Part shown: positions 1 through 64,000 of the stretch, piece by piece | How the letters are laid out: each line of letters opens with the position of its first letter | Numbering within the stretch: position 1 is the stretch's first letter | Assembly: GCA_021234155.1 (NCBI GenBank) | Contig: JAJEKV010000026.1 | Span: 18,047,556-18,111,555, forward strand | Direction: 5' to 3' | Origin: Isoetes taiwanensis | Taxonomy: Eukaryota > Streptophyta > Lycopodiopsida > Isoetales > Isoetaceae | Length of the DNA: 64,000 nucleotides | Position numbers and translations under genes: made by a program | The notes under the pieces: model-generated | Databases searched by the model: none | Told to the model about the DNA's origin: nothing | The model's input: the letters and a program-made list of their open reading frames with translations, nothing else

Positions 1-359
1 TTAAAATATGTCAAATTGATATTAAATGGCCCGAACACAGCGCAAAATTCACAGCGCCTTGTGGCCGAACATTGCCAAATTTTGGCCGCATATTACGGCC
101 ATAAAATTACGGCGCTTAACCTGATGAAGGCTTATGGCGATTTATGTGATATATACCGATGTAGTATCGTCGGGGAAAAGCATCAAATAATGTCGTCGAT
201 GCGTTAAAATGCGACTTTGTATATGTCCGGGCAAAATCTTTTAAAATTGATGCGGCGATTTTTACGACAAAAATGCTGTTCTCTTGTAGTGGATTTATTT
301 TTTCCGCGAATGTAAAACAATACAATACATTCCCAAAGTTGAGCAACAAACAATATTCG
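1..359. other. Unassigned left edge
   Basis: No gene is recognised here. A 63-codon open frame lies on the plus strand (16-207), but it resembles no family I know and its continuation is full of stops. It could be the end of a decayed coding region that begins outside the window. Confidence 0.3.
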
Positions 360-1230
360 AGTGGTGGTCGCTTTGCTTAAGAAATAGCCTCAAAAAACCA
401 TACTTCCTTAAAAGAAATAGCTGTAAAACTTCGCCCTTGAGAGAAAACCACCTTACGTAAAAGCGGCCACTTAAAAGAAACTACACCTACTTAAAGAAAC
501 CACACCTCAAAAACCATACTTACTTTAAAAATAGCTTGAAAAACTATACCTAGTTAGTACATAAAGCCACGCAAAAAAATCATATTTCCTTAAAATAGCT
601 TCTTAAACACTACATCTAGTTATAAACTACACCACTTGAGAAAACCATACTTCATTAAAAAACTGACCATAAAAACTACGCAGCTTATAAACCACACTTC
701 AAAAACCATACTTCTTTAAAAATAGCTATTTAAAACTACACCCACTTATCAGCGACACCTCAAAACAACACCTCGATTAAAAATCATACCGCCAGGAAAA
801 CCATACTTCCTTAAAAACGACCGCTTAGAAACTACGCAAAACATAAACCACGCTTCAAAAACCATACTTCTTTAAAAACAGCTATTTAAAACTACACTTA
901 CTTATAAAAGCACCTCAAAACAACACCTCGATTAAAAAATCCATACCACTTGAGGAAAACTATACTTCCTTAAAAAAGCAACCACTTAAAAGCTATACCT
1001 CCTTATAAGCCACACTTCCAAAACTATACTTCCATAAAAGCTTTGACCAAAACTACACCTAGTTACATAAGCTACACCTCAAAACAACACCTTCTTAAAA
1101 CAACACCCCCTCAAAAACAAGCAACACTTCTTTTAAAAGACTTGTTACCTCAAAAATTCACACCTTCAAAAAAAACTATGGCTCTCCATGAAAACTACAC
1201 GCCTCCTTAATAAACCACACCTCCACATAA
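360..1230. repeat. Degenerate AC-rich minisatellite
   Basis: The segment consists of loosely repeated short phrases such as AAAACCATACTTCCTTAAAA and AAAACTACACCTACTTATAA, about 50 bases apart. A higher-order period of roughly 155 bases is visible: the phrase beginning CTTCAAAAACCATACTTCTT occurs near 697 and 850, with a weaker relative near 1010. Strand composition is strongly biased (A and C rich on the plus strand). No coding potential is seen. The following bases to about 1514 are unique sequence in which I see nothing. Confidence 0.75.
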
Positions 1231-2059
1231 CCACATGTAGATTTTTGGAACAAGCGACGTAATGGTCTTTTTGTTGCGATGATGAGTGTGGTCGAATGGG
1301 GTAGTAGTGTTAGGGTCCGAACATACCACCTAGAGTTCAAACAAGCCTCTTAGGCTCAAGCATTTATCTGAATCAAACATGCCCCGATTATCAAACATGT
1401 ACAACAAAAGAAATAAAAATGGTTTAACCAGCGTCGGCTATAACGAAATCCGTCCATCACGTGTGTCGCATCGCGGCGATAGCAATTGAAACTCATTTTC
1501 TTAGTTGGTGAACATGAGTAGTCTCCCAGCCAGAAATTGGTCCCGGGGCAATGTCGGCGATCACAGGAATCCATTTCGCGAGCCGAATCGCTGATTCAGG
1601 GGAAGTGAAATCATGCATCCCGCGATCACGGAGCCTTGGGGAAGGAAGTCGGAGACAGCGGCTTCGGGGGATTTTAGGATCTCCTCACGGCGTCAACACC
1701 CCCTCCGCGTCAAGTCCGCGGTATAGGTCCAGCCGAGTCGACAAGGAGGGCCTCAAAGCGTAAACCACAATGGGTTGCAGTTCTAGAAGGGGACTGCGTT
1801 TGGGGGCGAGACTTGTCTGTTACGCAGGACGGCGAGAAGGCTGCAACCCGAGAATACGAACAAGAGGCCCGGCCAGACCCGGAGTTTGGGCTGTCCTCCT
1901 CCGATGTAAGCAGAGTAAGAAGTCGAGCTTTTGGAGTGGCAAGACATTCATAAATTAGCAATTAATGCGGTATGCGAAAATAAATTCGATTTTTGCCATT
2001 TGGTTCCTAATCCATCTCAACCTACTGACCCAATTTGAAAATTTTTGAGGAGAAGAGTC

Positions 2060-2590
2060 TAGGTCAAAGGTTAGCCCAAAGGTCAAAGGAATGGAGTTTG
2101 TGGGATCGTTATTACCAGAGGTTGACCTTGGCTCATTTGGGCGTTATATACTTAGTCTAAGATTACATTGAGAATATAAGCATCATAACTATTAGAATGA
2201 AGATAAATGATTAAGGAAAAGCATCATAACTACTAGAATGAAGATAAATGATTGAGAAAAGCAAAGACTAGTCTGCGGGTTGGGGGTTAGATTTGGTTGC
2301 TTCGCGATGATAGTTGTGTTTTGATTATCAAGGCATATGGATAGAGAGAATGCCCTTGTTCAACTGGTTGCTCCCTAAAGCTATTTGACATGGATGGCAT
2401 AATTAACCTTAATGAACTGAATTCGGGGCAAGCAACTTCGAGGAGGAGTTTAGGGTCGGCTAAAATCAACATAATGTCGAGAACCGCAGTTACAGGAGTC
2501 CCGACCAAATCACGACAAGGAGAGAGCCTCCGAAGCGTAAAAACCACAGTGACTTGCAGTTCTAGAAGGTTTTGATTTGGGGGCGAGTTT
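2060..2590. repeat. Variant satellite block, left copy
   Basis: From about 2064 to 2430 the normal monomer is replaced by an AT-richer sequence including TGGAGTTTGTGGGATCGTT, a tandem pair of about 40 bases with AGAATGAAGATAAATGATT (2190-2255), and GCATATGGATAGAGAGAATG. It then rejoins monomer sequence (2433-2588) and jumps back to an earlier point of the monomer near 2595. The same block, with the same internal order, recurs at 22320-22830 at the other edge of the array. Confidence 0.85.
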
Positions 2591-3375
2591 TTGGTCTTAA
2601 ACCCGCGAACTTGGTCCCTAGAGGCAATGTCGGCATTCACGAGTCCATTGGCGAGCTTAAATCCTTGATTCGAGGGAGAATTAAGCCCGTCAGATCCCGA
2701 GGGCCTTGGGGAGGAGAGAACCGAGGAACTGGCGGCTTCGAGAGAGGGGGATTTTTAGGGTCAGTGCTCTGCCGTCAACACCCCACTCCCACGTCAGATC
2801 CGCGGTGCAGGTCGCCCGAATCACGACAAGGAGAGAGGGCCTCCAAAGCGTAAACCACAGGTTGCGAGGTTCTAGAAGGGTTTGCGTTTTGGGGCGAGAC
2901 TTAGTCATTGCGCAGGACCTGGCGGCTGCAGCGCGAATCTGAGCAAAGGAGGAACTGGCCGGGCCGGAGTTTGGGCCTGTCCTCCTCCGATGTAGCAAGA
3001 GTAGAAGTCGGTAACTTTTGCGATGGCAAGACATTCATAAATTACGCCAATTAATGCATTGTACAAAAATAAATTCTGATTTTTGCCAGCTGGATTCCTA
3101 ATCCATCTCCAGCACACAGCCCAATTTTTTGAAATTTTGAGGAGTCTAAGAGTCAAAAGGTTAGCATTAGAGCGGTCGGGGCAGCCCGTTCGCGAGGGCA
3201 ACCGAGCGGCACCCTTCCCAAGTCAAGCCGAGGCCAGGGACCTTGCGGGGATCCCTCACAAGGGGGAGAGTCCGGACCCAGAGGCGGGATCAAAAGTTCC
3301 CGAGCAGCCCTTCACGGCAGCGCTCCCGAGGGGGCTGCGCTAATGACCACCCTCCGGGCCGGTTCCCCTATCCGA

Positions 3376-3541
3376 TGTTGAGAAATGGGCTTTCTATGAT
3401 TGGGTGGACGAGGCAGGATGTCGAACCAGGACCTCTTGCTTGCAAGCCAAGTACTCTACCAGGCTACCCGGCACTTTGATGGGCTTAGGTACTCTTCCAG
3501 CGAGTCATTCTTCATGTGTGCCCATTACACATACTCCAACA
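3376..3541 (-). repeat. TRIM LTR (3' LTR in element orientation)
   Basis: Terminal repeat with TGTTG/CAACA ends. It contains the tRNA-like stretch at 3404-3472 and differs from its partner by several small indels. Confidence 0.85.
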
Positions 3542-3720
3542 TTCCTTAATGTTTACACCAATCCATTCCAGCCTTCACCACAATCCACATGCTCCCCTCC
3601 CTCGGGCAACTCCACCAACTGCGGGAGTTAGCGGGCTTTCCAGCAGCCAAGCTTTGCTCATTCTCACTTCCCTACACCCTTTGGGGACTATCCGGTGCTG
3701 TTAAGCACCCTCTACTTCAG

Positions 3721-3739
3721 GACCATGGCTGCGATGCCA
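3721..3739 (-). other. TRIM primer-binding site
   Basis: The minus-strand sequence TGGCATCGCAGCCATGGTC follows immediately after the 5' LTR. It matches the usual plant site TGGTATCAGAGCCATGGTT at most positions. That site pairs with the 3' end of initiator methionine tRNA to prime reverse transcription. Confidence 0.75.
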
Positions 3740-3899
3740 TGTTGAAATGAGCTTTCTATGATTGGGTGGACGAAATTTCGAACCAGGACCTCTTGCTTGC
3801 AAGCCAAGTACTCTACCAGCGGCTACCGGCCTTTTGATGGGCTTAGGTGCTCTTCCGCTGAGTCATTCTTCATGTGTGCCCATTACACATACTCCAACA
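3740..3899 (-). repeat. TRIM LTR (5' LTR in element orientation)
   Basis: Partner terminal repeat of the TRIM. It contains the tRNA-like stretch at 3765-3830. On the minus strand it reads directly into the primer-binding site at 3739-3721. Confidence 0.85.
3765..3830 (-). other. tRNA-like sequence inside the TRIM LTR (second copy at 3404-3472)
   Basis: On the minus strand the LTR reads through TAGCCGCTGGTAGAGTAC (like an internal A box and D arm), then an anticodon-like arm with loop CTTGCAA and anticodon TGC (alanine type), then GGTCCTGGTTCGAAATT (like a B box and T arm). The anticodon stem has one mismatch and the acceptor ends do not pair, so this is not a functional tRNA gene. It may act as a polymerase III promoter or be a fossil of a tRNA captured by the LTR. 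Confidence 0.65.
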
Positions 3900-6800
3900 T
3901 CGTAGTTGGATCTCGTTGAGGCCTCTTAGGAGGGGCCGAATTCGAGGATGGTCAGGAGAGAACTTGTCAAGCAGGAAGACAGGCATGGAAACGCAGTGTC
4001 TTGTCGTTCGGGCACCCGGAGAGGAGCTCGAGAATAGCAAATCGACCCTGCCAAATAGATCGAATGGCGAAATTACCCTGAGGAGCAAGTTACAGGAGTG
4101 GGTTTGCAAAGAAACCTCCATGCTCACGGCGATCCATCCCATCTTGGAGGCCAATTGACTACGGGTCTTGATGGAAGTGAGCTACTTTGAAGCTTCTTGG
4201 AGTCCGGGTGGTCTTAAGCCCGCGGAACTTGGTCCCAAGGCAGTAATGGGCGATTGAGTCTGGTAGGCTGAGCCAAATCAGGTGGGAGGAGAGGGAGGTA
4301 AGCCCGTCCCAGTCCCGAGGGCCTTGGGGAGAGAGGAAGTCGAGACAGCGGCTTCGGAGGGATTTTGGGAGTCCGTGCTCTGCCGTCCAGCACCCCACTC
4401 CCGCACGTCAAGTCCACAGCACAAAGTCCATGAATCGACAAAGGAGAGGGCCTCCAACATGTAAACCACAGTAGGTTGCGAGGTTCTAGAAGGGTTTGCG
4501 TTTTGGGGGCGAGACTTGGTCTGTGCACTTAGGACTGGCCCGGCTGCAGCCGAGAATCTGAGCAAGGGAACGGAGGCGGAGTTTGGGCCTGTCCTCCTCC
4601 CGATGTGGCAAGTATTAGAAATTAGAGCTTTTCTTGATGTAGAACATTCATAAGTCGCCAATTAATGCATTATACGAAACCAAATTTTCCTTTTTGCCAG
4701 CTGGATTCCTAATCCTTACAGACCAATTTTTAAATTTTCGGAGAAGGTCTGGAGTCAAAGGGTTAGCATTAGAGCCCGATTCGAGGGGCAGCCCGGGTTG
4801 CGGCCAGAGGCTGGCACCCTTCCCCAAGTCCAAGCGAGGCCAGGACCTTTGCGGGGGATCCCTCACAAGGAGGGAGAGTCAGTTAGAGGCAGGATCAAAA
4901 AGTTCGAGGCAGCCCTTCAGCTCCCGAGGCTGCGTAGCTGAACCACCCTCCGGAGCCGGTTCCCCTATCCGGCCAGATTGGATCTCCGTTCGGGGAGCCC
5001 CTCTTCGGGGAAGGCCCAAAGATTCAGATGATCCGGGAGAACTTGTCAAACCCCGGAAGATCACGAGAATTGACCCCTTGTAGAAACCTTGATGTCTTGT
5101 CGTTGAGCCGCAGGAGGCTCCAAAATAGCCGTCGACCCTGCCAAATGCGATGGGAATAAATGAGGTATTACCTAGGGAGCAAGTTACAAGGTCGGTTTGC
5201 AAAGAAACACTCCAGCCCTCCCACGTGATTATCCATCCATCTTAGGCCAATTATTTCTGAGTGTGATGGAAATTAATGGCTACTTTGGTAAGCCTTCTTG
5301 GAAGTGGTGGTCTTCTGGCCTGAAACTTAGTCCCCAAGGCAATGTCGGCGTTCGAGTCCATTGGCCGAGCCAAATCAGCGATTCGGAGGGAGGTCGCCCG
5401 TCCGTCCCGAGGCCTTGGGGAGAGAATTAGGAATTGGCGGCTTCGGGGATTTTAGGGTCGGGTATACTGCCGTCAACACCCCCTCCCGTCAAATCCGCGC
5501 AAAGGTCCATGAATACGACAAGGAGAGGGCCTCAAAACGTAAACCACGTAGGTTGCGGCGGGTTCTAGAAGGTTTGCGTTTTGGGGGCAGAGACTTGTCT
5601 GATGCACTTAAGGACCTGGCCGAGAAGGCTGCAGCTGAGAATCTGAACAGGGAACTGGCCAGCCGGGCGGAGTTGGGCACTGTCCCTCCTCCCGATGTGG
5701 CAGAAGTAGAAGTCGGTAGCTTTGCGGTGTAGGAACATTCATAAATTCATAATTAATGCATTGTCTGAGAAAATAAATTCCTGATTTTTTACCCGTGGAT
5801 TAAGTATTAATCCATCTCCAGCACCACGGGCAATTTTGAAATTACCGGAGGAGTCTACTTAGGTCAAAGGAGGTTAGCATTAGAGCGGTCCGGGGCAGCC
5901 CGTTCTGCGAGGGCAACGGTGACACCCTCCCAAGTCCAGCGAGGGGCAGGGACCTTTGGGATCCCTCACAAGAGGGAGAGTCCAGGACCCAAGAGGCCCG
6001 AGGATCAAAAATTTCGAGGCAACCCCTTCTGGCAAGCGCTCCCGGGGGCTGCGCTGGCAAACCACCCTCCCGAGCCGAGTTCCCTATCCGACCGTTGGGT
6101 CCGCCGTTCGAGATTCCTGCCGGGAAGGCCCAAAAGATTCAAGACCGGTCAGGAGAACTTGTCAAACTGCTAGCGTCTGAGGCACTGGCAGAAACCTTGA
6201 TGTCTTGTCGTTCGGGCAGGGAGGATCGGAATAGCCGTGACCCTGCCAAATCGTCGAATGGCCGAAATTACCCTATGGAGGCAAGTTACAGGTCGGGTTT
6301 TGCAAAGAAAGAAACACTCTCCGCCTCCACGGTATCGCATCCATCTTAGGCCAATTGACTACAGGTATGTGATGGAAGTGACTACTGGCTTCTTGGAAGT
6401 GGGTGATGTCTAGCCAGGAACTTGGTCCCGAGGGCAATGTCGGCGTTACGAGTCCATTTGGCGAGCCAAATCCGCGATTCGGAGGGAGGTGGCCCGTAAA
6501 GTACGAGGGCAGGGAGGCCAGGGCAGCAGCTTCGGGGGATTTTTAGGGTCCGTGCTCTGCCCGTCCAACACCCCACTCCCGCGTCAAGTCCGCGGCACAA
6601 GGTCGCGAATCTGACAAGGGAGAGGGCCTCCAAAAGCGTAAACCACAGTAGGTTTGCGGAGTTCCTAGAAGGGTTTGCGTTTTGGGGGCGAGACTTGTCT
6701 GTTACGCAGGACCACAGCGAGCTTCACAACCCGAGAATGTCGGAGCAAAGGGAACTGGCCAGATGAGTTTGGAAGCTGCTCCTGCCTCCCGATGTGGCAA

Positions 6801-9800
6801 GTAGAAGTCGGAAGCACTACGTGGCAAGACATTCATAAATTACTTAATTAATGCATTGTACGAAAATAAATTCGATTTTTGCCAGCTGGATTGGTAATCC
6901 ATCTCCAGCACCTGAGACCAATTTTTCGAAATTTTGGGAGAAGGTCTAGGTCAAAGGTTAGCATTAGAGCGGTCGGGCAGCCCGTTGCGGGGAGCAGCCG
7001 AGCTGGCACCCTTCCCCAAAGTCAAAGCGAGGCGGGACCTTTGGGGGATCCCTCCCGCGAGAGGGGAGAGTCCAGGGACCCAAAGAGGCGGATCCAAAAA
7101 GTTCCCGAGGCAGCCCTTCCTGGCAGCTCCCGGGGGGAGGCTGCGCTAATGAGCCACCCTCCCGGAGCCCGGTTCCCTATCCGACCCGTTGGATCCCTCC
7201 GTTAAAGGGAGCCCCTCTTCGGGGAAGGCCCAAAGATTCCAGATGGTCAGGAGAACAATCAAACAGATCCTGAAATTGACCTTGTAGAAACCTTGATTAA
7301 TGTATGGATTATTTTCCGGGGAGGATCGGAATGGCAAATCGACCCTGCCAAATCTCGTCGGAATGGCGAGAATTACCCTATGGAGCAAGTTACAAGGGTC
7401 GGTTTGCGAAAGAAAACACTCAACCCTCCCATGACGGTATCCATCCATCTTAGGCCAATTATTTCTGAGAGTGTGATGGAAGTGAGCTACTTTGGCTTCC
7501 TAGCGGAAGTGGTGGTCTTCTGGCCACGGAACTTGCGAAGTCCCGAGGAGCAATGTCGGCGTTCTGAGTCCATTGAGAGCCAAATCCTTGAGATTCGAGG
7601 AGGGAATTCGCCCACGTCCAGTCCCGGGCCTTGGGAGAGAACCGGAGACAGCGGCTTCGGGGATTTTAGGGTCCGTGCTCTGCAGTCAACACCCCCACTC
7701 CCGCGTCAAGTCCGGCACAAGGTCCGCCCGAATCTGACAAAGGAGAGGCCTCCAAAACGTAAACCACATTGGAGTTTGCGAGGTTCTAGAAGGGTTTAGC
7801 GTTTTGGGGGCGAGACTTGGTCTGTTACGCAGGACCTGGCGGCTGCAGCCAGAGAATGCAGACAAGGGGAACTGGCGGAGGCGGAGTTGGGCCTGTCCTC
7901 CTCACGATGTGGCAAGTAGAAGTCGGTACTGCGATGTAGGAACATTCATAAATTAGCAATTAATTACATTATGCGAAAATAAATTCTGATTTTTGCCAGC
8001 TGGATTAAGTAATCCATCTCGGCTTACCACCGGACCAATTTTGAAATTTTTGAAGGTCTAGGTCAAAGGGTTAGCATTAGAGCGGTCCCGGAGCAGCCCG
8101 TTGGGGCAGCGGTGGCACCCCTCCCAAGTCAGAGCAGGCCAAGGACCTTGCAGGGATCCCTCACAGAGAGTCCGGACCCAAAGGCCCGAGGATCAAAAAG
8201 TTCAGAGGCGGCGCTTCCTGGCTCCCGAGCTGCAGCTAATGAACCACCCTCGGGCCGGTTCCTATCCGACCCCGTTGGATCCCTCCGTTCAGGGAGCCCC
8301 TCGCCGGGAAGGCCAAGATTCCAAGATCAGTCGGAGAACTTGTCAAACCCGGCGTCACGAGGCGGCCTTGTAGAAACGCCTTGATGTCTTGTCGTTGAGA
8401 CGCAGGGGAGGAGGCTCAAAATGGCAAATCGACCCTGCCAAATCGTCGAATAGAAATTACCTAGAACAGAGTTACAAAGGTCGGTTTTGCAAAGAGAAAG
8501 AAACGCCCTCCACGACAGTATCCGCATCCACATCTTAGGCCAATTGACTCTGAGAGTGTAGCTGATGGAAGTAGAGCTACTTTTGGCTTCTTGGAAGTCG
8601 GGTGTAGTCTTCTAACCCGCGAAGCAATGCAAGGCAGTATTCGGCGTTCTGAGTCCATTGGCGAGCCAAATCGCCCGATTCGAATTACCGTCCGTCCCAG
8701 GGCCTTGGGAGAGAAGTCGGGGCAGCGACTTCGGGGGATTTTAGGAGTCCGTGCTCTGCAGAAGTGGCACCCCACTCCGCGTCAAGAATCCGCGGTATGA
8801 GTCCAGCGAATCTGACAAGGAGGGGCCTCCAAACAATGGGTTGCGGAGTTCCTAGAAGGGTTTTGCGCGTTTGGGGGCGAGACTTGTCTGTTACGCAGGA
8901 CTGGCCAGGCTACAACGGCGAGAATCACGAACGGGGAACTGAGCCCGGAGTTTAGGCCTGTCCTCCCCTCGATGTAGCAAGTAGAAGTGGTAGCTTTGCA
9001 GTAGCAAGACATTCATAAATTATAGGTAATGCATTATGCGAAAATAGAATTCGATTTTTGCCGGTGGATTAAGTAATCCATCTCTCCCGACACCATGAGA
9101 CCAATTTTGAAATTTACGGAGAAGGTCTAGGTCAAAGGGTTAGCATTACAGAGCGGTCAGGCAGCCGTTGCAGAACCTTGGTGGCTGCCCAAGTCAAAGC
9201 GAGGCGGGACCTTGCGAGGGGGATCCCTCACAAGAGGGAGAGTGGACCCCAAGAGGCGAGGATCAAAAAGTTCGAGGCAGCCCTTCGGCAGCTCCCCGGG
9301 GAAGGCTACTGCGCTAATGACCACCCTCGGGCCGGTTCCCTATCCGACCACGTTTGGAACCCTCCGTTAAAGGGCCCTGCCGGGAAGGCCCAAAAGATTC
9401 CAGAACAAATTAAGGAGAACCATCCAAACGCGGGCGTCCCCGAAGTCGGCCTTGGCAGAAGCCGCGCGCGCGCGGTGTCAGCAGCCGTTCGGGCACGGGG
9501 AGAGGATCGAATGGCAATCGACCCACGCCGTCGTCCGAATGGCGAAGTACCCTATGGAGCAAGTTACAAGGCCGGTTTGCAAAGAAGAAACACTCCGCCC
9601 TCCGCGGCGGTATCCGCATCCACATCTTAGGCCAATTGACTACGAGTGTGATGGAAGTGAGCTACTTTGAAGCGCTTCTTGGAGGTGAGGTGGTCTTCTA
9701 GCCACCGGAACTTGGTCCCCAGGGCAATGTCGGCGTTGATTGCAAGGTCCATTGGCGAGCCAAATCCACCTGATTCGGAGAGGAGGTCGCCGATCGATCC

Positions 9801-12800
9801 CAGAGCCTTAGGAGAGAAGTCCGGGGCAAGCAGCTTCGAGAGGATTTTAAGTCCGTGCTCTGCCCGGGTCAACACCCCACTCCCGCGTCAAGAATCCGCG
9901 GCACAAGGTCCGCCGAATACGACAGGAAGGGCCTCAGCATGTAAACACATTGGGTTGCCGGAGTTCTAGAAGGGTTTTGCGTTTTGGGGGCCGAGACAAT
10001 CTGTTACGCAGGACGGCGAGGCTGCGACCCGAGGAATCTGAACATAAGGGGAACTGGCGGGCGGAGTTTGGGCCTGGTATCCTCCTCCCGATGTGGCAAG
10101 TAGAAGTCGAGCACTGCGGTGGCAAGACATTCCATAAGTGCACTTAATTAATGCATTGTCACGAAAATAAATTCTGATTTTTGCCAGCTGGATTAAAGTG
10201 ATAATCCATCTCCGGCACCGCAGACCAATTTTAGAGGTACTGGGAGGAATGGATGGGACCGTGGGCCGGGGCAGCGGGTTGCAGGGGCAGCGAGCTGGCA
10301 CCCCCTTCCCAGAATCCAAAGCGAGGCCAGGACCTTGCGAGGATCCCTCACAAGAGGGGAGAGTCGGACCCCAGAGGCGGGATCCAAAAGTTCCCGAGGC
10401 AGCCCTTGCAGCTCCCGGGCTGCTGCGCTAATGAAACCACCTCCCGGGAGCCGGTTCCCCATCCGGCCAGATTTGGATCCTCTCCGTTAAAGGGAGCCTC
10501 TTCGGGAAGGCCCAAAAGATTCCAGATCGGTCAGGAGAACTTGTCAAACAGCGGGCGTCTGATCGGCCTTACATGAAGCACTTGATGTGTCTTGTCGTTG
10601 GTGCAAGGAGGAGATGGGAATGGCAAATCGACCCTGCCAAATGCGTCGAATGGCGAAATTACCCTATGGAGCAAGTTACAAGTCGGTTTTGCAAAGAAAG
10701 AAACACTCCGCCCTCCAGCCGGTATCCACGTCACATCTTAAGGCCAATTGACTACGAGTGTGATGGAAGTGAGCTACTTTGAAGCTTCTTGGAGGTGAGG
10801 GTGGTCTTACGGAACTTGGTCCCCAGGGCGGTATGGGCGTTGAGTCCATTGTAGGAGCCAAATCATGATTAGGAGGAGAGGGAGGTCGCCCGTGGAGTCC
10901 CGGGGCAGGGGAGAGGAAGTCCGGGGCAAGAGCAGCTTAGGATTTTTAGAATTAAGATTGCTCTGCCCGTCCCAACACCCCCACTCCCGTCAGAATCCGC
11001 GGCACAAAGTCCTTGAGAATCTGACAAGGAGGGCCTCCAAGCAGTAAACCACTGTGGGTTGCGAGGTTCTAGAAGGGTTTGCGTTTTTGGGGCGGGGCTT
11101 GTCTGTTGCACTGGGACTGGCGAAAAAGCTACGGTAGAGAATCTCACGGAGCAAAGAGGCCAGCCAGACGGAGTTTGGAAGCCTGTCTCTCAGATGTAGC
11201 AAGAGTAGAAGTCGAGAGCTGCGATGGCAAGACATTCCATAAATTCGCAATTAATGCATTGTCTGAAAATGATTCGATTTTTTGACTGGATTAAAATATC
11301 TCGGCTACAGACCAATTTTGAGAAATTTTTGGAGGTCTAGGTCAAAGGGTTAGCATTAGAGAGCGGTCGGGGCAGCCCGTTGCGAGAACAGCGAGCTGGC
11401 ACCCTTCCCAAGTCCAAGCGAGGCCAGGACGGGATCCTGCACAAGAGGAGAGTCCGGACCCAAGGCGGGATCAGGCCGAGGCAGCCCTTCACGGCAGCTC
11501 CCGAGCTGCATGTAGCCACCCTCCCGAGGCCCGGTTCCCCTATCCGACCGTTGGATCCTTGTTCGGGGATTCCTCTTCAGGGAAGGCCCAAAGATTCCAG
11601 ATCGGTCGGAGAACTTGTCAAACAGCGGAAATCACGAGGTCGGCCTTGTAGAAACCCTTGATGTCTTGTCGTTCGGGCACGGGGAGGAGATCGAATAGCA
11701 AATCGACCACCAAATCGTCGGAATGCGTGAGAGTACCTATGGAGCAAGTTACAAGGTGGGTTTGCAAAGAAACACTCAGCCCTCCGCGACGGTTATCCGC
11801 ATCCACATCAGGCCAATTGACTACGGGTGTGATGGAAGTGAGCTACTTTTGGCTTCTTGGGAGTCGGGTGGTCGCCACGGCCGGAACTTGGTCCCCGAGG
11901 GCAATGTCTCGACGTTAAGGTCCATTGCAGAGCCAAATCCGCGATTCGAGGAGAGGGAAGTGGCGAATCCATCCCGAGGAGCCTTGGAGAGAGAATTAGA
12001 GGCAAGCGGCTTAGGATTTTTAGGGTGGTGCTCTTGCCGTCAACACCCCCACTCCCGTCAGAATCCGCAGTGCCAAGGTCCCATCGAATCTGACAAGAGA
12101 GGGCCACCTCCCAAAGCGTAAACCACGTGGGTTACCCGAGGGTTCTAAGGGTTTTGCGTTTTGGGGGCGAGATGATCTCTGTTGCACTTGGGACGGCCGG
12201 TACTTGGCCAGGAATCACAGACAAAGAGGCCGGCCGAGGCGGAGTTGAGCCTGTCCTCCTCCCGATGTAGTAGTAGAAGTCGAGCTTTGCCCGATGTAAG
12301 ACGTTTAAATTCGCAATTAATGCATTGTCTACGAAATAGAAATTCCTGATTTTTGCCGGCTGGATTCCTAATCCGACCGGCCTACGGACAATTTTGAGGT
12401 ACCGGAGAAGGTCTAGGTCAAAGGAGTTAGCATTAAGAGCGGTCAGGCAGCCCGTTCGCGAGGGGGCAACCGAGCTGGCACCACCCAAGTCAAACGAGGC
12501 CAGGACCTTGCAGGGGATCCCTCACAAGAGGGAAGTCCAGGACAGGCCGAGGATCCAAAAAGTTCGTGGCTCCCATTTTACCGCTGTAACCACCCTCCCG
12601 GAGCCGGTTCCACTATCCGACCGTTGGATCCTCCGTTCAGGGGCCCCTCTTCAGGAAGGCCCAAAGATTCAGTCGGTCCAGAACTTGTCAAACCCAGCGT
12701 CGAGTCGGCCTTGTAGAAACGCGCTTGATGTCTTGTCGTTCGGGCGCGAGGAGGGATCGGAATAGCAAAATCGACCACTGCCAAATGCGTCGGAATGGCG

Positions 12801-15800
12801 AAATTACCCTATGGAGCAAGTTACAAGGTGGGTTTGCAAAGAAACACTCCGCCCTCCACGGCCGGTATCCATCCACATCTTAGGCCAATTGACTCTGGCG
12901 AGTGTGATGGAAGTGAACTACTTTGAAGCTTCTTGGAAGTCGGTGGTCTTACGGCCGCAGGCAGTGGTCAGGGCAATGTCGGCGTTAAAGTCCATTGGCG
13001 AGCCAAATCAGCGATTCGGAGAGGTAGCCCGTCAGGTCCCCGAGAGCCTTAGGGGAGAGTCGGGCTGGCGGCTTAGGGATTTTAGGGTCATTGCCGTCAA
13101 CACACTCCCGCGTCAAGTCGCGAGCGCAAGGTCGCCAGTCGACAGAGAGGGAGCCTCCAAAGCGTAAACCGTGGGTTGCGAGGGTTCCTAGAAGGGTTTT
13201 GCGTTTTGGGGGAGGCGGGGCTGTGCATTGCGCAGGACCTGGCCGGCGCAGCCCGAGAATCACGGGCAAGGGAACTGTGAGGCCCGGAGTTTGGAGGCCT
13301 CATCTCCCTCCTCCCCGTGTGGCAGAGTAGAGTCGATGGCAAGACATTCTTAAAGTCGCAATTAATGCATTGTGCGAAAATAAATTCTGATTTTTTGCCC
13401 GGCTGGATTCCTAATCCATTTCGACACCTGAGACCAATTTTGAGAAATTTTTGGAGAGGTCTAGGTCAAAGGTTAGCATTAAGTGGTCGGGCAGCCGTTG
13501 GGGGCAATAGAGCTGGCACCCTTCCCCAGGTAAGCGGGCCCGAGGAACCTTGCAGGGGATCCTCACAAGGGGAGAGTCGGACCCCAAGAGGCGGGATCCA
13601 AAAAGTTCAGAGGCAGCCCCTTCTGTGGCTCAGGCACTTGCAGCTAATGACCACCCTCCCGGGGCCGGTTCCCTATCCCGGTAGTTGGATCCTCCGTTCC
13701 GGGGAGCCCTCTTGGGAAGGCCCAGATTGAATCCCGGTCGGAGAACTTGTCAAACCCGAAATCACGAGTCGGCCTTGTAGAAACCTTGATGTCTTCGTTC
13801 AGACGCAGGGAGAGCTCAGGAGCCCTTAAAATCGACCACAGCAAATCGTCAGGAATAAAGAAATTACCCTATCAAACAAGTTACAAGGTCGGTTTTGCAA
13901 AGAAAGAAACACTCCGCCCTCTCCCTGACGGTATCCCGCATCCACATGTGGCCAATTGACTCTGAGTATGATGGAAGTAAGTACTGGCTTCTTGGAGGTG
14001 GGGTGGAGGTCTTCTGGCCACGGAGAACTTGGTCCCCAGGCAATGTCGACGGTCCCGAGTCCATTGGCCCGAGAGCCAAATGGTTGGGAGAGGGAGGTGG
14101 CCCGTCCCGTCCCAGGGGCCAGGGAGAGGGAAGTCGGGGCAGCGACTTAGGAGGATTTTTAGGAGTCAGCGCTCTGCCTCAACACCCCTCCCGCGTCAAG
14201 TCACGGTATGAGTCCGCCCGAATCTGACAAAGAAGGAGGCCTCCAAAGCGTAAACCACTGTGGGTTGCGAGGTTCTAAAAGGGTTTGCGTTTTGGGGGCA
14301 GTGCATTGCACTTGGGACTGGTACACATGAAGAATACGAACAGAGGCCCGGCCGGAGGCGGAGTTTGAGCCTGTCCTCCTCCCACGATGCTTAAGTAGAA
14401 GTCGGTAGCTTTTGTAAAGACATTCATAAATTACTTAATTAATGCATTATGCGAAAATAAATTCTGATTTTTTTGCAATTTGGATTAGTAATCCATCTCC
14501 GACACCGCAGACCAATTTTTTGAAATTTTTTAGGAGAAGGTCTAGGTCAAAGGGTTAGCATTAGAATGGTCGGGCAGCCGTTGCAGGCAACAGGCTGGCA
14601 CCCTCCCCAAGTCCAAGCGAGGCCGGGGACCTTGCGGGGATCCCTCACAAAGAGGGAGAGTCCAGGACCCAAGAGGCGGGATCAAAAAAGTTCGAGGCAG
14701 CCCTTCTGGCAGCGGCCCCCGGGAGCTGCGCTAATGACCACCCTCCGGGGCGGTTCCCCTATCCAGGCCGTTGGATCCTCCGTTAAGGGCCCCTCTTGGG
14801 AAGGCCAAAAAGATTCGAGATGGTCAGGGAGAACTTGTCAAACCCCATGGGCGTCTGAGAGTCGACCTTGTAGAAACCCATGATGTGTCTTGTCGTTAGA
14901 AGACAAGGCTCGGAATGGCAAATCGACCACCCAAATCGTCGTCGGGTGAGAATTACCTATGGAGCAAGTTACAAGGTCGGTTTGCAAAAGAAAAACACTC
15001 CGCCCTCCACGGCGGTATCCATCCCGCATCACATCTTGGGGCCAATTGACTCAGTGTGATGGAAGTGAAGCTACTTTGGCTTCTTGGAGGTGGGGTGGTC
15101 TTACGGCCCGCGGAACTTGGTCCCGGGGGCAATGTCGGCGTTAAGGTCCATTGGCGAGCAAATCCGCGATTCCCAGGAGAGGGAGGTGCCCGTCCGTCCC
15201 GAGGCCTTGGGGAGAGAAGTGAGGGCAAGCGACTTCGGGGGATTTTAGGGTCCGTGCTCTGCCGTCAACACCCCCGCTCCCGTCAGAGTCCGCGGCACAA
15301 GGTCCGCCGAATCGACAAGGAGGGGCCTCCAAAAGCGTAAACCACGTGGGTTGCGGGTTCTAGAAGGGTTTTGCGTTTTGGGGGCGAGGCTTGATTGTTG
15401 CACTTGGGACCTGGCCGAAGCTGCAGCCGAGAATCACGGGCAAGGGAGGGCGGCGGGGCGGAGTTTGGGCCTGTCCTCCTCCCGATGTAGCAAAGTAGAA
15501 GTCGAGCACTGCGGTGGCAAGACATTCATAAATTAGCCAATTAATGCATTATGCGAAAATAAATTCTGATTTTTTGCCCAGCTGGATTAAGTAATCCATC
15601 TCAGCACCTGAGACCAATTTTGAAATTTTGGGAGAAGGTCTAGGTCAAAGGGTTAGCATTAGAGCGGTCGGGGCAGCGGGTTCGAGGAACCCGGGCACCC
15701 TTCCCCAAGTCCAAGCGAGGCCGAGGGACCTTGCGGGGGATCCCTCACAAGAGGGAGAGTCCAGGACCCAAAGAGGGGGATCAAAAATTTCCCGAGGCAG

Positions 15801-18800
15801 CCCTTCTGGCGGCTCCCGGGCTGCGTAATGACCACCCTCCCGGGGCCGGTTCCCCTATCCGACCGTTGGATCCCTTGTTCGGGGGATTCCTCTTGGGGGA
15901 AGGCCCAAAGATTCCAGATCGGTCGGAGAACTTGTCAAACCCATGGGCGTCCCCGAAGTCGGCCTTGTAGAAACCGCGATGTCTTGTCGTTGAACGCAGG
16001 GGAGGATCGGAATGGCAAATGCGACCACTGCCAAATGCGTCGGAATGGCGAAATTACCCTATGGAGCAAGTTACAAAGTCGGTTTTGCAAAGAAAAAAAA
16101 CACTCACGCCCTCCGCGGCGGTATCCAGCATCCACATCTTAGGCCAATTGACTACGAGTGTGATGGAAGTGAGCTACTTTGGCTTCTTGGAGGTCGGGTG
16201 GTCTTCTACTCCCGCGGAACTTGGTCCCCGAGGGGCAATGTCGGCGTTACGAGTCCATTGGCGAGCCAAATCATGATTCCGGAGGGGAGGTCGCCCGTCC
16301 GTCCCGGGGGCCTTGGGAGAGAGGAAATCAGGGGCAAGCGACTTCGGGGGATTTTAGGGTCCGTGCTCTGCCGTCAACACCCCCCTCCCACGTCAAGTCA
16401 CGGCGCAAGGTCCCATCGAATCGACAAGGAGGGGGCCTCCAAAGCGTAAACCACGTGGGTTGCGAGGTTCTAGAAGGGTTTCGCGTTTTGGGGGCGAGAC
16501 TCTGTACATTACACTTGGGACCTGTGCCGAAGAAGCAAATGAGAATCGAACAAGGGAACTGGCGGGGCCGGAGTTTGGGCCTGTCCTCCTCCCCGATGTG
16601 GCAAGTAGAAGTCGAGCTTTTGCGATGGCAAGACATTCATAAATTACATAATTAATGCATTATGCGAAAATAAATTCTGATTTTTGCCAGCTGGATTCTA
16701 AATCCATTTCAACACCGAGACCAATTTTGAAATTTTTTGGAGAAAGGTCTAGGTCAAAGGGTTAGCATTAGAGCGGTCGGGGCAGCCCGTTGCGGGCAAA
16801 CCGAGCTGGCACCCTTCCCAAAGTCAAGCGAGGCGGGGACCTTGCGGGGATCCCTCACAAGAGGGGAGAGTCCGGACCCCAAGAGGCGGGATCCAAAAAG
16901 TTCCCGAGGCGCCCCCCCGGGGGGCTGCGCGCTAATGACCACCCCCGGGCCGGTTCCCCTATCCGGCCAGTTGGATCCTCCGATTCGGGGCCCCTCTTGG
17001 GAAGGCCCAAAAGATTCCAGATCGGTCCAAGAGAACTTGTCAAACCGCGGGCGCCCCGAGGTCGGCCTTGTAGAAACCGCAGTGTCTTGTCGTTCGCACG
17101 CGGAGGATCCGAATGGCAAATCGACCACCGCCAAATCGTCCTAATGGCGAAATTACCCTATGGAGCAAGTTACAAGGTCGGTTTTGCAAAAGAAAGAAAC
17201 ACTCCGCCCTCCACGACGAAAGATCCCGCATCCACATCTTAGGCCAATTGACTACGAGTGTGATGGAAGTGAGCTACTTTGGCGCTTCTTGGAGGTCAGG
17301 TGGTCTTCCGGCCCGCAACGCAGGTCCCCGGGGCAATGTCGGCGTTACGAGTCCATTGGCGAGCCAAATCGCGATTCCGGAGAGGGGAGGTCGCCCGTCC
17401 GTCCCCAGGGCCTTGGGGAGAGGAAATTCGGGGCAAGCAGCTTCCGGGGGGATTTTAGGGTCCGTGCTCTGCCGTCAACACCCCCCACTCCACGCGTCAA
17501 GTCACGGCGCAGGTCCCGAATCGACAAGGAGAGGGCCTCCAAACGTAAACCCCGTGGGTTGCCGAGGTTCTAGAAGGGTTTGCGTTTGGGGGCGAGACTT
17601 GGTCTGTTGCACTTGGGACTGGCCGAGAAGCCGCGGCCGAGAATACGGAGCAAGGGGAACCCGACGGAGGCGGAGTTTGGGCCCATCCTCCTCCGATGTG
17701 GCAAGTAGAAGCCGGGGGGCTTTGATGGCAAGACATTCATAAATTACCGCAATTAATGCATTGTACGAAAATAAATTCTGATTTTTTGCCAGCTGGATTC
17801 CTAATCCATTTCCAGCACACGCACCAATTTTCGAAATTTTTTGGAGAAGGTCTAGGTCAAAGGGTTAGCATTAGAGCGGTCGGGGGCAGCCCGCTGCGGC
17901 AACCGCCGAGCTGGCACCCTTCCCCAAGTCAAACGAGGCCAGGACCTTGCGGGGATCCCTCACAAGAGGGGAGAGTCCCACCCCAAGAGGCGGGATCCAA
18001 AAAGTTCCCGAGGCAGCCCTTCCCCGGCGGCTCCCGGGGGCTGACGCTAATGACCACCCTCCGGAGCCGGTTCCCTATCCGACCCGTTGGATCCTCCGTT
18101 CAGGGGGCCCTCTTCGAAGGCCCAAAAGATTCCAGATCGGTCCCGGAGAACTTGTCAAACCCCGGGCGCCCCGGTCGGCCTTGTAGAAACCGCCCATGTC
18201 TTGTCGTTCGGGCACCGGGGAGGCTCCGGAATGGCAAATCGACCCTGCCAAATCGTCCGGAATGGCGAAATTACCCTATCAAACAAGTTACAAGGTCGGT
18301 TTTGCAAAAGAAAGAAACACTCACGCCCTCCACGACAGTATCCCGCATCCACATCTTTGGCCAATTGACTACGAGTGTGATGGAAGTGAGCTACTTTGGC
18401 GCTTCTTGGAGGTCGGGTGGTCTTCTGGCCACGGAACTTGGTCCCCAGGGCAATGTCGACGTTCTGAGTCCATTGGCAGAGCCAAATCGCGATTCCGGAG
18501 AGGGGAGGTCGCCCGTCCCCCCTGTCCCCTTGGGCCTTAGGAAATTCGGGGCAAGCAGCTTCCGGAGGGATTTTAGGGTCCGCGCTCTGCCCTCAACACC
18601 CCCACTCCACGTCAAGTCACGGCGCAAGGTCCCGCCCGAATCTGACAAGGAGAGGGCCTCCAAAACGTAAACCCTGTGGGTTGCCAGGTTCTAAAAGGGT
18701 TTGCGTTTTGGGGGCCGAGACTTGGTCTGTTGCACTTGGGACCTGGCCGAAGCCGCAGCCCGAGAATACACGAGCAAGGGGAACCCGGCGGGCGGAGTTT

Positions 18801-21800
18801 GGGCCTGTCCTCCTCCCGATGTGGCAAGTAGAAGTCGGGGGGCTTTTGCAAAGTGGCAAGACATTCATAAATTCGCAAGTAATGCATTGTCACGAAAATA
18901 AATTCTGATTTTTTGCCGGTGGATTCCTAATCCATTTCCCACACGCACCAATTTTGAAATTTTCGGAGAAGGTCTAGGTCAAAGGGTTAGCATTAGAGCG
19001 GTCGGGGCAGCCGTTGCGGGCAACCGAGCCGGCACCCTTCCCCAAGTCAAACGAGGCGGGGACCTTGCGGGGATCCCGACAAGAGGGGAGAGTCCCACCC
19101 CAAGAGGCGGGATCCAAAAAAAAGTTCCCGAGGCAGCCCTTCTGGCAGCGCTCCCGGGGTCAGCGCTAATGACCACCCTCCGGAGCCCTGTTCCCCTATC
19201 CGTCGTTGGATCCTCCATTCAGGGGCCCCTCTTGGGAAGGCCCAAAAGATTCCGTCGGTCCGGAGAACTTCTCAAACCGCTGAGGCCCCGAGGTCGGCCT
19301 TGTAGAAACCGCGGATGTCTTGTCGTTCGGGCACGGAGAGGAGCCGGAATGGCAAATCGACCCTGCCAAATCGTCCGGAATGGCGAAATTACCCTATCAA
19401 ACAAGTTACAAGGTCGGTTTTGCAAAAGAAAAAAACACTCACGCCCTCCACGATTATCCCGCATCCACATCTTAGGCCAATTGACTACGAGTGTGATGGA
19501 AGTGAGATACTTTGGCGCTTCTTGGAGGTCGGGTGGTCTTCTGGCCACGGAACTTGGTCCCCAGGGCAATGTCCACGTTCTGAGTCCATTGGCAGAGCCA
19601 AATCGCGATTCCCAGAGGGGAGGTCGCCGGTCCGTCCCCGTGGCCTTGGGGAGAGGGAAATTCGGCAAGCAAACGGAGGGGATTTTAGGGTCCGCGCTCG
19701 CTCCTCAACACCCCCACTCCACGCCAAGTCACGGCGCCAAGGTCCCGCCGAATCCGACAAGGAGAGGGGGCCTCCAAAACGTAAACCCCGTGGGTTGCCG
19801 TGTTCTAAAAGGGTTTGCGCTTTGGGGGGCGAGACTTGGTCTCTGCTTGCACTTGGGACCTGGCGAGAAGCCGGCAGCTAAGAGGAACCGGGAACCTGAG
19901 GCGGAGTTTGGGCCTGTCCTCCTCCGATGTGGCAAGTAGAAGCTCTGGGGCTTTTTGCAAAGGCAAGACATTCATAAATTCAAAATTAATGCATTGTACC
20001 TAAAATAAATTCTGATTTTTTGCCACCGATTCCTAATCCATTTCCAAAGACACAACCCAATTTTTCAAATTTTAGGAGAAGGTCTAGGTCAAAGGGTTAG
20101 CATTAGAATCGGTTGGGGCGGCCCGCTGCGGGGCACCGAGCTGGCACCCTTCCCCAAGTCAAACGAGGCCCGGGGACCTTGCGGGGATCCCTCACAAGAG
20201 GGGAGAGTCCCACCCCAAGAGGGGATCCAAAAAAAGTTCCCGAGGCAGCCCTTCCTGGCGCTCCCCCTGGGCCGCGACGCTAATGACCACCCTCCGGGCC
20301 CGGTTCCCCTATCCGGCCGTTGGATCCTCCGTTCGAGGGGCCCCTCTTGGGGAAGGCCCAAAAGATTCCAGATCGGTCCGGAGAACTTGTCAAACCGCTG
20401 GGCGCCCCGAGTCGGCCTTGTAGAAACCGCGATGTCTTGTCGTTCGGGACACCGGGAGGCTCAGGAATGGCAAATCGACCCTGCCAAATCGTCGGAATGG
20501 CGAAATTACCCTATCAAACAAGTTACAAGTCGGTTTTGCAAAAGAAAGAAACTCCACCCTCCCACGACGGTATCCCGCATCCACATCTTAGGCCAATTGA
20601 CTACGAGTGTGATGGAAGTGAGCTACTTTGGCTTCTTGGAGGTCGGGTGGTCTTACGGCCCGAAACTTGGTCCCCAGTGGCAATGTTGGCGTTCGAGTCC
20701 ATTGGCAGAGCCAAATCGCGATTCCCGAGAGGGGAGGTCGCCCGTCCGGCCCCTGGGCCTTGGGGAGAGGGAAATTCGGGGGCAAGCAGCTTCCTGGAGG
20801 GGATTTTAGGGTCCGTGGCCGCCCTCAACACCCCCACTCCACGCCAAAAGTCACGGCGCAAGGTCCCGAATCCCCGACAAGGAGAGGGGGCCTCCAAAAC
20901 GTAAACCCCGTGGGTTGCCGTGTTCTAAAAGGGTTTGCGTTTTGGGGGCAGACTTGGTCCGTTGCACTTGGGACCTGGCCGAGAAGCTGCAGCCGAGAAT
21001 ACGGAGCAAGGGGAACCCGACGAAGTGGGAGTTTGGGCCTGTCCTCCTCCCGGATGTGGCAAGTAGAAGTCCGGGGCTTTGCAGCGTGGCAAGACATTCA
21101 TAAATTCATAATTAATGCATTGTGCGAAAATAAATTCTGATTTTTTGCCACCGGATTCCTAATCCATTTCCGCACATAGACCAATTTTTCAAATTTTTGG
21201 GGAGAAGGTCTAGGTCAAAGGGTTAGCATTAGAGCGGTCGGGGCAGCCCGTTGCGGCAACAGCAAGGGGCACCCTTCCCCAAGTCAAAGCGAGGCGGGGA
21301 CCTTGCGGATCCCTCACAAGAGGGGAGAGTCCGGACCCCAAGAGGCGGGATCCAAAAAGTTCCCCTGAGGCAGCCCTTCTGGCGGCGCTCCCGGGTGCAC
21401 GCTAATGACCACCCTCCCGGCCCGTTCCCCTATCCGGCCGATTGGATCCTCGTTCTCGGGCCCCTCTTCGGGAAGGCCCAAAGATTCCAGATCGGTCGGA
21501 GAACTTGTCAAACCGGGCGGCGCCCTTGAGAGGTCGGCCTTGTAGAAACCGCTGATGTCTTGTCGTTCGAGACGCCGGGGAGGCTCCTAATGGCAAATCG
21601 ACCACCGCCAAATCGTTTGGAATGGCGAAATTACCCTAGGGAGCAAGTTACAAGGTCGGTTTTGCAAAAGAAAGAAACACTCCGCCCTCCACGACAAGGT
21701 ATCGCGCATCCACATCTTAGGCCAATTGACTACTGAGTGTGATGGAAATGAGCTACTTTGGGGAGGTCGGTTTGTCTTCCGCCACGGAACTTGGTCCCGG

Positions 21801-22319
21801 GGGCAATGTCGACGTTAAGAGTCCATTGGCGAGCCAAATCACGATTCCCGGAGGGGGAGGTTGCCCGTCCGTCCCCGGCCTTGGGAGAGGGAAATTGGGG
21901 CAAGCGACTTCGGGGGATTTTAGGGTCCGTGCTTTCTGGCGTCCAACACCCCCACTCCACGTCAAGTCACGGCAAGCTCCCACCGAATCGACAAGAGAGG
22001 CCTCCAAAACGTAAACCACCGCGGGTTGCCGGGTTCTAGAAGGGTTTGCGTTTTGGGGGCCGAGACTTGTCTGTACTTGGGACCTGGCCGGCTGCTGGCC
22101 CAGAAATACGGAGCAAGGGGAACCCGGCGGAGCCGGAGTTTGGGCCCGTCCTCCTCCCGATGTGGCAAGTAGAAGTCGGGGGCTTTTGCGATGGCAAGAC
22201 ATTCATAAATTCGCAATTAATGCATTGTATGAAAATAAATTCTGATTTTTTGCCACTGGATTCCTAATCCATCTCCGGCACACCCAATTTTGAAATTTTT
22301 GGAGAAGGTCTAGGTCAAA

Positions 22320-22915
22320 GGGTTAGCTAAGGTCAAAGGAATGGAGTTTGTGGGATCGTTGTACTTGGGGTTGACCTTGGCTCATTTGGGCGTTATACTT
22401 GGTCTAAGATTGCATTGAGAATATAAGCATCATAACTATTAGAATGAAGATAAATGATTACTGAAAAAGTATCATAACTACTAGAATGAAGATAAATGAT
22501 TCTGAAAAAAGCAAAAGACTAGTGCGGGTTGGGGGTTAGATTTGGTTGCTTGTGATGATGGTTGTGTTTCAGTATCAAGGCATATGGATAGAGAGAATGC
22601 CCTTGTTCAACGGACTGCTCCTTAAAGCTATTTGACATGGATGGCATAATTAACTTGTAATGAACTGGGTCGGGGCAAAAAAGCAACTTCCTGGGAGTTT
22701 AGGGTCCCTTCTCAAGTCAACACCCCCACTCCATGTCAAGACACGGGCGCAAAGGTCCGACCAAAATCGACAAGGAGAGGGCCTCGAAACGTAAACCCCG
22801 TGACTTGCCCGGATTCTAGAAGGGTTTTGTTTTGGTTTTTCTGCTCCTTAAAGCTATTTGACATGGATGGCATAACTAACTTGTAATGAACTGGTTTTGT
22901 TTCTCAGAAACAATT
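22320..22915. repeat. Variant satellite block, right copy, with extra partial duplication
   Basis: Repeats the left variant block in order: the GGAGTTTGTGGGATCGTT phrase, the doubled AGAATGAAGATAAATGATT (22438-22502), GCATATGGATAGAGAGAATG, then the monomer tail to TTCTAGAAGGGTTTTG. It is followed at about 22842 by a second short copy of CTCCTTAAAGCTATTTGACATGG, so the edge has duplicated internally. It closes the regular array. Confidence 0.85.
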
Positions 22916-23040
22916 GTACCTTGTTGAAAGATTGCTTTCCAAGTGGAAATTTTTTTAATGTGTCCGCTGCCGCCTTTGTTGCCCCCTGGTCAAAGACTTC
23001 GCCTTTTTGATGCACACTCTTTTAGTTATGCATTTTATTG

Positions 23041-23475
23041 CATTTATGGTTCATAAATTCGTAGTTAATGCATGGCATGGAATTAAATTATGGTTTTGGT
23101 CAGCTAGCTTCCATGGTCATCACCGGCCTACAGGGAAAATTTCCAAAATTTTGGGATAAGGTCGAGACCAAAGCGTTGGGGTTAGAACGGTCCCCCGGCC
23201 CGTTGTTGGGCAAGCATGGTGGCACCCTTCCCCAAGTCAAACAAAGGCGAGGAGACGGACCCCAAAAACGTTCTCGAGGCAGCCTGTCCTGGCGCCGCCC
23301 CCTGGGGGGACTGTATGCTAATGAACACCCTCCCGAAGCTCAGTTCCCCTATATATCCGACCGTTGAATCCTCCGTTCAAGGATCCAGCTCCGAACAGGA
23401 CCAAAAAAATCCAAGATCGGTCCGGAGAACACATCAAACCGCTGCGTCTGGGGCGACCGTCCCGAAACAATGATT
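23041..23475. repeat. Diverged partial satellite monomer
   Basis: The order of landmarks follows a standard monomer: TTCATAAATTCG, AGTTAATGCATGG, CACCCTTCCCCAAGTCAAAC, GAGGCAGCC, GCTAATGAACACCCTCCCG, CCGACCGTTGAATCCTCCGTTC, AGATCGGTCCGGAGAAC. Many substitutions separate it from the array. It also has CCCTATATATCC where the array has CCCTATCC. It looks like an older relative outside the homogenised block. Confidence 0.8.
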
Positions 23476-23613
23476 CACTTAGCTCATACAATTTTCGCTG
23501 GTAGTAATAGAATCCGGAATGTGATTGACTGCATGCATGCCTCAGGACTGTTCAAATAAGCCTAGGGACAAACTTTAATGAGCATCACATTAAAAAAAGA
23601 TGCAAAAAAAATA

Positions 23614-23735
23614 ACGTCGCTATAACAAAATACGTCGCAAGGACGTCGCATGCGACGTAAGACCGTATTTATACGTATTTATCTGGTTGAAATAACCTCG
23701 CGATGCGGCGTGGCGTCGCATGCGACGCTCTAATA
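23614..23735. repeat. Left subterminal repeats of the CACTA-like element
   Basis: Two CGTCGCATGCGACG palindromes (about 23644 and 23714) lie among extra CGTCGC motifs, mirroring the longer array at the right end. Confidence 0.7.
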
Positions 23736-23889
23736 ATATTTTGAACCGTGGCGGTAGGCCGCTTTTCGGAACTTCTTTTTGCCCTACTTCTTGAGGTTCT
23801 TGGGCGTCCGGCGCTTAGTACCCCGATCTACCCAACAACTATTCTAAGGTTAGTATATCATGCTTTTTAGATTGAATAGGTTTTTTGGA

Positions 23890-24650
23890 TTGAATGGTGC
23901 ATGCCCAACCTTCCTCTTTTTTTGGTTTCCTTTCCTTCCTCTTCTTCTTTGTTCTTGATTTTTTTTCTTCCCATTCTTCTCCTTCTTCGATGCTTCATTC
24001 TTTCCTCATTCTTTCTTCCCATATTTCTTCTTTCCTCATTTCTTTCTCATTCTTTCTTCCTCATTCTTTCTCATTTCTTTCTTCCTCATGCTTTCTCATT
24101 CTTTATTCTTCACTCTTTCTCATTCTTCCTCATTCTTTCTCATTTCTTGCTTTCTCATTTCTTTCTCATGCTTTCTTATTTCTTTCTCATTTCTTTCTCA
24201 TGCTTTCTCATTTGTTTCTCATTTCCATTCTTTCTCATGCTTTCTCATTCCTCATTCTTTCCCCTTCTCTTCCCTTCCTTATTCTACATTTTTTTTCATT
24301 TCTTATTCTTCATTATTTCATTTCTTCATTCTTCATTTGTTTCTTATTCTTCACATTTCTTCCTCACTTTCCATTCGATCCTTTTCTTTCCCTTCCCTTA
24401 TTTCTTCCTTCCATTCTATTCCCTTCCCTTCTCTTATTTCCTCTTATTTTTCTTCATTCTTTCTTGTTTCTTCTCTTATTTCTTCTCTATTCTATCCTTA
24501 TTTCTTCCCTTCTATTCTCTTATTTCTTTCTCTTGTTTTATTTCTATCTCTTGTTTTCTATCCCCCCCTTTTTTTTTAAGTCTTTCTTCTTGATCTTTTT
24601 CTTCTTTGTTCTTATTCTTCTAATGCTTTGTTACTTACATTGCTATTACT
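23890..24650. repeat. Pyrimidine-rich simple sequence, (TTTCTCATTC)-like
   Basis: About 760 bases of almost pure C and T on the plus strand, built from variants of CATTCTTTCTCATTTCTTTC. All three forward frames are open for long stretches only because stop codons need purines. The predicted Ser/Phe/Leu-only proteins are artefacts. The strand bias could favour triplex DNA. Confidence 0.9.
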
Positions 24651-24699
24651 TTCTATTACGATTTGGACCCGCGGGGATCTTGTACCCATAGCGTCCTTA

Positions 24700-25490
24700 T
24701 TTTGGTAAGTAGTTGATCGTGACTTGCATTTTTTATTTTATAGTTTTTCAAGTAGGTTAAAAAAAATTGATGGAGTGGGGGAGGACGGGTGGAGCCGGTA
24801 GATGTGGCTACGGCAGAGTGGGGGAGGACCAGGTGTTCGGGCCTTAGTTCACGTTTATTGTCAGTTTTAGCTAGAGGTAGCTAGGGCTAGGTTAAGTTAA
24901 CAGTAACTGTATGATTCCCTTCACACCCGTGCTAGTTAAAAAAAAATAGGTTAGGCTAACTTAATGTAGTACTAATTAAGCACTAAAAGCTTTGGTAAAA
25001 AAACTTAACTAATTAACTAAATTATTTCAAACATGTCTAGTTAAGTTAGCCAAAGGCATAAAAATTATATGTATAATTAACTAAACTTAAAGTGACCTCT
25101 ATAGTGCTAATTTCTAATTTAGTTAATTTTTAGTTAATTTTGCTAACTAATCCAACAAGGTGTGAAGATAAGTTTAGGTAGTGTTTTTTGGTTAAAAAGT
25201 TAACTAAATTTAGGGACTATCTGCTAACTAATTAACTAGTATCTGAATGTAAATTGACCGTGGGTCCGAATACCCTAATATAACCTATTTAGTTTTCTTG
25301 TTTCTTCTTCTTTTTTTCTTGCTTTTTTTTTTTTGGATCGGGGGGGGGGGATATAAGGTATTAGTAAGCCATAGAGCTGTTATTATAATAATGATTATAT
25401 GGTGCATACATGTTTGATATTGTCATTATTATGTTGCATTTACTTTGTGCATGCTTGGCTTTTGTATTCATTATTTTGTTTTGTTTGTAG
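24700..25490. other. AT-rich interior of the CACTA-like element, no gene seen
   Basis: Includes repeated TTAACTAATTAACTA-type motifs (24990-25230) and homopolymer runs (about 25320-25350). Nothing coding is recognised. Confidence 0.5.
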
Positions 25491-25496
25491 GCATAA

Positions 25497-25981
25497 AATG
25501 GCCTCGATGGAACAAGAGATGTTTAGTGAAATTAGGCGCATCCTCATCAATCAAATATCGCCTGAACAGGCCGGAACGACATATACAAACCCGATGATCG
25601 AATTAACCGTTTTGTAGCATCGGTTGAGAAAAGAATGTCGGTCCGAATTATATGGGAGGTGGCGAGCATGAGTCTGAGTTGGAAGATATGATGAGAAAGA
25701 ACTTAAAGTCTTGGGTTTGCAATCACGAGGCGAATTGAGGATGCTACTTAAGTATAAAGTGCCACTTATGAGCCCCTATCTTTGAGGCATCGTTGGGACG
25801 ATGGGCTAATTCGTGGCGAAGTGCAAAGGTCCGGCGCAAAGATCACAAGATGGCGATGCTTGGTCTCAATGATGAGCAATTGAAGGAGTTAGATAGTCTT
25901 ATCCATGGTGGGAGCTCTATTGGTGCGGGGGCTAGATTATCATTACGTGCTCATGATAAATGTGCTTTGCATTTATTGTGA
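25497..25981 (+). pseudogene. Broken coding fragment of unknown origin inside the CACTA-like element
   Basis: A short frame follows an acceptor-like site (TTTGTTTGTAG at about 25490) and begins MASMEQEMFSEIRRILINQI. It stops at 25615 and coding-like sequence continues in shifted frames to about 25980, for example MLGLNDEQLKELDSLIHGGS. I do not recognise a family. It may be the N-terminal part of the kinase-like fragment downstream or unrelated captured sequence. Confidence 0.35.
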
Positions 25982-26095
25982 CATTCACATGGATCTTTGT
26001 TGGAGTTATAAAGTGCATTGGTAGTAAACAAAGGCGCGGATATACCAAATCCGGATCTTGGGAACCACGTACTTTAATCAAGATGATTATTATCT

Positions 26096-27028
26096 TTGGC
26101 ATTGTGTGGAGGCCAAGATAGAGCTGCATCATGGTTGTTGGTGACAAGTATATCCGTTTCAAGAGCCCAAGTCCGGCATTGGCCACACCCCTTGGACTTG
26201 CCCCCGAGGTCTTTTGTGGGGATGAGCTCTGAGGGACCAATGGTAATCTTGCCATTCATGAATGGAGGAACCTTTGCAGAATTACTTGACCATCTTCCAA
26301 GCCAATTCTCTTCTTATAGGAGATGGTCAAATGCAATGCATAGTGCTCCAAGAAGGGCTGATATGAAGATAAGTCGGAGTGGAAAGCCAAAATGAGACTT
26401 CGTGTATAAATGCGTCCCGAAATAGCTCTCGCTCTTGCGAGGAAGGAGTCTATGCCATCCACGCTCCAGGTTGGACACACACAAAAGCTCAATTGCAAAA
26501 GGGTCAAACTCCATTTTGATGACTCCCTTACAAATGTGTGGGTGGCTATTGGTGATTGGGACCGCGGCCCTCAGTTTTTTTGCAAGGAGCGAATGCCCAA
26601 ATTGAAGAGCCGTTATACACTACAAGATGGAGCGGTCGCGATATCCTTGGTGGGAGAAGAGAGTTTTTACATCATCATCAGATGACCAAGCATCATGGGG
26701 GCATGAGATATCTGACATATATTCCATGGGCTACATTTACGAGATGCTCCTTGATTTTGTCCAGGCAATGCGGCTTATGGGGTTGTGTGTTGAGATAAAC
26801 CCAACCGACCGATACTCTAGCACATTGGACATCATCCAACATATGAAGGTCCAAATGATGATGGATAGAGAGCTGGTGCACATGGATCGCCCATCTATTG
26901 CTCGCGTCGTCGATGTATTCAAAACAGCAGGGCTTTCTTCTGATATAGTTGTGAGAGAGAGACGACATATGAAGTGTGGTGATCCACTTGAGATGGCTAA
27001 GCTACTGTTAAACGCTTGCAAGAAGTGA
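26096..27028 (+). pseudogene. Protein-kinase-like pseudogene fragment inside the CACTA-like element
   Basis: Pieces in different frames recall a plant Ser/Thr kinase in correct order: EGPMVILPFMNGGTFAELLD (hinge and helix D region, about 26230), HFDDSLTNVWVAIGDWDRG where DFG is expected (about 26513), SDIYSMGYIYEML (helix F, about 26710), and CVEINPTDRYSSTLDIIQHM (helix G to I, about 26785). Frameshifts and stops separate the pieces. The HRD catalytic loop is not readable and DFG reads DWD, so no active kinase can be made. CACTA elements are known to capture host gene pieces, which fits its position. The 3' part (26627-27028) stays open and might be expressed as part of a chimeric transcript. 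Confidence 0.5.
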
Positions 27029-27182
27029 TTAATATAATTTTGTCTTCCTATTTGAGGCTTGTTGCAACCAATAAATGTTTTTTATTCAAAATTACTAATG
27101 AAAAAAGTAATTTATTAATCAAAAACATTATTATTAATGGTAAATAAATTATTAATCATAACTTGTAGATAAAGTGTAAGCT

Positions 27183-27400
27183 ATCTGACGCGTCAAACCC
27201 TAGGTTTTGTGTGCTACATCATCAAACCCTAGATTGTAAATGCCATGTGGCACAATCTAGGGTTTGATGATGTGGCACACGCAGCTAGGGTTTGATGACA
27301 TGGCACTTACTATGATGTGGCAATAGGAAGTCGCGACGTGACACAACCTAGGGTTTGATGATGTGCCACACATAGCGTAGGGTTTCATGATGTGGCACTA
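27183..27400. repeat. Inverted and direct repeats with AAACCCTAG (telo-box-like) motif
   Basis: ATCATCAAACCCTAGATTGT near 27220 is followed, after a 14-base gap, by its near-exact reverse complement ACAATCTAGGGTTTGATGAT. CTAGGGTTTGATGA phrases then recur downstream (about 27285, 27345 and 27380, the last altered), each with ATGTGGCAC nearby. The arms are about 28 bases with one or two mismatches and would fold into a stable hairpin. Confidence 0.7.
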
Positions 27401-27902
27401 AAAATGCCACGATGGGATAATTTAGGGTTGATTGTATGACATGATACATGGCACGATAATATGGCAACCTAGAGTTCGATATGCACCCCATACATATATC
27501 ACGAGATACTTTTCTAATATAAATAAGAAGATAAGAATATAAATTTAGGTATTTATTCAAAGACACTTGTTCAAAGCTTTTCTCGCTAATTCTCGTTATG
27601 TTCAAATTAATATATATAGTCATGGCGGAGGCTCAATTCTTAGCGGTTTTCCTCATTGTGGCCCTCTTTACTCACTGATGCAATATTCATGGCGTTATCG
27701 TCCCCCCTCAGCCCCGGTCAAGGCGGTCAAGGCTAGCGATAAGTGCCGGGGCTCATTAGTGGCACATTTCAAACCATGAAAATACTATTTTTCATCTCTC
27801 TTTGTTTGTAAGTATCATTCTATTATTGCAACCAATATCATTCATGGTTATCAAATGTTTCTCTCACAATTTCTTTTGATCTAGGTGTGCTCTTTTTCGG
27901 CG

Positions 27903-30063
27903 ATGAATAGAGGTAATCGCAATCGTCTGGGAGAATGAGCAAGACGAAGGTAAGTATTTATATAGTTTTATTATAATGCTTTACCCTCTAATTAGGTATG
28001 TGAGTTTATGCATGGAGTTTTAATTTGTTGTGTAGAGGAAAGGGACGAGTTTAGAGAAAATAGGAGGAGGACTTCACGAGGTAGGGGCAATCGTGCTGAT
28101 GTTCCAAGAGGCAATCGTGCTGATGTTCAAAGACGCCAACCTCCACCTGTCACTACACCAGCAGGTTTGGGTATTAAGATAGCTTTTTATAAAAATAATA
28201 AATAAATGAATTGTTTTTTGCATGATATTTGTGCTTCTCTTTGACTCCTCCTCGCCCCTCCCGCCTTCCTCGCAAAACATGTCTCCCGAGAGACCAAATT
28301 GCAGCATATTTTGCCTCTTTGACACCAACGCCAGTTAGGCAGCCTCCCGCTCCTATTCCCCAACGACATAGTGTTGATTATCGGCCTCCACGTTCTCGCG
28401 AGAATATTGAGAACGCTAGACGTAGTATGGACTCCCGTTCTAGGCAAGACACGGGAATAGATTTTTCTAATGCAAGGAACTTGGAGGAAGATTTCAACAG
28501 GTAAATATATATCCACTACGTACCAAACATTTCTTTGGTTGCAGCATGTTAAAGATGCTCATTCTCTCATTACTTCCCAGGTCAAGAAGTAGTGGAGCAA
28601 CAGACTCACAACGTTCAAGATCGCGACGATCATCACAGGGTTCGGGATCCGAAGAACATGGTCGCTCGCCTGACTTGGAGAGGGAAGGATCCCGACGGCG
28701 TCCACGTGTCAATTGAAGAAGAAGCGTCCATTTAAACTTTGTTTTAGACACGTAAGTCTGCGGGTGATTTGGCCCCGAATATACCCGACTATCATATTAA
28801 TAATAATTTTTTGATGTAAGTTATGTGAACATATTATTTAAGATATCAACCTTAAATATTAGTACTTTGTCATCTAAATTTGTTGTTTTGTTCATTCTCT
28901 TCACTTAGAATACATTGTAAAGTGCTCAAAAGGTTCTTAATCGGGACGGGATATGTATATTGACGGTAGACATAAACACGCTTTTATATACCCACCATTT
29001 ATGCTTCAGGGACGCTCTTCCTAAGAAGGATGATGAGGGAAGTGTCTTTTATACTACTAATCGAGGGGCGGTCACAAATAATATCTCTGGTTTTATGGCC
29101 TCCCCGCGGTATAGGGGAGTGGCACAGGCTTATGACCAACGCGAAATAGAGAGCGTCAAAAATAAAATGAAACGAGTTTCCCGAAATAGAAAAAGCAAAG
29201 GCGTTTAAGCGGAAGAAGCTCACTTCGATGATGGGCGAAGCTTATCACGAAAAAGGAGGTACATGACCTAGTCATAGTCTTGTTTTTATTATTTTGATAT
29301 TGCATTGATCTATCGATTTATGTCAAAGGCACCATGTGGTCAAGGAACTGAAGCAGACTTGCGAAAAAGAAGGAGGCGATTGGTCAAAAGTCCCTAAACC
29401 ACTTAATCTCCACAAGGAAGATATCAAGGTATTTCTTATTTTTTTTGTCATTCGTTCACTTTAACTTGTGATAATGTTGTGTGCCTTGCAATCAGATTGC
29501 ATTCGAACGTGCAAAGGATCCAGAAAGCAAACATAGAGCTCGGACCGACAAAGCAACTAAAAGTGATCGAAAGGCGTCTCATTTGGGCTCCGGCGGTCGA
29601 AAAGGGTTTTTCCATAGATTCGTAAGAGCTATATTAGTTCACATTAATTTTAATAAGAACTTTAAATGTCACTAGCTAATACTCGTTATATTGTCATAGG
29701 AACATCTATACGGGTTTAAACCTAACAAGCAGCACGTACAAGTAGCCACGGAACGTGGAGCTGTTTATCTGTATCAACAGTTATACGACGAGGGAACTCT
29801 CCCACTTCGCGGGAATGCGGGGGTGCGTTGTAGAAAATTATTATAATTCTATGAACTACATTAACGCCATATTCTTTTGGTTTTTATAGGAAGCAGTGGC
29901 GGATATGAATGAAGGTCTAGAGCATGACATGGGGCTCGGGGGCGGCGAGGGATCTGCAAACATTGCTGGAGAGCCATCCAATCGCAACCGTGCGACTGAC
30001 GGTTCGAGGAGTCCTCTAACTACGTACTCGGATGACTACTCCACTGAATCTGAGAGAGATTAG
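27903..30063 (+). CDS. Plant transposase-family gene (Ptta/En/Spm, Transposase_24-like), multi-exon, possibly decayed
   Basis: Short coding blocks are separated by GT-AG gaps: about 28025-28162 (Arg-rich, two GNRADVPRGNRADVQ repeats), 28229-28500 (Pro/Arg-rich), 28581-28715 (Arg/Ser-rich), 29010-29206, 29331-29429, 29494-29621, 29701-29823 and 29890-30063, ending TESERD and a stop. The block around ESKHRARTDKATKSDRKASH and LGSGGRKGFFHRF resembles the K..N..NR...H..GS..F signature of the plant Ptta/En/Spm transposase family, often found in CACTA elements. The next block EHLYGFKPNKQHVQVATERG fits the tail of that domain. Several blocks need frame changes, and exon 1 near 27903 has an in-frame stop, so the gene may be broken. 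Exon ends are approximate. Whether the protein cuts DNA or is an accessory binding protein cannot be told from this sequence. Confidence 0.55.
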
Positions 30064-30289
30064 CTCTAGGCTAAAAGGGTGGATACTCCTCTTAACGAGT
30101 CTTTTGTGATTATTTAAAAATATAAATACAATTCACTTTTGTGATTATTTAAAAATATAAATATAAAAATAATTTTGTGACTATTTAAAAATATGAATAT
30201 AAATATACTTTTGTGATTATTTAAAAATATTTTTATATTTATATTTTTTATATAAATATATTTTTTATTTTTTTTTTATTTTTTTCCCC
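30064..30289. repeat. AT-rich tandem repeat, about 38-40 base period
   Basis: Four imperfect copies of TTTTGTGATTATTTAAAAATATAAATA follow the transposase-family stop codon, then an AT hairpin (ATATTTTTATATTTATATTT region). It probably serves as the 3' untranslated region of that gene. Confidence 0.7.
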
Positions 30290-30692
30290 CTACACGTCGC
30301 ATGCGACGTATCCACGTGGCTTTTTTTTTGCCACGTGGCTTTTCTATACGCGGATTTTCGAATTTTCCACGTGTATATTCCACGTGTATATTCCACGTGT
30401 CACGTCGCATGCGACGTATACACGTGGCTTTTACGGCACGCGTGGATTTTGTTGATGTTCTACGTGTATATTCCACGTGTATATTCCACGTGTATATTTC
30501 ACGTGTCACGTGGCATGCGACGTCTGCGCGACGTCTGTGCGACGTCTGCGTGACGTCTGCGCGACGCCTGCCAACGTCGCATGCGACGCACGTCGCATGC
30601 GACGTGTCTGCAACGACGTCTGAGCGACGTCTGCGCGACGCCGTCAGACGTCGCGCAGACATCGCGCAGACGTCGCTATTGACGTCGCTAAA
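30290..30692. repeat. Right subterminal repeat array of the CACTA-like element
   Basis: At least four CGTCGCATGCGACG palindromes (about 30295, 30403, 30575 and 30590, the last two adjacent) are mixed with CCACGTGTATATT units, each holding a CACGTG core, and with ACGTCTGCGCG units. The dense ordered repeats next to the terminus fit a transposase-binding region. Nothing here codes for protein. Confidence 0.75.
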
Positions 30693-30711
30693 TGACCCTT
30701 TTCTTGTTGTG

Positions 30712-31165
30712 TTCCATGCCTATGATTAGGTCATACTTCTGCTCCCACTTCGATATTAATACATGGCAAAACTATATTAAAACTGATTCTTTTCCCTGCT
30801 GCGTGCTGATTGCTCCACTTGCCAACACTACTGGCCTAGGCTTTGACTTTAGAGCTTTCAATTTCAATATTTCTACCATTTTTGCGAAGGCAAAATTATG
30901 GGTGCTTCCCATATCTATTGGCACTATGAAGGATTTTGCTTTTACTTCTTTTATTGTCGAGATGACTTGGTACTGACTCTGACATTCTCAGTGTCAATGG
31001 CTGCATGGATACGTCACTTACCCTGGATGTAATCACGAGCTTCCTCGTCGTCATCTTCCGAGGGTGTCTCCCATCCTCCCAGCTCTGCTAGTGCTGCATT
31101 CATCACGAATGGGCAAGTGTGCGTCCGATGTCCCGGCTGAAAACATCTGAAACACAACTGCTTTT
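30712..31165 (-). pseudogene. Ty3/gypsy remnant: gag zinc knuckle and aspartic protease
   Basis: On the minus strand, 31162-31115 encodes QLCFRCFQPGHRTHTC, a perfect CX2CX4HX4C zinc knuckle as in gypsy Gag. After an acidic stretch (WETPSEDDDEEARDYIQ) the frame shifts. Another minus-strand frame (about 30990-30712) reads FIVPIDMGSTHNF, the protease active-site region with D-x-G-S/T, then YDLIIGME, the conserved flap-end motif. An internal TAG and a frame change show it is dead. The frame is cut at GME by the CACTA-like terminus at 30711, so this element was already present when that transposon inserted. The rest of pol is not seen on the far side. Confidence 0.8.
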
Positions 31166-31330
31166 CTAATGAAGGGGTTAAATTGTGTCATCAAAATGTC
31201 ACTAGAGCATTGAAAAGTATCTTATATTATAATGTTATTGTGTAAGTGTTGGACCCAGCCCTAAATCCAAAGGCTGAGATTTAAGGTTGAGATTTAATGG
31301 TTGAGATTTGAGCAGAGGGTCCAAAAATAA

Positions 31331-31705
<375 letters not shown>

Positions 31706-31779
31706 GTTTTACCTAGGTCTTTTCTCGGAGGTTTTATTTCTTAAGGTTTTTGCCATTACCCAGTTTGCTACAGAGTTTA

Positions 31780-31966
31780 TTTGTTACCCAATCTTGCAGT
31801 GATGAAGCCTTTAAGGAAGCCTAGAAATATTGTAAGGCTGGTTGGAGCAGGTATGGTCAAAATTTTCTCTACCTCTTTTTTTGGCTTTGCCCACGATTTT
31901 TATATGAGATGGCTAAGAAATTTGAGCTCTCTTGCTACTATAGGATATTGGAAAGAGAAGGTATAA
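31780..31966 (+). other. Possible exon of unknown gene
   Basis: After a TTGCAG acceptor at about 31799, a frame reads MKPLRKPRNIVRLVGAG and meets a GTATGG donor-like site at 31850. It is too short to identify. It lies between the ferredoxin and the PPR fragments and may be a stray captured exon. Confidence 0.25.
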
Positions 31967-32019
31967 TGATGGCTTCGAGGAAATCAGATTATGATGGCTA
32001 CTCATAAATTTGCAGTTGC

Positions 32020-32370
32020 AGCATGCAATGCCATGAATCCCAGTTCTACACTCCATCAGTCTGTGGGCATATTATCCTTGCCGTAATCCACAAACAGATC
32101 ATTGGTAGTGGACTCCATTTAGATGTAATCGTGGGAAATACCCTGGCAGATATGTATGCTACATGTGGAAAGTTGAAAGAGGCACATGATGTGATCAAGA
32201 ACTTGCCAAAGCGTGATACACCATCTTGGGGAGGCATCATTGCAGGCTATGCTCAATGCAGAGACTTCAAGCCTGCAGAGCAATGCCTCAAGGACATGCA
32301 GAAATAAGAAATTAAGCCAAATGACACGATCATATTCACAACTCTGTATGTTCTATTCGAAAAAGGCAAC
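32020..32370 (+). pseudogene. PPR protein fragment (PLS type), copy 1
   Basis: The frame reads HKQIIGSGLHLDVIVGNTLA, DMYATCGKLKEAHDVI, LPKRDTPSWGGIIAGYAQ and then QCLKDMQK. This is the consecutive L, S and P motif pattern of plant pentatricopeptide repeat proteins, RNA-binding factors for organelle transcripts. A TAA at 32305 interrupts it, but EIKPNDTI follows in the same frame, so one mutation broke the repeat. About three 35-residue motifs remain out of the ten or more usual. No start codon context or targeting sequence is visible. It is a gene fragment, probably non-functional. Confidence 0.8.
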
Positions 32371-32638
32371 ACAAGTAAAGATAGAAGCTGCGACAAATCT
32401 ACCATCAGTTCTGCTCCTGTTTCTTAAAACATACAATTCAATGCAGGGTAGGAACAGAATTGAACTCCATCCCTGAAAAACGTTGATGAAGAGGCCAGAG
32501 AAGAAGAATAGGAGGCCCAGGGGCAGCGCAATGGCGGATGCATGGCTGTGTTTTAGCTCTCTCTTCTGTGAGTAGATCTTTTCTAAGTCTCTTTTATGGT
32601 GTTATTTTTATGATGGGGCAGTTTTCAATGGTCAATAA

Positions 32639-32797
32639 TCTTGGGGGGCCATCATTACAGGCTATGCTCAAATTGGAGACTTCAAACTTGGCCAATGCCT
32701 CAAGGACATGCAGAAAGAAGGAATTAAGCCAAATGACACGATTTCTCCTAGCATTTTTACTGTGTGCACCCATGCAGGTTTAGTGAATAAAGGATGA
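32639..32797 (+). pseudogene. PPR protein fragment, copy 2
   Basis: The frame reads SWGAIITGYAQIGDFKLGQC, LKDMQKEGIKPNDTI, then CTHAGLVNKG before a TGA. This duplicates and extends the end of the PPR fragment 330 bases upstream, with differences at several codons. It therefore comes from a related paralogue or an older duplication, not a recent tandem copy. No start or intact gene is present. Confidence 0.75.
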
Positions 32798-33021
32798 TTA
32801 AAACTCTGTATTTACATATGTAGAATAATCATAATTATTAAATTATAATCATATTACTTCTTGGAAAAATGGCCACTGCCTTTTTAACCCTTTTTTTCCT
32901 TTCTACGCTGAGGAAGTTAGATGGCTTCATGTTTGTGCATGTAGATTCTGTGTTTTAGTAAAAATGAAGAAGCAATATTATGCCTTTGGCATCTTTTACT
33001 ATATATTTTGGTTTGTTGCAG

Positions 33022-33483
33022 GCTCAATTATCTTCAGCGATCTCTTTTTGCACATTATGCGAGCTGCTACGATGGAAACCACTTGAATATAAGGAGGCAT
33101 ACAGAGGCACGTTAAGATCTTTGAATAAAGAATGTTCCGATGCTCGGGCTATATTTGCAATAGAGACATTTTATGGAAATATTTTACGAAATGCCTGTGC
33201 TCTTAAATCTTGGTTCCCCATTGCCTTTGGAAAAGCCCCTTCTGGTTCATGGACTTTAATTGTCTTGCACGAAGATTATAATATAGATGGATATCATGCA
33301 CATGTTGTGAGTGTTAAACTGTGGAATGCAATCTTAGCCATATTTGGCATTGATGAAAGCCCGATTTGGTGTCAGAGGCTTCATCAATTCAGTATCTTCT
33401 TGCTGAGCCATAGAACCCAATGTTCTTGCTGCAAATGTTACAATAGAGCATTATCTTCTCTAAGGAGCAGAAGGCAAAGATGA
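33022..33483 (+). CDS. Unidentified coding exon (hypothetical)
   Basis: A 154-codon open exon begins right after a good acceptor (GGTTTGTTGCAG at 33021) with AQLSSAISFCTLCELLRWKP and continues through ARAIFAIETFYGNILRNACA and SGSWTLIVLHEDYNIDGYHA. Composition and length suggest real coding history, but I recognise no family. Coding-like sequence continues after the stop in other frames to about 33670 (RHYYAAR; KQQVPKAGRVLLLLHKG), suggesting a broken or multi-exon gene. No start codon is assigned. Function unknown. Confidence 0.4.
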   Translation, partial: AQLSSAISFCTLCELLRWKPLEYKEAYRGTLRSLNKECSDARAIFAIETFYGNILRNACALKSWFPIAFGKAPSGSWTLIVLHEDYNIDGYHAHVVSVKLWNAILAIFGIDESPIWCQRLHQFSIFLLSHRTQCSCCKCYNRALSSLRSRRQR

Positions 33484-33679
33484 GGCATTATTATGCTGCC
33501 CGTTGAAGACCTTGATGCATTGATATTGGTCTCTATTGACGAAGATCTAAAAAATACGATTGGAGGAGTATGGTTCGAGGATTATATGTTTAAGATCACT
33601 ATAAGGATGCTTTGCTCATGAAGCAGCAAGTGCCCAAAGCTGGACGTGTGTTGCTTTTGTTGCATAAAGGTACACGCTT

Positions 33680-35400
33680 TTTTTGAAGTTTCTTGCAACC
33701 CTCTTTGCTTTTCTCTTTATCTTCTATATTTTTGCATTTGCTTTTTATCTTTGTTTCTATACATAATATTTTAATATTTTGGAACGAGTAGAAGTCCTTC
33801 CAACATTTCATTTAGGGACAAATCTTAGTTTGGATTTTGCCGCTAAAATATTGTGCTTTGATATAAGACATCCATTTTGTTAATTACAACACAAAGGATG
33901 CAACTCTTACCACCTAATACAATGGTCTTTGCAAAACCAATTCCTGGAAAAGAAAAATGCATAAAGCTGGAGTCTACACCAAATATACTAAATGCAAGTT
34001 TTAAAGAAAACCTTAATAAGTTTAGGTAGATTGGATACTTTGTTTCCAAATGATTTTTGATGGGGTTGTAAGCATACCCACATGGCGGATGTACTACGAG
34101 GATTATAAGTTCTGCATGCCACACATGTTAGCTCGAATGCAAATACAAGCTTCATTAGCTACAAATGTCAAAACAACTTCGTTTAACTTATTCATCACCA
34201 ACATCCCTTTCGACAACCTCATTAGAGGTATCCCCATAAGAATCCTCCAATAGAATGAGTACTCTACATCAAACTGCAATTAATGCAGCATTAACAACTT
34301 CATTGCTGTCGTTTTTTCCCTATAACTTTTGATCTACTCATGAAAATGCTGCGGCGTTTGTTGCATTAGATGCAGAATGAAAAGATCTTTCAAGTGATAT
34401 ATGGTTATGATGTATTTCAATACAAGCCATATGTGTTAACCTTAAAAAATATAGTTTTTTGCTCTTTTCTTATATATTTACATCCCAAAAGATATAACAA
34501 TGGGTTGTCATTAGAAAGATCTTGAGGAGACGAATCCATTGCCACAAATAGTGTTCGAATCGGAGTTTTTGATCAAAAGTTATAGTAGAAAAATGTCACT
34601 GCAAAAGTTAGTTAGAACTGCATTAATTACTGCTGCCACATAATACTGGAATAAAATACATTGGAGCTCTTCTCTTATTGGACAGTTTAAAAAGCTGATG
34701 TGGCTTTTTAAGCATCCCTTAATGGGACAAAATGAGATCTCAAATTACCTCTAATGATTTGTGCAAAAAAAAAGCCCTTTTTTTATACTCTTTAAGGGGT
34801 AACCTTTTCACAAAAGGCGCCTTTTTAACCTTTTCACTTTGGCCTTCCGCCCTTTTATAAAAAGCCACTTTGGCCCCTTTTTAGCCCTTTAAACCAACCT
34901 AAAAGGCTCTAAACAAAAGGCACAGAAAGACAACTTTTGCCTTTTCCCCTTCAGCTAGGTTTAAAATGATCAATAGAGGAGCAAAGACTCATAAAAGTTT
35001 TAACATTTCTTTGATAGCTAATTCGTAATGATGGAAGAATGAGAAAGAAGGCTTTCATTTGTGAGAAATAATTATAAGGAGAAACATGCTAAAGAGACAC
35101 CTCAAAATCAATTCCTGGAAAAGAAAAATGCAAATCCCTTTTGACAAAGAGATCCTACAGGATGAAATTGCTCCTTAACTCATCATATACCCACCAAAGC
35201 AAAACACGGGATCTATAATGCGTAATGATGTACTACTTCTTCAATGTGTAATTTTCAAGGTGTCAACAATAAAAATTCAACTGCAGAGTTAATATTGCAC
35301 TCTCTTCCCATTGTTCATATAACTCTACAAGGTTCCCAACTAATCCCTAGCAACGTTTTGCACTGTTATTATTTCTAGATATTTTGTTATAATAAAAGGT
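33680..35400. other. AT-rich stretch without recognisable genes
   Basis: Nothing conserved is seen in either strand. A short run of GGCC/TTTT-type imperfect repeats (AAAAGGC and CCTTTT phrases) lies at about 34765-34945. The phrase CAATTCCTGGAAAAGAAAAATGC occurs at about 33940 and again at about 35110, showing a local duplication. Confidence 0.4.
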
Positions 35401-35439
35401 CTTTAAGGTATTTTCAACTTATGCCCAGCAACGCTGGGC

Positions 35440-35705
35440 ACCATTACTAGTACACTATGACATTATTGATGACATTTAGATATAGGTGATGCTATAGATG
35501 CCACAAATTGTGTCATTTGTAGCCTCAGTCTTTGTGTCACCCATAGTGTCAGTAACTTTGTTATGACGCTATAGATGCTGGTATTAGCATCAACTATAAT
35601 AGCAGCTTTAGTGTCACAAATTTTGTCAATGTTGTACAACCATAGTATATGCCACATAGATATTGCTATTAGTATCATCAATATTGTTAGATATTGTCCC
35701 ATCAG
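35440..35705. repeat. GTGTCA-rich segment, possible non-autonomous DNA element
   Basis: Starts ACTAGTACACTATGACATTATTGATGACAT and contains several TGTCA/TGACA phrases spaced 20-60 bases apart (TTGTGTCATTTG, TTGTGTCACCC, TAGTGTCAG, TAGTGTCACAA). The CACTATGACA start resembles a CACTA terminus, but I do not find the matching inverted end, so the type is unsure. Confidence 0.3.
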
Positions 35706-35916
35706 CTGTACTAAGCTTTATATTAATTCATATAATAACACGTGTTAATATATTAACAATATGAAGATGCAATATTTTTTACAACTTCTTGAGAGGTAGA
35801 ACTACTAAGTGGCAGAAATCTTAGAATTCTTGCCCCTTAAACACTTGATACATGGACCCGAGGTCAATAAGTAAGGAATTTTAGACAGTAAGGGGGATTG
35901 CTAAGGTTATTTAGGA

Positions 35917-36112
35917 ATAGAATAGAATAGAATAGAATAGTTTTTTTAATGTCCACGGAGACCAATAGGTCATGGGACCCATACAATGGGCTAGTACAAT
36001 CATTACTACTAGGATTAAAAAACCCCTGCCTCGAAAGGTTTTCAAGGGAAAAACCTTTGCAGTAATGATGATACTAGACAAGCAGAGATAATGATAGGGA
36101 CCCCCTTCCATA
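35917..36112 (-). mobile_element. 5'-truncated LINE, 3' end only
   Basis: On the minus strand this shares its 3' untranslated sequence with the LINE at 36809-38850: the CCCTTGAAAACC hairpin region, GGGTTTTTTAATCC, TATGGGTCCCATGACC and GGCC-type block, in the same order. It ends in a five-base tandem tail, (GAATA)n on the plus strand at 35917-35941. About 190 bases survive, consistent with abortive reverse transcription. Confidence 0.75.
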
Positions 36113-36808
36113 ATCTGCCTTTTACATGGGACTCTACCATCCGGTAGGAGGTAGGGTTTATCTCATATATAAGCATAATTATAAATATTTATATTTGGAG
36201 GCTTTCGATTTAAAAGAGACCATATTTTGGTTGTAAGTCATTCATTATTTAAGTGAAATTTACTTTTTGCATGTAACTATCCCAACAGAAATATACTTCA
36301 GTTTTATCTATATTACAAGTTCTAAAGACTTACTATGATAGATAAAGGCCATATGACCCAAGCTGAGGCACGTCAATGAAGAGGGGTTGTAGATGTCAAA
36401 AGAGCTATGGAAGATCGTATACAAATTAATATGAAGAGAATAAAAAGCTTAAGAATGAATGTCAATAACCAACAGTAAATTAATAAAGAAAGATCAATCA
36501 TGTAAGCTTTAAAGAAGTGTTTGTGAGAGAAACGAGAAGGGAAAGTGTCGATGATGAGTAGGCCAACTTGGAAAATTCAAGAATTAAGCTCATCAAAATT
36601 TTAAGAAAGCATCACGCTAATTGGTGTCAACCAAGAAGCCATAGTACTGCATTGAAAGGGAAAAGAAGAAAAGCGCCACCAATCACGCCCAGGCATACCA
36701 TTTAAGAAGACTATGTTAGTATTGCCTTGGCCATAAGATAAAAATTGGTACCCCATACTATAGTCGAGAAAAATACAATAACAAAAACATTTGATAAACT
36801 TGAAAAAG

Positions 36809-38850
36809 AATGAGAATGAGAATGAGAATGATTTTTTATCGTCCACTGAGGCCAATCGGCCTATGGGACCCATAAGGAGCGCAGCAAACTTATTACTATC
36901 CGGGTTAAAAAACCCCCGCCCCGAAGGGTTTTCGAGGGAAAAACCGTGGCAGTAATAAGAATGCTGTCAAACTGTACAAGTATACATCAATGTATATATA
37001 CATGTCAAGTGTGTGCCCGAGGACATAGCTGATCTCGCATGTCCATAACCTCCTGAAGGTATGATCCTAGCACCCTTACGGATGCTGTGCTCAATGTCAC
37101 ATGTAACGGTTGGCGGGCCCCCACCAACTCAAAGATAGCGTCCGGAATTTGATCATATCTTTGGGCAACTTTGAAGGGTATGAGATTCATCCTCAATGAC
37201 TCCCATTTGGCAGCATTGACAGAGCCTGTCCTGGCGTGGCTCACCAATCCATCTGCCCGTCTCAATTCGAAGATGATGTGCCCCTGTGCGAATGGAGGCA
37301 ATGAGTCTGCGCCTTTTCATGGGCAAGTGGGTACGCAGGTAGCATTGCGGGCCTCGTTCCAATGTGGGATTTATGTGGCGCTGGTAGTGTGCTGTCTTGA
37401 CATGTTCAAGGGCATTGGCATCCCAAAGCTTGCTGAGGAAGCAAGCATCAAGATATTGCCTCAAGCTATGGTGATCTGCCTCTGTTTGCACATGTATGCA
37501 CCTGTGCTCCTGCACATTCCATCTAGCCAACTATTGGTCTCTTTTCCTCCAAAGAGGCCTTGAGGGCGCCAGCGCCCCATTGCCATGATATAAGCTAGTT
37601 TAGGGAGACGAGCATCGTCCATATTGACCACCTTCTGAAAATAGACAATGTGGCGATCAAGGGCCGCCCTCTGAAGAGGCAAGAATCCTGTCTCCTGCAG
37701 TAGAATTTGATATGGGACTGTGGACTTCACCCCTAGTGCTCGTCATTTCTAAGAAGGCTTTCGACTGCTCCAAGTCATTCCAAGTAGCAAGTGATACTAC
37801 TGGGCCCCATACTTCCACCCCGTATAAAAGGACAGGCCCTACTAAGACCTTGAACAGGTGTGACTGATGGGTCCAATCATACAACTCCGCTCTATGACTA
37901 TTGTTTTGCATTGCATATAGTGCCTTCCAGCCTGCCGTCACTCGTAGCCGTATGGATGTGTCCCAGTGCATAGTAGAAGGAAACTCCACTCCCAAATACT
38001 TGTATGTGGATGCAACTTCCACATTCGCCCTTGGTAACGAAGGAGGGGACCCTACCGACGGCGAAGATGATATGAAAACCACCTTAGTCTTGGCCAGGTT
38101 GACGCCGCATATCGATCGCTTGGCGAATGTGTCGAGGGCATCGAGATGTCGTTGCATGTCCGGGCCGCCGTAAGCTAGGAGGTCCACATCATCGATATAT
38201 TAATTGTCGATGATCCGATAGAGAAGGTGAGTTCCATCGCCCCATTATCGCCAAAGCAGCTCTCCAATTGATCAATGTAAAGCCCAAACAATGTTGGGGA
38301 GAGAGGGCATCCCCGACGGACCCCGATACTACTATCAAATGGCGGGCTTGTCCGCCGCAAATCACCGAGCATCTTTCATATAGCTCGCATTAATCGCATT
38401 CGCAAATCTACAGAACCCCCACCAAGGTGCGCCTTGCCCATAGTTTTTCCCGAGGCACGCGACAAACGCCGCGCCAAAATCCACAAAGCAACAATATAGA
38501 TCCTAGCGGCGGTTCTTGCTGTCTTCAATCAGAGTTCACAACGTGAAAATGTGGTCAATGGTTGAGTGCCGGGGTCTGAATCCTGCCTGGGTGAGGGCCC
38601 GCACCTCTCTTACCTCGCCTTGACCGCCAACTGCCGCCGAGAATCCCAAAGAAGCGGTTTAAACACCGAATCGACCATGATTGTTCGGTGGTGGTTGGGC
38701 GATTATTCACCTGCCTTATAGATGGGAATAACTCTGCTATTGGTCCACTGCAGCGGGAATCCTTTCTGTAATGCCTTGTTGAACAAGGCGGTCAGCACTG
38801 GTATTATGGACGGCCCTGCCCACTTAAGCAATTCTGCCTGCATAAGAGAT
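36809..38850 (-). mobile_element. LINE (non-LTR retrotransposon), 5'-truncated and decayed
   Basis: Read on the minus strand from 38850, the frames give AELLKWAGPSIIPVLTALFN and WTNSRVIPIYKAGE (RT motif 0-1), TIMVDSVFKPL (motif 2), GVRRGCPLSPTLFGLYIDQL (motif B), YIDDVDLLAYGG (catalytic YxDD, near 38200), TYKYLGVEF, and a C-terminal zinc-finger-like CQCCQMGVIEDESHTLQSCP. Frameshifts and stops separate them. The catalytic pair is still readable, but motif A is corrupted. The 3' end has a short-unit tail, (GAATGA)n on the plus strand at 36809-36832, instead of poly(A). No endonuclease domain is seen, so the 5' half is missing. Confidence 0.85.
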
Positions 38851-38869
38851 ATAAGGATAATTGTAGTAG

Positions 38870-39660
38870 ATTAGCCGCTAATAGATAATTGGGAAATAGA
38901 CTTATACAAAAAGAAGAACACATACTGGATAAACGACAAGAAATACCCCTCCGATCCAATGTTAAAACGATTGACGAGCCATTTTGAGACGACGGGCTTC
39001 ATCAACCGAAAGCGAGGAAAAAGAATGGTCGTCGAAATTGAAGGCAATTTCATAGCCTTCGCAATCCGCCACAATAAAAAACTTCATACGTTGATGAGGA
39101 GTTGTTTTACCTTCCTCGACTATCCTCAATATAGCTTCAGGCATAGAAGGATGTAGAACTGACGAAGAGTACGAAGCTCACGAAAGAAAGAAAGTCGTAT
39201 TGATGTTGGTAGAGTCTCATTTGAAAGATGGTACAGTAGGAGACGTTCGCTCGCGAACTTCCACTCTTAGAGCTTCAATCTGCTTGTTAATATTAGAACG
39301 ACCAGATAAAGATGATTGTAAGGCCTGAATCTGGGCATATTGAAGTTGTAGGGCTTGTAGGAGCTGACCATTGACATCTGAAGGCCGAAAGAAGGAAGAG
39401 CCGAAGAAGTGGTGGGCAGCTGGGAAGAGGAAGGAACAACCTAGGTAGTTGAAGGAAAAGATGGAAAAAACTCGGAACCTGGAGGTGGTGGAAATGATGG
39501 CTTAGGTTGTGTAGTGATATTCTCAGGAGGAAAGGAGTTATAGGCACGAGGCCTCCTTGCAGGTGGTGGGGCAGAGTCATATGCAACTTGTTTCCCCTTC
39601 CGCTTGTGAATCGCAGCGCGAGTACTAGCAAATTCCAGCGGCATTGCATTGGGCAACACT
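38870..39660 (-). other. Two small open frames of unknown origin
   Basis: On the minus strand, 39659-39441 encodes a 72-residue Pro/Ser-rich piece starting MLPNAMPLEFASTRAAIHKR, and 39144-38962 a 60-residue piece starting MPEAILRIVEEGKTTPHQRM. They may be remains of one gene or of a retroelement gag region next to the truncated LINE end. I recognise no domain. Confidence 0.25.
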
Positions 39661-41107
39661 CGCTCTAATCAGGTTTGGAATTATGATTTAGCTTCTTTGC
39701 TCTTTATCTGGTCAAATCTACTAATATTTTCACAGTAAGTGCATGTTGATCTAATAACACTATAAGCTCCTTGCAATTTGTTGATATTAAACTACTAATC
39801 TGAATTATAATCTAAGCCTTGGCTATGTCTATTATGTTAATCTGGATAATCTGGGTAGTTATCTGATCTGAGTAAACAGATCTGATCTGTGTAAATAGGT
39901 CTGGCAATAATTACATGACAATAGCTTTTTCAGAATCTTTCACTAAGTTTTAATGATTCTGCACCTTACTGCTCTGTGGATAATTGTTAGTTATAGAGTT
40001 GTTATGTTGATCTGGATTTATTGCACCAATAGAACATCAGCTTTGTTGTTTTTGTGATCAAAATGCCTGTGGCACATAGATACTGTGATGCATAAGCATG
40101 CTTATAATTTCTCCTTACCATTAGGTTTGTGCAGACCATAACATTCAGGAATCCATGAGATGCAAATGTCATGCTATTTGGGATGAACGTGCTGCCTTTC
40201 AGTTTGCCATCTATAGCTAGTATTGGATATGTTCTAGTATTTTACATAGGTTGAGAAATGTATTTGGCATTTGGAAATACCTTCTACTGTTGGACGAGCT
40301 GATAGTCACTCTTGTGGCAAATTTTCCTTATGGATTCTAATTAACTGGGTGCTGCATGGCACGGTAAAGGGCTGGGTTTCTAGATGGTGACTGTTATCTA
40401 GACAGTGATATACATTGAAATATATTCTGCTCTGACCAGTCTGTAGCAGAATCGATTTCCTTACAGCAGCAAATGGCAGGCGATAATGTCTCAGGGAAAG
40501 TCGACATATGTTTATAAAGCATTTGTCTCTAAGAATCTATTAGTTACATCTGTTTATTAATTGCTAATGGATGTATTGTGAATTCTTTGCTATTTAGTAG
40601 GATCACAAGTAGTGTGAAGGGGGATGACCCTAAAGGATCCCATGGCACCTGCTACCATGTACAAGACAACCATTCTGATGCTTGTTTTTTGTAATGTTGG
40701 TGCAGGTAACAGGATCCTTTACTCTCTGTTATGTTTTTCAAATATGTAACGAGTGGATTGGGCATTGATGCGGATAAATTATACGAAGACGAACTCTTGA
40801 AGATTATAAAATGTTCTGTAACATTTGATTTCTGCAATATATTTGTTGTCTTACTTGCTCCAAAGTATGTCAGTTTCTTAGCAAACTTGATTTTAAGTAA
40901 ATGATCAAAGAAATCTATCATTTTGTCTTGATGAATGTAGAAAGCTTTTGGCTTTTATCCTATAATTATTGCTTTCGTACTCAAGTATACACCAAGTCTT
41001 TGCCTAGATCCAGTTTTGCACCTACTGTTTCTAGGATTGCTTATTGTATCTAGATAACTACCCAAATGGCTTTTAACTAGATAAAAGACTGATTTTTTGC
41101 AGTTTAA

Positions 41108-41109
<2 letters not shown>
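39661..41109. other. AT-rich flank with a diverged relative of PLE intron 1
   Basis: No coding sequence is seen. At 40645-40715 the sequence ACCTGCTACC, CAACCATTCTGATGCTTG and GGTGCAGGTAACAGGA matches, in order and spacing, 43044-43110 inside the PLE terminal repeat. An older, diverged PLE copy therefore probably lies upstream of the recent tandem. Confidence 0.5.

Positions 41110-41153
<44 letters not shown>
41110..41153. repeat. Poly(T) tract of about 44 bases at the PLE 5' boundary
   Basis: A pure T run directly precedes the first base shared by both PLE units (ATGTTCTTCC at 41154). The unit 1/unit 2 junction has only seven T (52774-52780). It may be the insertion target or part of the element end. 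Its exact length is likely unreliable in an assembly. Confidence 0.8.
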
Positions 41154-41158
<5 letters not shown>

Positions 41159-44132
41159 CTTCCTTTAATAGCTTTATGTGTCTTTCCAGCAATTCTGTAA
41201 ACGTAAAGTTCCTAATTGTTTTCAACCATTGGTGCTTTTTTCCTTTAAACTTTAACTTATTACAACCTTTTGTTTTTAATATTTCTCTTTTGTTTATCTC
41301 TTTAACCTAATTTTTTCGTCCCAACTAAACCTTTGCGACCAATTGGCTTACTGTCTCCGATCTTGTTAGATTAGGGTTTGTTTCTCTCTGTCACGATTCC
41401 TCCTGATGGACGGAGACGTCTTCTTACGCCCTTGGCCGGCATGTACTGGCAAGATTGCGGTTATGAACTGAATGGCTGGATCTGTGTTTGCAAAAGCAGG
41501 ATAGGGTTCTTCTGTGAGTATTTATACTTCCTTAGGCTAACATGGATGTCCCCTTCTCCGTGTGATGGCGCTGCTATTGCATTAGGCCCTTGATTGCTTC
41601 TGTTTATGGGAAGGAAGAAAGGCGGCTTGAACAAAGCCACCATTCTAAGATTACAGGAAGAGAAGAAGATGGCTGAGAAAAGAAAGAATCTATTTGACTT
41701 TCATAAGCCTGCTAAGGCTAGAAATATCCCTGGTGCCAATGCTTTACCTGTGCTGGAAGGAGAACGCAGCTCTATCTTAGCTGCACAGATGTCGATTCCC
41801 ATAGCTTTGGATCCTGTGGCTAGTGCTCAAATGAGGATTAATTCTGATGTTCTGCTAAACTCTGAAGCCCATGCTGTTCCTGATGGTGCCCTAATGAATT
41901 CGTCTAGGCCAGCTGTCGAACCATCTCAGGTTTTATTTTTTTATTTGTTTTCTGGATTTGTCTTCTTTATGCCTACTTATCCTTTGCTCTGTTCTTTAAT
42001 TCTCTCCTGTAATGGCCTTCTTGTTTAAAGTAGTCTAGTTGTTTTTAATTTCTTTCTCTCTAATTTTTTTACGTTGCTTGACTCAGTTTGTTCTTCTTTG
42101 GGCAAGTTACATTTTACTTTTTGTGCCTCTTTCTCACTTGTTTCTTGTGTTCTCTTTGTTATTTATGTATATTTCCTTAGATTTGTACTGATGTCCTTGG
42201 TTTAGTTCTAGTTAATTCCCTTATTCCCCTTGTCCACCCTTAATTCCCTTATTCCCCTTGTGTCATATCTTTTTTCTGTAACTCCAATTGTCTTTAACCT
42301 TGAGTGAACTTCTAGGCTCCTGATCTTATTAACTCAGTTATTCCTTTTCAATGTGAAATAGCTTAGACTCCCATGTTGTTTGGTGCTCCTACTACATTGT
42401 CTTCTTAGTTCATGATTGATCTAATTTAATTCTTATGCTATCCACATTTGTATTTGCTTTGTCTTTGGTTATTGATGAGAGTCAAGTTATGTTTTCTAAT
42501 GTCTTCAAATTCTTGTGATCTCTGCTATTTCTTTGTTCCTTGTTTCCATTTGGTTTCTGTGAATTTCCTGCTACAAGCTCTATTGCTTTTCCCTAGTTTA
42601 ATGGTGGTTTTAATATTATACATCTCTTGACCTTAGTTCCTCTTTCTGTTTCCCTTTTTAGCTTATTTTCTATGACTGATCTCCTAAGCTCCCGGTATTC
42701 TACTGTAGCTATGGTTGTATATTTCTGTAGAGTAGCTTATTTGCCCAGCTTCTTTTATGCTCCTACTTTATTACCTTCTTTATTCTTATATGATCTAAGT
42801 TTGCCAATCTGCTGTCCACTCTCTGATAGGATTGTTGTCTCTCTTGTGATAACATATACTGTTCTTGTGTAGGTGATTATGCCAGGTTGTGTCCACTGTT
42901 TTCTACTCTATATTCTGATTCCTTTTTTGTTGTTGCATGCTTACATATGATACACTTAATATTTACTGGCCTTATTGTTTGTTAGTGATTATTAACTAAG
43001 TGATTGTGGTGAAAGGCGATAAGCTGGTTTTGGTCCATAGCTTACCTGCTACCCGGTTATTGGCAACCATTCTAATGCTTGTCTAATTTCTTGTGGTGCA
43101 GGTAACCGGACTGAACCCTATTTTGATGCGACTTTAAGTTTTTTTACAAAGCGTTTTCCGCTGAACTTAAATATGGGTGATATTCTACAAACTTGTGTTG
43201 AAGGAAAACTTTTCTTTACAAAGCTTTTTCTGCTGAATTTAAATATGGGTGATTTTCCACAAACTTGTGTTGTTGGATAACTCTTCTATATATCCGGTTT
43301 ATGTTTTACTTTGGATATGACATATCTTTACTTCTATGTTGTTACTCTATTCTGTTTTGAAGTTAGTAAACTTGGTTTGATAATTTTTCCTTTATCTTCA
43401 TTGTCTAATTTTGTTTCTCTCCTTTATTATTTTTGAATTATATTGCCTTATTATGTTTATCTAGTCTCTTGTTTTTTATTTTTACTTTGTTCTCTTTCCT
43501 CTTTTCACAACTTTTTGATTTATTTCCTTTTTTCCATTTGTGTTAAAAGCTTTTTGCTCTTGACCCGTTTTATACTTGTTTGTATTCCTGATTCTTGTAC
43601 TTGGCTTTTCCCTTATTTCTTTCAAGTTTCCTGTCTTGTACCTTCACATCTTCTATGATTTATTAGTTTTATTTTTTGGTAACTACTTCTATGTTTTCCC
43701 CTCCATTTGATGTATAGTTTTCTTTCAGTATTTTTGTTTTGTTCTACCTTGTTTCCTTCCCTTTCTCTACCAATTTAGTTTAAGTTTATTCTCTTTTCCT
43801 TGCGCTCTTAGGCTCTTAAATCTTTCTGTTGTGCTTTGCATTCATAGGTCTTCTTTAACTTGCTTTTTCCTTTTTTATCCTTATTTGGTTCTTATGTTAA
43901 CATTTCTTTATGGTTGTTTTTTTCTGATTTTCTATACTTATTTATCCCTCTTATGGCTAGTTCAACTTCTATCCTTTTTCTACTCTTTTGTTTGATCCTT
44001 TTCAAGGCCTGGATAGGTTTTAAGCACCTTAATATATCTAGGGTTGCTCTTGTATAGGCTTTTCATTCCAAATGGAATGTCTGGTCTTAAAAGTCTGAGT
44101 ATCTAGTCTTAGACTTGTTTATTTCAGACTGG
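41154..44132 (+). repeat. PLE pseudo-LTR, copy 1 (5' region, exon 1, most of intron 1)
   Basis: Near-identical to 52781-53903 plus 60814-62824 (a few substitutions per hundred bases where I compared). Differences include a 26-base tandem duplication around TTAATTCCCTTATTCCCCTT (42210-42262) and the loss of about 36 bases near 43118 relative to copy 2. The similarity ends at TTTATTTCAGACTGG (44132), 100 bases before the intron 1 acceptor. Confidence 0.9.
41606..41929 (+). CDS. PLE ORF exon 1, unit 1
   Basis: Encodes 108 residues starting MGRKKGGLNKATILRLQEEK, a basic, helix-prone N-terminus, then DFHKPAKARNIPGANALPVL. I know no domain for it. It ends at CCATCTCAG followed by a GT donor, and exon 2 continues in phase 0. 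I chose the Met at 41606 because the frame upstream in unit 1 is closed by a TGA (41591). In unit 2 that codon is TGG and the frame stays open back to 53041, so a longer N-terminus is possible in intact copies. Four or five residues differ between units (for example KRKNLF/KRNNLF and ERSS/EGSS). Confidence 0.65.
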
Positions 44133-44233
44133 GGGTTTTTTTATGTTATTCCAACTTTCAAGTTTAACTTGAAACCTTGATTAGGGTCGTGGTGCTTCCT
44201 ATTTTCATTTGGTTAATATGTTATTCTGTGCAG
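41930..44233 (+). other. PLE intron 1 (about 2.3 kb)
   Basis: Begins GTTTTATTTT after CCATCTCAG and ends TTATTCTGTGCAG. It is T-rich throughout, as plant introns are, and has no conserved open frame. Splicing joins Gln of exon 1 to NVQVDKIDLD of exon 2 in phase. Its presence in both units means the element's genomic copies keep introns, unlike most retrotransposons copied from mRNA. Confidence 0.65.
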
Positions 44234-44647
44234 AATGTTCAGGTGGATAAAATTGACTTGGATTTGAACAATTCTTGGATAAAGGAGTTGATTGCCCTAA
44301 ACTATGATCAATGTGGTATCTCGAGTCACAATTTTGCTGTTCAAACTCTGATAGCATGCATCAAAAACAAGGATGTACATGAATTCATCACTTTTAAAGA
44401 AAGTTGCCTGGTTGATAAGAATAAATCTCCTGTGAGTTACCTTGGCTTTAATGGCTGGTTTTCTGCTTTCCAAAAGATGAAATGTGCAAATTACAAGCTG
44501 AAGTTTTGTAAAACTCTTATTTCTAAAATTAATGGGGACATGGAGGCTCTTCTTTTTGCTAGGACTTGCATGGAAGATGATTTAGGAAAAAAGTTTTTGA
44601 AACTTACTCATTTGGAGAGTGTACATGATTTGAAGTTTCTAACGTGA
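44234..44647 (+). CDS. PLE ORF exon 2, unit 1
   Basis: Starts NVQVDKIDLDLNNSWIKELI right after the intron 1 acceptor and stays open for 137 codons to a TGA at 44645. It contains FNGWFSAFQKMKCANYKLKF and EALLFARTCMEDDLGKKFLK. No domain is recognised; it lies in the long N-terminal extension before the RT. A poly(A)-tailed insertion starts a few bases after the stop. The true exon end could be a weak donor at AAC|GTGAAAG just before it. Confidence 0.55.
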   Translation, partial: NVQVDKIDLDLNNSWIKELIALNYDQCGISSHNFAVQTLIACIKNKDVHEFITFKESCLVDKNKSPVSYLGFNGWFSAFQKMKCANYKLKFCKTLISKINGDMEALLFARTCMEDDLGKKFLKLTHLESVHDLKFLT

Positions 44648-44654
44648 AAGCTTT

Positions 44655-45113
44655 GGGCGGGAGACTATAGCTTTCTTATTGCTGCTGAGCACCATGTAGG
44701 TAGTTGTGGCCTATGTTGGTTGATGGAGGGGCAACATGGAGAGCGATTTGACCACCCTCTATAGGGGTAGGCTTGCAGGGTGTATTGCATAGTTGGAAGA
44801 CAGAGTTCTCTCTTATAGTACAGCAATGCAGATGGTATCCCAAGCCAAGTTAACGCGAGGAATGATGATTGCTCCCATAGGACCTCCAACTACTAGCATC
44901 TTTCGGTGGTGGAGCTACAGATGGACACAATTACAGTTATTAGAGGGATCTCGAGCCGTACTTTCATTGGAAAAGAAGGTTGTAATCTTTAGACCTCAAT
45001 CTTGGAGTAAGATGGTGATGTGATAATTCTGCCTATCAGGCCTATTGTGGAGCCTATGTATTTACTTATTATTATCAATAAAAATATAAATATCTTGCCT
45101 ACAAAAAAAAAAA
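44655..45113 (+). mobile_element. Poly(A)-tailed retroposon inserted in PLE unit 1
   Basis: The PLE coding sequence is interrupted here by about 460 unrelated bases that end with TATCAATAAAAATATAAATA, then TCTTGCCTAC and 13 A. The polyadenylation-signal-like AATAAA and A-tail mark a copied RNA on the plus strand. Its last 25 bases match the end of the minus-strand retroposon at 62832-64000, so both may use the same reverse transcription machinery. I could not define a clear target duplication. Confidence 0.7.
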
Positions 45114-45115
45114 AA

Positions 45116-45715
45116 GTTTTCATTCTGATGATGTTGTGCAATTCTTATAGGGTAGTTTTATGAAAAAGAGCCTGCTTTCTGAGGGATCTTCTTGATGAAG
45201 TCTTTGATGGTAATATTGACACGGGCAGTGAGGATGCAGATGACCATGATGAGGTTCCCACCTTGACTCTTCAAAATTCCTTTAGGTTTCGCATTATCCC
45301 AGAACAGAATGTTGAGTGTTATGCAGCAGCATGGGGCCATGCAATTTGGAAAAGTCAAAACTTCGGTGCTATTGCACCTATTAATGTTGACACGTGGAAA
45401 GCTTTGACATGTATTACTGATGATGAGATCAGGTCTGCCACTGCAAAGGCTGCAAAACTGGACAAATATCTCACTAAAGCAGAAGTTTCTTTACCTTTCA
45501 AATCAGACTTCTTTGGTCAACCTTGCCTTCACAATACTTCTCTTCATGTTAGTCAGAAAGGCAATATGGCGTATTCCAATGACAAAAGAGATGCTTTCTT
45601 CTTAAAGAAACTTTGGAGGACATATTACCCTTTCCTTACTTGTGCTTGTGAAAAAGATGCTAAGAAAAATGATAAAATTGATTGCAGGAGTGGGATTGTA
45701 TGGATAGATCAGGCC
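45116..45715 (+). CDS. PLE ORF exon 3, unit 1 (truncated by insertion)
   Basis: The frame LLDEVFDGNIDTGSEDADDH is open from about 45188, after a CTTATAG acceptor-like site at 45150. It continues through RFRIIPEQNVECYAAAWGHA, ADDEI-like acidic stretches and TYYPFLTCACEKDAKKNDKI to GIVWIDQ, where PLE sequence ends at the left edge of the 4-kb insertion. No known domain is seen. Cys residues near the end (LTCACEKD; DCRSG) could bind metal, but this is only a guess. It shares the coding frame style of the flanking exons and is assigned to the PLE by position. Confidence 0.5.
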
Positions 45716-47833
45716 CCGGGGGGTTCACCTCTATAAAAAGGGCATATGGCATGTGCGTGCATCAAGTCAGGAGAAACCCCTATGTATACAGCTGACCCTC
45801 CATAGAAACCTTTAAATGTAATTATCCCATGGGTAAAGAATCATACCCGATTCCATACTTTTACACCAAGTCTAAGCACTTCTTGCCCTACCCTTAACCT
45901 TATTTTTACGTCCATTATTCATTCATGTATCCTACCCTTTCAAATATTTACATCCAAAAACAATCCAAAATGTTACATCCAATGATCAATTAGGGTTCTT
46001 CCTCACGGCCATTTTAGTTCAATGGTCACTCCAAAAAAATAAGAAAAAGAAATATGTCTGGAATACATAGGGAAGTATATATTTTATATATTTTAATTAA
46101 ATCGATTTTAGGATGACATCATAACAAAATTGATTATTGAATAATGACTTTAAATTAATTATTGGGTAAATAAACGCATCCCTTAAGAACGCAAAGGCAC
46201 TTAGTTCACTTAGCTCACTTGACATTTCACTTTAAAAATGGACCCCCTCATGGCGTGGGATCAAAGATATCAAAATATTAACACTTAAAAAAGAAACAAT
46301 CCACAATCTTAAGCTCAATGATCAATATAGAATACAGAGATCACGGTAATTACGCAATAGTTTAGGCAGCACTTTCAAAAGACGGTTGCCATTATTGCAT
46401 CACAAACTAATATCTTTCTGTTTCAAAAGTTTCTTTCACCATAGCAGGTTGCAACAAAACAAAACAGCTGGTTCAAGCATCAAGGTGTAGTACAAATCAC
46501 AAAGCAAAAGAAGCTTCATCAAGTACAAAGCAAAAGAAGGTTCATCGAGGCGTGGTACAAATCCAAGCTTTTCTTTCTCCTGCACCTCAACATCTAGAAA
46601 TCTAAATGTCCAATTCAATAGACCATTTTAAATACTGAATTGAAATTTGTAGGACCACGATGGTATACCAAGATTCCCAACCAGGATAGCAATACATTAA
46701 ACACGTGTCTGTAAATGCAAATCAGTTTGAAAACAACAAAAGAATCCTCAAAACATCATGATAAACTAGATTTTCATTTAATATTTTAGATCAAATTTTC
46801 TAAAGTGATTCTGTACCTCTTATTATGGTACAGACTGATTTCTGATATGTAAGTTTCCTTTGCAAAGACTTGAAAGGCTCAGCGGGCAAGTAGAGCTACA
46901 ATATGTTCCTAGCATATATGGTAATCATTGTCTTGCATGGCTTGGTAGTTCTCTTAACCATCGTATCTAACATTGAAATGGATGGGAAGGTTAGCCGCGC
47001 ATACGTTGAAATCAGAGCATTCCGTGGAAACACTTGAGGCTGAAGCACAATTCTAAAATGCAGCTCATCAAAGAAAATTTGAAAGACCCTGTTCTACATG
47101 CAAACTGACATTCTGAATCTTGTGCATGCTGCATGTCCGCTTTGATGTCTTAATCGTCGCTTAAAGATCGCTTAAAGATGTTGGAAGGAATAGAGTGCAT
47201 ATCTCAACTGTTTCTCCTGAGCATATCCTGCAAATCATAAAGCTAGAACATCAGACATACTTCTTTGAGCTGGTCGTGCAATGTTAATGTACTTACCATA
47301 ATCTTCCATGAAGTCACGTATACACTGGGCATTTGCTAAAACAGCTGAAATGGCAACTTTACTTTGCCCTTTTCAATGTGAGCAGAGATCATAGTATTCT
47401 ATCATACTACATTCATGTCACGCATCAGCTTAAAATCTGCTAAGGCTTCGTTAAGCATGTCACGACATAAACAAACTTCAATCATGTCATTCCAAGAGAC
47501 GCATTCTTTTCAGGCATACGTCAGAACATATCAAAAGTTTCATCAATTTGTCTTTGACGTGTAACCGCAGTCGCTCAGGTATAATCTGAAACAGTATCCT
47601 CATAGATGATAACTACCCATATTGGGAATAAGCAGCAAGCATTATTACTCCAAAGCAATTTGATTTATCAACTTCTCAAACATTTGTTAAGCCTCCCGGA
47701 AAGCTTCAACTATACATGTGCACAGAAGGTTTCTTAAATATGTATCCATACGTCAGCCCTTTTGGATAAAATAATCATGAATATACTCACCTTTTGAAAG
47801 ATTTTTTGCATGAATAATCATGAATATACTCAC

Positions 47834-47982
47834 CTCCATGATTGCCAATAACAGCACACGCTCCCAACCATAAACAATCACCCTCGTTTAAGCATACCTC
47901 AACAGCCAATCTGTCATATGGATTGTCAGCATCAACAAATCCATAGTTCAGCAACAATCTTGAATTTGGCTGTGGACCACAC
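47834..47982 (-). pseudogene. SET-domain protein, next exon (NYGFVD motif)
   Basis: On the minus strand the exon begins after TTACACAG and encodes CGPQPNSRLLLNYGFVDADN, then PYDRLAVEVCLNEGDC. It contains the NYGF motif that forms part of the S-adenosylmethionine and lysine channel in SET enzymes. It ends GGAG|GTGAGT. The donor region is duplicated in tandem (ATAATCATGAATATACTCACC at about 47774 and again at about 47815). I cannot find convincing upstream SET exons or the C-terminal substrate-binding domain, so this is a captured or truncated fragment. The residues after LNEGD are unlike the family. Confidence 0.75.
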
Positions 47983-48166
47983 CTGTGTAAATTACAAATT
48001 ATAAGCAGACAAAATAGCAACTTATGTAACTAGCAAACCATTCATTTAGAAGTATGCATGCCCAATATATACAACATTGATGCAGCAAATGGTACAACAT
48101 TGATTGATACAACATTGACTGCACATTATTCATTACACAGTCTGAAGATCATGAACAAATACTCAC

Positions 48167-48367
48167 CACACAAGAATTGGATCCCCAGCTTCATATGGAC
48201 GATCTACTTGCAACTGGACTTCATCCCCCACGGCCTTCAACATTGCTTTGCAGCTACTTTTATATGCCAGTAATGGTGGTCCCAAAGGCACCAACACAAA
48301 GCGCCTTGGTAGACTGACGCCCTGAACATATTTCCCGTCATGAAGATTGTAGGTCACGGCCATTACC
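48167..48367 (-). pseudogene. SET-domain protein exon (Rubisco LSMT family), fragment
   Basis: On the minus strand, after an acceptor ATACAG, the exon encodes VMAVTYNLHDGKYVQG, LVPLGPPLLAYKSSCKAMLK, then VQLQVDRPYEAGDPILVW, and ends at TG|GTGAGT. The second half matches the C-terminal SET region of plant Rubisco large-subunit methyltransferase-like proteins, which methylate lysines of plastid proteins. It joins the next exon in correct phase to give the continuous motif VWCGPQPNS. Confidence 0.75.
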
Positions 48368-48561
48368 CTGTATTTCCATATTTAACAAATAGTACAAAGG
48401 TTCTGCAACCTCCTAAATTTTTCGACAGACAGAAATATTTGGACACGACTTAGACTTATACTAAGGTCATTTGAGTGCGCAAGTGCAAATGAACCACACA
48501 TGACAGAACTGCCACAAAAGCCTGTTTGAAGATCTTAAAACTAAAAGCTTCTGAGGGAATG

Positions 48562-48873
48562 TCAAAAGGATATTGCTACAAGAAAATGCCCCAACTCAGT
48601 TTTCAACATGGAAACATCAGAAACGTGATGATCTAGAGACATAAGCCATACTATGTCTAGCTCCTGATACTCACGTTTAATACCCTCCAATCTCTCTAGT
48701 CTTAACTGGACTTCCATGAAAGTACTCATCAAGCTCTTCATGCGACCAGACGGTAAAAGCCCTTCCAAGATATTTGCAAAGAAGAGGTACTCCACATCAA
48801 ATAAAGAAAAAATTTTAAGCTTCAAAGCCAGATGAAGATAGCTATCGATCATGGAGGTTGCCATAACTTGCAT
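48562..48873 (-). other. Open frame upstream of the SET exons, unidentified
   Basis: A 103-codon minus-strand frame contains FDVEYLFFANILEGLLPSGR and MEVQLRLERLEGIKREYQEL. It is likely a former exon of the same captured gene, as it lies in the right orientation 195 bases before the first SET exon, but I cannot assign it to a known part of the family. Confidence 0.3.
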
Positions 48874-49030
48874 TATAAATAGGAAAAGGTGCCAGCATGT
48901 TAGTTTTTTGTCTATGCAATAATTGAATGCTCATATCTACACCATCGCAACAAATACAATGAGATTAGCAGATCCAATATTATGCAAAAGCTTAGATCAA
49001 GAGCAAAAGGGATGGCTACCCCTGCCAGAA

Positions 49031-49105
49031 TGGCTCTTCAATGCTCTAACCTAGCTTCTCTAAGAAGGTAAAAAATGCTCTAACCTAGCTTCTCATAGAT
49101 GTTCT
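49031..49105. repeat. Short tandem duplication of about 42 bases
   Basis: ATGCTCTAACCTAGCTTCTC occurs twice within 75 bases, inside the 4-kb insertion. Confidence 0.7.
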
Positions 49106-49699
49106 TAGATTAAAAGCAGGTTTGAATCCGATTGGGGAAGGCATGCATAGCCTTGGGGGGCAAAAATTGCAATCGACCATTAGACCCGAGTTAAATGATG
49201 CCCATCAAAACCCACGCAAAAGATCAACCTGAAATAGATATTGCCAACAACCGAGGTAATCTCAAGAATGCACGCATGCAAAAATTTCCACAGCTTGATT
49301 TTTAATGCAAACTAGAGCGAAAATGCCCACAAGCGGCGGATGTGTTGCATGACTAAACTCGGTGGTAGATTTTTTATGTGGCGGGGATGAAAAACTTCAA
49401 AACATTACCTCCAAAACACCAAATCCCTTGGCGTTTTTATGGCAGCTTGTTTTAAGGCAAGCAGTTCAAAGCCCTCAAAATAACAAGTAATACTATTATA
49501 GTACATCGAGTCTTAGCGAAGTCTTTGGGGCAGCGAAGAAATCCATCCGGGTTCAAAGCCTAAGTGGAAAATGCATCCCGGACCGTACATCATCCGGCGC
49601 CAAAGCGTATGAAGCGACCCAGCGGTATCACGTACTTTTTTTTTCAAAGAAACCCAGATTCTCTGAAATACATGTGAACCCCCTCCCAGAGATCGGTGA

Positions 49700-50232
49700 T
49701 TACGGTTTATTTTGAACAATCTTGATTTGGTATTTCCTGGAGCTTCTCCTATGGCAAAGATGGTTGGCCTTACCAAAATGTTACATATTGTTCTTAAATC
49801 AGCTGTCCTTGCATACCTCTCATACCTTGAGGTTAGAAGGGTTTTGATCAACATGACTCTTTTGTACGCAGAGGCACCTGACACTAATCTTAAAGCTGCT
49901 TTTGGTAACACAAAACTAGCTGATATTGCCGAGAAAACTCTTAGGCCTATGGCTTTTAGAATGGAACAAATGGCTAAGAAAAAAACGCCTCTTCATAAGA
50001 TTGAAAGTTCCAACAGCAACATCTCGTCGAACTTTTTTTCTCCTAAGCGACCTCCTAGGGTCACTTTGGATCCTAGACTTTCTGGTGGCAGCAATTTGGC
50101 TGTAATTAAGCAGGCAAAACAGGGTGGCAGTCTTCTTACTAATGATGAGTACTCGGTGACTAAGGGAGGTAACAAAGTTATTAACTTGGATGAGATGGAT
50201 GCTACCAAACTGAATTATAGGGATATCACAAG
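49700..50232 (+). CDS. PLE ORF exon before the RT exon, unit 1
   Basis: Open frame LNNLDLVFPGASPMAKMVGL runs through VLAYLSYLEVRRVLINMTLL and AFRMEQMAKKKTPLHKIESS to a basic, Ser/Pro-rich linker (FFSPKRPPRVTLDPRLSGG) and MDATKLNYRDIT. It ends at CACAAG|GTTAGT. Splicing to an AG at 50584 keeps the frame into the RT exon (R|SVIKDCNGK). The stronger-looking acceptor at 50564 would shift the frame. The basic linker before the RT is reminiscent of nucleic-acid-binding segments in PLE N-termini. The 5' end of this exon is lost in the 4-kb insertion junction. Confidence 0.55.
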
Positions 50233-50584
50233 GTTAGTTTTTACCTCCTATTTCCTTCGCTACTTTCCTTTTATTGTTATATTCTTTGAGCTTATTATTC
50301 TTTCCGTTTATTGTAATATTCTTTGTGCTTGTTTATCTTTTCTCTTATTACTGTATTTCTCCATTACTCTCCTTTGTCCTCCAAGGGTTTTTATGAAAAG
50401 AGTTTTCCCTTGGAGTGATATAATTGATTCCAAAGAACTTTTATTCCTATGGATAATTGGTTTATCCTTTTTCTACCTTAGTTGGCTTCTGGGCCCCTAT
50501 GGTTCCCTTTTGTTTAAGTTTTTTCCTCTCTTTTTCGTATTCTGAAATCCAGTTAATTTTTTAGGATCTGAACCAAATCTCAAG

Positions 50585-52619
50585 GTCGGTGATTAAAGAC
50601 TGCAATGGTAAAAGACATTTGGTCTCTACCAAAAATAAGTCCAAGAGTAAAGTGGTACACAGTACCTTCTTCTCCAAGTCTTTGGAAAAGTTTAATATTA
50701 GAGACATCTTCAAAGTCGTCCTGTCAGATTCTCTACCTCTAATTGCCAATGAACTTTTGGAAAATACTCTGTTTGGTTGGAGATATGTGGATCAATTAAG
50801 AGATAAATTATACAAGCCATTTGAGGTGTTTGCTGATGGCTTTCCGAAAAAATGTCCTTGCAAAAATCCAAGCTTGGCTAGATTTATTGACCCTGCCATT
50901 GGCCATATTCGTACCATGGATTTGGAAATTATACATTGTCCTAAACTAAGGATTGGCTTATCTTTTGGATTGAATCATATTCCTGATAATGCTCTTTCTG
51001 TTGATAAGTTCTTGGTTGACTTCAAAGCCACCATTGAGTAGTTCTTTTCCATTCATCGATACAGCCTGTTACATCTTTCTGAGCTGGAGATTTTGACCAT
51101 TAAGGACAATTTGTTTAACCTTGCAAAACGCAGAATTACGGCATTCAAAAACAGTCTGGAACATAAAAGGTTCTTATGGGATGATGGTAATGTGAAGAAA
51201 AATGTATTATAGTTACTGAAAAACTTGTACATTTCTGAAGTTGACAAAGCTGGTAATAATCCTTCTTTTATCTGCCAATACCATATTAGGGAAATGGCAT
51301 TCATCAGACTTTCCAGTTCAGACTTTGAGGCCATTTCTACTAGTCCTGCTGATATTAAAGCAAAATGTTCATATGATATTTCTAGCTTCTTGGGATTACA
51401 GTTACCTCTTAGCAACAGATTACCGTATCTCATGGGGATTTTTAAGGCCCACAAAGGTGAATATAGGTGACTGACTAATGCACATGGCACCATCTTTACG
51501 GAAGTCTCAGACTTGATCACTGCTATTTTGAGTAATTTTGTGGAGATTTGGCCTGCAATCTGCCATTGGAACACAGCAGAAATTACACTGTGGATGGGAA
51601 GTAAGGTAAACCCCTGTTGTCTTATTAATTCTTCATTTAACTTTGTCCTCAATCTGCCTTCCAAGATTTTCAATGTGTTCTCCATTGATATTACTAAATG
51701 CTATGAAAATATCCCTCTTGAGGGACATGCGGGTATTGTGGAAGTGATCAATGATGTGGCTTATCTTGTATGGGATTATATGCCCCACAAAGCTCCCCTG
51801 TCTAAATTAGTTGTTACTAGCTTTGCTGGTTCTTACAAAGTCAAGTGGAGAAAGTTTATTGAGGGATCTTCGATTGGCTGGGTAGTTACGAAACATGAAT
51901 TTTGCAAAATCAACAGTTGGCTGCTTTCCCATTGCTTTCTTCAAATGGGTTCTCAGATTTGGAGACAAAAGAAGGGTATTCCCATGGGTTTTTCAAGTAG
52001 TCCTGCCTGGTGGAACTTATATCTGGCCTGGTTTGAACTCAGGTTCATTTCTAGGTTAGCAAAATTGAACAGATTTAATGATATTGCTAGGTTCCAATAT
52101 TCCTCGAGAAATAATGATGATCTTTGTGTTATTAATGGTGGTGATCTCCAACTCTTCTTTTCTCCTGATTCGGACTGTTCTATTTACAATATGACCCTCT
52201 TAGAGATAAAGGATGAAACGGTATACAGGAGAGATTGTAGACTTGGTACCAGTATTAATTTTCTTAATGTCTCCATCCATGTGTTGGGCCCAAATAATGG
52301 GCTGTTCCAATACTCCAGATATGACAAAAGGAGGAAGTTAAACTTCAAAGTTAATAGATTTATCAAAGCTGCTGGGTGTAGACCCTATGGCCAATCTTCT
52401 AAAGTCATCGTTTCTCAGATTTTACCCTTTGTTTATGCACATTCTAGTTGTCTAGCCGCGGCTGAAGACATATCAGATCTTATAAGTGCTTTCTGCAATA
52501 ATGGGTTTCAAAAGATGGACATCATCAAAATTGTCCTGAATACTCTCAAGGTGAACAACTTTCCTGGTTTACCCTTTGACATTGAGGATTTGTCCCGTAT
52601 TCTCAAAAAAATACTGTAA
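50585..52619 (+). pseudogene. Penelope-like reverse transcriptase with three in-frame stops
   Basis: One frame runs 678 codons, broken only by TAG 51039, TAG 51210 and TGA 51468. In order: LPLIANELLENTLFGWRYVD; FPKKCPCKNPSLARFIDPAI and GHIRTMDLEII (PLE N-terminal motifs); SEVDKAGNNPSFICQYH, the DKA/DKG motif diagnostic of PLEs (51243); LPYLMGIFKAHKGEYR (motif 2); FSIDITKCYENIP with the motif A aspartate at 51687; KKGIPMGFSSSPAWWNLYLA (motif B); RNNDDLCVI with the motif C aspartates at 52116-52121; INFLNVSIHV (motif D/E); then a thumb ending ILKKIL. The frame stops there, without a GIY-YIG domain. The residue before DD is Asn, where most RTs have an aromatic or hydrophobic x in YxDD; this may be family-specific or damage. 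Catalytic aspartates are kept, so the copy is recently dead. Confidence 0.85.
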
Positions 52620-52671
52620 GTCCATCTCTTTAAGTCTGTTCATGTTTGTTCTTTTTTGTCTTTGACGGGTT

Positions 52672-52708
52672 GGGTAGGGTCCCTGTGTTGCAACAGGGCC
52701 CTGCCCTC
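52672..52708 (+). other. Hairpin in the PLE 3' untranslated region
   Basis: GTAGGGTCCCTGT, loop GTTGCA, then ACAGGGCCCTGCC: a 10-11 bp stem with a single bulge, 55 bases after the RT stop. It could be a recognition structure for the element's own RT or a transcript-end structure. Confidence 0.55.
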
Positions 52709-52780
52709 TCTGTTGCAATATTTCTTGTCTTTTTTACTGTTAGGGACCTCCCAAGCTGAGGTAGGAGGAAGGGTTTTTTT

Positions 52781-53903
52781 ATGTTCTTCCTTTAATAGGT
52801 TTATGTGTCTTTCCAGCAATTCTGTAAACGTAAAGTCCCTAATTGTTTTCAACCATTGGTGCTTTTGGGCTCTTTTCCTTTAAGCTTTAACTTATTACAA
52901 CCTTTTGTTTTTAATATTTCTCTTTTGTTTATCTGTTTAACCTAATTTTTTCGTCCCAACTAAACCTTTGCGACCAGTTGGCTTATTGTCTCCGATCTTG
53001 TTAGATTAGGGTTTGTTTCTCTCTGTCACGATTCATCCTGATGGACGGAGACGTCTTCTTACGCCCTTGGGCCGCCATGTACTGGCAAGATTGTGGTTAT
53101 GAACTGAATGGCTGGATCTGTGTTTGCAAAAGCAGGATAGGGTTCTTCTGTGAGTATTTATACTTCCTTAGGCTAACATGGATGTCCCCTTCTCCGTGTG
53201 ATGGCGCTGCTATTGCATTAGACCCTTGGTTGCTTCTGTTTATGGGAAGGAAGAAAGGTGGCTTGAACAAAGCCACCATTCTAAGATTACAAGAAGAGAA
53301 GAAGATGGCTGAGAAAAGAAATAATCTATTTGACTTTCATAAGCCTGCTAAGGCTAGAAATATCCCTGGTGCCAATGCTTTACCTGTGCTGGAAGGAGAA
53401 GGCAGCTCTATCTTAGCTGCGCAGATGTCGATTCCCATAGCTTTGGATCCTGTGGTTAGTGCTCAAATGAGGATTAATTCTGATGTTCTGCTAAACTCTG
53501 AAGCCCCTGCTGTTCCTGATGGTGCCCTAATGAATTCGTCTAGGCCAGCTGTCGAACCATCTCAGGTTTTATTTTTTTATTTGTTTTCTGGATTTGTCTT
53601 CTTTATGCCTACTTATCCTTTGCTCTGTTCTTTAATTCTCTCCTGTAATGGCCTTCTTGTTTAAAGTAGTCTAGTTGTTTTTAGGTGTTCTTCTCTCTAA
53701 TTTTTTCTGTTAGCCAGCTCTAGATTTGTTCTTCTTTGGGCAAGTTACATTTTACTTTTTGTGCCTCTTTCTCACTTGTTTCTTGTGTTCTCTTTGTTAT
53801 TTATGTATATTTCCTTAGATTTGTACTGATGTCCTTGGTTTAGTTCTAGTTAATTCCCTTATTCCCCTTGTCCACACCTCTGATGTGTCATATCTTTTTG
53901 GGT
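52781..53903 (+). repeat. PLE unit 2, first part of pseudo-LTR copy 2
   Basis: Matches 41154-42280 of unit 1 nearly base for base and starts directly after the unit 1 3' end (GGTTTTTTT|ATGTTCTTCC). It is interrupted at TCATATCTTTTT by a 6.9-kb insertion and resumes at 60814 with TTTCTGTAACTCC. Confidence 0.9.
53041..53565 (+). CDS. PLE ORF exon 1, unit 2 (open version)
   Basis: The frame is open from an ATG at 53041 (MDGDVFLRPWAAMYWQDCGY) through the second Met at 53242 (MGRKKGGLNKATIL) to the CATCTCAG|GT donor. In unit 1 the same frame is closed by TGA where this copy has TGG (DPWLLLF). Either Met could be used; 53242 gives a basic start like many retroelement ORFs, and the upstream part may be leader. 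The exon cannot yield an RT here because unit 2 ends within intron 1. Confidence 0.6.
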
Positions 53904-53936
53904 TGCCCCTAGGGGGGCAATCCCTTGTTTATGTGG

Positions 53937-53990
53937 GTTTTTGGCATATTCATGGTATATGCTAGCATATACCTAGAATATGCCAAAAAC
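53937..53990. repeat. 54-bp near-perfect palindrome
   Basis: Centred on GCTAGC at 53961-53966. 25 of 27 base pairs match, with arms GTTTTTGGCATATTC and GAATATGCCAAAAAC. Directly left of it lies a second smaller inverted repeat, GGGTTGCCCC/GGGGCAATCCC (53900-53924). Both sit at the left edge of the 6.9-kb insertion. Confidence 0.9.
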
Positions 53991-56006
53991 TGCTAAAAAC
54001 CTGTTGTAAGCTGTAAATGCTAGGTCATCCCCATTTGCCCGGTAATTTCTTTGTGTGCATCTGCGGCTAACCTAAGTTTGGATGCATGGAGGCCATGCGG
54101 GAATGATGCAACTCCTACGATCCGGCATTTGCCTCGTTTCCCAACAGACCGAGTCAGGGTTTTTTCTTGCTTCATTTTCTGCTAACTATTTTCCAGGAGG
54201 TTTGATCGGCGCCAGTTAGCTGTGGTTTCCATGGCTAGCTTGTTTTGTCTCTCCCCTCACGAAGGCTATGGTGGCATTTCCTCTTTGGATAAGTAAGAAT
54301 TCAAGCATCACTATTTTAGTGTTTAACCTAAGAAGGATCATTTAAATGCGGACCTCTAAAGATCGTAGGCTGTCGGGGAGTTGTCGGATCTATTTGCAAC
54401 ATGCCCAAATAGATACCACGGCCCACAATCCTGGATAATTTGGGACGAGAGAACAAAATTTTTTAAAAGCTTTTCGACCTTAGTTTATGACCAGGAGGAA
54501 GAATGGTATTCAATCAAGTCCACGGTTCTTCGAAATCACGAGCTTTTAAGATATTACGTTCCTGTTCTTCAAGATAAATTTTGGTAGTTTTGAGGACCTT
54601 GGTGATTATGGCAGCATCTTTTGGATGAAGATTATGGCAGCATCTTTTGGATAAACCACGGTACACTTTTTCTTGCTAGCTCGAATGTTTTTCTTATATT
54701 CCTTGCATTTGTGACACTTTTAAGGCCCTTATAGAAGGGATCTCTTTGTCAACCCGGACTTGGATATTTGAGGCCTCCATTTTTCTTCTATGTTTGGTTC
54801 TCAACCTTATTTACTTTGTCATTCCACAGCCATGATTGGCAAACCGCATCCAGATCTTATGGATCATTTTGGCATGATTTGTTTTGATGCATTTACGGAA
54901 TATTATATCTGTAGTTTCTAGGCGACCGCCGATGCTTGAAAGATGTTGCGGTTGTCTTGCAAAAATGCATGGAGGTCGTTCGCGGATCTCATTTCTAACT
55001 TTGTAGCAGATGGTTGGGATGGATCTGCGAAACATCAAGATATAAGAAAAAGTAGTTTGTTGTAGTGCAAAAGCACGGAGGACTTTGCGGTGCAGCTCTT
55101 ATTTGATGAGTGCTAGTGTGCCTTACAAATCAGGGAATAAGGCAACAAGGATAGCGATGGGCTGCATGAAGCTTGACAAGAGGAAGAGGCAGTTGTCTCT
55201 AGCTTGTGTATCATATACCAATTTGTAAATAGTGCTTGTGTTATTGTGCTTCTTTGGCGGCGCTGATAGTGTAGTTAAGTAAGTTTCGTTTCCTGTCAAT
55301 TCAAGAGTCATGTATAGATCGAAACATAGACATAGCATACTGGATATTTGTAGTTCACTTAATGATCTGAGGGATTGGAAAAATTGAGATATGGAGTTAT
55401 TATGCCACTAACTGGCTTAAGATGAGGACCATGGGGATTGTGGAAAAATGATAATTTGTCTTTGAGCGTGGGCAAAGGGATGTGGAGAATTAGGGATAGC
55501 CTTTTTATAATAAGCAAATGAGCATTGCAGGTTTTGTTGGGAGAGAAAGCCAAACTATGTTTGGGGGAAAGCCAAATTACGGCATGCCGGAGAGATAAAG
55601 CAACAAATTATGGCAGTGAATGGACAACATTGTTATGTGTTGGTAGCCCATTTAAGATGTCTAGAGGTTAAGAGGCATGCTAGGTGATTAAGCAATTTGG
55701 TGAAAAAAGATGTGTTAGGAAGGAATTTACAAGATATACCAACGTAATGCTATGTGGGATGTTTGTTATGGTTGAGAGGTGGGATTGATGCCGTTCTGGG
55801 ATAATGAAATATAAAGAAGGGGAAGTGAAAAAGTGTTTTCATCAATGTCGGCCAAAATCTTATGCTTTATAGGATGTTAACGTACCATATAGACCTAACT
55901 ATTCCTAAGGATTTTGTATTTAAGTGTCTAGCTGCATTATGTTTGTAAGCTCAATTTTGTCCAATCATAACATATGAATATTTGTTTCTTTTTGTACACT
56001 GGCAGA
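53991..56006. other. Left part of the 6.9-kb insertion, no gene recognised
   Basis: A 68-codon plus-strand frame at 54381-54587 (containing YHGPQSWIIWDERTKFFKSF) is the only coding-like piece, and I cannot place it. GATTATGGCAGCATCTTTTGGAT is tandemly doubled at about 54606-54652. The rest is AT-rich and featureless to me. Confidence 0.4.
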
Positions 56007-57640
56007 TGCATGGAGTTAATGAGAATACGCAAGCATCCCACTTCTTCATCACCGCTCTGCTACAGGTTTTCCAATCCCTATTAAATTCATGCATTCAAGA
56101 AGCGCAACATATAATTTGCTATTGCTCTGAGACTTTTGAACTCTTGTGTGCAACTCTGGAATTGCCTGATATGCTTAAGGACACAATTAAAGATTCACCA
56201 AGTAACAGGCATGTTGCATACCCCAAGAGAAGGTTGCAGGTTTCATCTTCGCTGCTTAGTCGATCTTATCAGGGTTATGTTGTCCCTCCAAGCCCAGGCA
56301 TCATAAAGGGTGTTTGTCAAAATATTCAACTGGAAAATAATAATACCGTGGCTAATGGCTGTCTTCCAATGTCGGAAGCACCTTCAGAGACTGATAAAAA
56401 ACATGTAGGGCTATCAAGGACAAAATTTACTAGGAAATTGAGAGTTCTTTGCCAGAAAAATAATTGTACATGCTTCAAATATGAGGATCTTGAAAAAGCA
56501 ACATGTAAGTTTTCTTTAGGTACTACTCTCTCTTATCCTAAGCGCGTATGTCTTTAGGACCTAGCTCACTATATGAACATGGTTTTATGTTGCCGGAAAA
56601 ATCTTGTTGGAACCCGGAGGATCTGATAAAGTGTATGGGGGTATATTAAATGATGGGAAGGTAGTGGCTGTTAAATGCTTGAATGAAGGTGCTTGGAGCG
56701 AGCGAAGAGCTCGGCCAGTAGAAATTCTCAATTACTTTAAGCCACCCTAATATTGTGAATTTACTTGGTTCTTGTGTGGATGAAAGAAGCCGATTCTAGT
56801 GTCTGACTTGTCCTCTAATGGGAACCTGGAAGAGAATCTTTATGGTAAGAATTCTTGAAAAGCATTCATTGCATGCTCCACATTGCAACATCGTTTTACT
56901 TCATATTTTGCGGGGGAAAGATCTCAAATTCGGTGTTGCCTTGGGAAGCAAGATTTAGAATTGCGGTGGATCTTTGCCAAAATTTCTGCTATTTGCATGA
57001 CTCTTGTCCACGACCAATTATTCATAGAGTTGTGAAATCGACAAATATTCTTTTTTCAGCAGATTTTCAGGCTCAGGTTGGTAAATATAATCGAGAAATG
57101 CTAAAGATGAACACCACTGATGATGCTAGTGCATTCAGATATCTGACTTTAGACTTGCAAAGTGGGCTCCATCAAATTCATCCCATATTACATGCCCATA
57201 TGTTGTTGGAACTCTAGGGTATAAACACTAATAACCTTTATCTACAAAATGACATCTCACACATACTAATTCATTTGTTTACAATCTCAAATACAGGTAC
57301 CTGAATATTTCATGTTTAGGAAAATAAATGAGAAAACGTACGTATACTCATTTGGTGTAGTGTTGCTGCAGCTTATAACTAGAAGACAACCAATCGATGT
57401 GTCTAAGCCTGAAGGACAAGAGAATTTAGTGGCATGGGTAGGGAAGATTTGCAAATATGTTTCCAGAAGCTGACCCTTCCTAATGTTGGAGTTTCAGAGT
57501 AGACCATTGCTTGAGGCATAAAATATGGGGGAGCTTATTGATCCTCAACTAAAGAGCCAATACAATGGCATTGAAATGAAAAACATGACCGATTCTGCGG
57601 CCGATTGTTTGTTTTTGCCCGACCATCTCGATTTGGTTCT
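56007..57640 (+). pseudogene. Receptor-like cytoplasmic kinase pseudogene (RLCK VI-like)
   Basis: An opening block (56007-56505) ends in NCTCFKYEDLEKATCKFS, the usual lead-in to plant receptor-like kinase domains. Kinase pieces follow in shifting frames: GILNDGKVVAVKCLNEG (VAVK lysine, about 56650), HPNIVNLLGSCVDE (about 56742), SNGNLEENLYG, WEARFRIAVDLCQNFCYLHD, RPIIHRVVKSTNILFSADFQ (57010), ISDFRLAKWAPSNSSHIT (57138), VVGTLGY, and after an intron ending ATACAG, VPEYFMFRKINEKTYVYSFG and RRQPIDVSKPEGQENLVAW. HRD reads HRV and DFG reads DFR, so catalysis would fail even without the frameshifts. Motif wording is closest to the USP-type RLCK VI kinases. Introns are retained, so it came as genomic DNA, not from mRNA. 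Confidence 0.85.
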
Positions 57641-57785
57641 AGAATAAGCAGGGTAGGCTTACTAAATGAAACAAATTATGCGTTATCAAACAACCTTTTA
57701 TAAAATTCCATCTAAATTGTGAAAATTCACCAAAACATTGTTTTTAGGTGAAATTGTTGGTTGGAGAACAAAATGGCTTGCAATG
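57641..57785. other. Unassigned spacer
   Basis: AT-rich; no feature is recognised between the kinase pseudogene and the duplicated GC-rich block. Confidence 0.3.
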
Positions 57786-57789
57786 GCCT

Positions 57790-58510
57790 GCAACAAAATG
57801 CAGATCGATCCGACGGATCGCGATTCTCGAGCCAGACGAGCATGCAAGAGTTGCATGCGTTGCCTGCGATGCATTGCATGCATTTCGACCTCTCATCGGT
57901 TAGGGGATCGCTATTTCTTCTGCATTAGCCTTGACTTCTCATGGCTTTCTCTTAAGCCCGGCGGTTTTGAGTTATGTTCTATGCTCTCATGCGGAGGGGG
58001 GCTTCCTCTTGCATGGGTTGACCTTCGTGGCATTTCCTATCATTCTTGTTTCTCTTGACCTGACCTTTCTGGCGTATCCCTTCTGGCGTTTCTTATCGTT
58101 CTCGGTTCTCTTCTACCTTGGCTGCGTTGACCTTTCTGGCGCATCCCTTCTGGCGTTTCCTATCTTTCTCGTTATCTCTTCCTATCCTTCTCGTCTAAGC
58201 TTCTACCTCGGCATTCCTCCACTATGGGGCAATTCTTGAGCCTTCATCTCGGATCGGCCGGAAGTTCTCTTCTTCGAGGCGTTGTTGTGTCATGCGAGTC
58301 GCGGCTCGAATCTTGGTCGATCCGGCGGATCGCGATTCTCGAGCGGGACGAACATCCCACAAGAGTTGCATCGTTGCCTGCATGCATTGCATGCATTTGA
58401 ACCTCTCATCGGTTAGGGGATCGCTATTTCTTCACGCATTAAGCCTTGACTTCTCGCCGGCGCTTTCTCTTCGCCAAGCAGATGTTCGAGGTTATGTTCT
58501 ATGCTCTCCC
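57790..58510. repeat. Direct repeat of about 190 bases flanking a CTGGCG/TTCT minisatellite
   Basis: 57797-57990 and 58317-58510 share GGATCGCGATTCTCGAG, AAGAGTTGCAT, GCATTGCATGCATTT, ACCTCTCATCGGTTAGGGGA, TCGCTATTTCTTC and TTATGTTCTATGCTCTC in the same order. Between them, 58050-58200 repeats CCTTTCTGGCGTATCCCTTC-type units. The spacing is like the two ends of a very short retroelement, but the repeats lack TG/CA termini. Confidence 0.7.
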
Positions 58511-58559
58511 TCCCTCCCTCCCCCCTTAAGTATTTTGTTTATATATGTTGTTAGCGTGG

Positions 58560-58965
58560 CCGCGCTTTAATCGACCCTCGCTTTTGAGGTTTTTGTTCTT
58601 CTCTATTGTGTTTGTGGTCTTATGCAGTGCGAGGCGTTGCCGCGGCGTTGGTTTCTTTTGGGCGTGGGTTTTGGGAAGTTTAGCGTAGCCCGTTGTCTAA
58701 GCCCTTTGCCTAGGGCCTTGCTCGCTAGGGTTTTCCTCGAAAACCGAAGGGCTGGATTTTTAATCCGTGATAAATACCAGGCGGTACACTAGTAAACATC
58801 TATGATATATTTTTGTATTTTGGGGTCCGGGTGTTATGACCGGATATTCCCTGTATTTTTTTGTTTTGGGTAGCTTGGAGTATCAGACTACCCACTCTCT
58901 ACCATTGTAATTACAACTGGATGAATAGAAAAAGCCCCATCCATTCGAAAGAGTTGTGTCATGCA
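58560..58965 (+). other. Possible retroelement 3' end
   Basis: GGGTTTTCCTCGAAAACC, GGATTTTTAATCC and GATAAATACC (58730-58785) follow the order of the 3' untranslated motif of the two minus-strand LINEs, here on the plus strand and much diverged. A palindromic GTAGCTTGGAGTATCAGACTAC follows at 58871. No coding sequence is attached. Confidence 0.3.
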
Positions 58966-60813
58966 GTGGCGCAATCGAGAATTTGGTGAATCGTTCATTC
59001 GGGTCATATCTCGATGAAATTGGGAATCCGACATCAGAGACATTTGGCATTAGCCATGGTAGGAGTTGATGATGATTTAGCTTCAATTAGCACGGGCCAG
59101 CAGTCGTGAGCACTGAAGAATACCTTGGAGGAAGGTTTTTCCAGCTGTTCCCCTAGCCCCGGAATAACATGTTTATCAAATCCCTATGCCTGGGAACCTG
59201 TGCTATACGACACCATTGTTTTGTATACATAGTTCAATGTACATGATTCGAGTTAAATTCTGCCTTTCTTTGGAAATTGTGATAAATTAGTTGGAGGAGC
59301 ACTTCCGGTTGAAAAGGCTAAGTATCTGAGGATAATCATGGAAATGGGGAGACCAATTTGGCTTCAAAGGCAAAAGCCTTGATAAGAAATGGCATTTTCC
59401 TATTCTGGTATCGTTGGATTAAGGTTTCTTTCTTGAACTGAAACTTAATTGTTAGGAAGAATGCATGGTATTTAAGATGGTTCAAATGTGTCTTTTGTCT
59501 TCTGTTTAATGTGCATCCTTTTTAGCCTCACCGTAGCTTGTGCAATAGCAAGGTTAGACTGCTTTCTTACTTCTAGATCTTAATATGAGTTTAAGGGTCT
59601 CTATTGCGTTCATTTTAAACCATTGGATATTATCTTATATATCCCCTCTACGAAATTTACACATCAAATTTGGGTTGAATTTTTTTGCCAAAGAGTACTA
59701 TAATGGTTGTCACATAGTGGGGCATTGCTCAAGGGTACTATAATGGTTGTCAATGGTTGTCATGTGTGTCAAGGGTACATTGCCTAGTCGTCAACGTCAA
59801 CGGGGAACTCCTGCATTAGAGATTTCAATCTCTCAATTGTACAAGATCTATATAGTCGTCATAGCCATTCGATGACGATTATACATATGTTCATATACTC
59901 GACTTGATATTGTATGTAGCATGGTGTGGTATGTGACAGTCAGGTCATGTGCAAGTAGTATTTGGTTGCTTTGGCTTGGCTTGCTGAGGGGGTATGTGGG
60001 GTATGGGATAAAGCCTTGAAAAGGTTGGGGCCCATTATATAACGATTTTCATGAAGGATCCGCCCTCTTGGTGTGTTGCTTAGCACTAAGAGATTATTGT
60101 GTAACATTTGGCATCACAACCAAGGTTCAATTAGTGGCAGCCACCACCATGTAACTAACTAACTATAACTTTCCCACCATGTTGTGGATCATGTATGTTA
60201 CTACAATTTCAACTTGCACCATCTGCTATATGCCATTTGTGATCCTAATAATTTGGTTCCAATTCAAACATGTATGGAATATATCCAAATACCAAGTGAA
60301 GATCGTAGTTCCACACTATATAGAAATGCTCCATGTCGAATGTTTATTTCCTTATCTAATACATCCACGTGATGTGACTCGTTTAATGGTGCTATAGATG
60401 AAGACCTATAGCTTAAAATATTGCGAGTACTGGGAAGTGATGACATTGCGAGGTTTGGAGTTAGGCTATGCATCAATGTTTCATTCCTCTACAAAACCTG
60501 CTCCTCAGATGTTTGAAGCTCTTCGTGACAAAAAATTGATCAGAGGTCTTCAAGCAGTTCTCTCATTTCTATGCTAACAAAACATGTATTTCCATTCTCT
60601 GCTCTATTACACTTGTCCTTATGCTTCTGCAATACTTCTTCCATGCCGAGCACCAAATATTTCTTCAGGCCAATTCCAATAAAGTCATGGTATCAAGTAT
60701 TCTATTGTCTAGAAGTAGCAATTTGAATTGATTGTCAAAACATGACTTTGGACTATGATTTAAGCCACATCACCCTCCGGCCATGGAGGGCAACCCGCCG
60801 TGCACAGCACCTT
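58966..60813. other. Right part of the 6.9-kb insertion, no gene recognised
   Basis: Short frames around 60179-60520 read coding-like (NNLVPIQTCMEYIQIPSEDR; LRVLGSDDIARFGVRLCINV) but shift frame and match no family I know. AGGGTACTATAATGGTTGTCA is repeated at about 59690-59755. A small hairpin (CCCTCC/GGAGGG) sits at 60772-60790, near the right edge of the insertion. Confidence 0.35.
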
Positions 60814-62824
60814 GTTTCTGTAACTCCAATTGTCTTTAACCTTGAGTGAACTTCTAGGCTCCTGATCTTATTAACTCAGTTATTCCTTTTCGCTGTGAAA
60901 TAGCTTAGACTCCCATGTTGTTTGGTGCTCCTACTACATTGTCTTCTTAGTTCATGATTGATCTAATTTAATTCTTATGCTATCCACATTTGTATTTGCT
61001 TTGTCTTTGGTTATTGATGAGAGTCAAGTTATGTTTTCTAATGTCTTCAAATTCTTGTGATCTCTGCTATTTCTTTGTTCCTTGTTTCCACTTGGTTTCT
61101 GTGAATTTCCTGCTACAAGCTCTATTGCTTTTCCCTAGTTTAATGGTGGTTTTAATATTATACATCTCTTGACCTTAGTTCCTCTTTCTGTTTCCCTTTT
61201 TAGCTTATTTTCTATGACTGATCTCCTAAGCTCCCGGTATTCTACTGTAGCTATGGTTGTATATTTCTGTAGAGTAGCTTATTTTCCCAGCTTCTTTTAT
61301 GCTCCTACTTCATTACCTTCTTTATTCTTATATGATCTAAGTTTGCCAGTCTGCTGTCCACTCTCTGATAGGATTGTTGTCTCTCTTGTGATAACATATA
61401 CTGTTCTTGTGTAGGTGATTATGCCAGGTTGTGTCCATTGTTTTCTACTCTATATTCTGATTCCTTTTTTGTTGCTGCATGCTTACATATGATACACTTA
61501 ATATTTACTGGCCTTATTGTTTGTTAGTGGTTATTAACTAAGTGATTGTGGTGAAAGGCGATAAGCTGGTTTTGGTCCATAGCTTACCTGCTACCCGGTT
61601 ATTGGCAACCATTCTAATGCTTGTCTAATTTCTTGTGGTGCAGGTAACCGGACTGAACCCTCCATCTGTTTACTTGGTGTTCTTGGGAGCAAAGATTTTG
61701 ATGCGACTTTAAGTTTCTTTACAAAGCGTTTTCTGCTGAACTTAAATATGGGTGATATTCTACAAACTTGTGTTGAAGGAAAACTTTTCTTTACAAAGCT
61801 TTTTCTGCTGAATTTAAATATGGGTGATTTTCCACAAACTTGTGTTGTTGGATAACTCTTCTATATATCCGGTTTATGTTTTACTTTGGATATGACATAT
61901 CTTTACTTCTATGTTGTTACTCTATTCTGTTTTGAAGTTAGTAAACTTGGTTTAATAATTTTCCCTTTATCTTCATTGTCTATTTATTTTTTTTTATTTT
62001 TTTTTGAAGGATGAGATTAAGTAATATTAATATAGAGTAAGTACAAGAAGAGCGATACTAGGGTGCCCCTGCCCAAACATGGGCGAGCACCCACATATTT
62101 CCCTTTATCTTCATTGTCTAATTTTGTTTCTCTCCTTTATTATTTTTGAATTATATTGCCTTATCATGTTTATCTAGTCTCTTGTTTTTTATTTTTACTT
62201 TGTTCTCTTTCCTCTTTTCACAACTTTTTGATTTATTTCCGTTTTTCCATTTGTCTTAAAAGCTTTTTGTTCTTGACCCGTTTTATACTTGTTTGTATTC
62301 CTGATTCTTGTACTTGGCTTTTCCCTTATTTCTTTCAAGTTTCCTTGTCTTGTACCTTCACATCTATGATTTATTAGTTTTATTTTTTGGTAACTACTTC
62401 TATGTTTTCCCCTCCATTTGATGTATAGTTTTCTTTCAGTATTTTTGTTTTGTTCTACCTTGTTTCCTTCCCTCTCTCTACCAATTTAGTTTAAGTTTAT
62501 TCTCTTTTCCTTGCGCTCTTAGGCTCTTAAATCTTTCTGTTCTGCTTTGCATTCATAAGTCTTCTTTAACTTGCTTTTTCCTTTTTTATCCTTATTTGGT
62601 TCTTGTGTTAACATTTCTTTATGGTTGTTTTTTACTGATTTTCTATACTGGTTCGACTTCTATCCTTTTTCTACTCTTTTGTTTGATCCTTTTCAAGGCC
62701 TGGATAGGTTTTAAGCACCTTAATCTATCTAGGGTTGCTCTTGTATAGGCTTTTCATTCCAAATGGGATGTCTGGTCTTAAAAGTCTGAGTATCTAGTCT
62801 TAGACTTGTTTATTTCAGACTGGT
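60814..62824 (+). repeat. PLE unit 2, second part of pseudo-LTR copy 2 (intron 1 sequence)
   Basis: Continues unit 1 positions 42280-44132 with few changes, apart from about 36 extra bases near 61661 and a 115-base retroposon at 61983. It ends at TTATTTCAGACTGG, exactly the last base shared with unit 1 upstream of the exon 2 acceptor, and is followed by a retroposon poly(A) end. The remainder of unit 2 is not in the window. Confidence 0.9.
61983..62097 (-). mobile_element. 115-bp poly(A) retroposon with 23-bp target duplication
   Basis: The segment is absent from unit 1. It is flanked by identical 23-base direct repeats (61960-61982 and 62098-62120, TTTCCCTTTATCTTCATTGT plus CTA). On the minus strand it ends in an A-rich tail. 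This is a textbook LINE-mobilised insertion: either a heavily 5'-truncated LINE or a short SINE. The body contains CCCATGTTTGGGCAGGGGCA on the minus strand. Confidence 0.9.
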
Positions 62825-62831
62825 TAAAAAG

Positions 62832-64000
62832 TTTTTTTTTTTTTTTTTTTTTTTGAGAGCAAGATATTTATATTTTATTGATGATATAGTATGTGTATAC
62901 ACATATATTCACAGGTCCAAAGCCAAATAACCTAAACAGTTCATCGCGATTTTTCCTAAAGTGTAGAGAAAAGGCAAAAACACCAGAATAACAGTCCACC
63001 TCAATGAGTGACCTCAATATAGCTGAAGATGATACCCCTTTTAAGTTCCACCACCGAAAGTGCAAGGGACATGAGCATAGAAGTAGAAGCTTCATCCCTC
63101 GCCTTAACTCGGCCCATACTCTATCTACACTCGAGTACTACTGGAAGAATAAAAATCATTTCTGACTTCTTGTACTTAGAGAGTATATTCTCACCGTCTT
63201 CCTATGAGCACAGATATAAAGGCCTCCCCCTAATGGGGTGGTCCTCATCCACCTCCCTCGCCCATGAAGCTCATTCAGATTGCATCTCCCCTCCAGCAAT
63301 GAGAACATGTGGTCCTCATATCCATTGTCTCATGGAATCAATCACTGTGGTAGAGTTATTATTGTGGTGCAGATTCTGAAAGTCTACACCTCCTTCTAGT
63401 TGGGATGGAAGAGGGCTAACATAAAATAGAAAACCTCCCTCCAAGTTGCAAGTGCTACAAATCAGTTCAATCATGGCTAAAACATGAACGGGACCGCACT
63501 GCCACAAAGCATCCAAGCTCTCCACAACTATATAACATTACTCAAGCTAAAGCCTCCCTGCTTGAGAAGCTTCCTTTGTACACCCTTAAGTAACCCCAAA
63601 ATATTTCACACAAGGGTGACTGCTCAAGAACAAAAAACTAAATATATCCCAACTTTATTCAACCATCAGATACACCACTGCAATTATAGCGTCCTTAGAT
63701 GCTAACTAAATAAATCCAGTGCTCTCTTCTTGAGAACCAACCTGTAGCAAATAGAACCATGATATACCCGAAGCTAATCTTAGTGCACCAGTGAACACGG
63801 GTAATAGAATTGCACAAAACCAGCTCATGCTTGCCCCATCTAGATACCAATGTAAAAACACTCTACCTTGAAAGAAAGAACCTTTTCCATGTTTAGATTG
63901 CATCTCATTAGGGATTTTTTGAGATCATAAAAGGGCCTTCTAAGAACTGCTGACTAAGCTATATGAACTACCAATCAAAAAACAGAACTGGTAATCCAGT
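62832..64000 (-). mobile_element. Minus-strand poly(A) retroposon, 3' end (continues beyond window)
   Basis: Starts with 23 T on the plus strand (a poly(A) tail on minus), preceded on the minus strand by ATCAATAAAATATAAATATC and TTGCTCTC, a polyadenylation-signal context nearly identical to the end of the retroposon at 44655-45113. Several minus-strand frames of 60-75 codons occur (for example LICSTCNLEGGFLFYVSPLP at about 63450), but I recognise no protein, so this may be 3' untranslated sequence of a LINE or a retroposed mRNA. Confidence 0.6.

Follow-up and report, generated by a model that had tools for sequence, protein, structure and literature searches.

A dead copy of a large, probably Penelope-like retroelement family with retained introns in Isoetes taiwanensis

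The window analysed here, 64,000 nucleotides of the Isoetes taiwanensis genome, holds a dead member of a large retroelement family. The family is best read as divergent Penelope-like elements (PLEs) whose unspliced RNA would be primed internally by pairing of a U-tract with A-tract DNA. The directly observed features are the structure of the gene, its boundaries with their T-runs, the empty sites at paralogous loci, covariation in the RNA structures and purifying selection. The family adds a large group of retroelements to a lycophyte genome whose paper does not mention Penelope in its main text, and it bears on how PLEs keep their introns and are copied head-to-tail. A first-pass annotation of the same DNA had called a multi-exon land-plant version with a long N-terminal extension seemingly little described. 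The titles and abstract openings surveyed contain no description of the family, but PLEs as such have already been reported from land plants, including Dryad in conifers and EN-minus PLEs in Selaginella and conifers (available text of PMC9033089).

Gene structure and terminal repeats

The element consists of one unit followed directly by a partial second copy:

41154-44132, plus strand: left terminal direct repeat (pseudo-LTR) with 5'UTR, exon 1 and most of intron 1, from repeat comparison; alike in relatives L026, L027 and L029
41606-41929, plus strand: exon 1 (MGRKKGGLNKATI...PSQ); start block in L026, L027 and L029, and in frames of L025 and L028
41930-44233, plus strand: intron 1 (GT...AG), predicted from sequence
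44131-44142, plus strand: motif B, GGGGG-TTTTTTT, the point to which the second copy's right end corresponds
44234-44639, plus strand: exon 2, piece 1, by alignment to relatives; right edge approximate
44640-45113, plus strand: retroposon-like insertion within exon 2 with an A13 run (45103-45115) at its end; edges approximate; missing from L025
45114-45714, plus strand: exon 2, piece 2, by alignment to relatives
45715-49703, no strand assigned: 4-kb insert in exon 2, missing from L025, L026, L027 and L029
49704-50236, plus strand: exon 2, piece 3, by alignment to relatives
50237-50584, plus strand: intron 2, predicted, with a conserved CCAAGGG...CCCTTGG hairpin near 50390-50423
50585-52619, plus strand: exon 3, reverse transcriptase (RT); degenerate copy
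52774-52780, plus strand: internal junction T7 (motif A)
52781-62823, plus strand: partial second copy, the right pseudo-LTR, interrupted by the next feature
53880-60810, no strand assigned: 6.9-kb insert splitting the second copy, from window self-comparison

When the window was compared with itself, 41147-42240 recurred at 52774-53879 (96.3% identity), 42269-43119 at 60811-61661 (98.8%) and 43385-44132 at 62098-62823 (95.1%). The head-to-tail arrangement proposed at first pass is thus borne out, with a unit from 41154 and then a partial copy from 52774-52781 to 62823 whose repeated segments are 95.1-98.8% identical, and the shared part does hold exon 1 and much of intron 1, both covered by the left repeat. 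An almost identical second unit had been claimed after 52780; it does start at 52781, opening with ATGTTCTTCC directly after the T7 that closes unit 1, but it is only a terminal repeat, which stops in intron 1 at the equivalent of 44132. As first read, the splice sites at 41929/44234 preserve the frame (CAG/NVQ). Exons 2 and 3 also join in frame (AAG/GTTAGT at 50237, ATCTCAAG/GTC ahead of 50585), as in relatives, in agreement with the earlier placement of the RT exon start. The multi-exon gene keeps its predicted introns, but its many apparent exons reduce to three, exon 2 being split by two inserts.

A genome search for other copies found at least 108 RT loci of the family, 51-91% identical besides the window's own copy, and frames of at least 400 aa are present in 95 of the 109 best-scoring candidates listed. 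Relatives have three exons of about 108 + 510 + 677 aa, and the direct repeats at their two ends, each some 2.5-3 kb long, hold exon 1 and most of intron 1. Since identical boundaries recur at other loci, a chance origin of this layout is excluded. The exons are in frame in the genomic sequence of the window, L026, L027 and L029, which have their intron-2 sites in common; to judge from such genomic copies, introns are retained. The catalytic Asp columns (D375, D518, D519) and DKAxNN are invariant in 19/19 copies chosen for open frames, and dN/dS is 0.138, 0.074, 0.154 and 0.173 in four of six pairs, dS being saturated in the other two. The family is under purifying selection. Terminal repeats are nearly identical in L029 (99.3% over 2260 columns) and C1049 (99.9% over 689 nt), which marks these as recent copies, and the family was apparently active recently. 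The window copy itself is dead, with three in-frame stops in its RT exon (51039, 51210, 51468) and the two inserts in exon 2.

The RT loci are dispersed inside long contigs, with some 0.6 Mb between the window and the end of its 18.7-Mb contig, and show no association with telomeres, contig ends not being proven telomeres. Multi-unit arrays do occur (L034-L025-L033). We rejected a host gene in view of the many dispersed copies. Relatives outside the host were found neither among viral contigs (searched with the RT profile, a PLE-type probe and the resident PLE) nor among genome contigs (RT profile), in collections that are plant-poor and have little bearing on other plants.

Affinity of the reverse transcriptase

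Profile comparison with hhalign gave scores of 34.4 for PLE, 33.7 for telomerase RT (TERT), 30.0 for a bacterial Cas-associated RT, 23.6 for Gypsy, 19.8 for LINE and 17.0 for group II, against shuffle maxima of 19.8-25.6; the panel comprised one PLE family and one each of TERT, Gypsy, LINE, group II and Cas-RT. The element RT has no match in the LINE, Gypsy and group II RTs tested. Grouping with LINEs or group II introns, the outcome that the first-pass annotation had named as refuting its PLE assignment, was not seen. Pairwise alignment gave z of 4.37 for Cas-RT, 4.25 for TERT and 1.9 for PLE, and a tree split of the elements plus the resident PLE from the rest had local support of 0.886 on a poor alignment. 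By these comparisons the RT stands about as close to PLE as to telomerase, its placement is ambiguous among PLE, TERT and the bacterial RT, and membership in PLEs is unproven. What survives of the Penelope-like identity first assigned is a divergent-RT retroelement with retained introns and PLE-style partial tandems. The strings DKAGNN, GHIRTMD and FLNV, cited for that identity as PLE-specific, are present, but they are only similar to PLE motifs.

A DKG-type motif is expected of PLEs before the RT core. The elements carry DKAxNN and the resident PLE L045 carries DKNLG at similar positions (227 and 221). The resident PLE-type family (L045-L050) matches the elements in the order of its DK motif, KxHK, motif A, MG motif B, YIDD and FL[DN], although the profile alignment spans only about 69 residues. 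Despite the near-equal telomerase score, the host has a separate TERT-like gene with a Telomerase_RBD domain, and telomerase is not mobile.

Pfam scans of exon 3 (19 members), exon 2 (4 members) and six window frames including exon 1 found no GIY-YIG domain. The host has 121 GIY-YIG matches; none of those listed lies within 20 kb of a listed RT locus (nearest about 25 kb, by eye), and of six loci read, none carries the family RT and three have frames that look Pif1-helicase-like by eye. An endonuclease for the family was not found in these searches. The same exon 3 and exon 2 scans gave no integrase, protease or RNase H, and a PDB profile search gave no match for the RT at E up to 10 and matches for exon 2 only at E above 1. 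Three known classes were rejected as identities: a LINE (the one LINE tested scored at shuffle level, and the coding strand has T-runs, not A-runs), an LTR retrotransposon (those three domains not found in the scans, Gypsy RT comparison at shuffle level) and a group II intron (profile score below the shuffle maxima).

Canonical PLEs (Penelope/Poseidon; PAc of Anolis, Penelope of Adineta vaga) resemble the family, as far as the available text describes them, in having a single RT gene, pseudo-LTRs in partial tandem that extend into the beginning of the coding region, copies with introns, AT-rich targets and a cDNA start inferred inside the 5' region of the downstream copy (PMC11167929; PMC3846280). 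The family differs in that its repeats reach 2.5-3 kb and take in most of the intron, compared with about 200 bp in the PLEs so described, in having neither a GIY-YIG domain nor a hammerhead, and in an N-terminal region of about 600 aa with no Pfam or PDB match. Endonuclease-deficient PLEs (Athena/Coprina) share an RT without GIY-YIG and occurrence in land plants (available text of PMC9033089; PMC12477314), but are described as lying largely at chromosome ends (available text of PMC3846280), whereas the family lies dispersed inside long contigs, in A/T tracts.

Element ends and conserved RNA structures

The ends of the window copy, its flanks and its RNA structures are as follows:

40589-40734, plus strand: diverged version of the intronic RNA block, within the left flank (55.8 bits, E 1.3e-9)
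40890-41109, plus strand: left flank, a repeat (40 matches), fused to the right-flank repeat by a T-run at three element-free loci
41110-41153, plus strand: T44 run, left boundary, read as comprising a target A/T tract and the T7 of the element
42996-43119, plus strand: conserved structured RNA block in intron 1 (alignment A2)
52672-52719, plus strand: 3'UTR pseudoknot, two helices, covarying (alignment A4)
52747-52768, plus strand: conserved 3'-terminal hairpin ahead of the T-tract, one-sided changes only
62832-62854, plus strand: T23 run, right boundary, preceded by TTAAAAAG; a dispersed A-tailed repeat lies beyond

Only four A/T runs of at least 11 occur in the 64-kb window. The T44 and T23 that flank the whole element are a boundary clue absent from the first-pass annotation; TTTAAAG precedes the left run as TTAAAAAG precedes the right one, and the tail end of the insert at 44640-45113 is similar (93% over 29 nt) to the repeat that lies right of T23. 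Among 16 elements examined for their ends, left ends were recovered for eight and right ends placed for nine in the pieces fetched. All eight left ends (window, L026, L027, L029, C1049, C1032, C1044, C962) adjoin T13-44, whereas internal junctions in these elements have T7-8 only. Near where the left end of C1018:26 would be expected there is a T26 run, but it was left out of the count, as the letters that follow it mismatch the junction (6/24 differ). Seven of the nine right ends coincide with motif B or fall no more than about 12 nt away from it, and six of these seven stand beside T11-35, C962 having T8 only; the other two are off motif B, the L025 array ending in exon 2 and the second repeat of L026 entering another element.

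At three empty sites, which are paralogous rather than allelic, the window's left and right flank repeats are joined by T16, T24 and T16; two of the three are on one contig, and all may descend from one composite repeat. The right-flank repeat carries a T-run of 14-37 at its T23-side end in 18 of 20 other copies fetched, with this element absent in the 120 nt seen. No duplication of the flanking repeat around six insertions rose above shuffles. Together, the ends and flanks suggest that the family inserts into A/T runs, often the tails of other mobile elements, and would thus use such tracts as landing pads.

The family also offers new RNA structures. The intronic block has 33 pairs with 96.9% of cells paired, and 15 double-changed cells against 4.1 in shuffles, and its L029 copy is matched at 93-100% identity in at least 40 places of the genome; the divergent block at 40589-40734 is probably a remnant of an older relative's right repeat. 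The 3'UTR pseudoknot has 24 double-changed cells against 6.4 in shuffles (0/500 shuffles as high), and a U-tract at the right end is conserved as well. Because both structures contain G-U pairs (50/451 cells in the pseudoknot, 44/326 in the intronic block), pairing drops if they are read antisense, from 96.0% to 86.0% and from 96.9% (316/326) to 83.4% (272/326) respectively, which favours the sense strand. In window positions 40500-64000 and in L025-L029, Rfam scans at E up to 1 gave no hammerhead, and no other Rfam family rose above its cut-off. Pseudoknotted RNA, bound by the R2Tg protein, is described for R2 non-LTR elements (available text of PMC12222951). This likeness is by description, and the one host LINE tested scores at shuffle level against the family RT.

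Proposed copying and alternatives

In the copying scheme that we favour, RNA polymerase would start near the left repeat and read through the internal junction into the second repeat. Translation of spliced mRNA would yield an RT-active protein of about 1,290 aa, as the intact exons suggest, while intact exons and retained introns together point to unspliced nuclear RNA as the template, so that introns would persist in copies. A genomic A/T tract would be nicked or broken, and its exposed A-strand would pair with the U-tract at motif B, in intron 1 of the second repeat, and prime cDNA there, consistent with the right ends. To judge from the left ends, the cDNA would then continue past the internal junction as far as the U-tract where the unit begins, and its A-rich 3' end would pair with the target T-strand. 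The product would be repeat, body and repeat between two T-runs, and a tract already beside a relative would yield stacked insertions that resemble tandems. Likely recognition sites for the RNP would be the pseudoknot of the 3'UTR and the structured 125 nt of the intron. All RNA and priming steps of this scheme are reconstructed from genomic copies; PLE protein in vitro likewise begins cDNA internally, near the ORF start (available text of PMC11167929). Since the right end of new copies lies inside intron 1, there would be a direct reason why only unspliced RNA could be the template. The right-end repeat also holds conserved structured RNA. The family may bear on the relation between telomerase priming and retroelement priming.

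A more far-reaching version, which we hold only tentatively and think rather unlikely, makes the family a separate retroelement branch between PLEs and telomerase. With no endonuclease of its own, it would use exposed A/T-tract ends as telomerase uses chromosome ends, pairing of the intronic U-tract with the A-strand would set both ends of full copies, and the ultraconserved 125-nt intronic RNA would be a telomerase-RNA-like or ribozyme-like cis element. With the priming site inside intron 1, splicing would destroy the template; introns would survive for this reason, and their retention would be selected, not tolerated.

It is unlikely, in our judgement, that a polyadenylated antisense RNA running leftward from motif B was inserted in trans by LINE-type target-primed reverse transcription. 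Such a model would account for the left T-run as a poly(A) tail and for intron retention, since antisense RNA escapes splicing; the host is very rich in LINEs (150 of 33,044 candidates scored, 150 of 150 listed), and LINE-type insertion into an A-tract would look much alike. However, the right end also adjoins a T-run (T11-35) in 6/6 elements with both flanks, duplication of unique sequence was not seen by eye in 5/6 of these, the RNA would have to start exactly at motif B, and the G-U content of the pseudoknot and intronic block favours the sense strand.

Still less probable is that the repeats are true LTRs that arose through strand transfer, with double-stranded cDNA as the integrating form. 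The size of the terminal direct repeats (2.5-3 kb) and their 99% identity in two recent copies would fit this, but no integrase, protease or RNase H was found by Pfam in exon 3 (19 members) or exon 2 (4 members), the Gypsy RT comparison is at shuffle level, and a fixed-length duplication was not seen.

We regard it as very improbable that the T-runs were made by the element, through slippage or non-templated addition, rather than by the target. Slippage could start from the element's own T6-8 at both ends, the runs range in length from 13 to 44, and T44 and T23 of the window together exceed the T16-24 of the empty sites; yet those sites already carry their runs between the same flanks, and a comparable run stands in 18/20 other copies of the right-flank repeat, with this element absent from the 120 nt seen. 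Some lengthening of T-runs by the element is possible. Finally, local DNA duplication by unequal crossing-over, for which genuine multi-unit arrays (L034-L025-L033) speak, can hardly have built the head-to-tail arrangement, because one and the same internal junction and the same end points are found again at other loci whose flanks differ.

Organization and extent of the family

The first-pass annotation had described a head-to-tail repeat and read it as a Penelope-like element (PLE), and comparison of the sequence within the window bears out the repeat. Comparison of the window with five other fetched elements (L025-L029) gave a structure of three exons and two introns, laid out as follows:

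41154-52780: left copy
41606-41929: exon 1
44234-50236: exon 2, interrupted by two inserts in the window copy
50585-52619: exon 3, encoding the reverse transcriptase (RT)
52781-62823: partial second copy (right pseudo-LTR), starting directly after the internal T7 and ending at the equivalent of position 44132 in intron 1
53880-60810: 6.9-kb insert splitting the second copy

Exon 2 is a single open frame in L026, L027 and L029, the frame containing exon 3 is open over 684 codons in the same three elements, and the frame is kept across both introns. In the window copy, in-frame stops lie at 51039, 51210 and 51468, and this copy is not functional. For exon 2, nothing in Pfam passed a cut-off (best E 0.11) and nothing in PDB fell under E 1. 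A conserved hairpin, CCAAGGG...CCCTTGG, lies in intron 2 at about 50390-50423, with seven-base arms kept in four of the five copies compared and varying in L027. Receptor-kinase-like fragments were recognised by eye at 55949-57217, inside the insert of the second copy.

When the genome (1,658,258,908 bases, 1110 contigs) was searched with the window RT, 109 matches were found at 108 loci, counting the window and one locus in two pieces; with 108 of 3638 first-look candidates scored, the family comprises at least 108 loci. RT identity of the remaining loci to the window is 51-91%, and open frames of at least 400 aa hold 95 of the 109 matches. The catalytic Asp residues are invariant in a 712-column alignment of 19 RT exons (L006-L024, from 20 fetched, L005 being left out), from which the intact fraction is not estimable, because these exons were chosen for open frames. 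Four pairs gave dN/dS values (NG86) of 0.138, 0.074, 0.154 and 0.173; for two further pairs the ratio was not calculable.

Elsewhere in the window, a large tandem array of units about 1.1 kb long, whose similarity to one another is roughly 73-82%, occupies 3988-22327. A frame at 31331-31705 that by eye resembles a plant-type 2Fe-2S ferredoxin is probably a host gene. A LINE-type RT fragment at 37657-38199 belongs to a very abundant family, with at least 150 listed matches among 33,044 candidates.

Placement of the reverse transcriptase

Pfam RVT_1 matched all 19 aligned members (best E 2.5e-6); the score of member 1, at 23.2 bits, lies under the 29.6 cut-off. With each RT class represented by one sequence or family, profile scores were 34.4 for PLE, 33.7 for telomerase reverse transcriptase (TERT), 30.0 for a bacterial Cas-associated RT, 23.6 for Gypsy, 19.8 for LINE and 17.0 for group II, against shuffle maxima of 19.8-25.6 (20 shuffles each). 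Plain local alignment gave z values of 4.4 for Cas-RT, 4.3 for TERT, 1.9 for PLE, 1.0 for group II, 0.3 for Gypsy and 0.0 for LINE, and a FastTree tree of 349 poorly aligned columns split the elements and PLE from the rest with support 0.886. Based upon the profile scores, the z values and the tree, the element RT is PLE/TERT-like and does not belong to the LINE or Gypsy types tested, and the family is a candidate member of the PLEs proper.

The host also carries a resident PLE-type family (L045-L050), detected through a probe built on PLE motifs; its ORF is about 686 aa long and has DKNLG and AMGS motifs. GIY-YIG frames are present as well (L039-L044 among 121 matches), with Pif1-helicase-like frames seen by eye nearby in L041, L042 and L044; these GIY-YIG frames seem likely to come from a non-PLE mobile element.

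The main text of the Isoetes genome paper does not contain the word 'penelope', and titles and abstract openings in the literature searched contained no description of this family. Plant PLEs in print, in the portions of the sources available, are Dryad in conifers and endonuclease-minus PLEs in Selaginella and conifers (PMC9033089; PMC12477314).

Copy ends and T-tracts

At its 3' end the unit has a conserved hairpin and then T6-8. This arrangement is present in 18 of the 20 elements L005-L024 (exceptions L009 and L021), as well as in the window and nine of ten surveyed elements (exception C1018:21.7); because the two sets have three elements in common, this amounts to 25 of 28 distinct elements. 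Outer ends were sought in 16 elements, namely the window, L025-L029 and the ten surveyed. The left end was recovered within the fetched piece in eight, and in all eight it is a long T-run followed by the same sequence as follows the internal T7-8. The right end was placed in nine, in seven of them at or near motif B, a G-run and then T6-7 in intron 1 (44131-44142), and T-runs adjoin six of these seven. Two placed right ends differ: the final copy of the L025 array terminates in exon 2, and the second repeat of L026 continues into another element. A/T runs of at least 11 are rare, with four in the 64-kb window, two of them at the element.

T-runs at the ends of the elements (element; left end; right end)
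Window; T44; T23 after TTAAAAAG
L026; T20; continues into another element
L027; T25; T29
L029; T21; T11
C1049; T20; T12
C1032; T13; T29
C1044; T18; T35
C962; T18; T8 only

Typical copies would have a short T-tract, a U-tract in the sense RNA, at either end, so that pairing between this U-tract and the A-strand of a target tract would fix where the copy starts and stops, and we infer that cDNA begins inside the second repeat, in its intron 1. A published PLE protein begins cDNA inside the early ORF of its template (PMC11167929); here the start would be intronic. In Adineta vaga, PLE pseudo-LTRs contain the ORF start and have moved genes with introns (PMC3846280).

The flanks bear on the origin of the T-runs. 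The DNA that follows T23 on the right side of the window element belongs to a dispersed repeat (38 matches), and 18 of 20 other fetched copies have a T-run of 14-37 at the same end, the pattern that a retroposon A-tail would give; the 20 copies are not all independent, because several have common flanks (by eye L102/L108/L110, L105/L116 and L107/L109). Tails related to this repeat follow the T-run at L032, and those of another family do so at L009 and L031. The window's left flank is also a repeat, with at least 40 matches (40 of 51 candidates scored). At three loci, the two flanking repeats are joined without the element, across T16 at L111, T24 at L117 and T16 at L118. These are paralogous empty sites; two of the three lie on contig C1064, and all three may have one shared origin. 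The left-flank repeat occurs many times on C1064 at about 3.03-3.05 Mb with few-kb spacing, L111 being C1064:3027621-3027771, and these copies form a local array of the older repeat. At the filled site, TTTAAAG precedes the left run and TTAAAAAG the right run, a pair resembling a short duplication of the target. Six elements were tested directly for duplication of the flanking repeat itself, with a negative result.

The left flank of L026 (L026:996-1160) consists of a different family member's right end, matching that of the C1044 element at 86.7%, and represents a stacked insertion at a T-run. The left flank of L029 codes for a distant relative's exon 2 (38% identity). Directly upstream of the window element, at 40589-40734, the intronic RNA block recurs in divergent form, which suggests that an older relative had occupied this tract. 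Relatives are thus stacked in three of the eight left flanks.

Conserved RNA structures

A 3'UTR pseudoknot was counted in 19 sequences together with the terminal hairpin. In this set 96.0% of cells are paired, and both-sided changes affect 10 pairs and 24 cells, versus 3.6 and 6.4 for shuffled alignments, none of 500 being as high; sliding the partners lowers pairing to 35-54%. Because 50 of the 451 cells are G-U, the antisense strand would pair only 86.0%. Given the short connecting loop, the two pseudoknot helices may not be complete simultaneously.

In intron 1, a 125-nt block (42996-43119) has 33 predicted pairs in ten sequences, with 15 double-changed cells versus 4.1 in shuffles (0 of 500), a count favoured by prediction of the structure on the same alignment; further pair types did not exceed the shuffled level (63 of 500). 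With 40 of 157 candidates scored, the L029 copy of this block matches at least 40 sites at 93-100% identity. Among these, the block near C1049:8.48 Mb is 98% identical to it, while the corresponding RTs (L010 versus L029, which is L008) are only 73% identical. The stretch surrounding motif B, 43976-44201, is conserved too.
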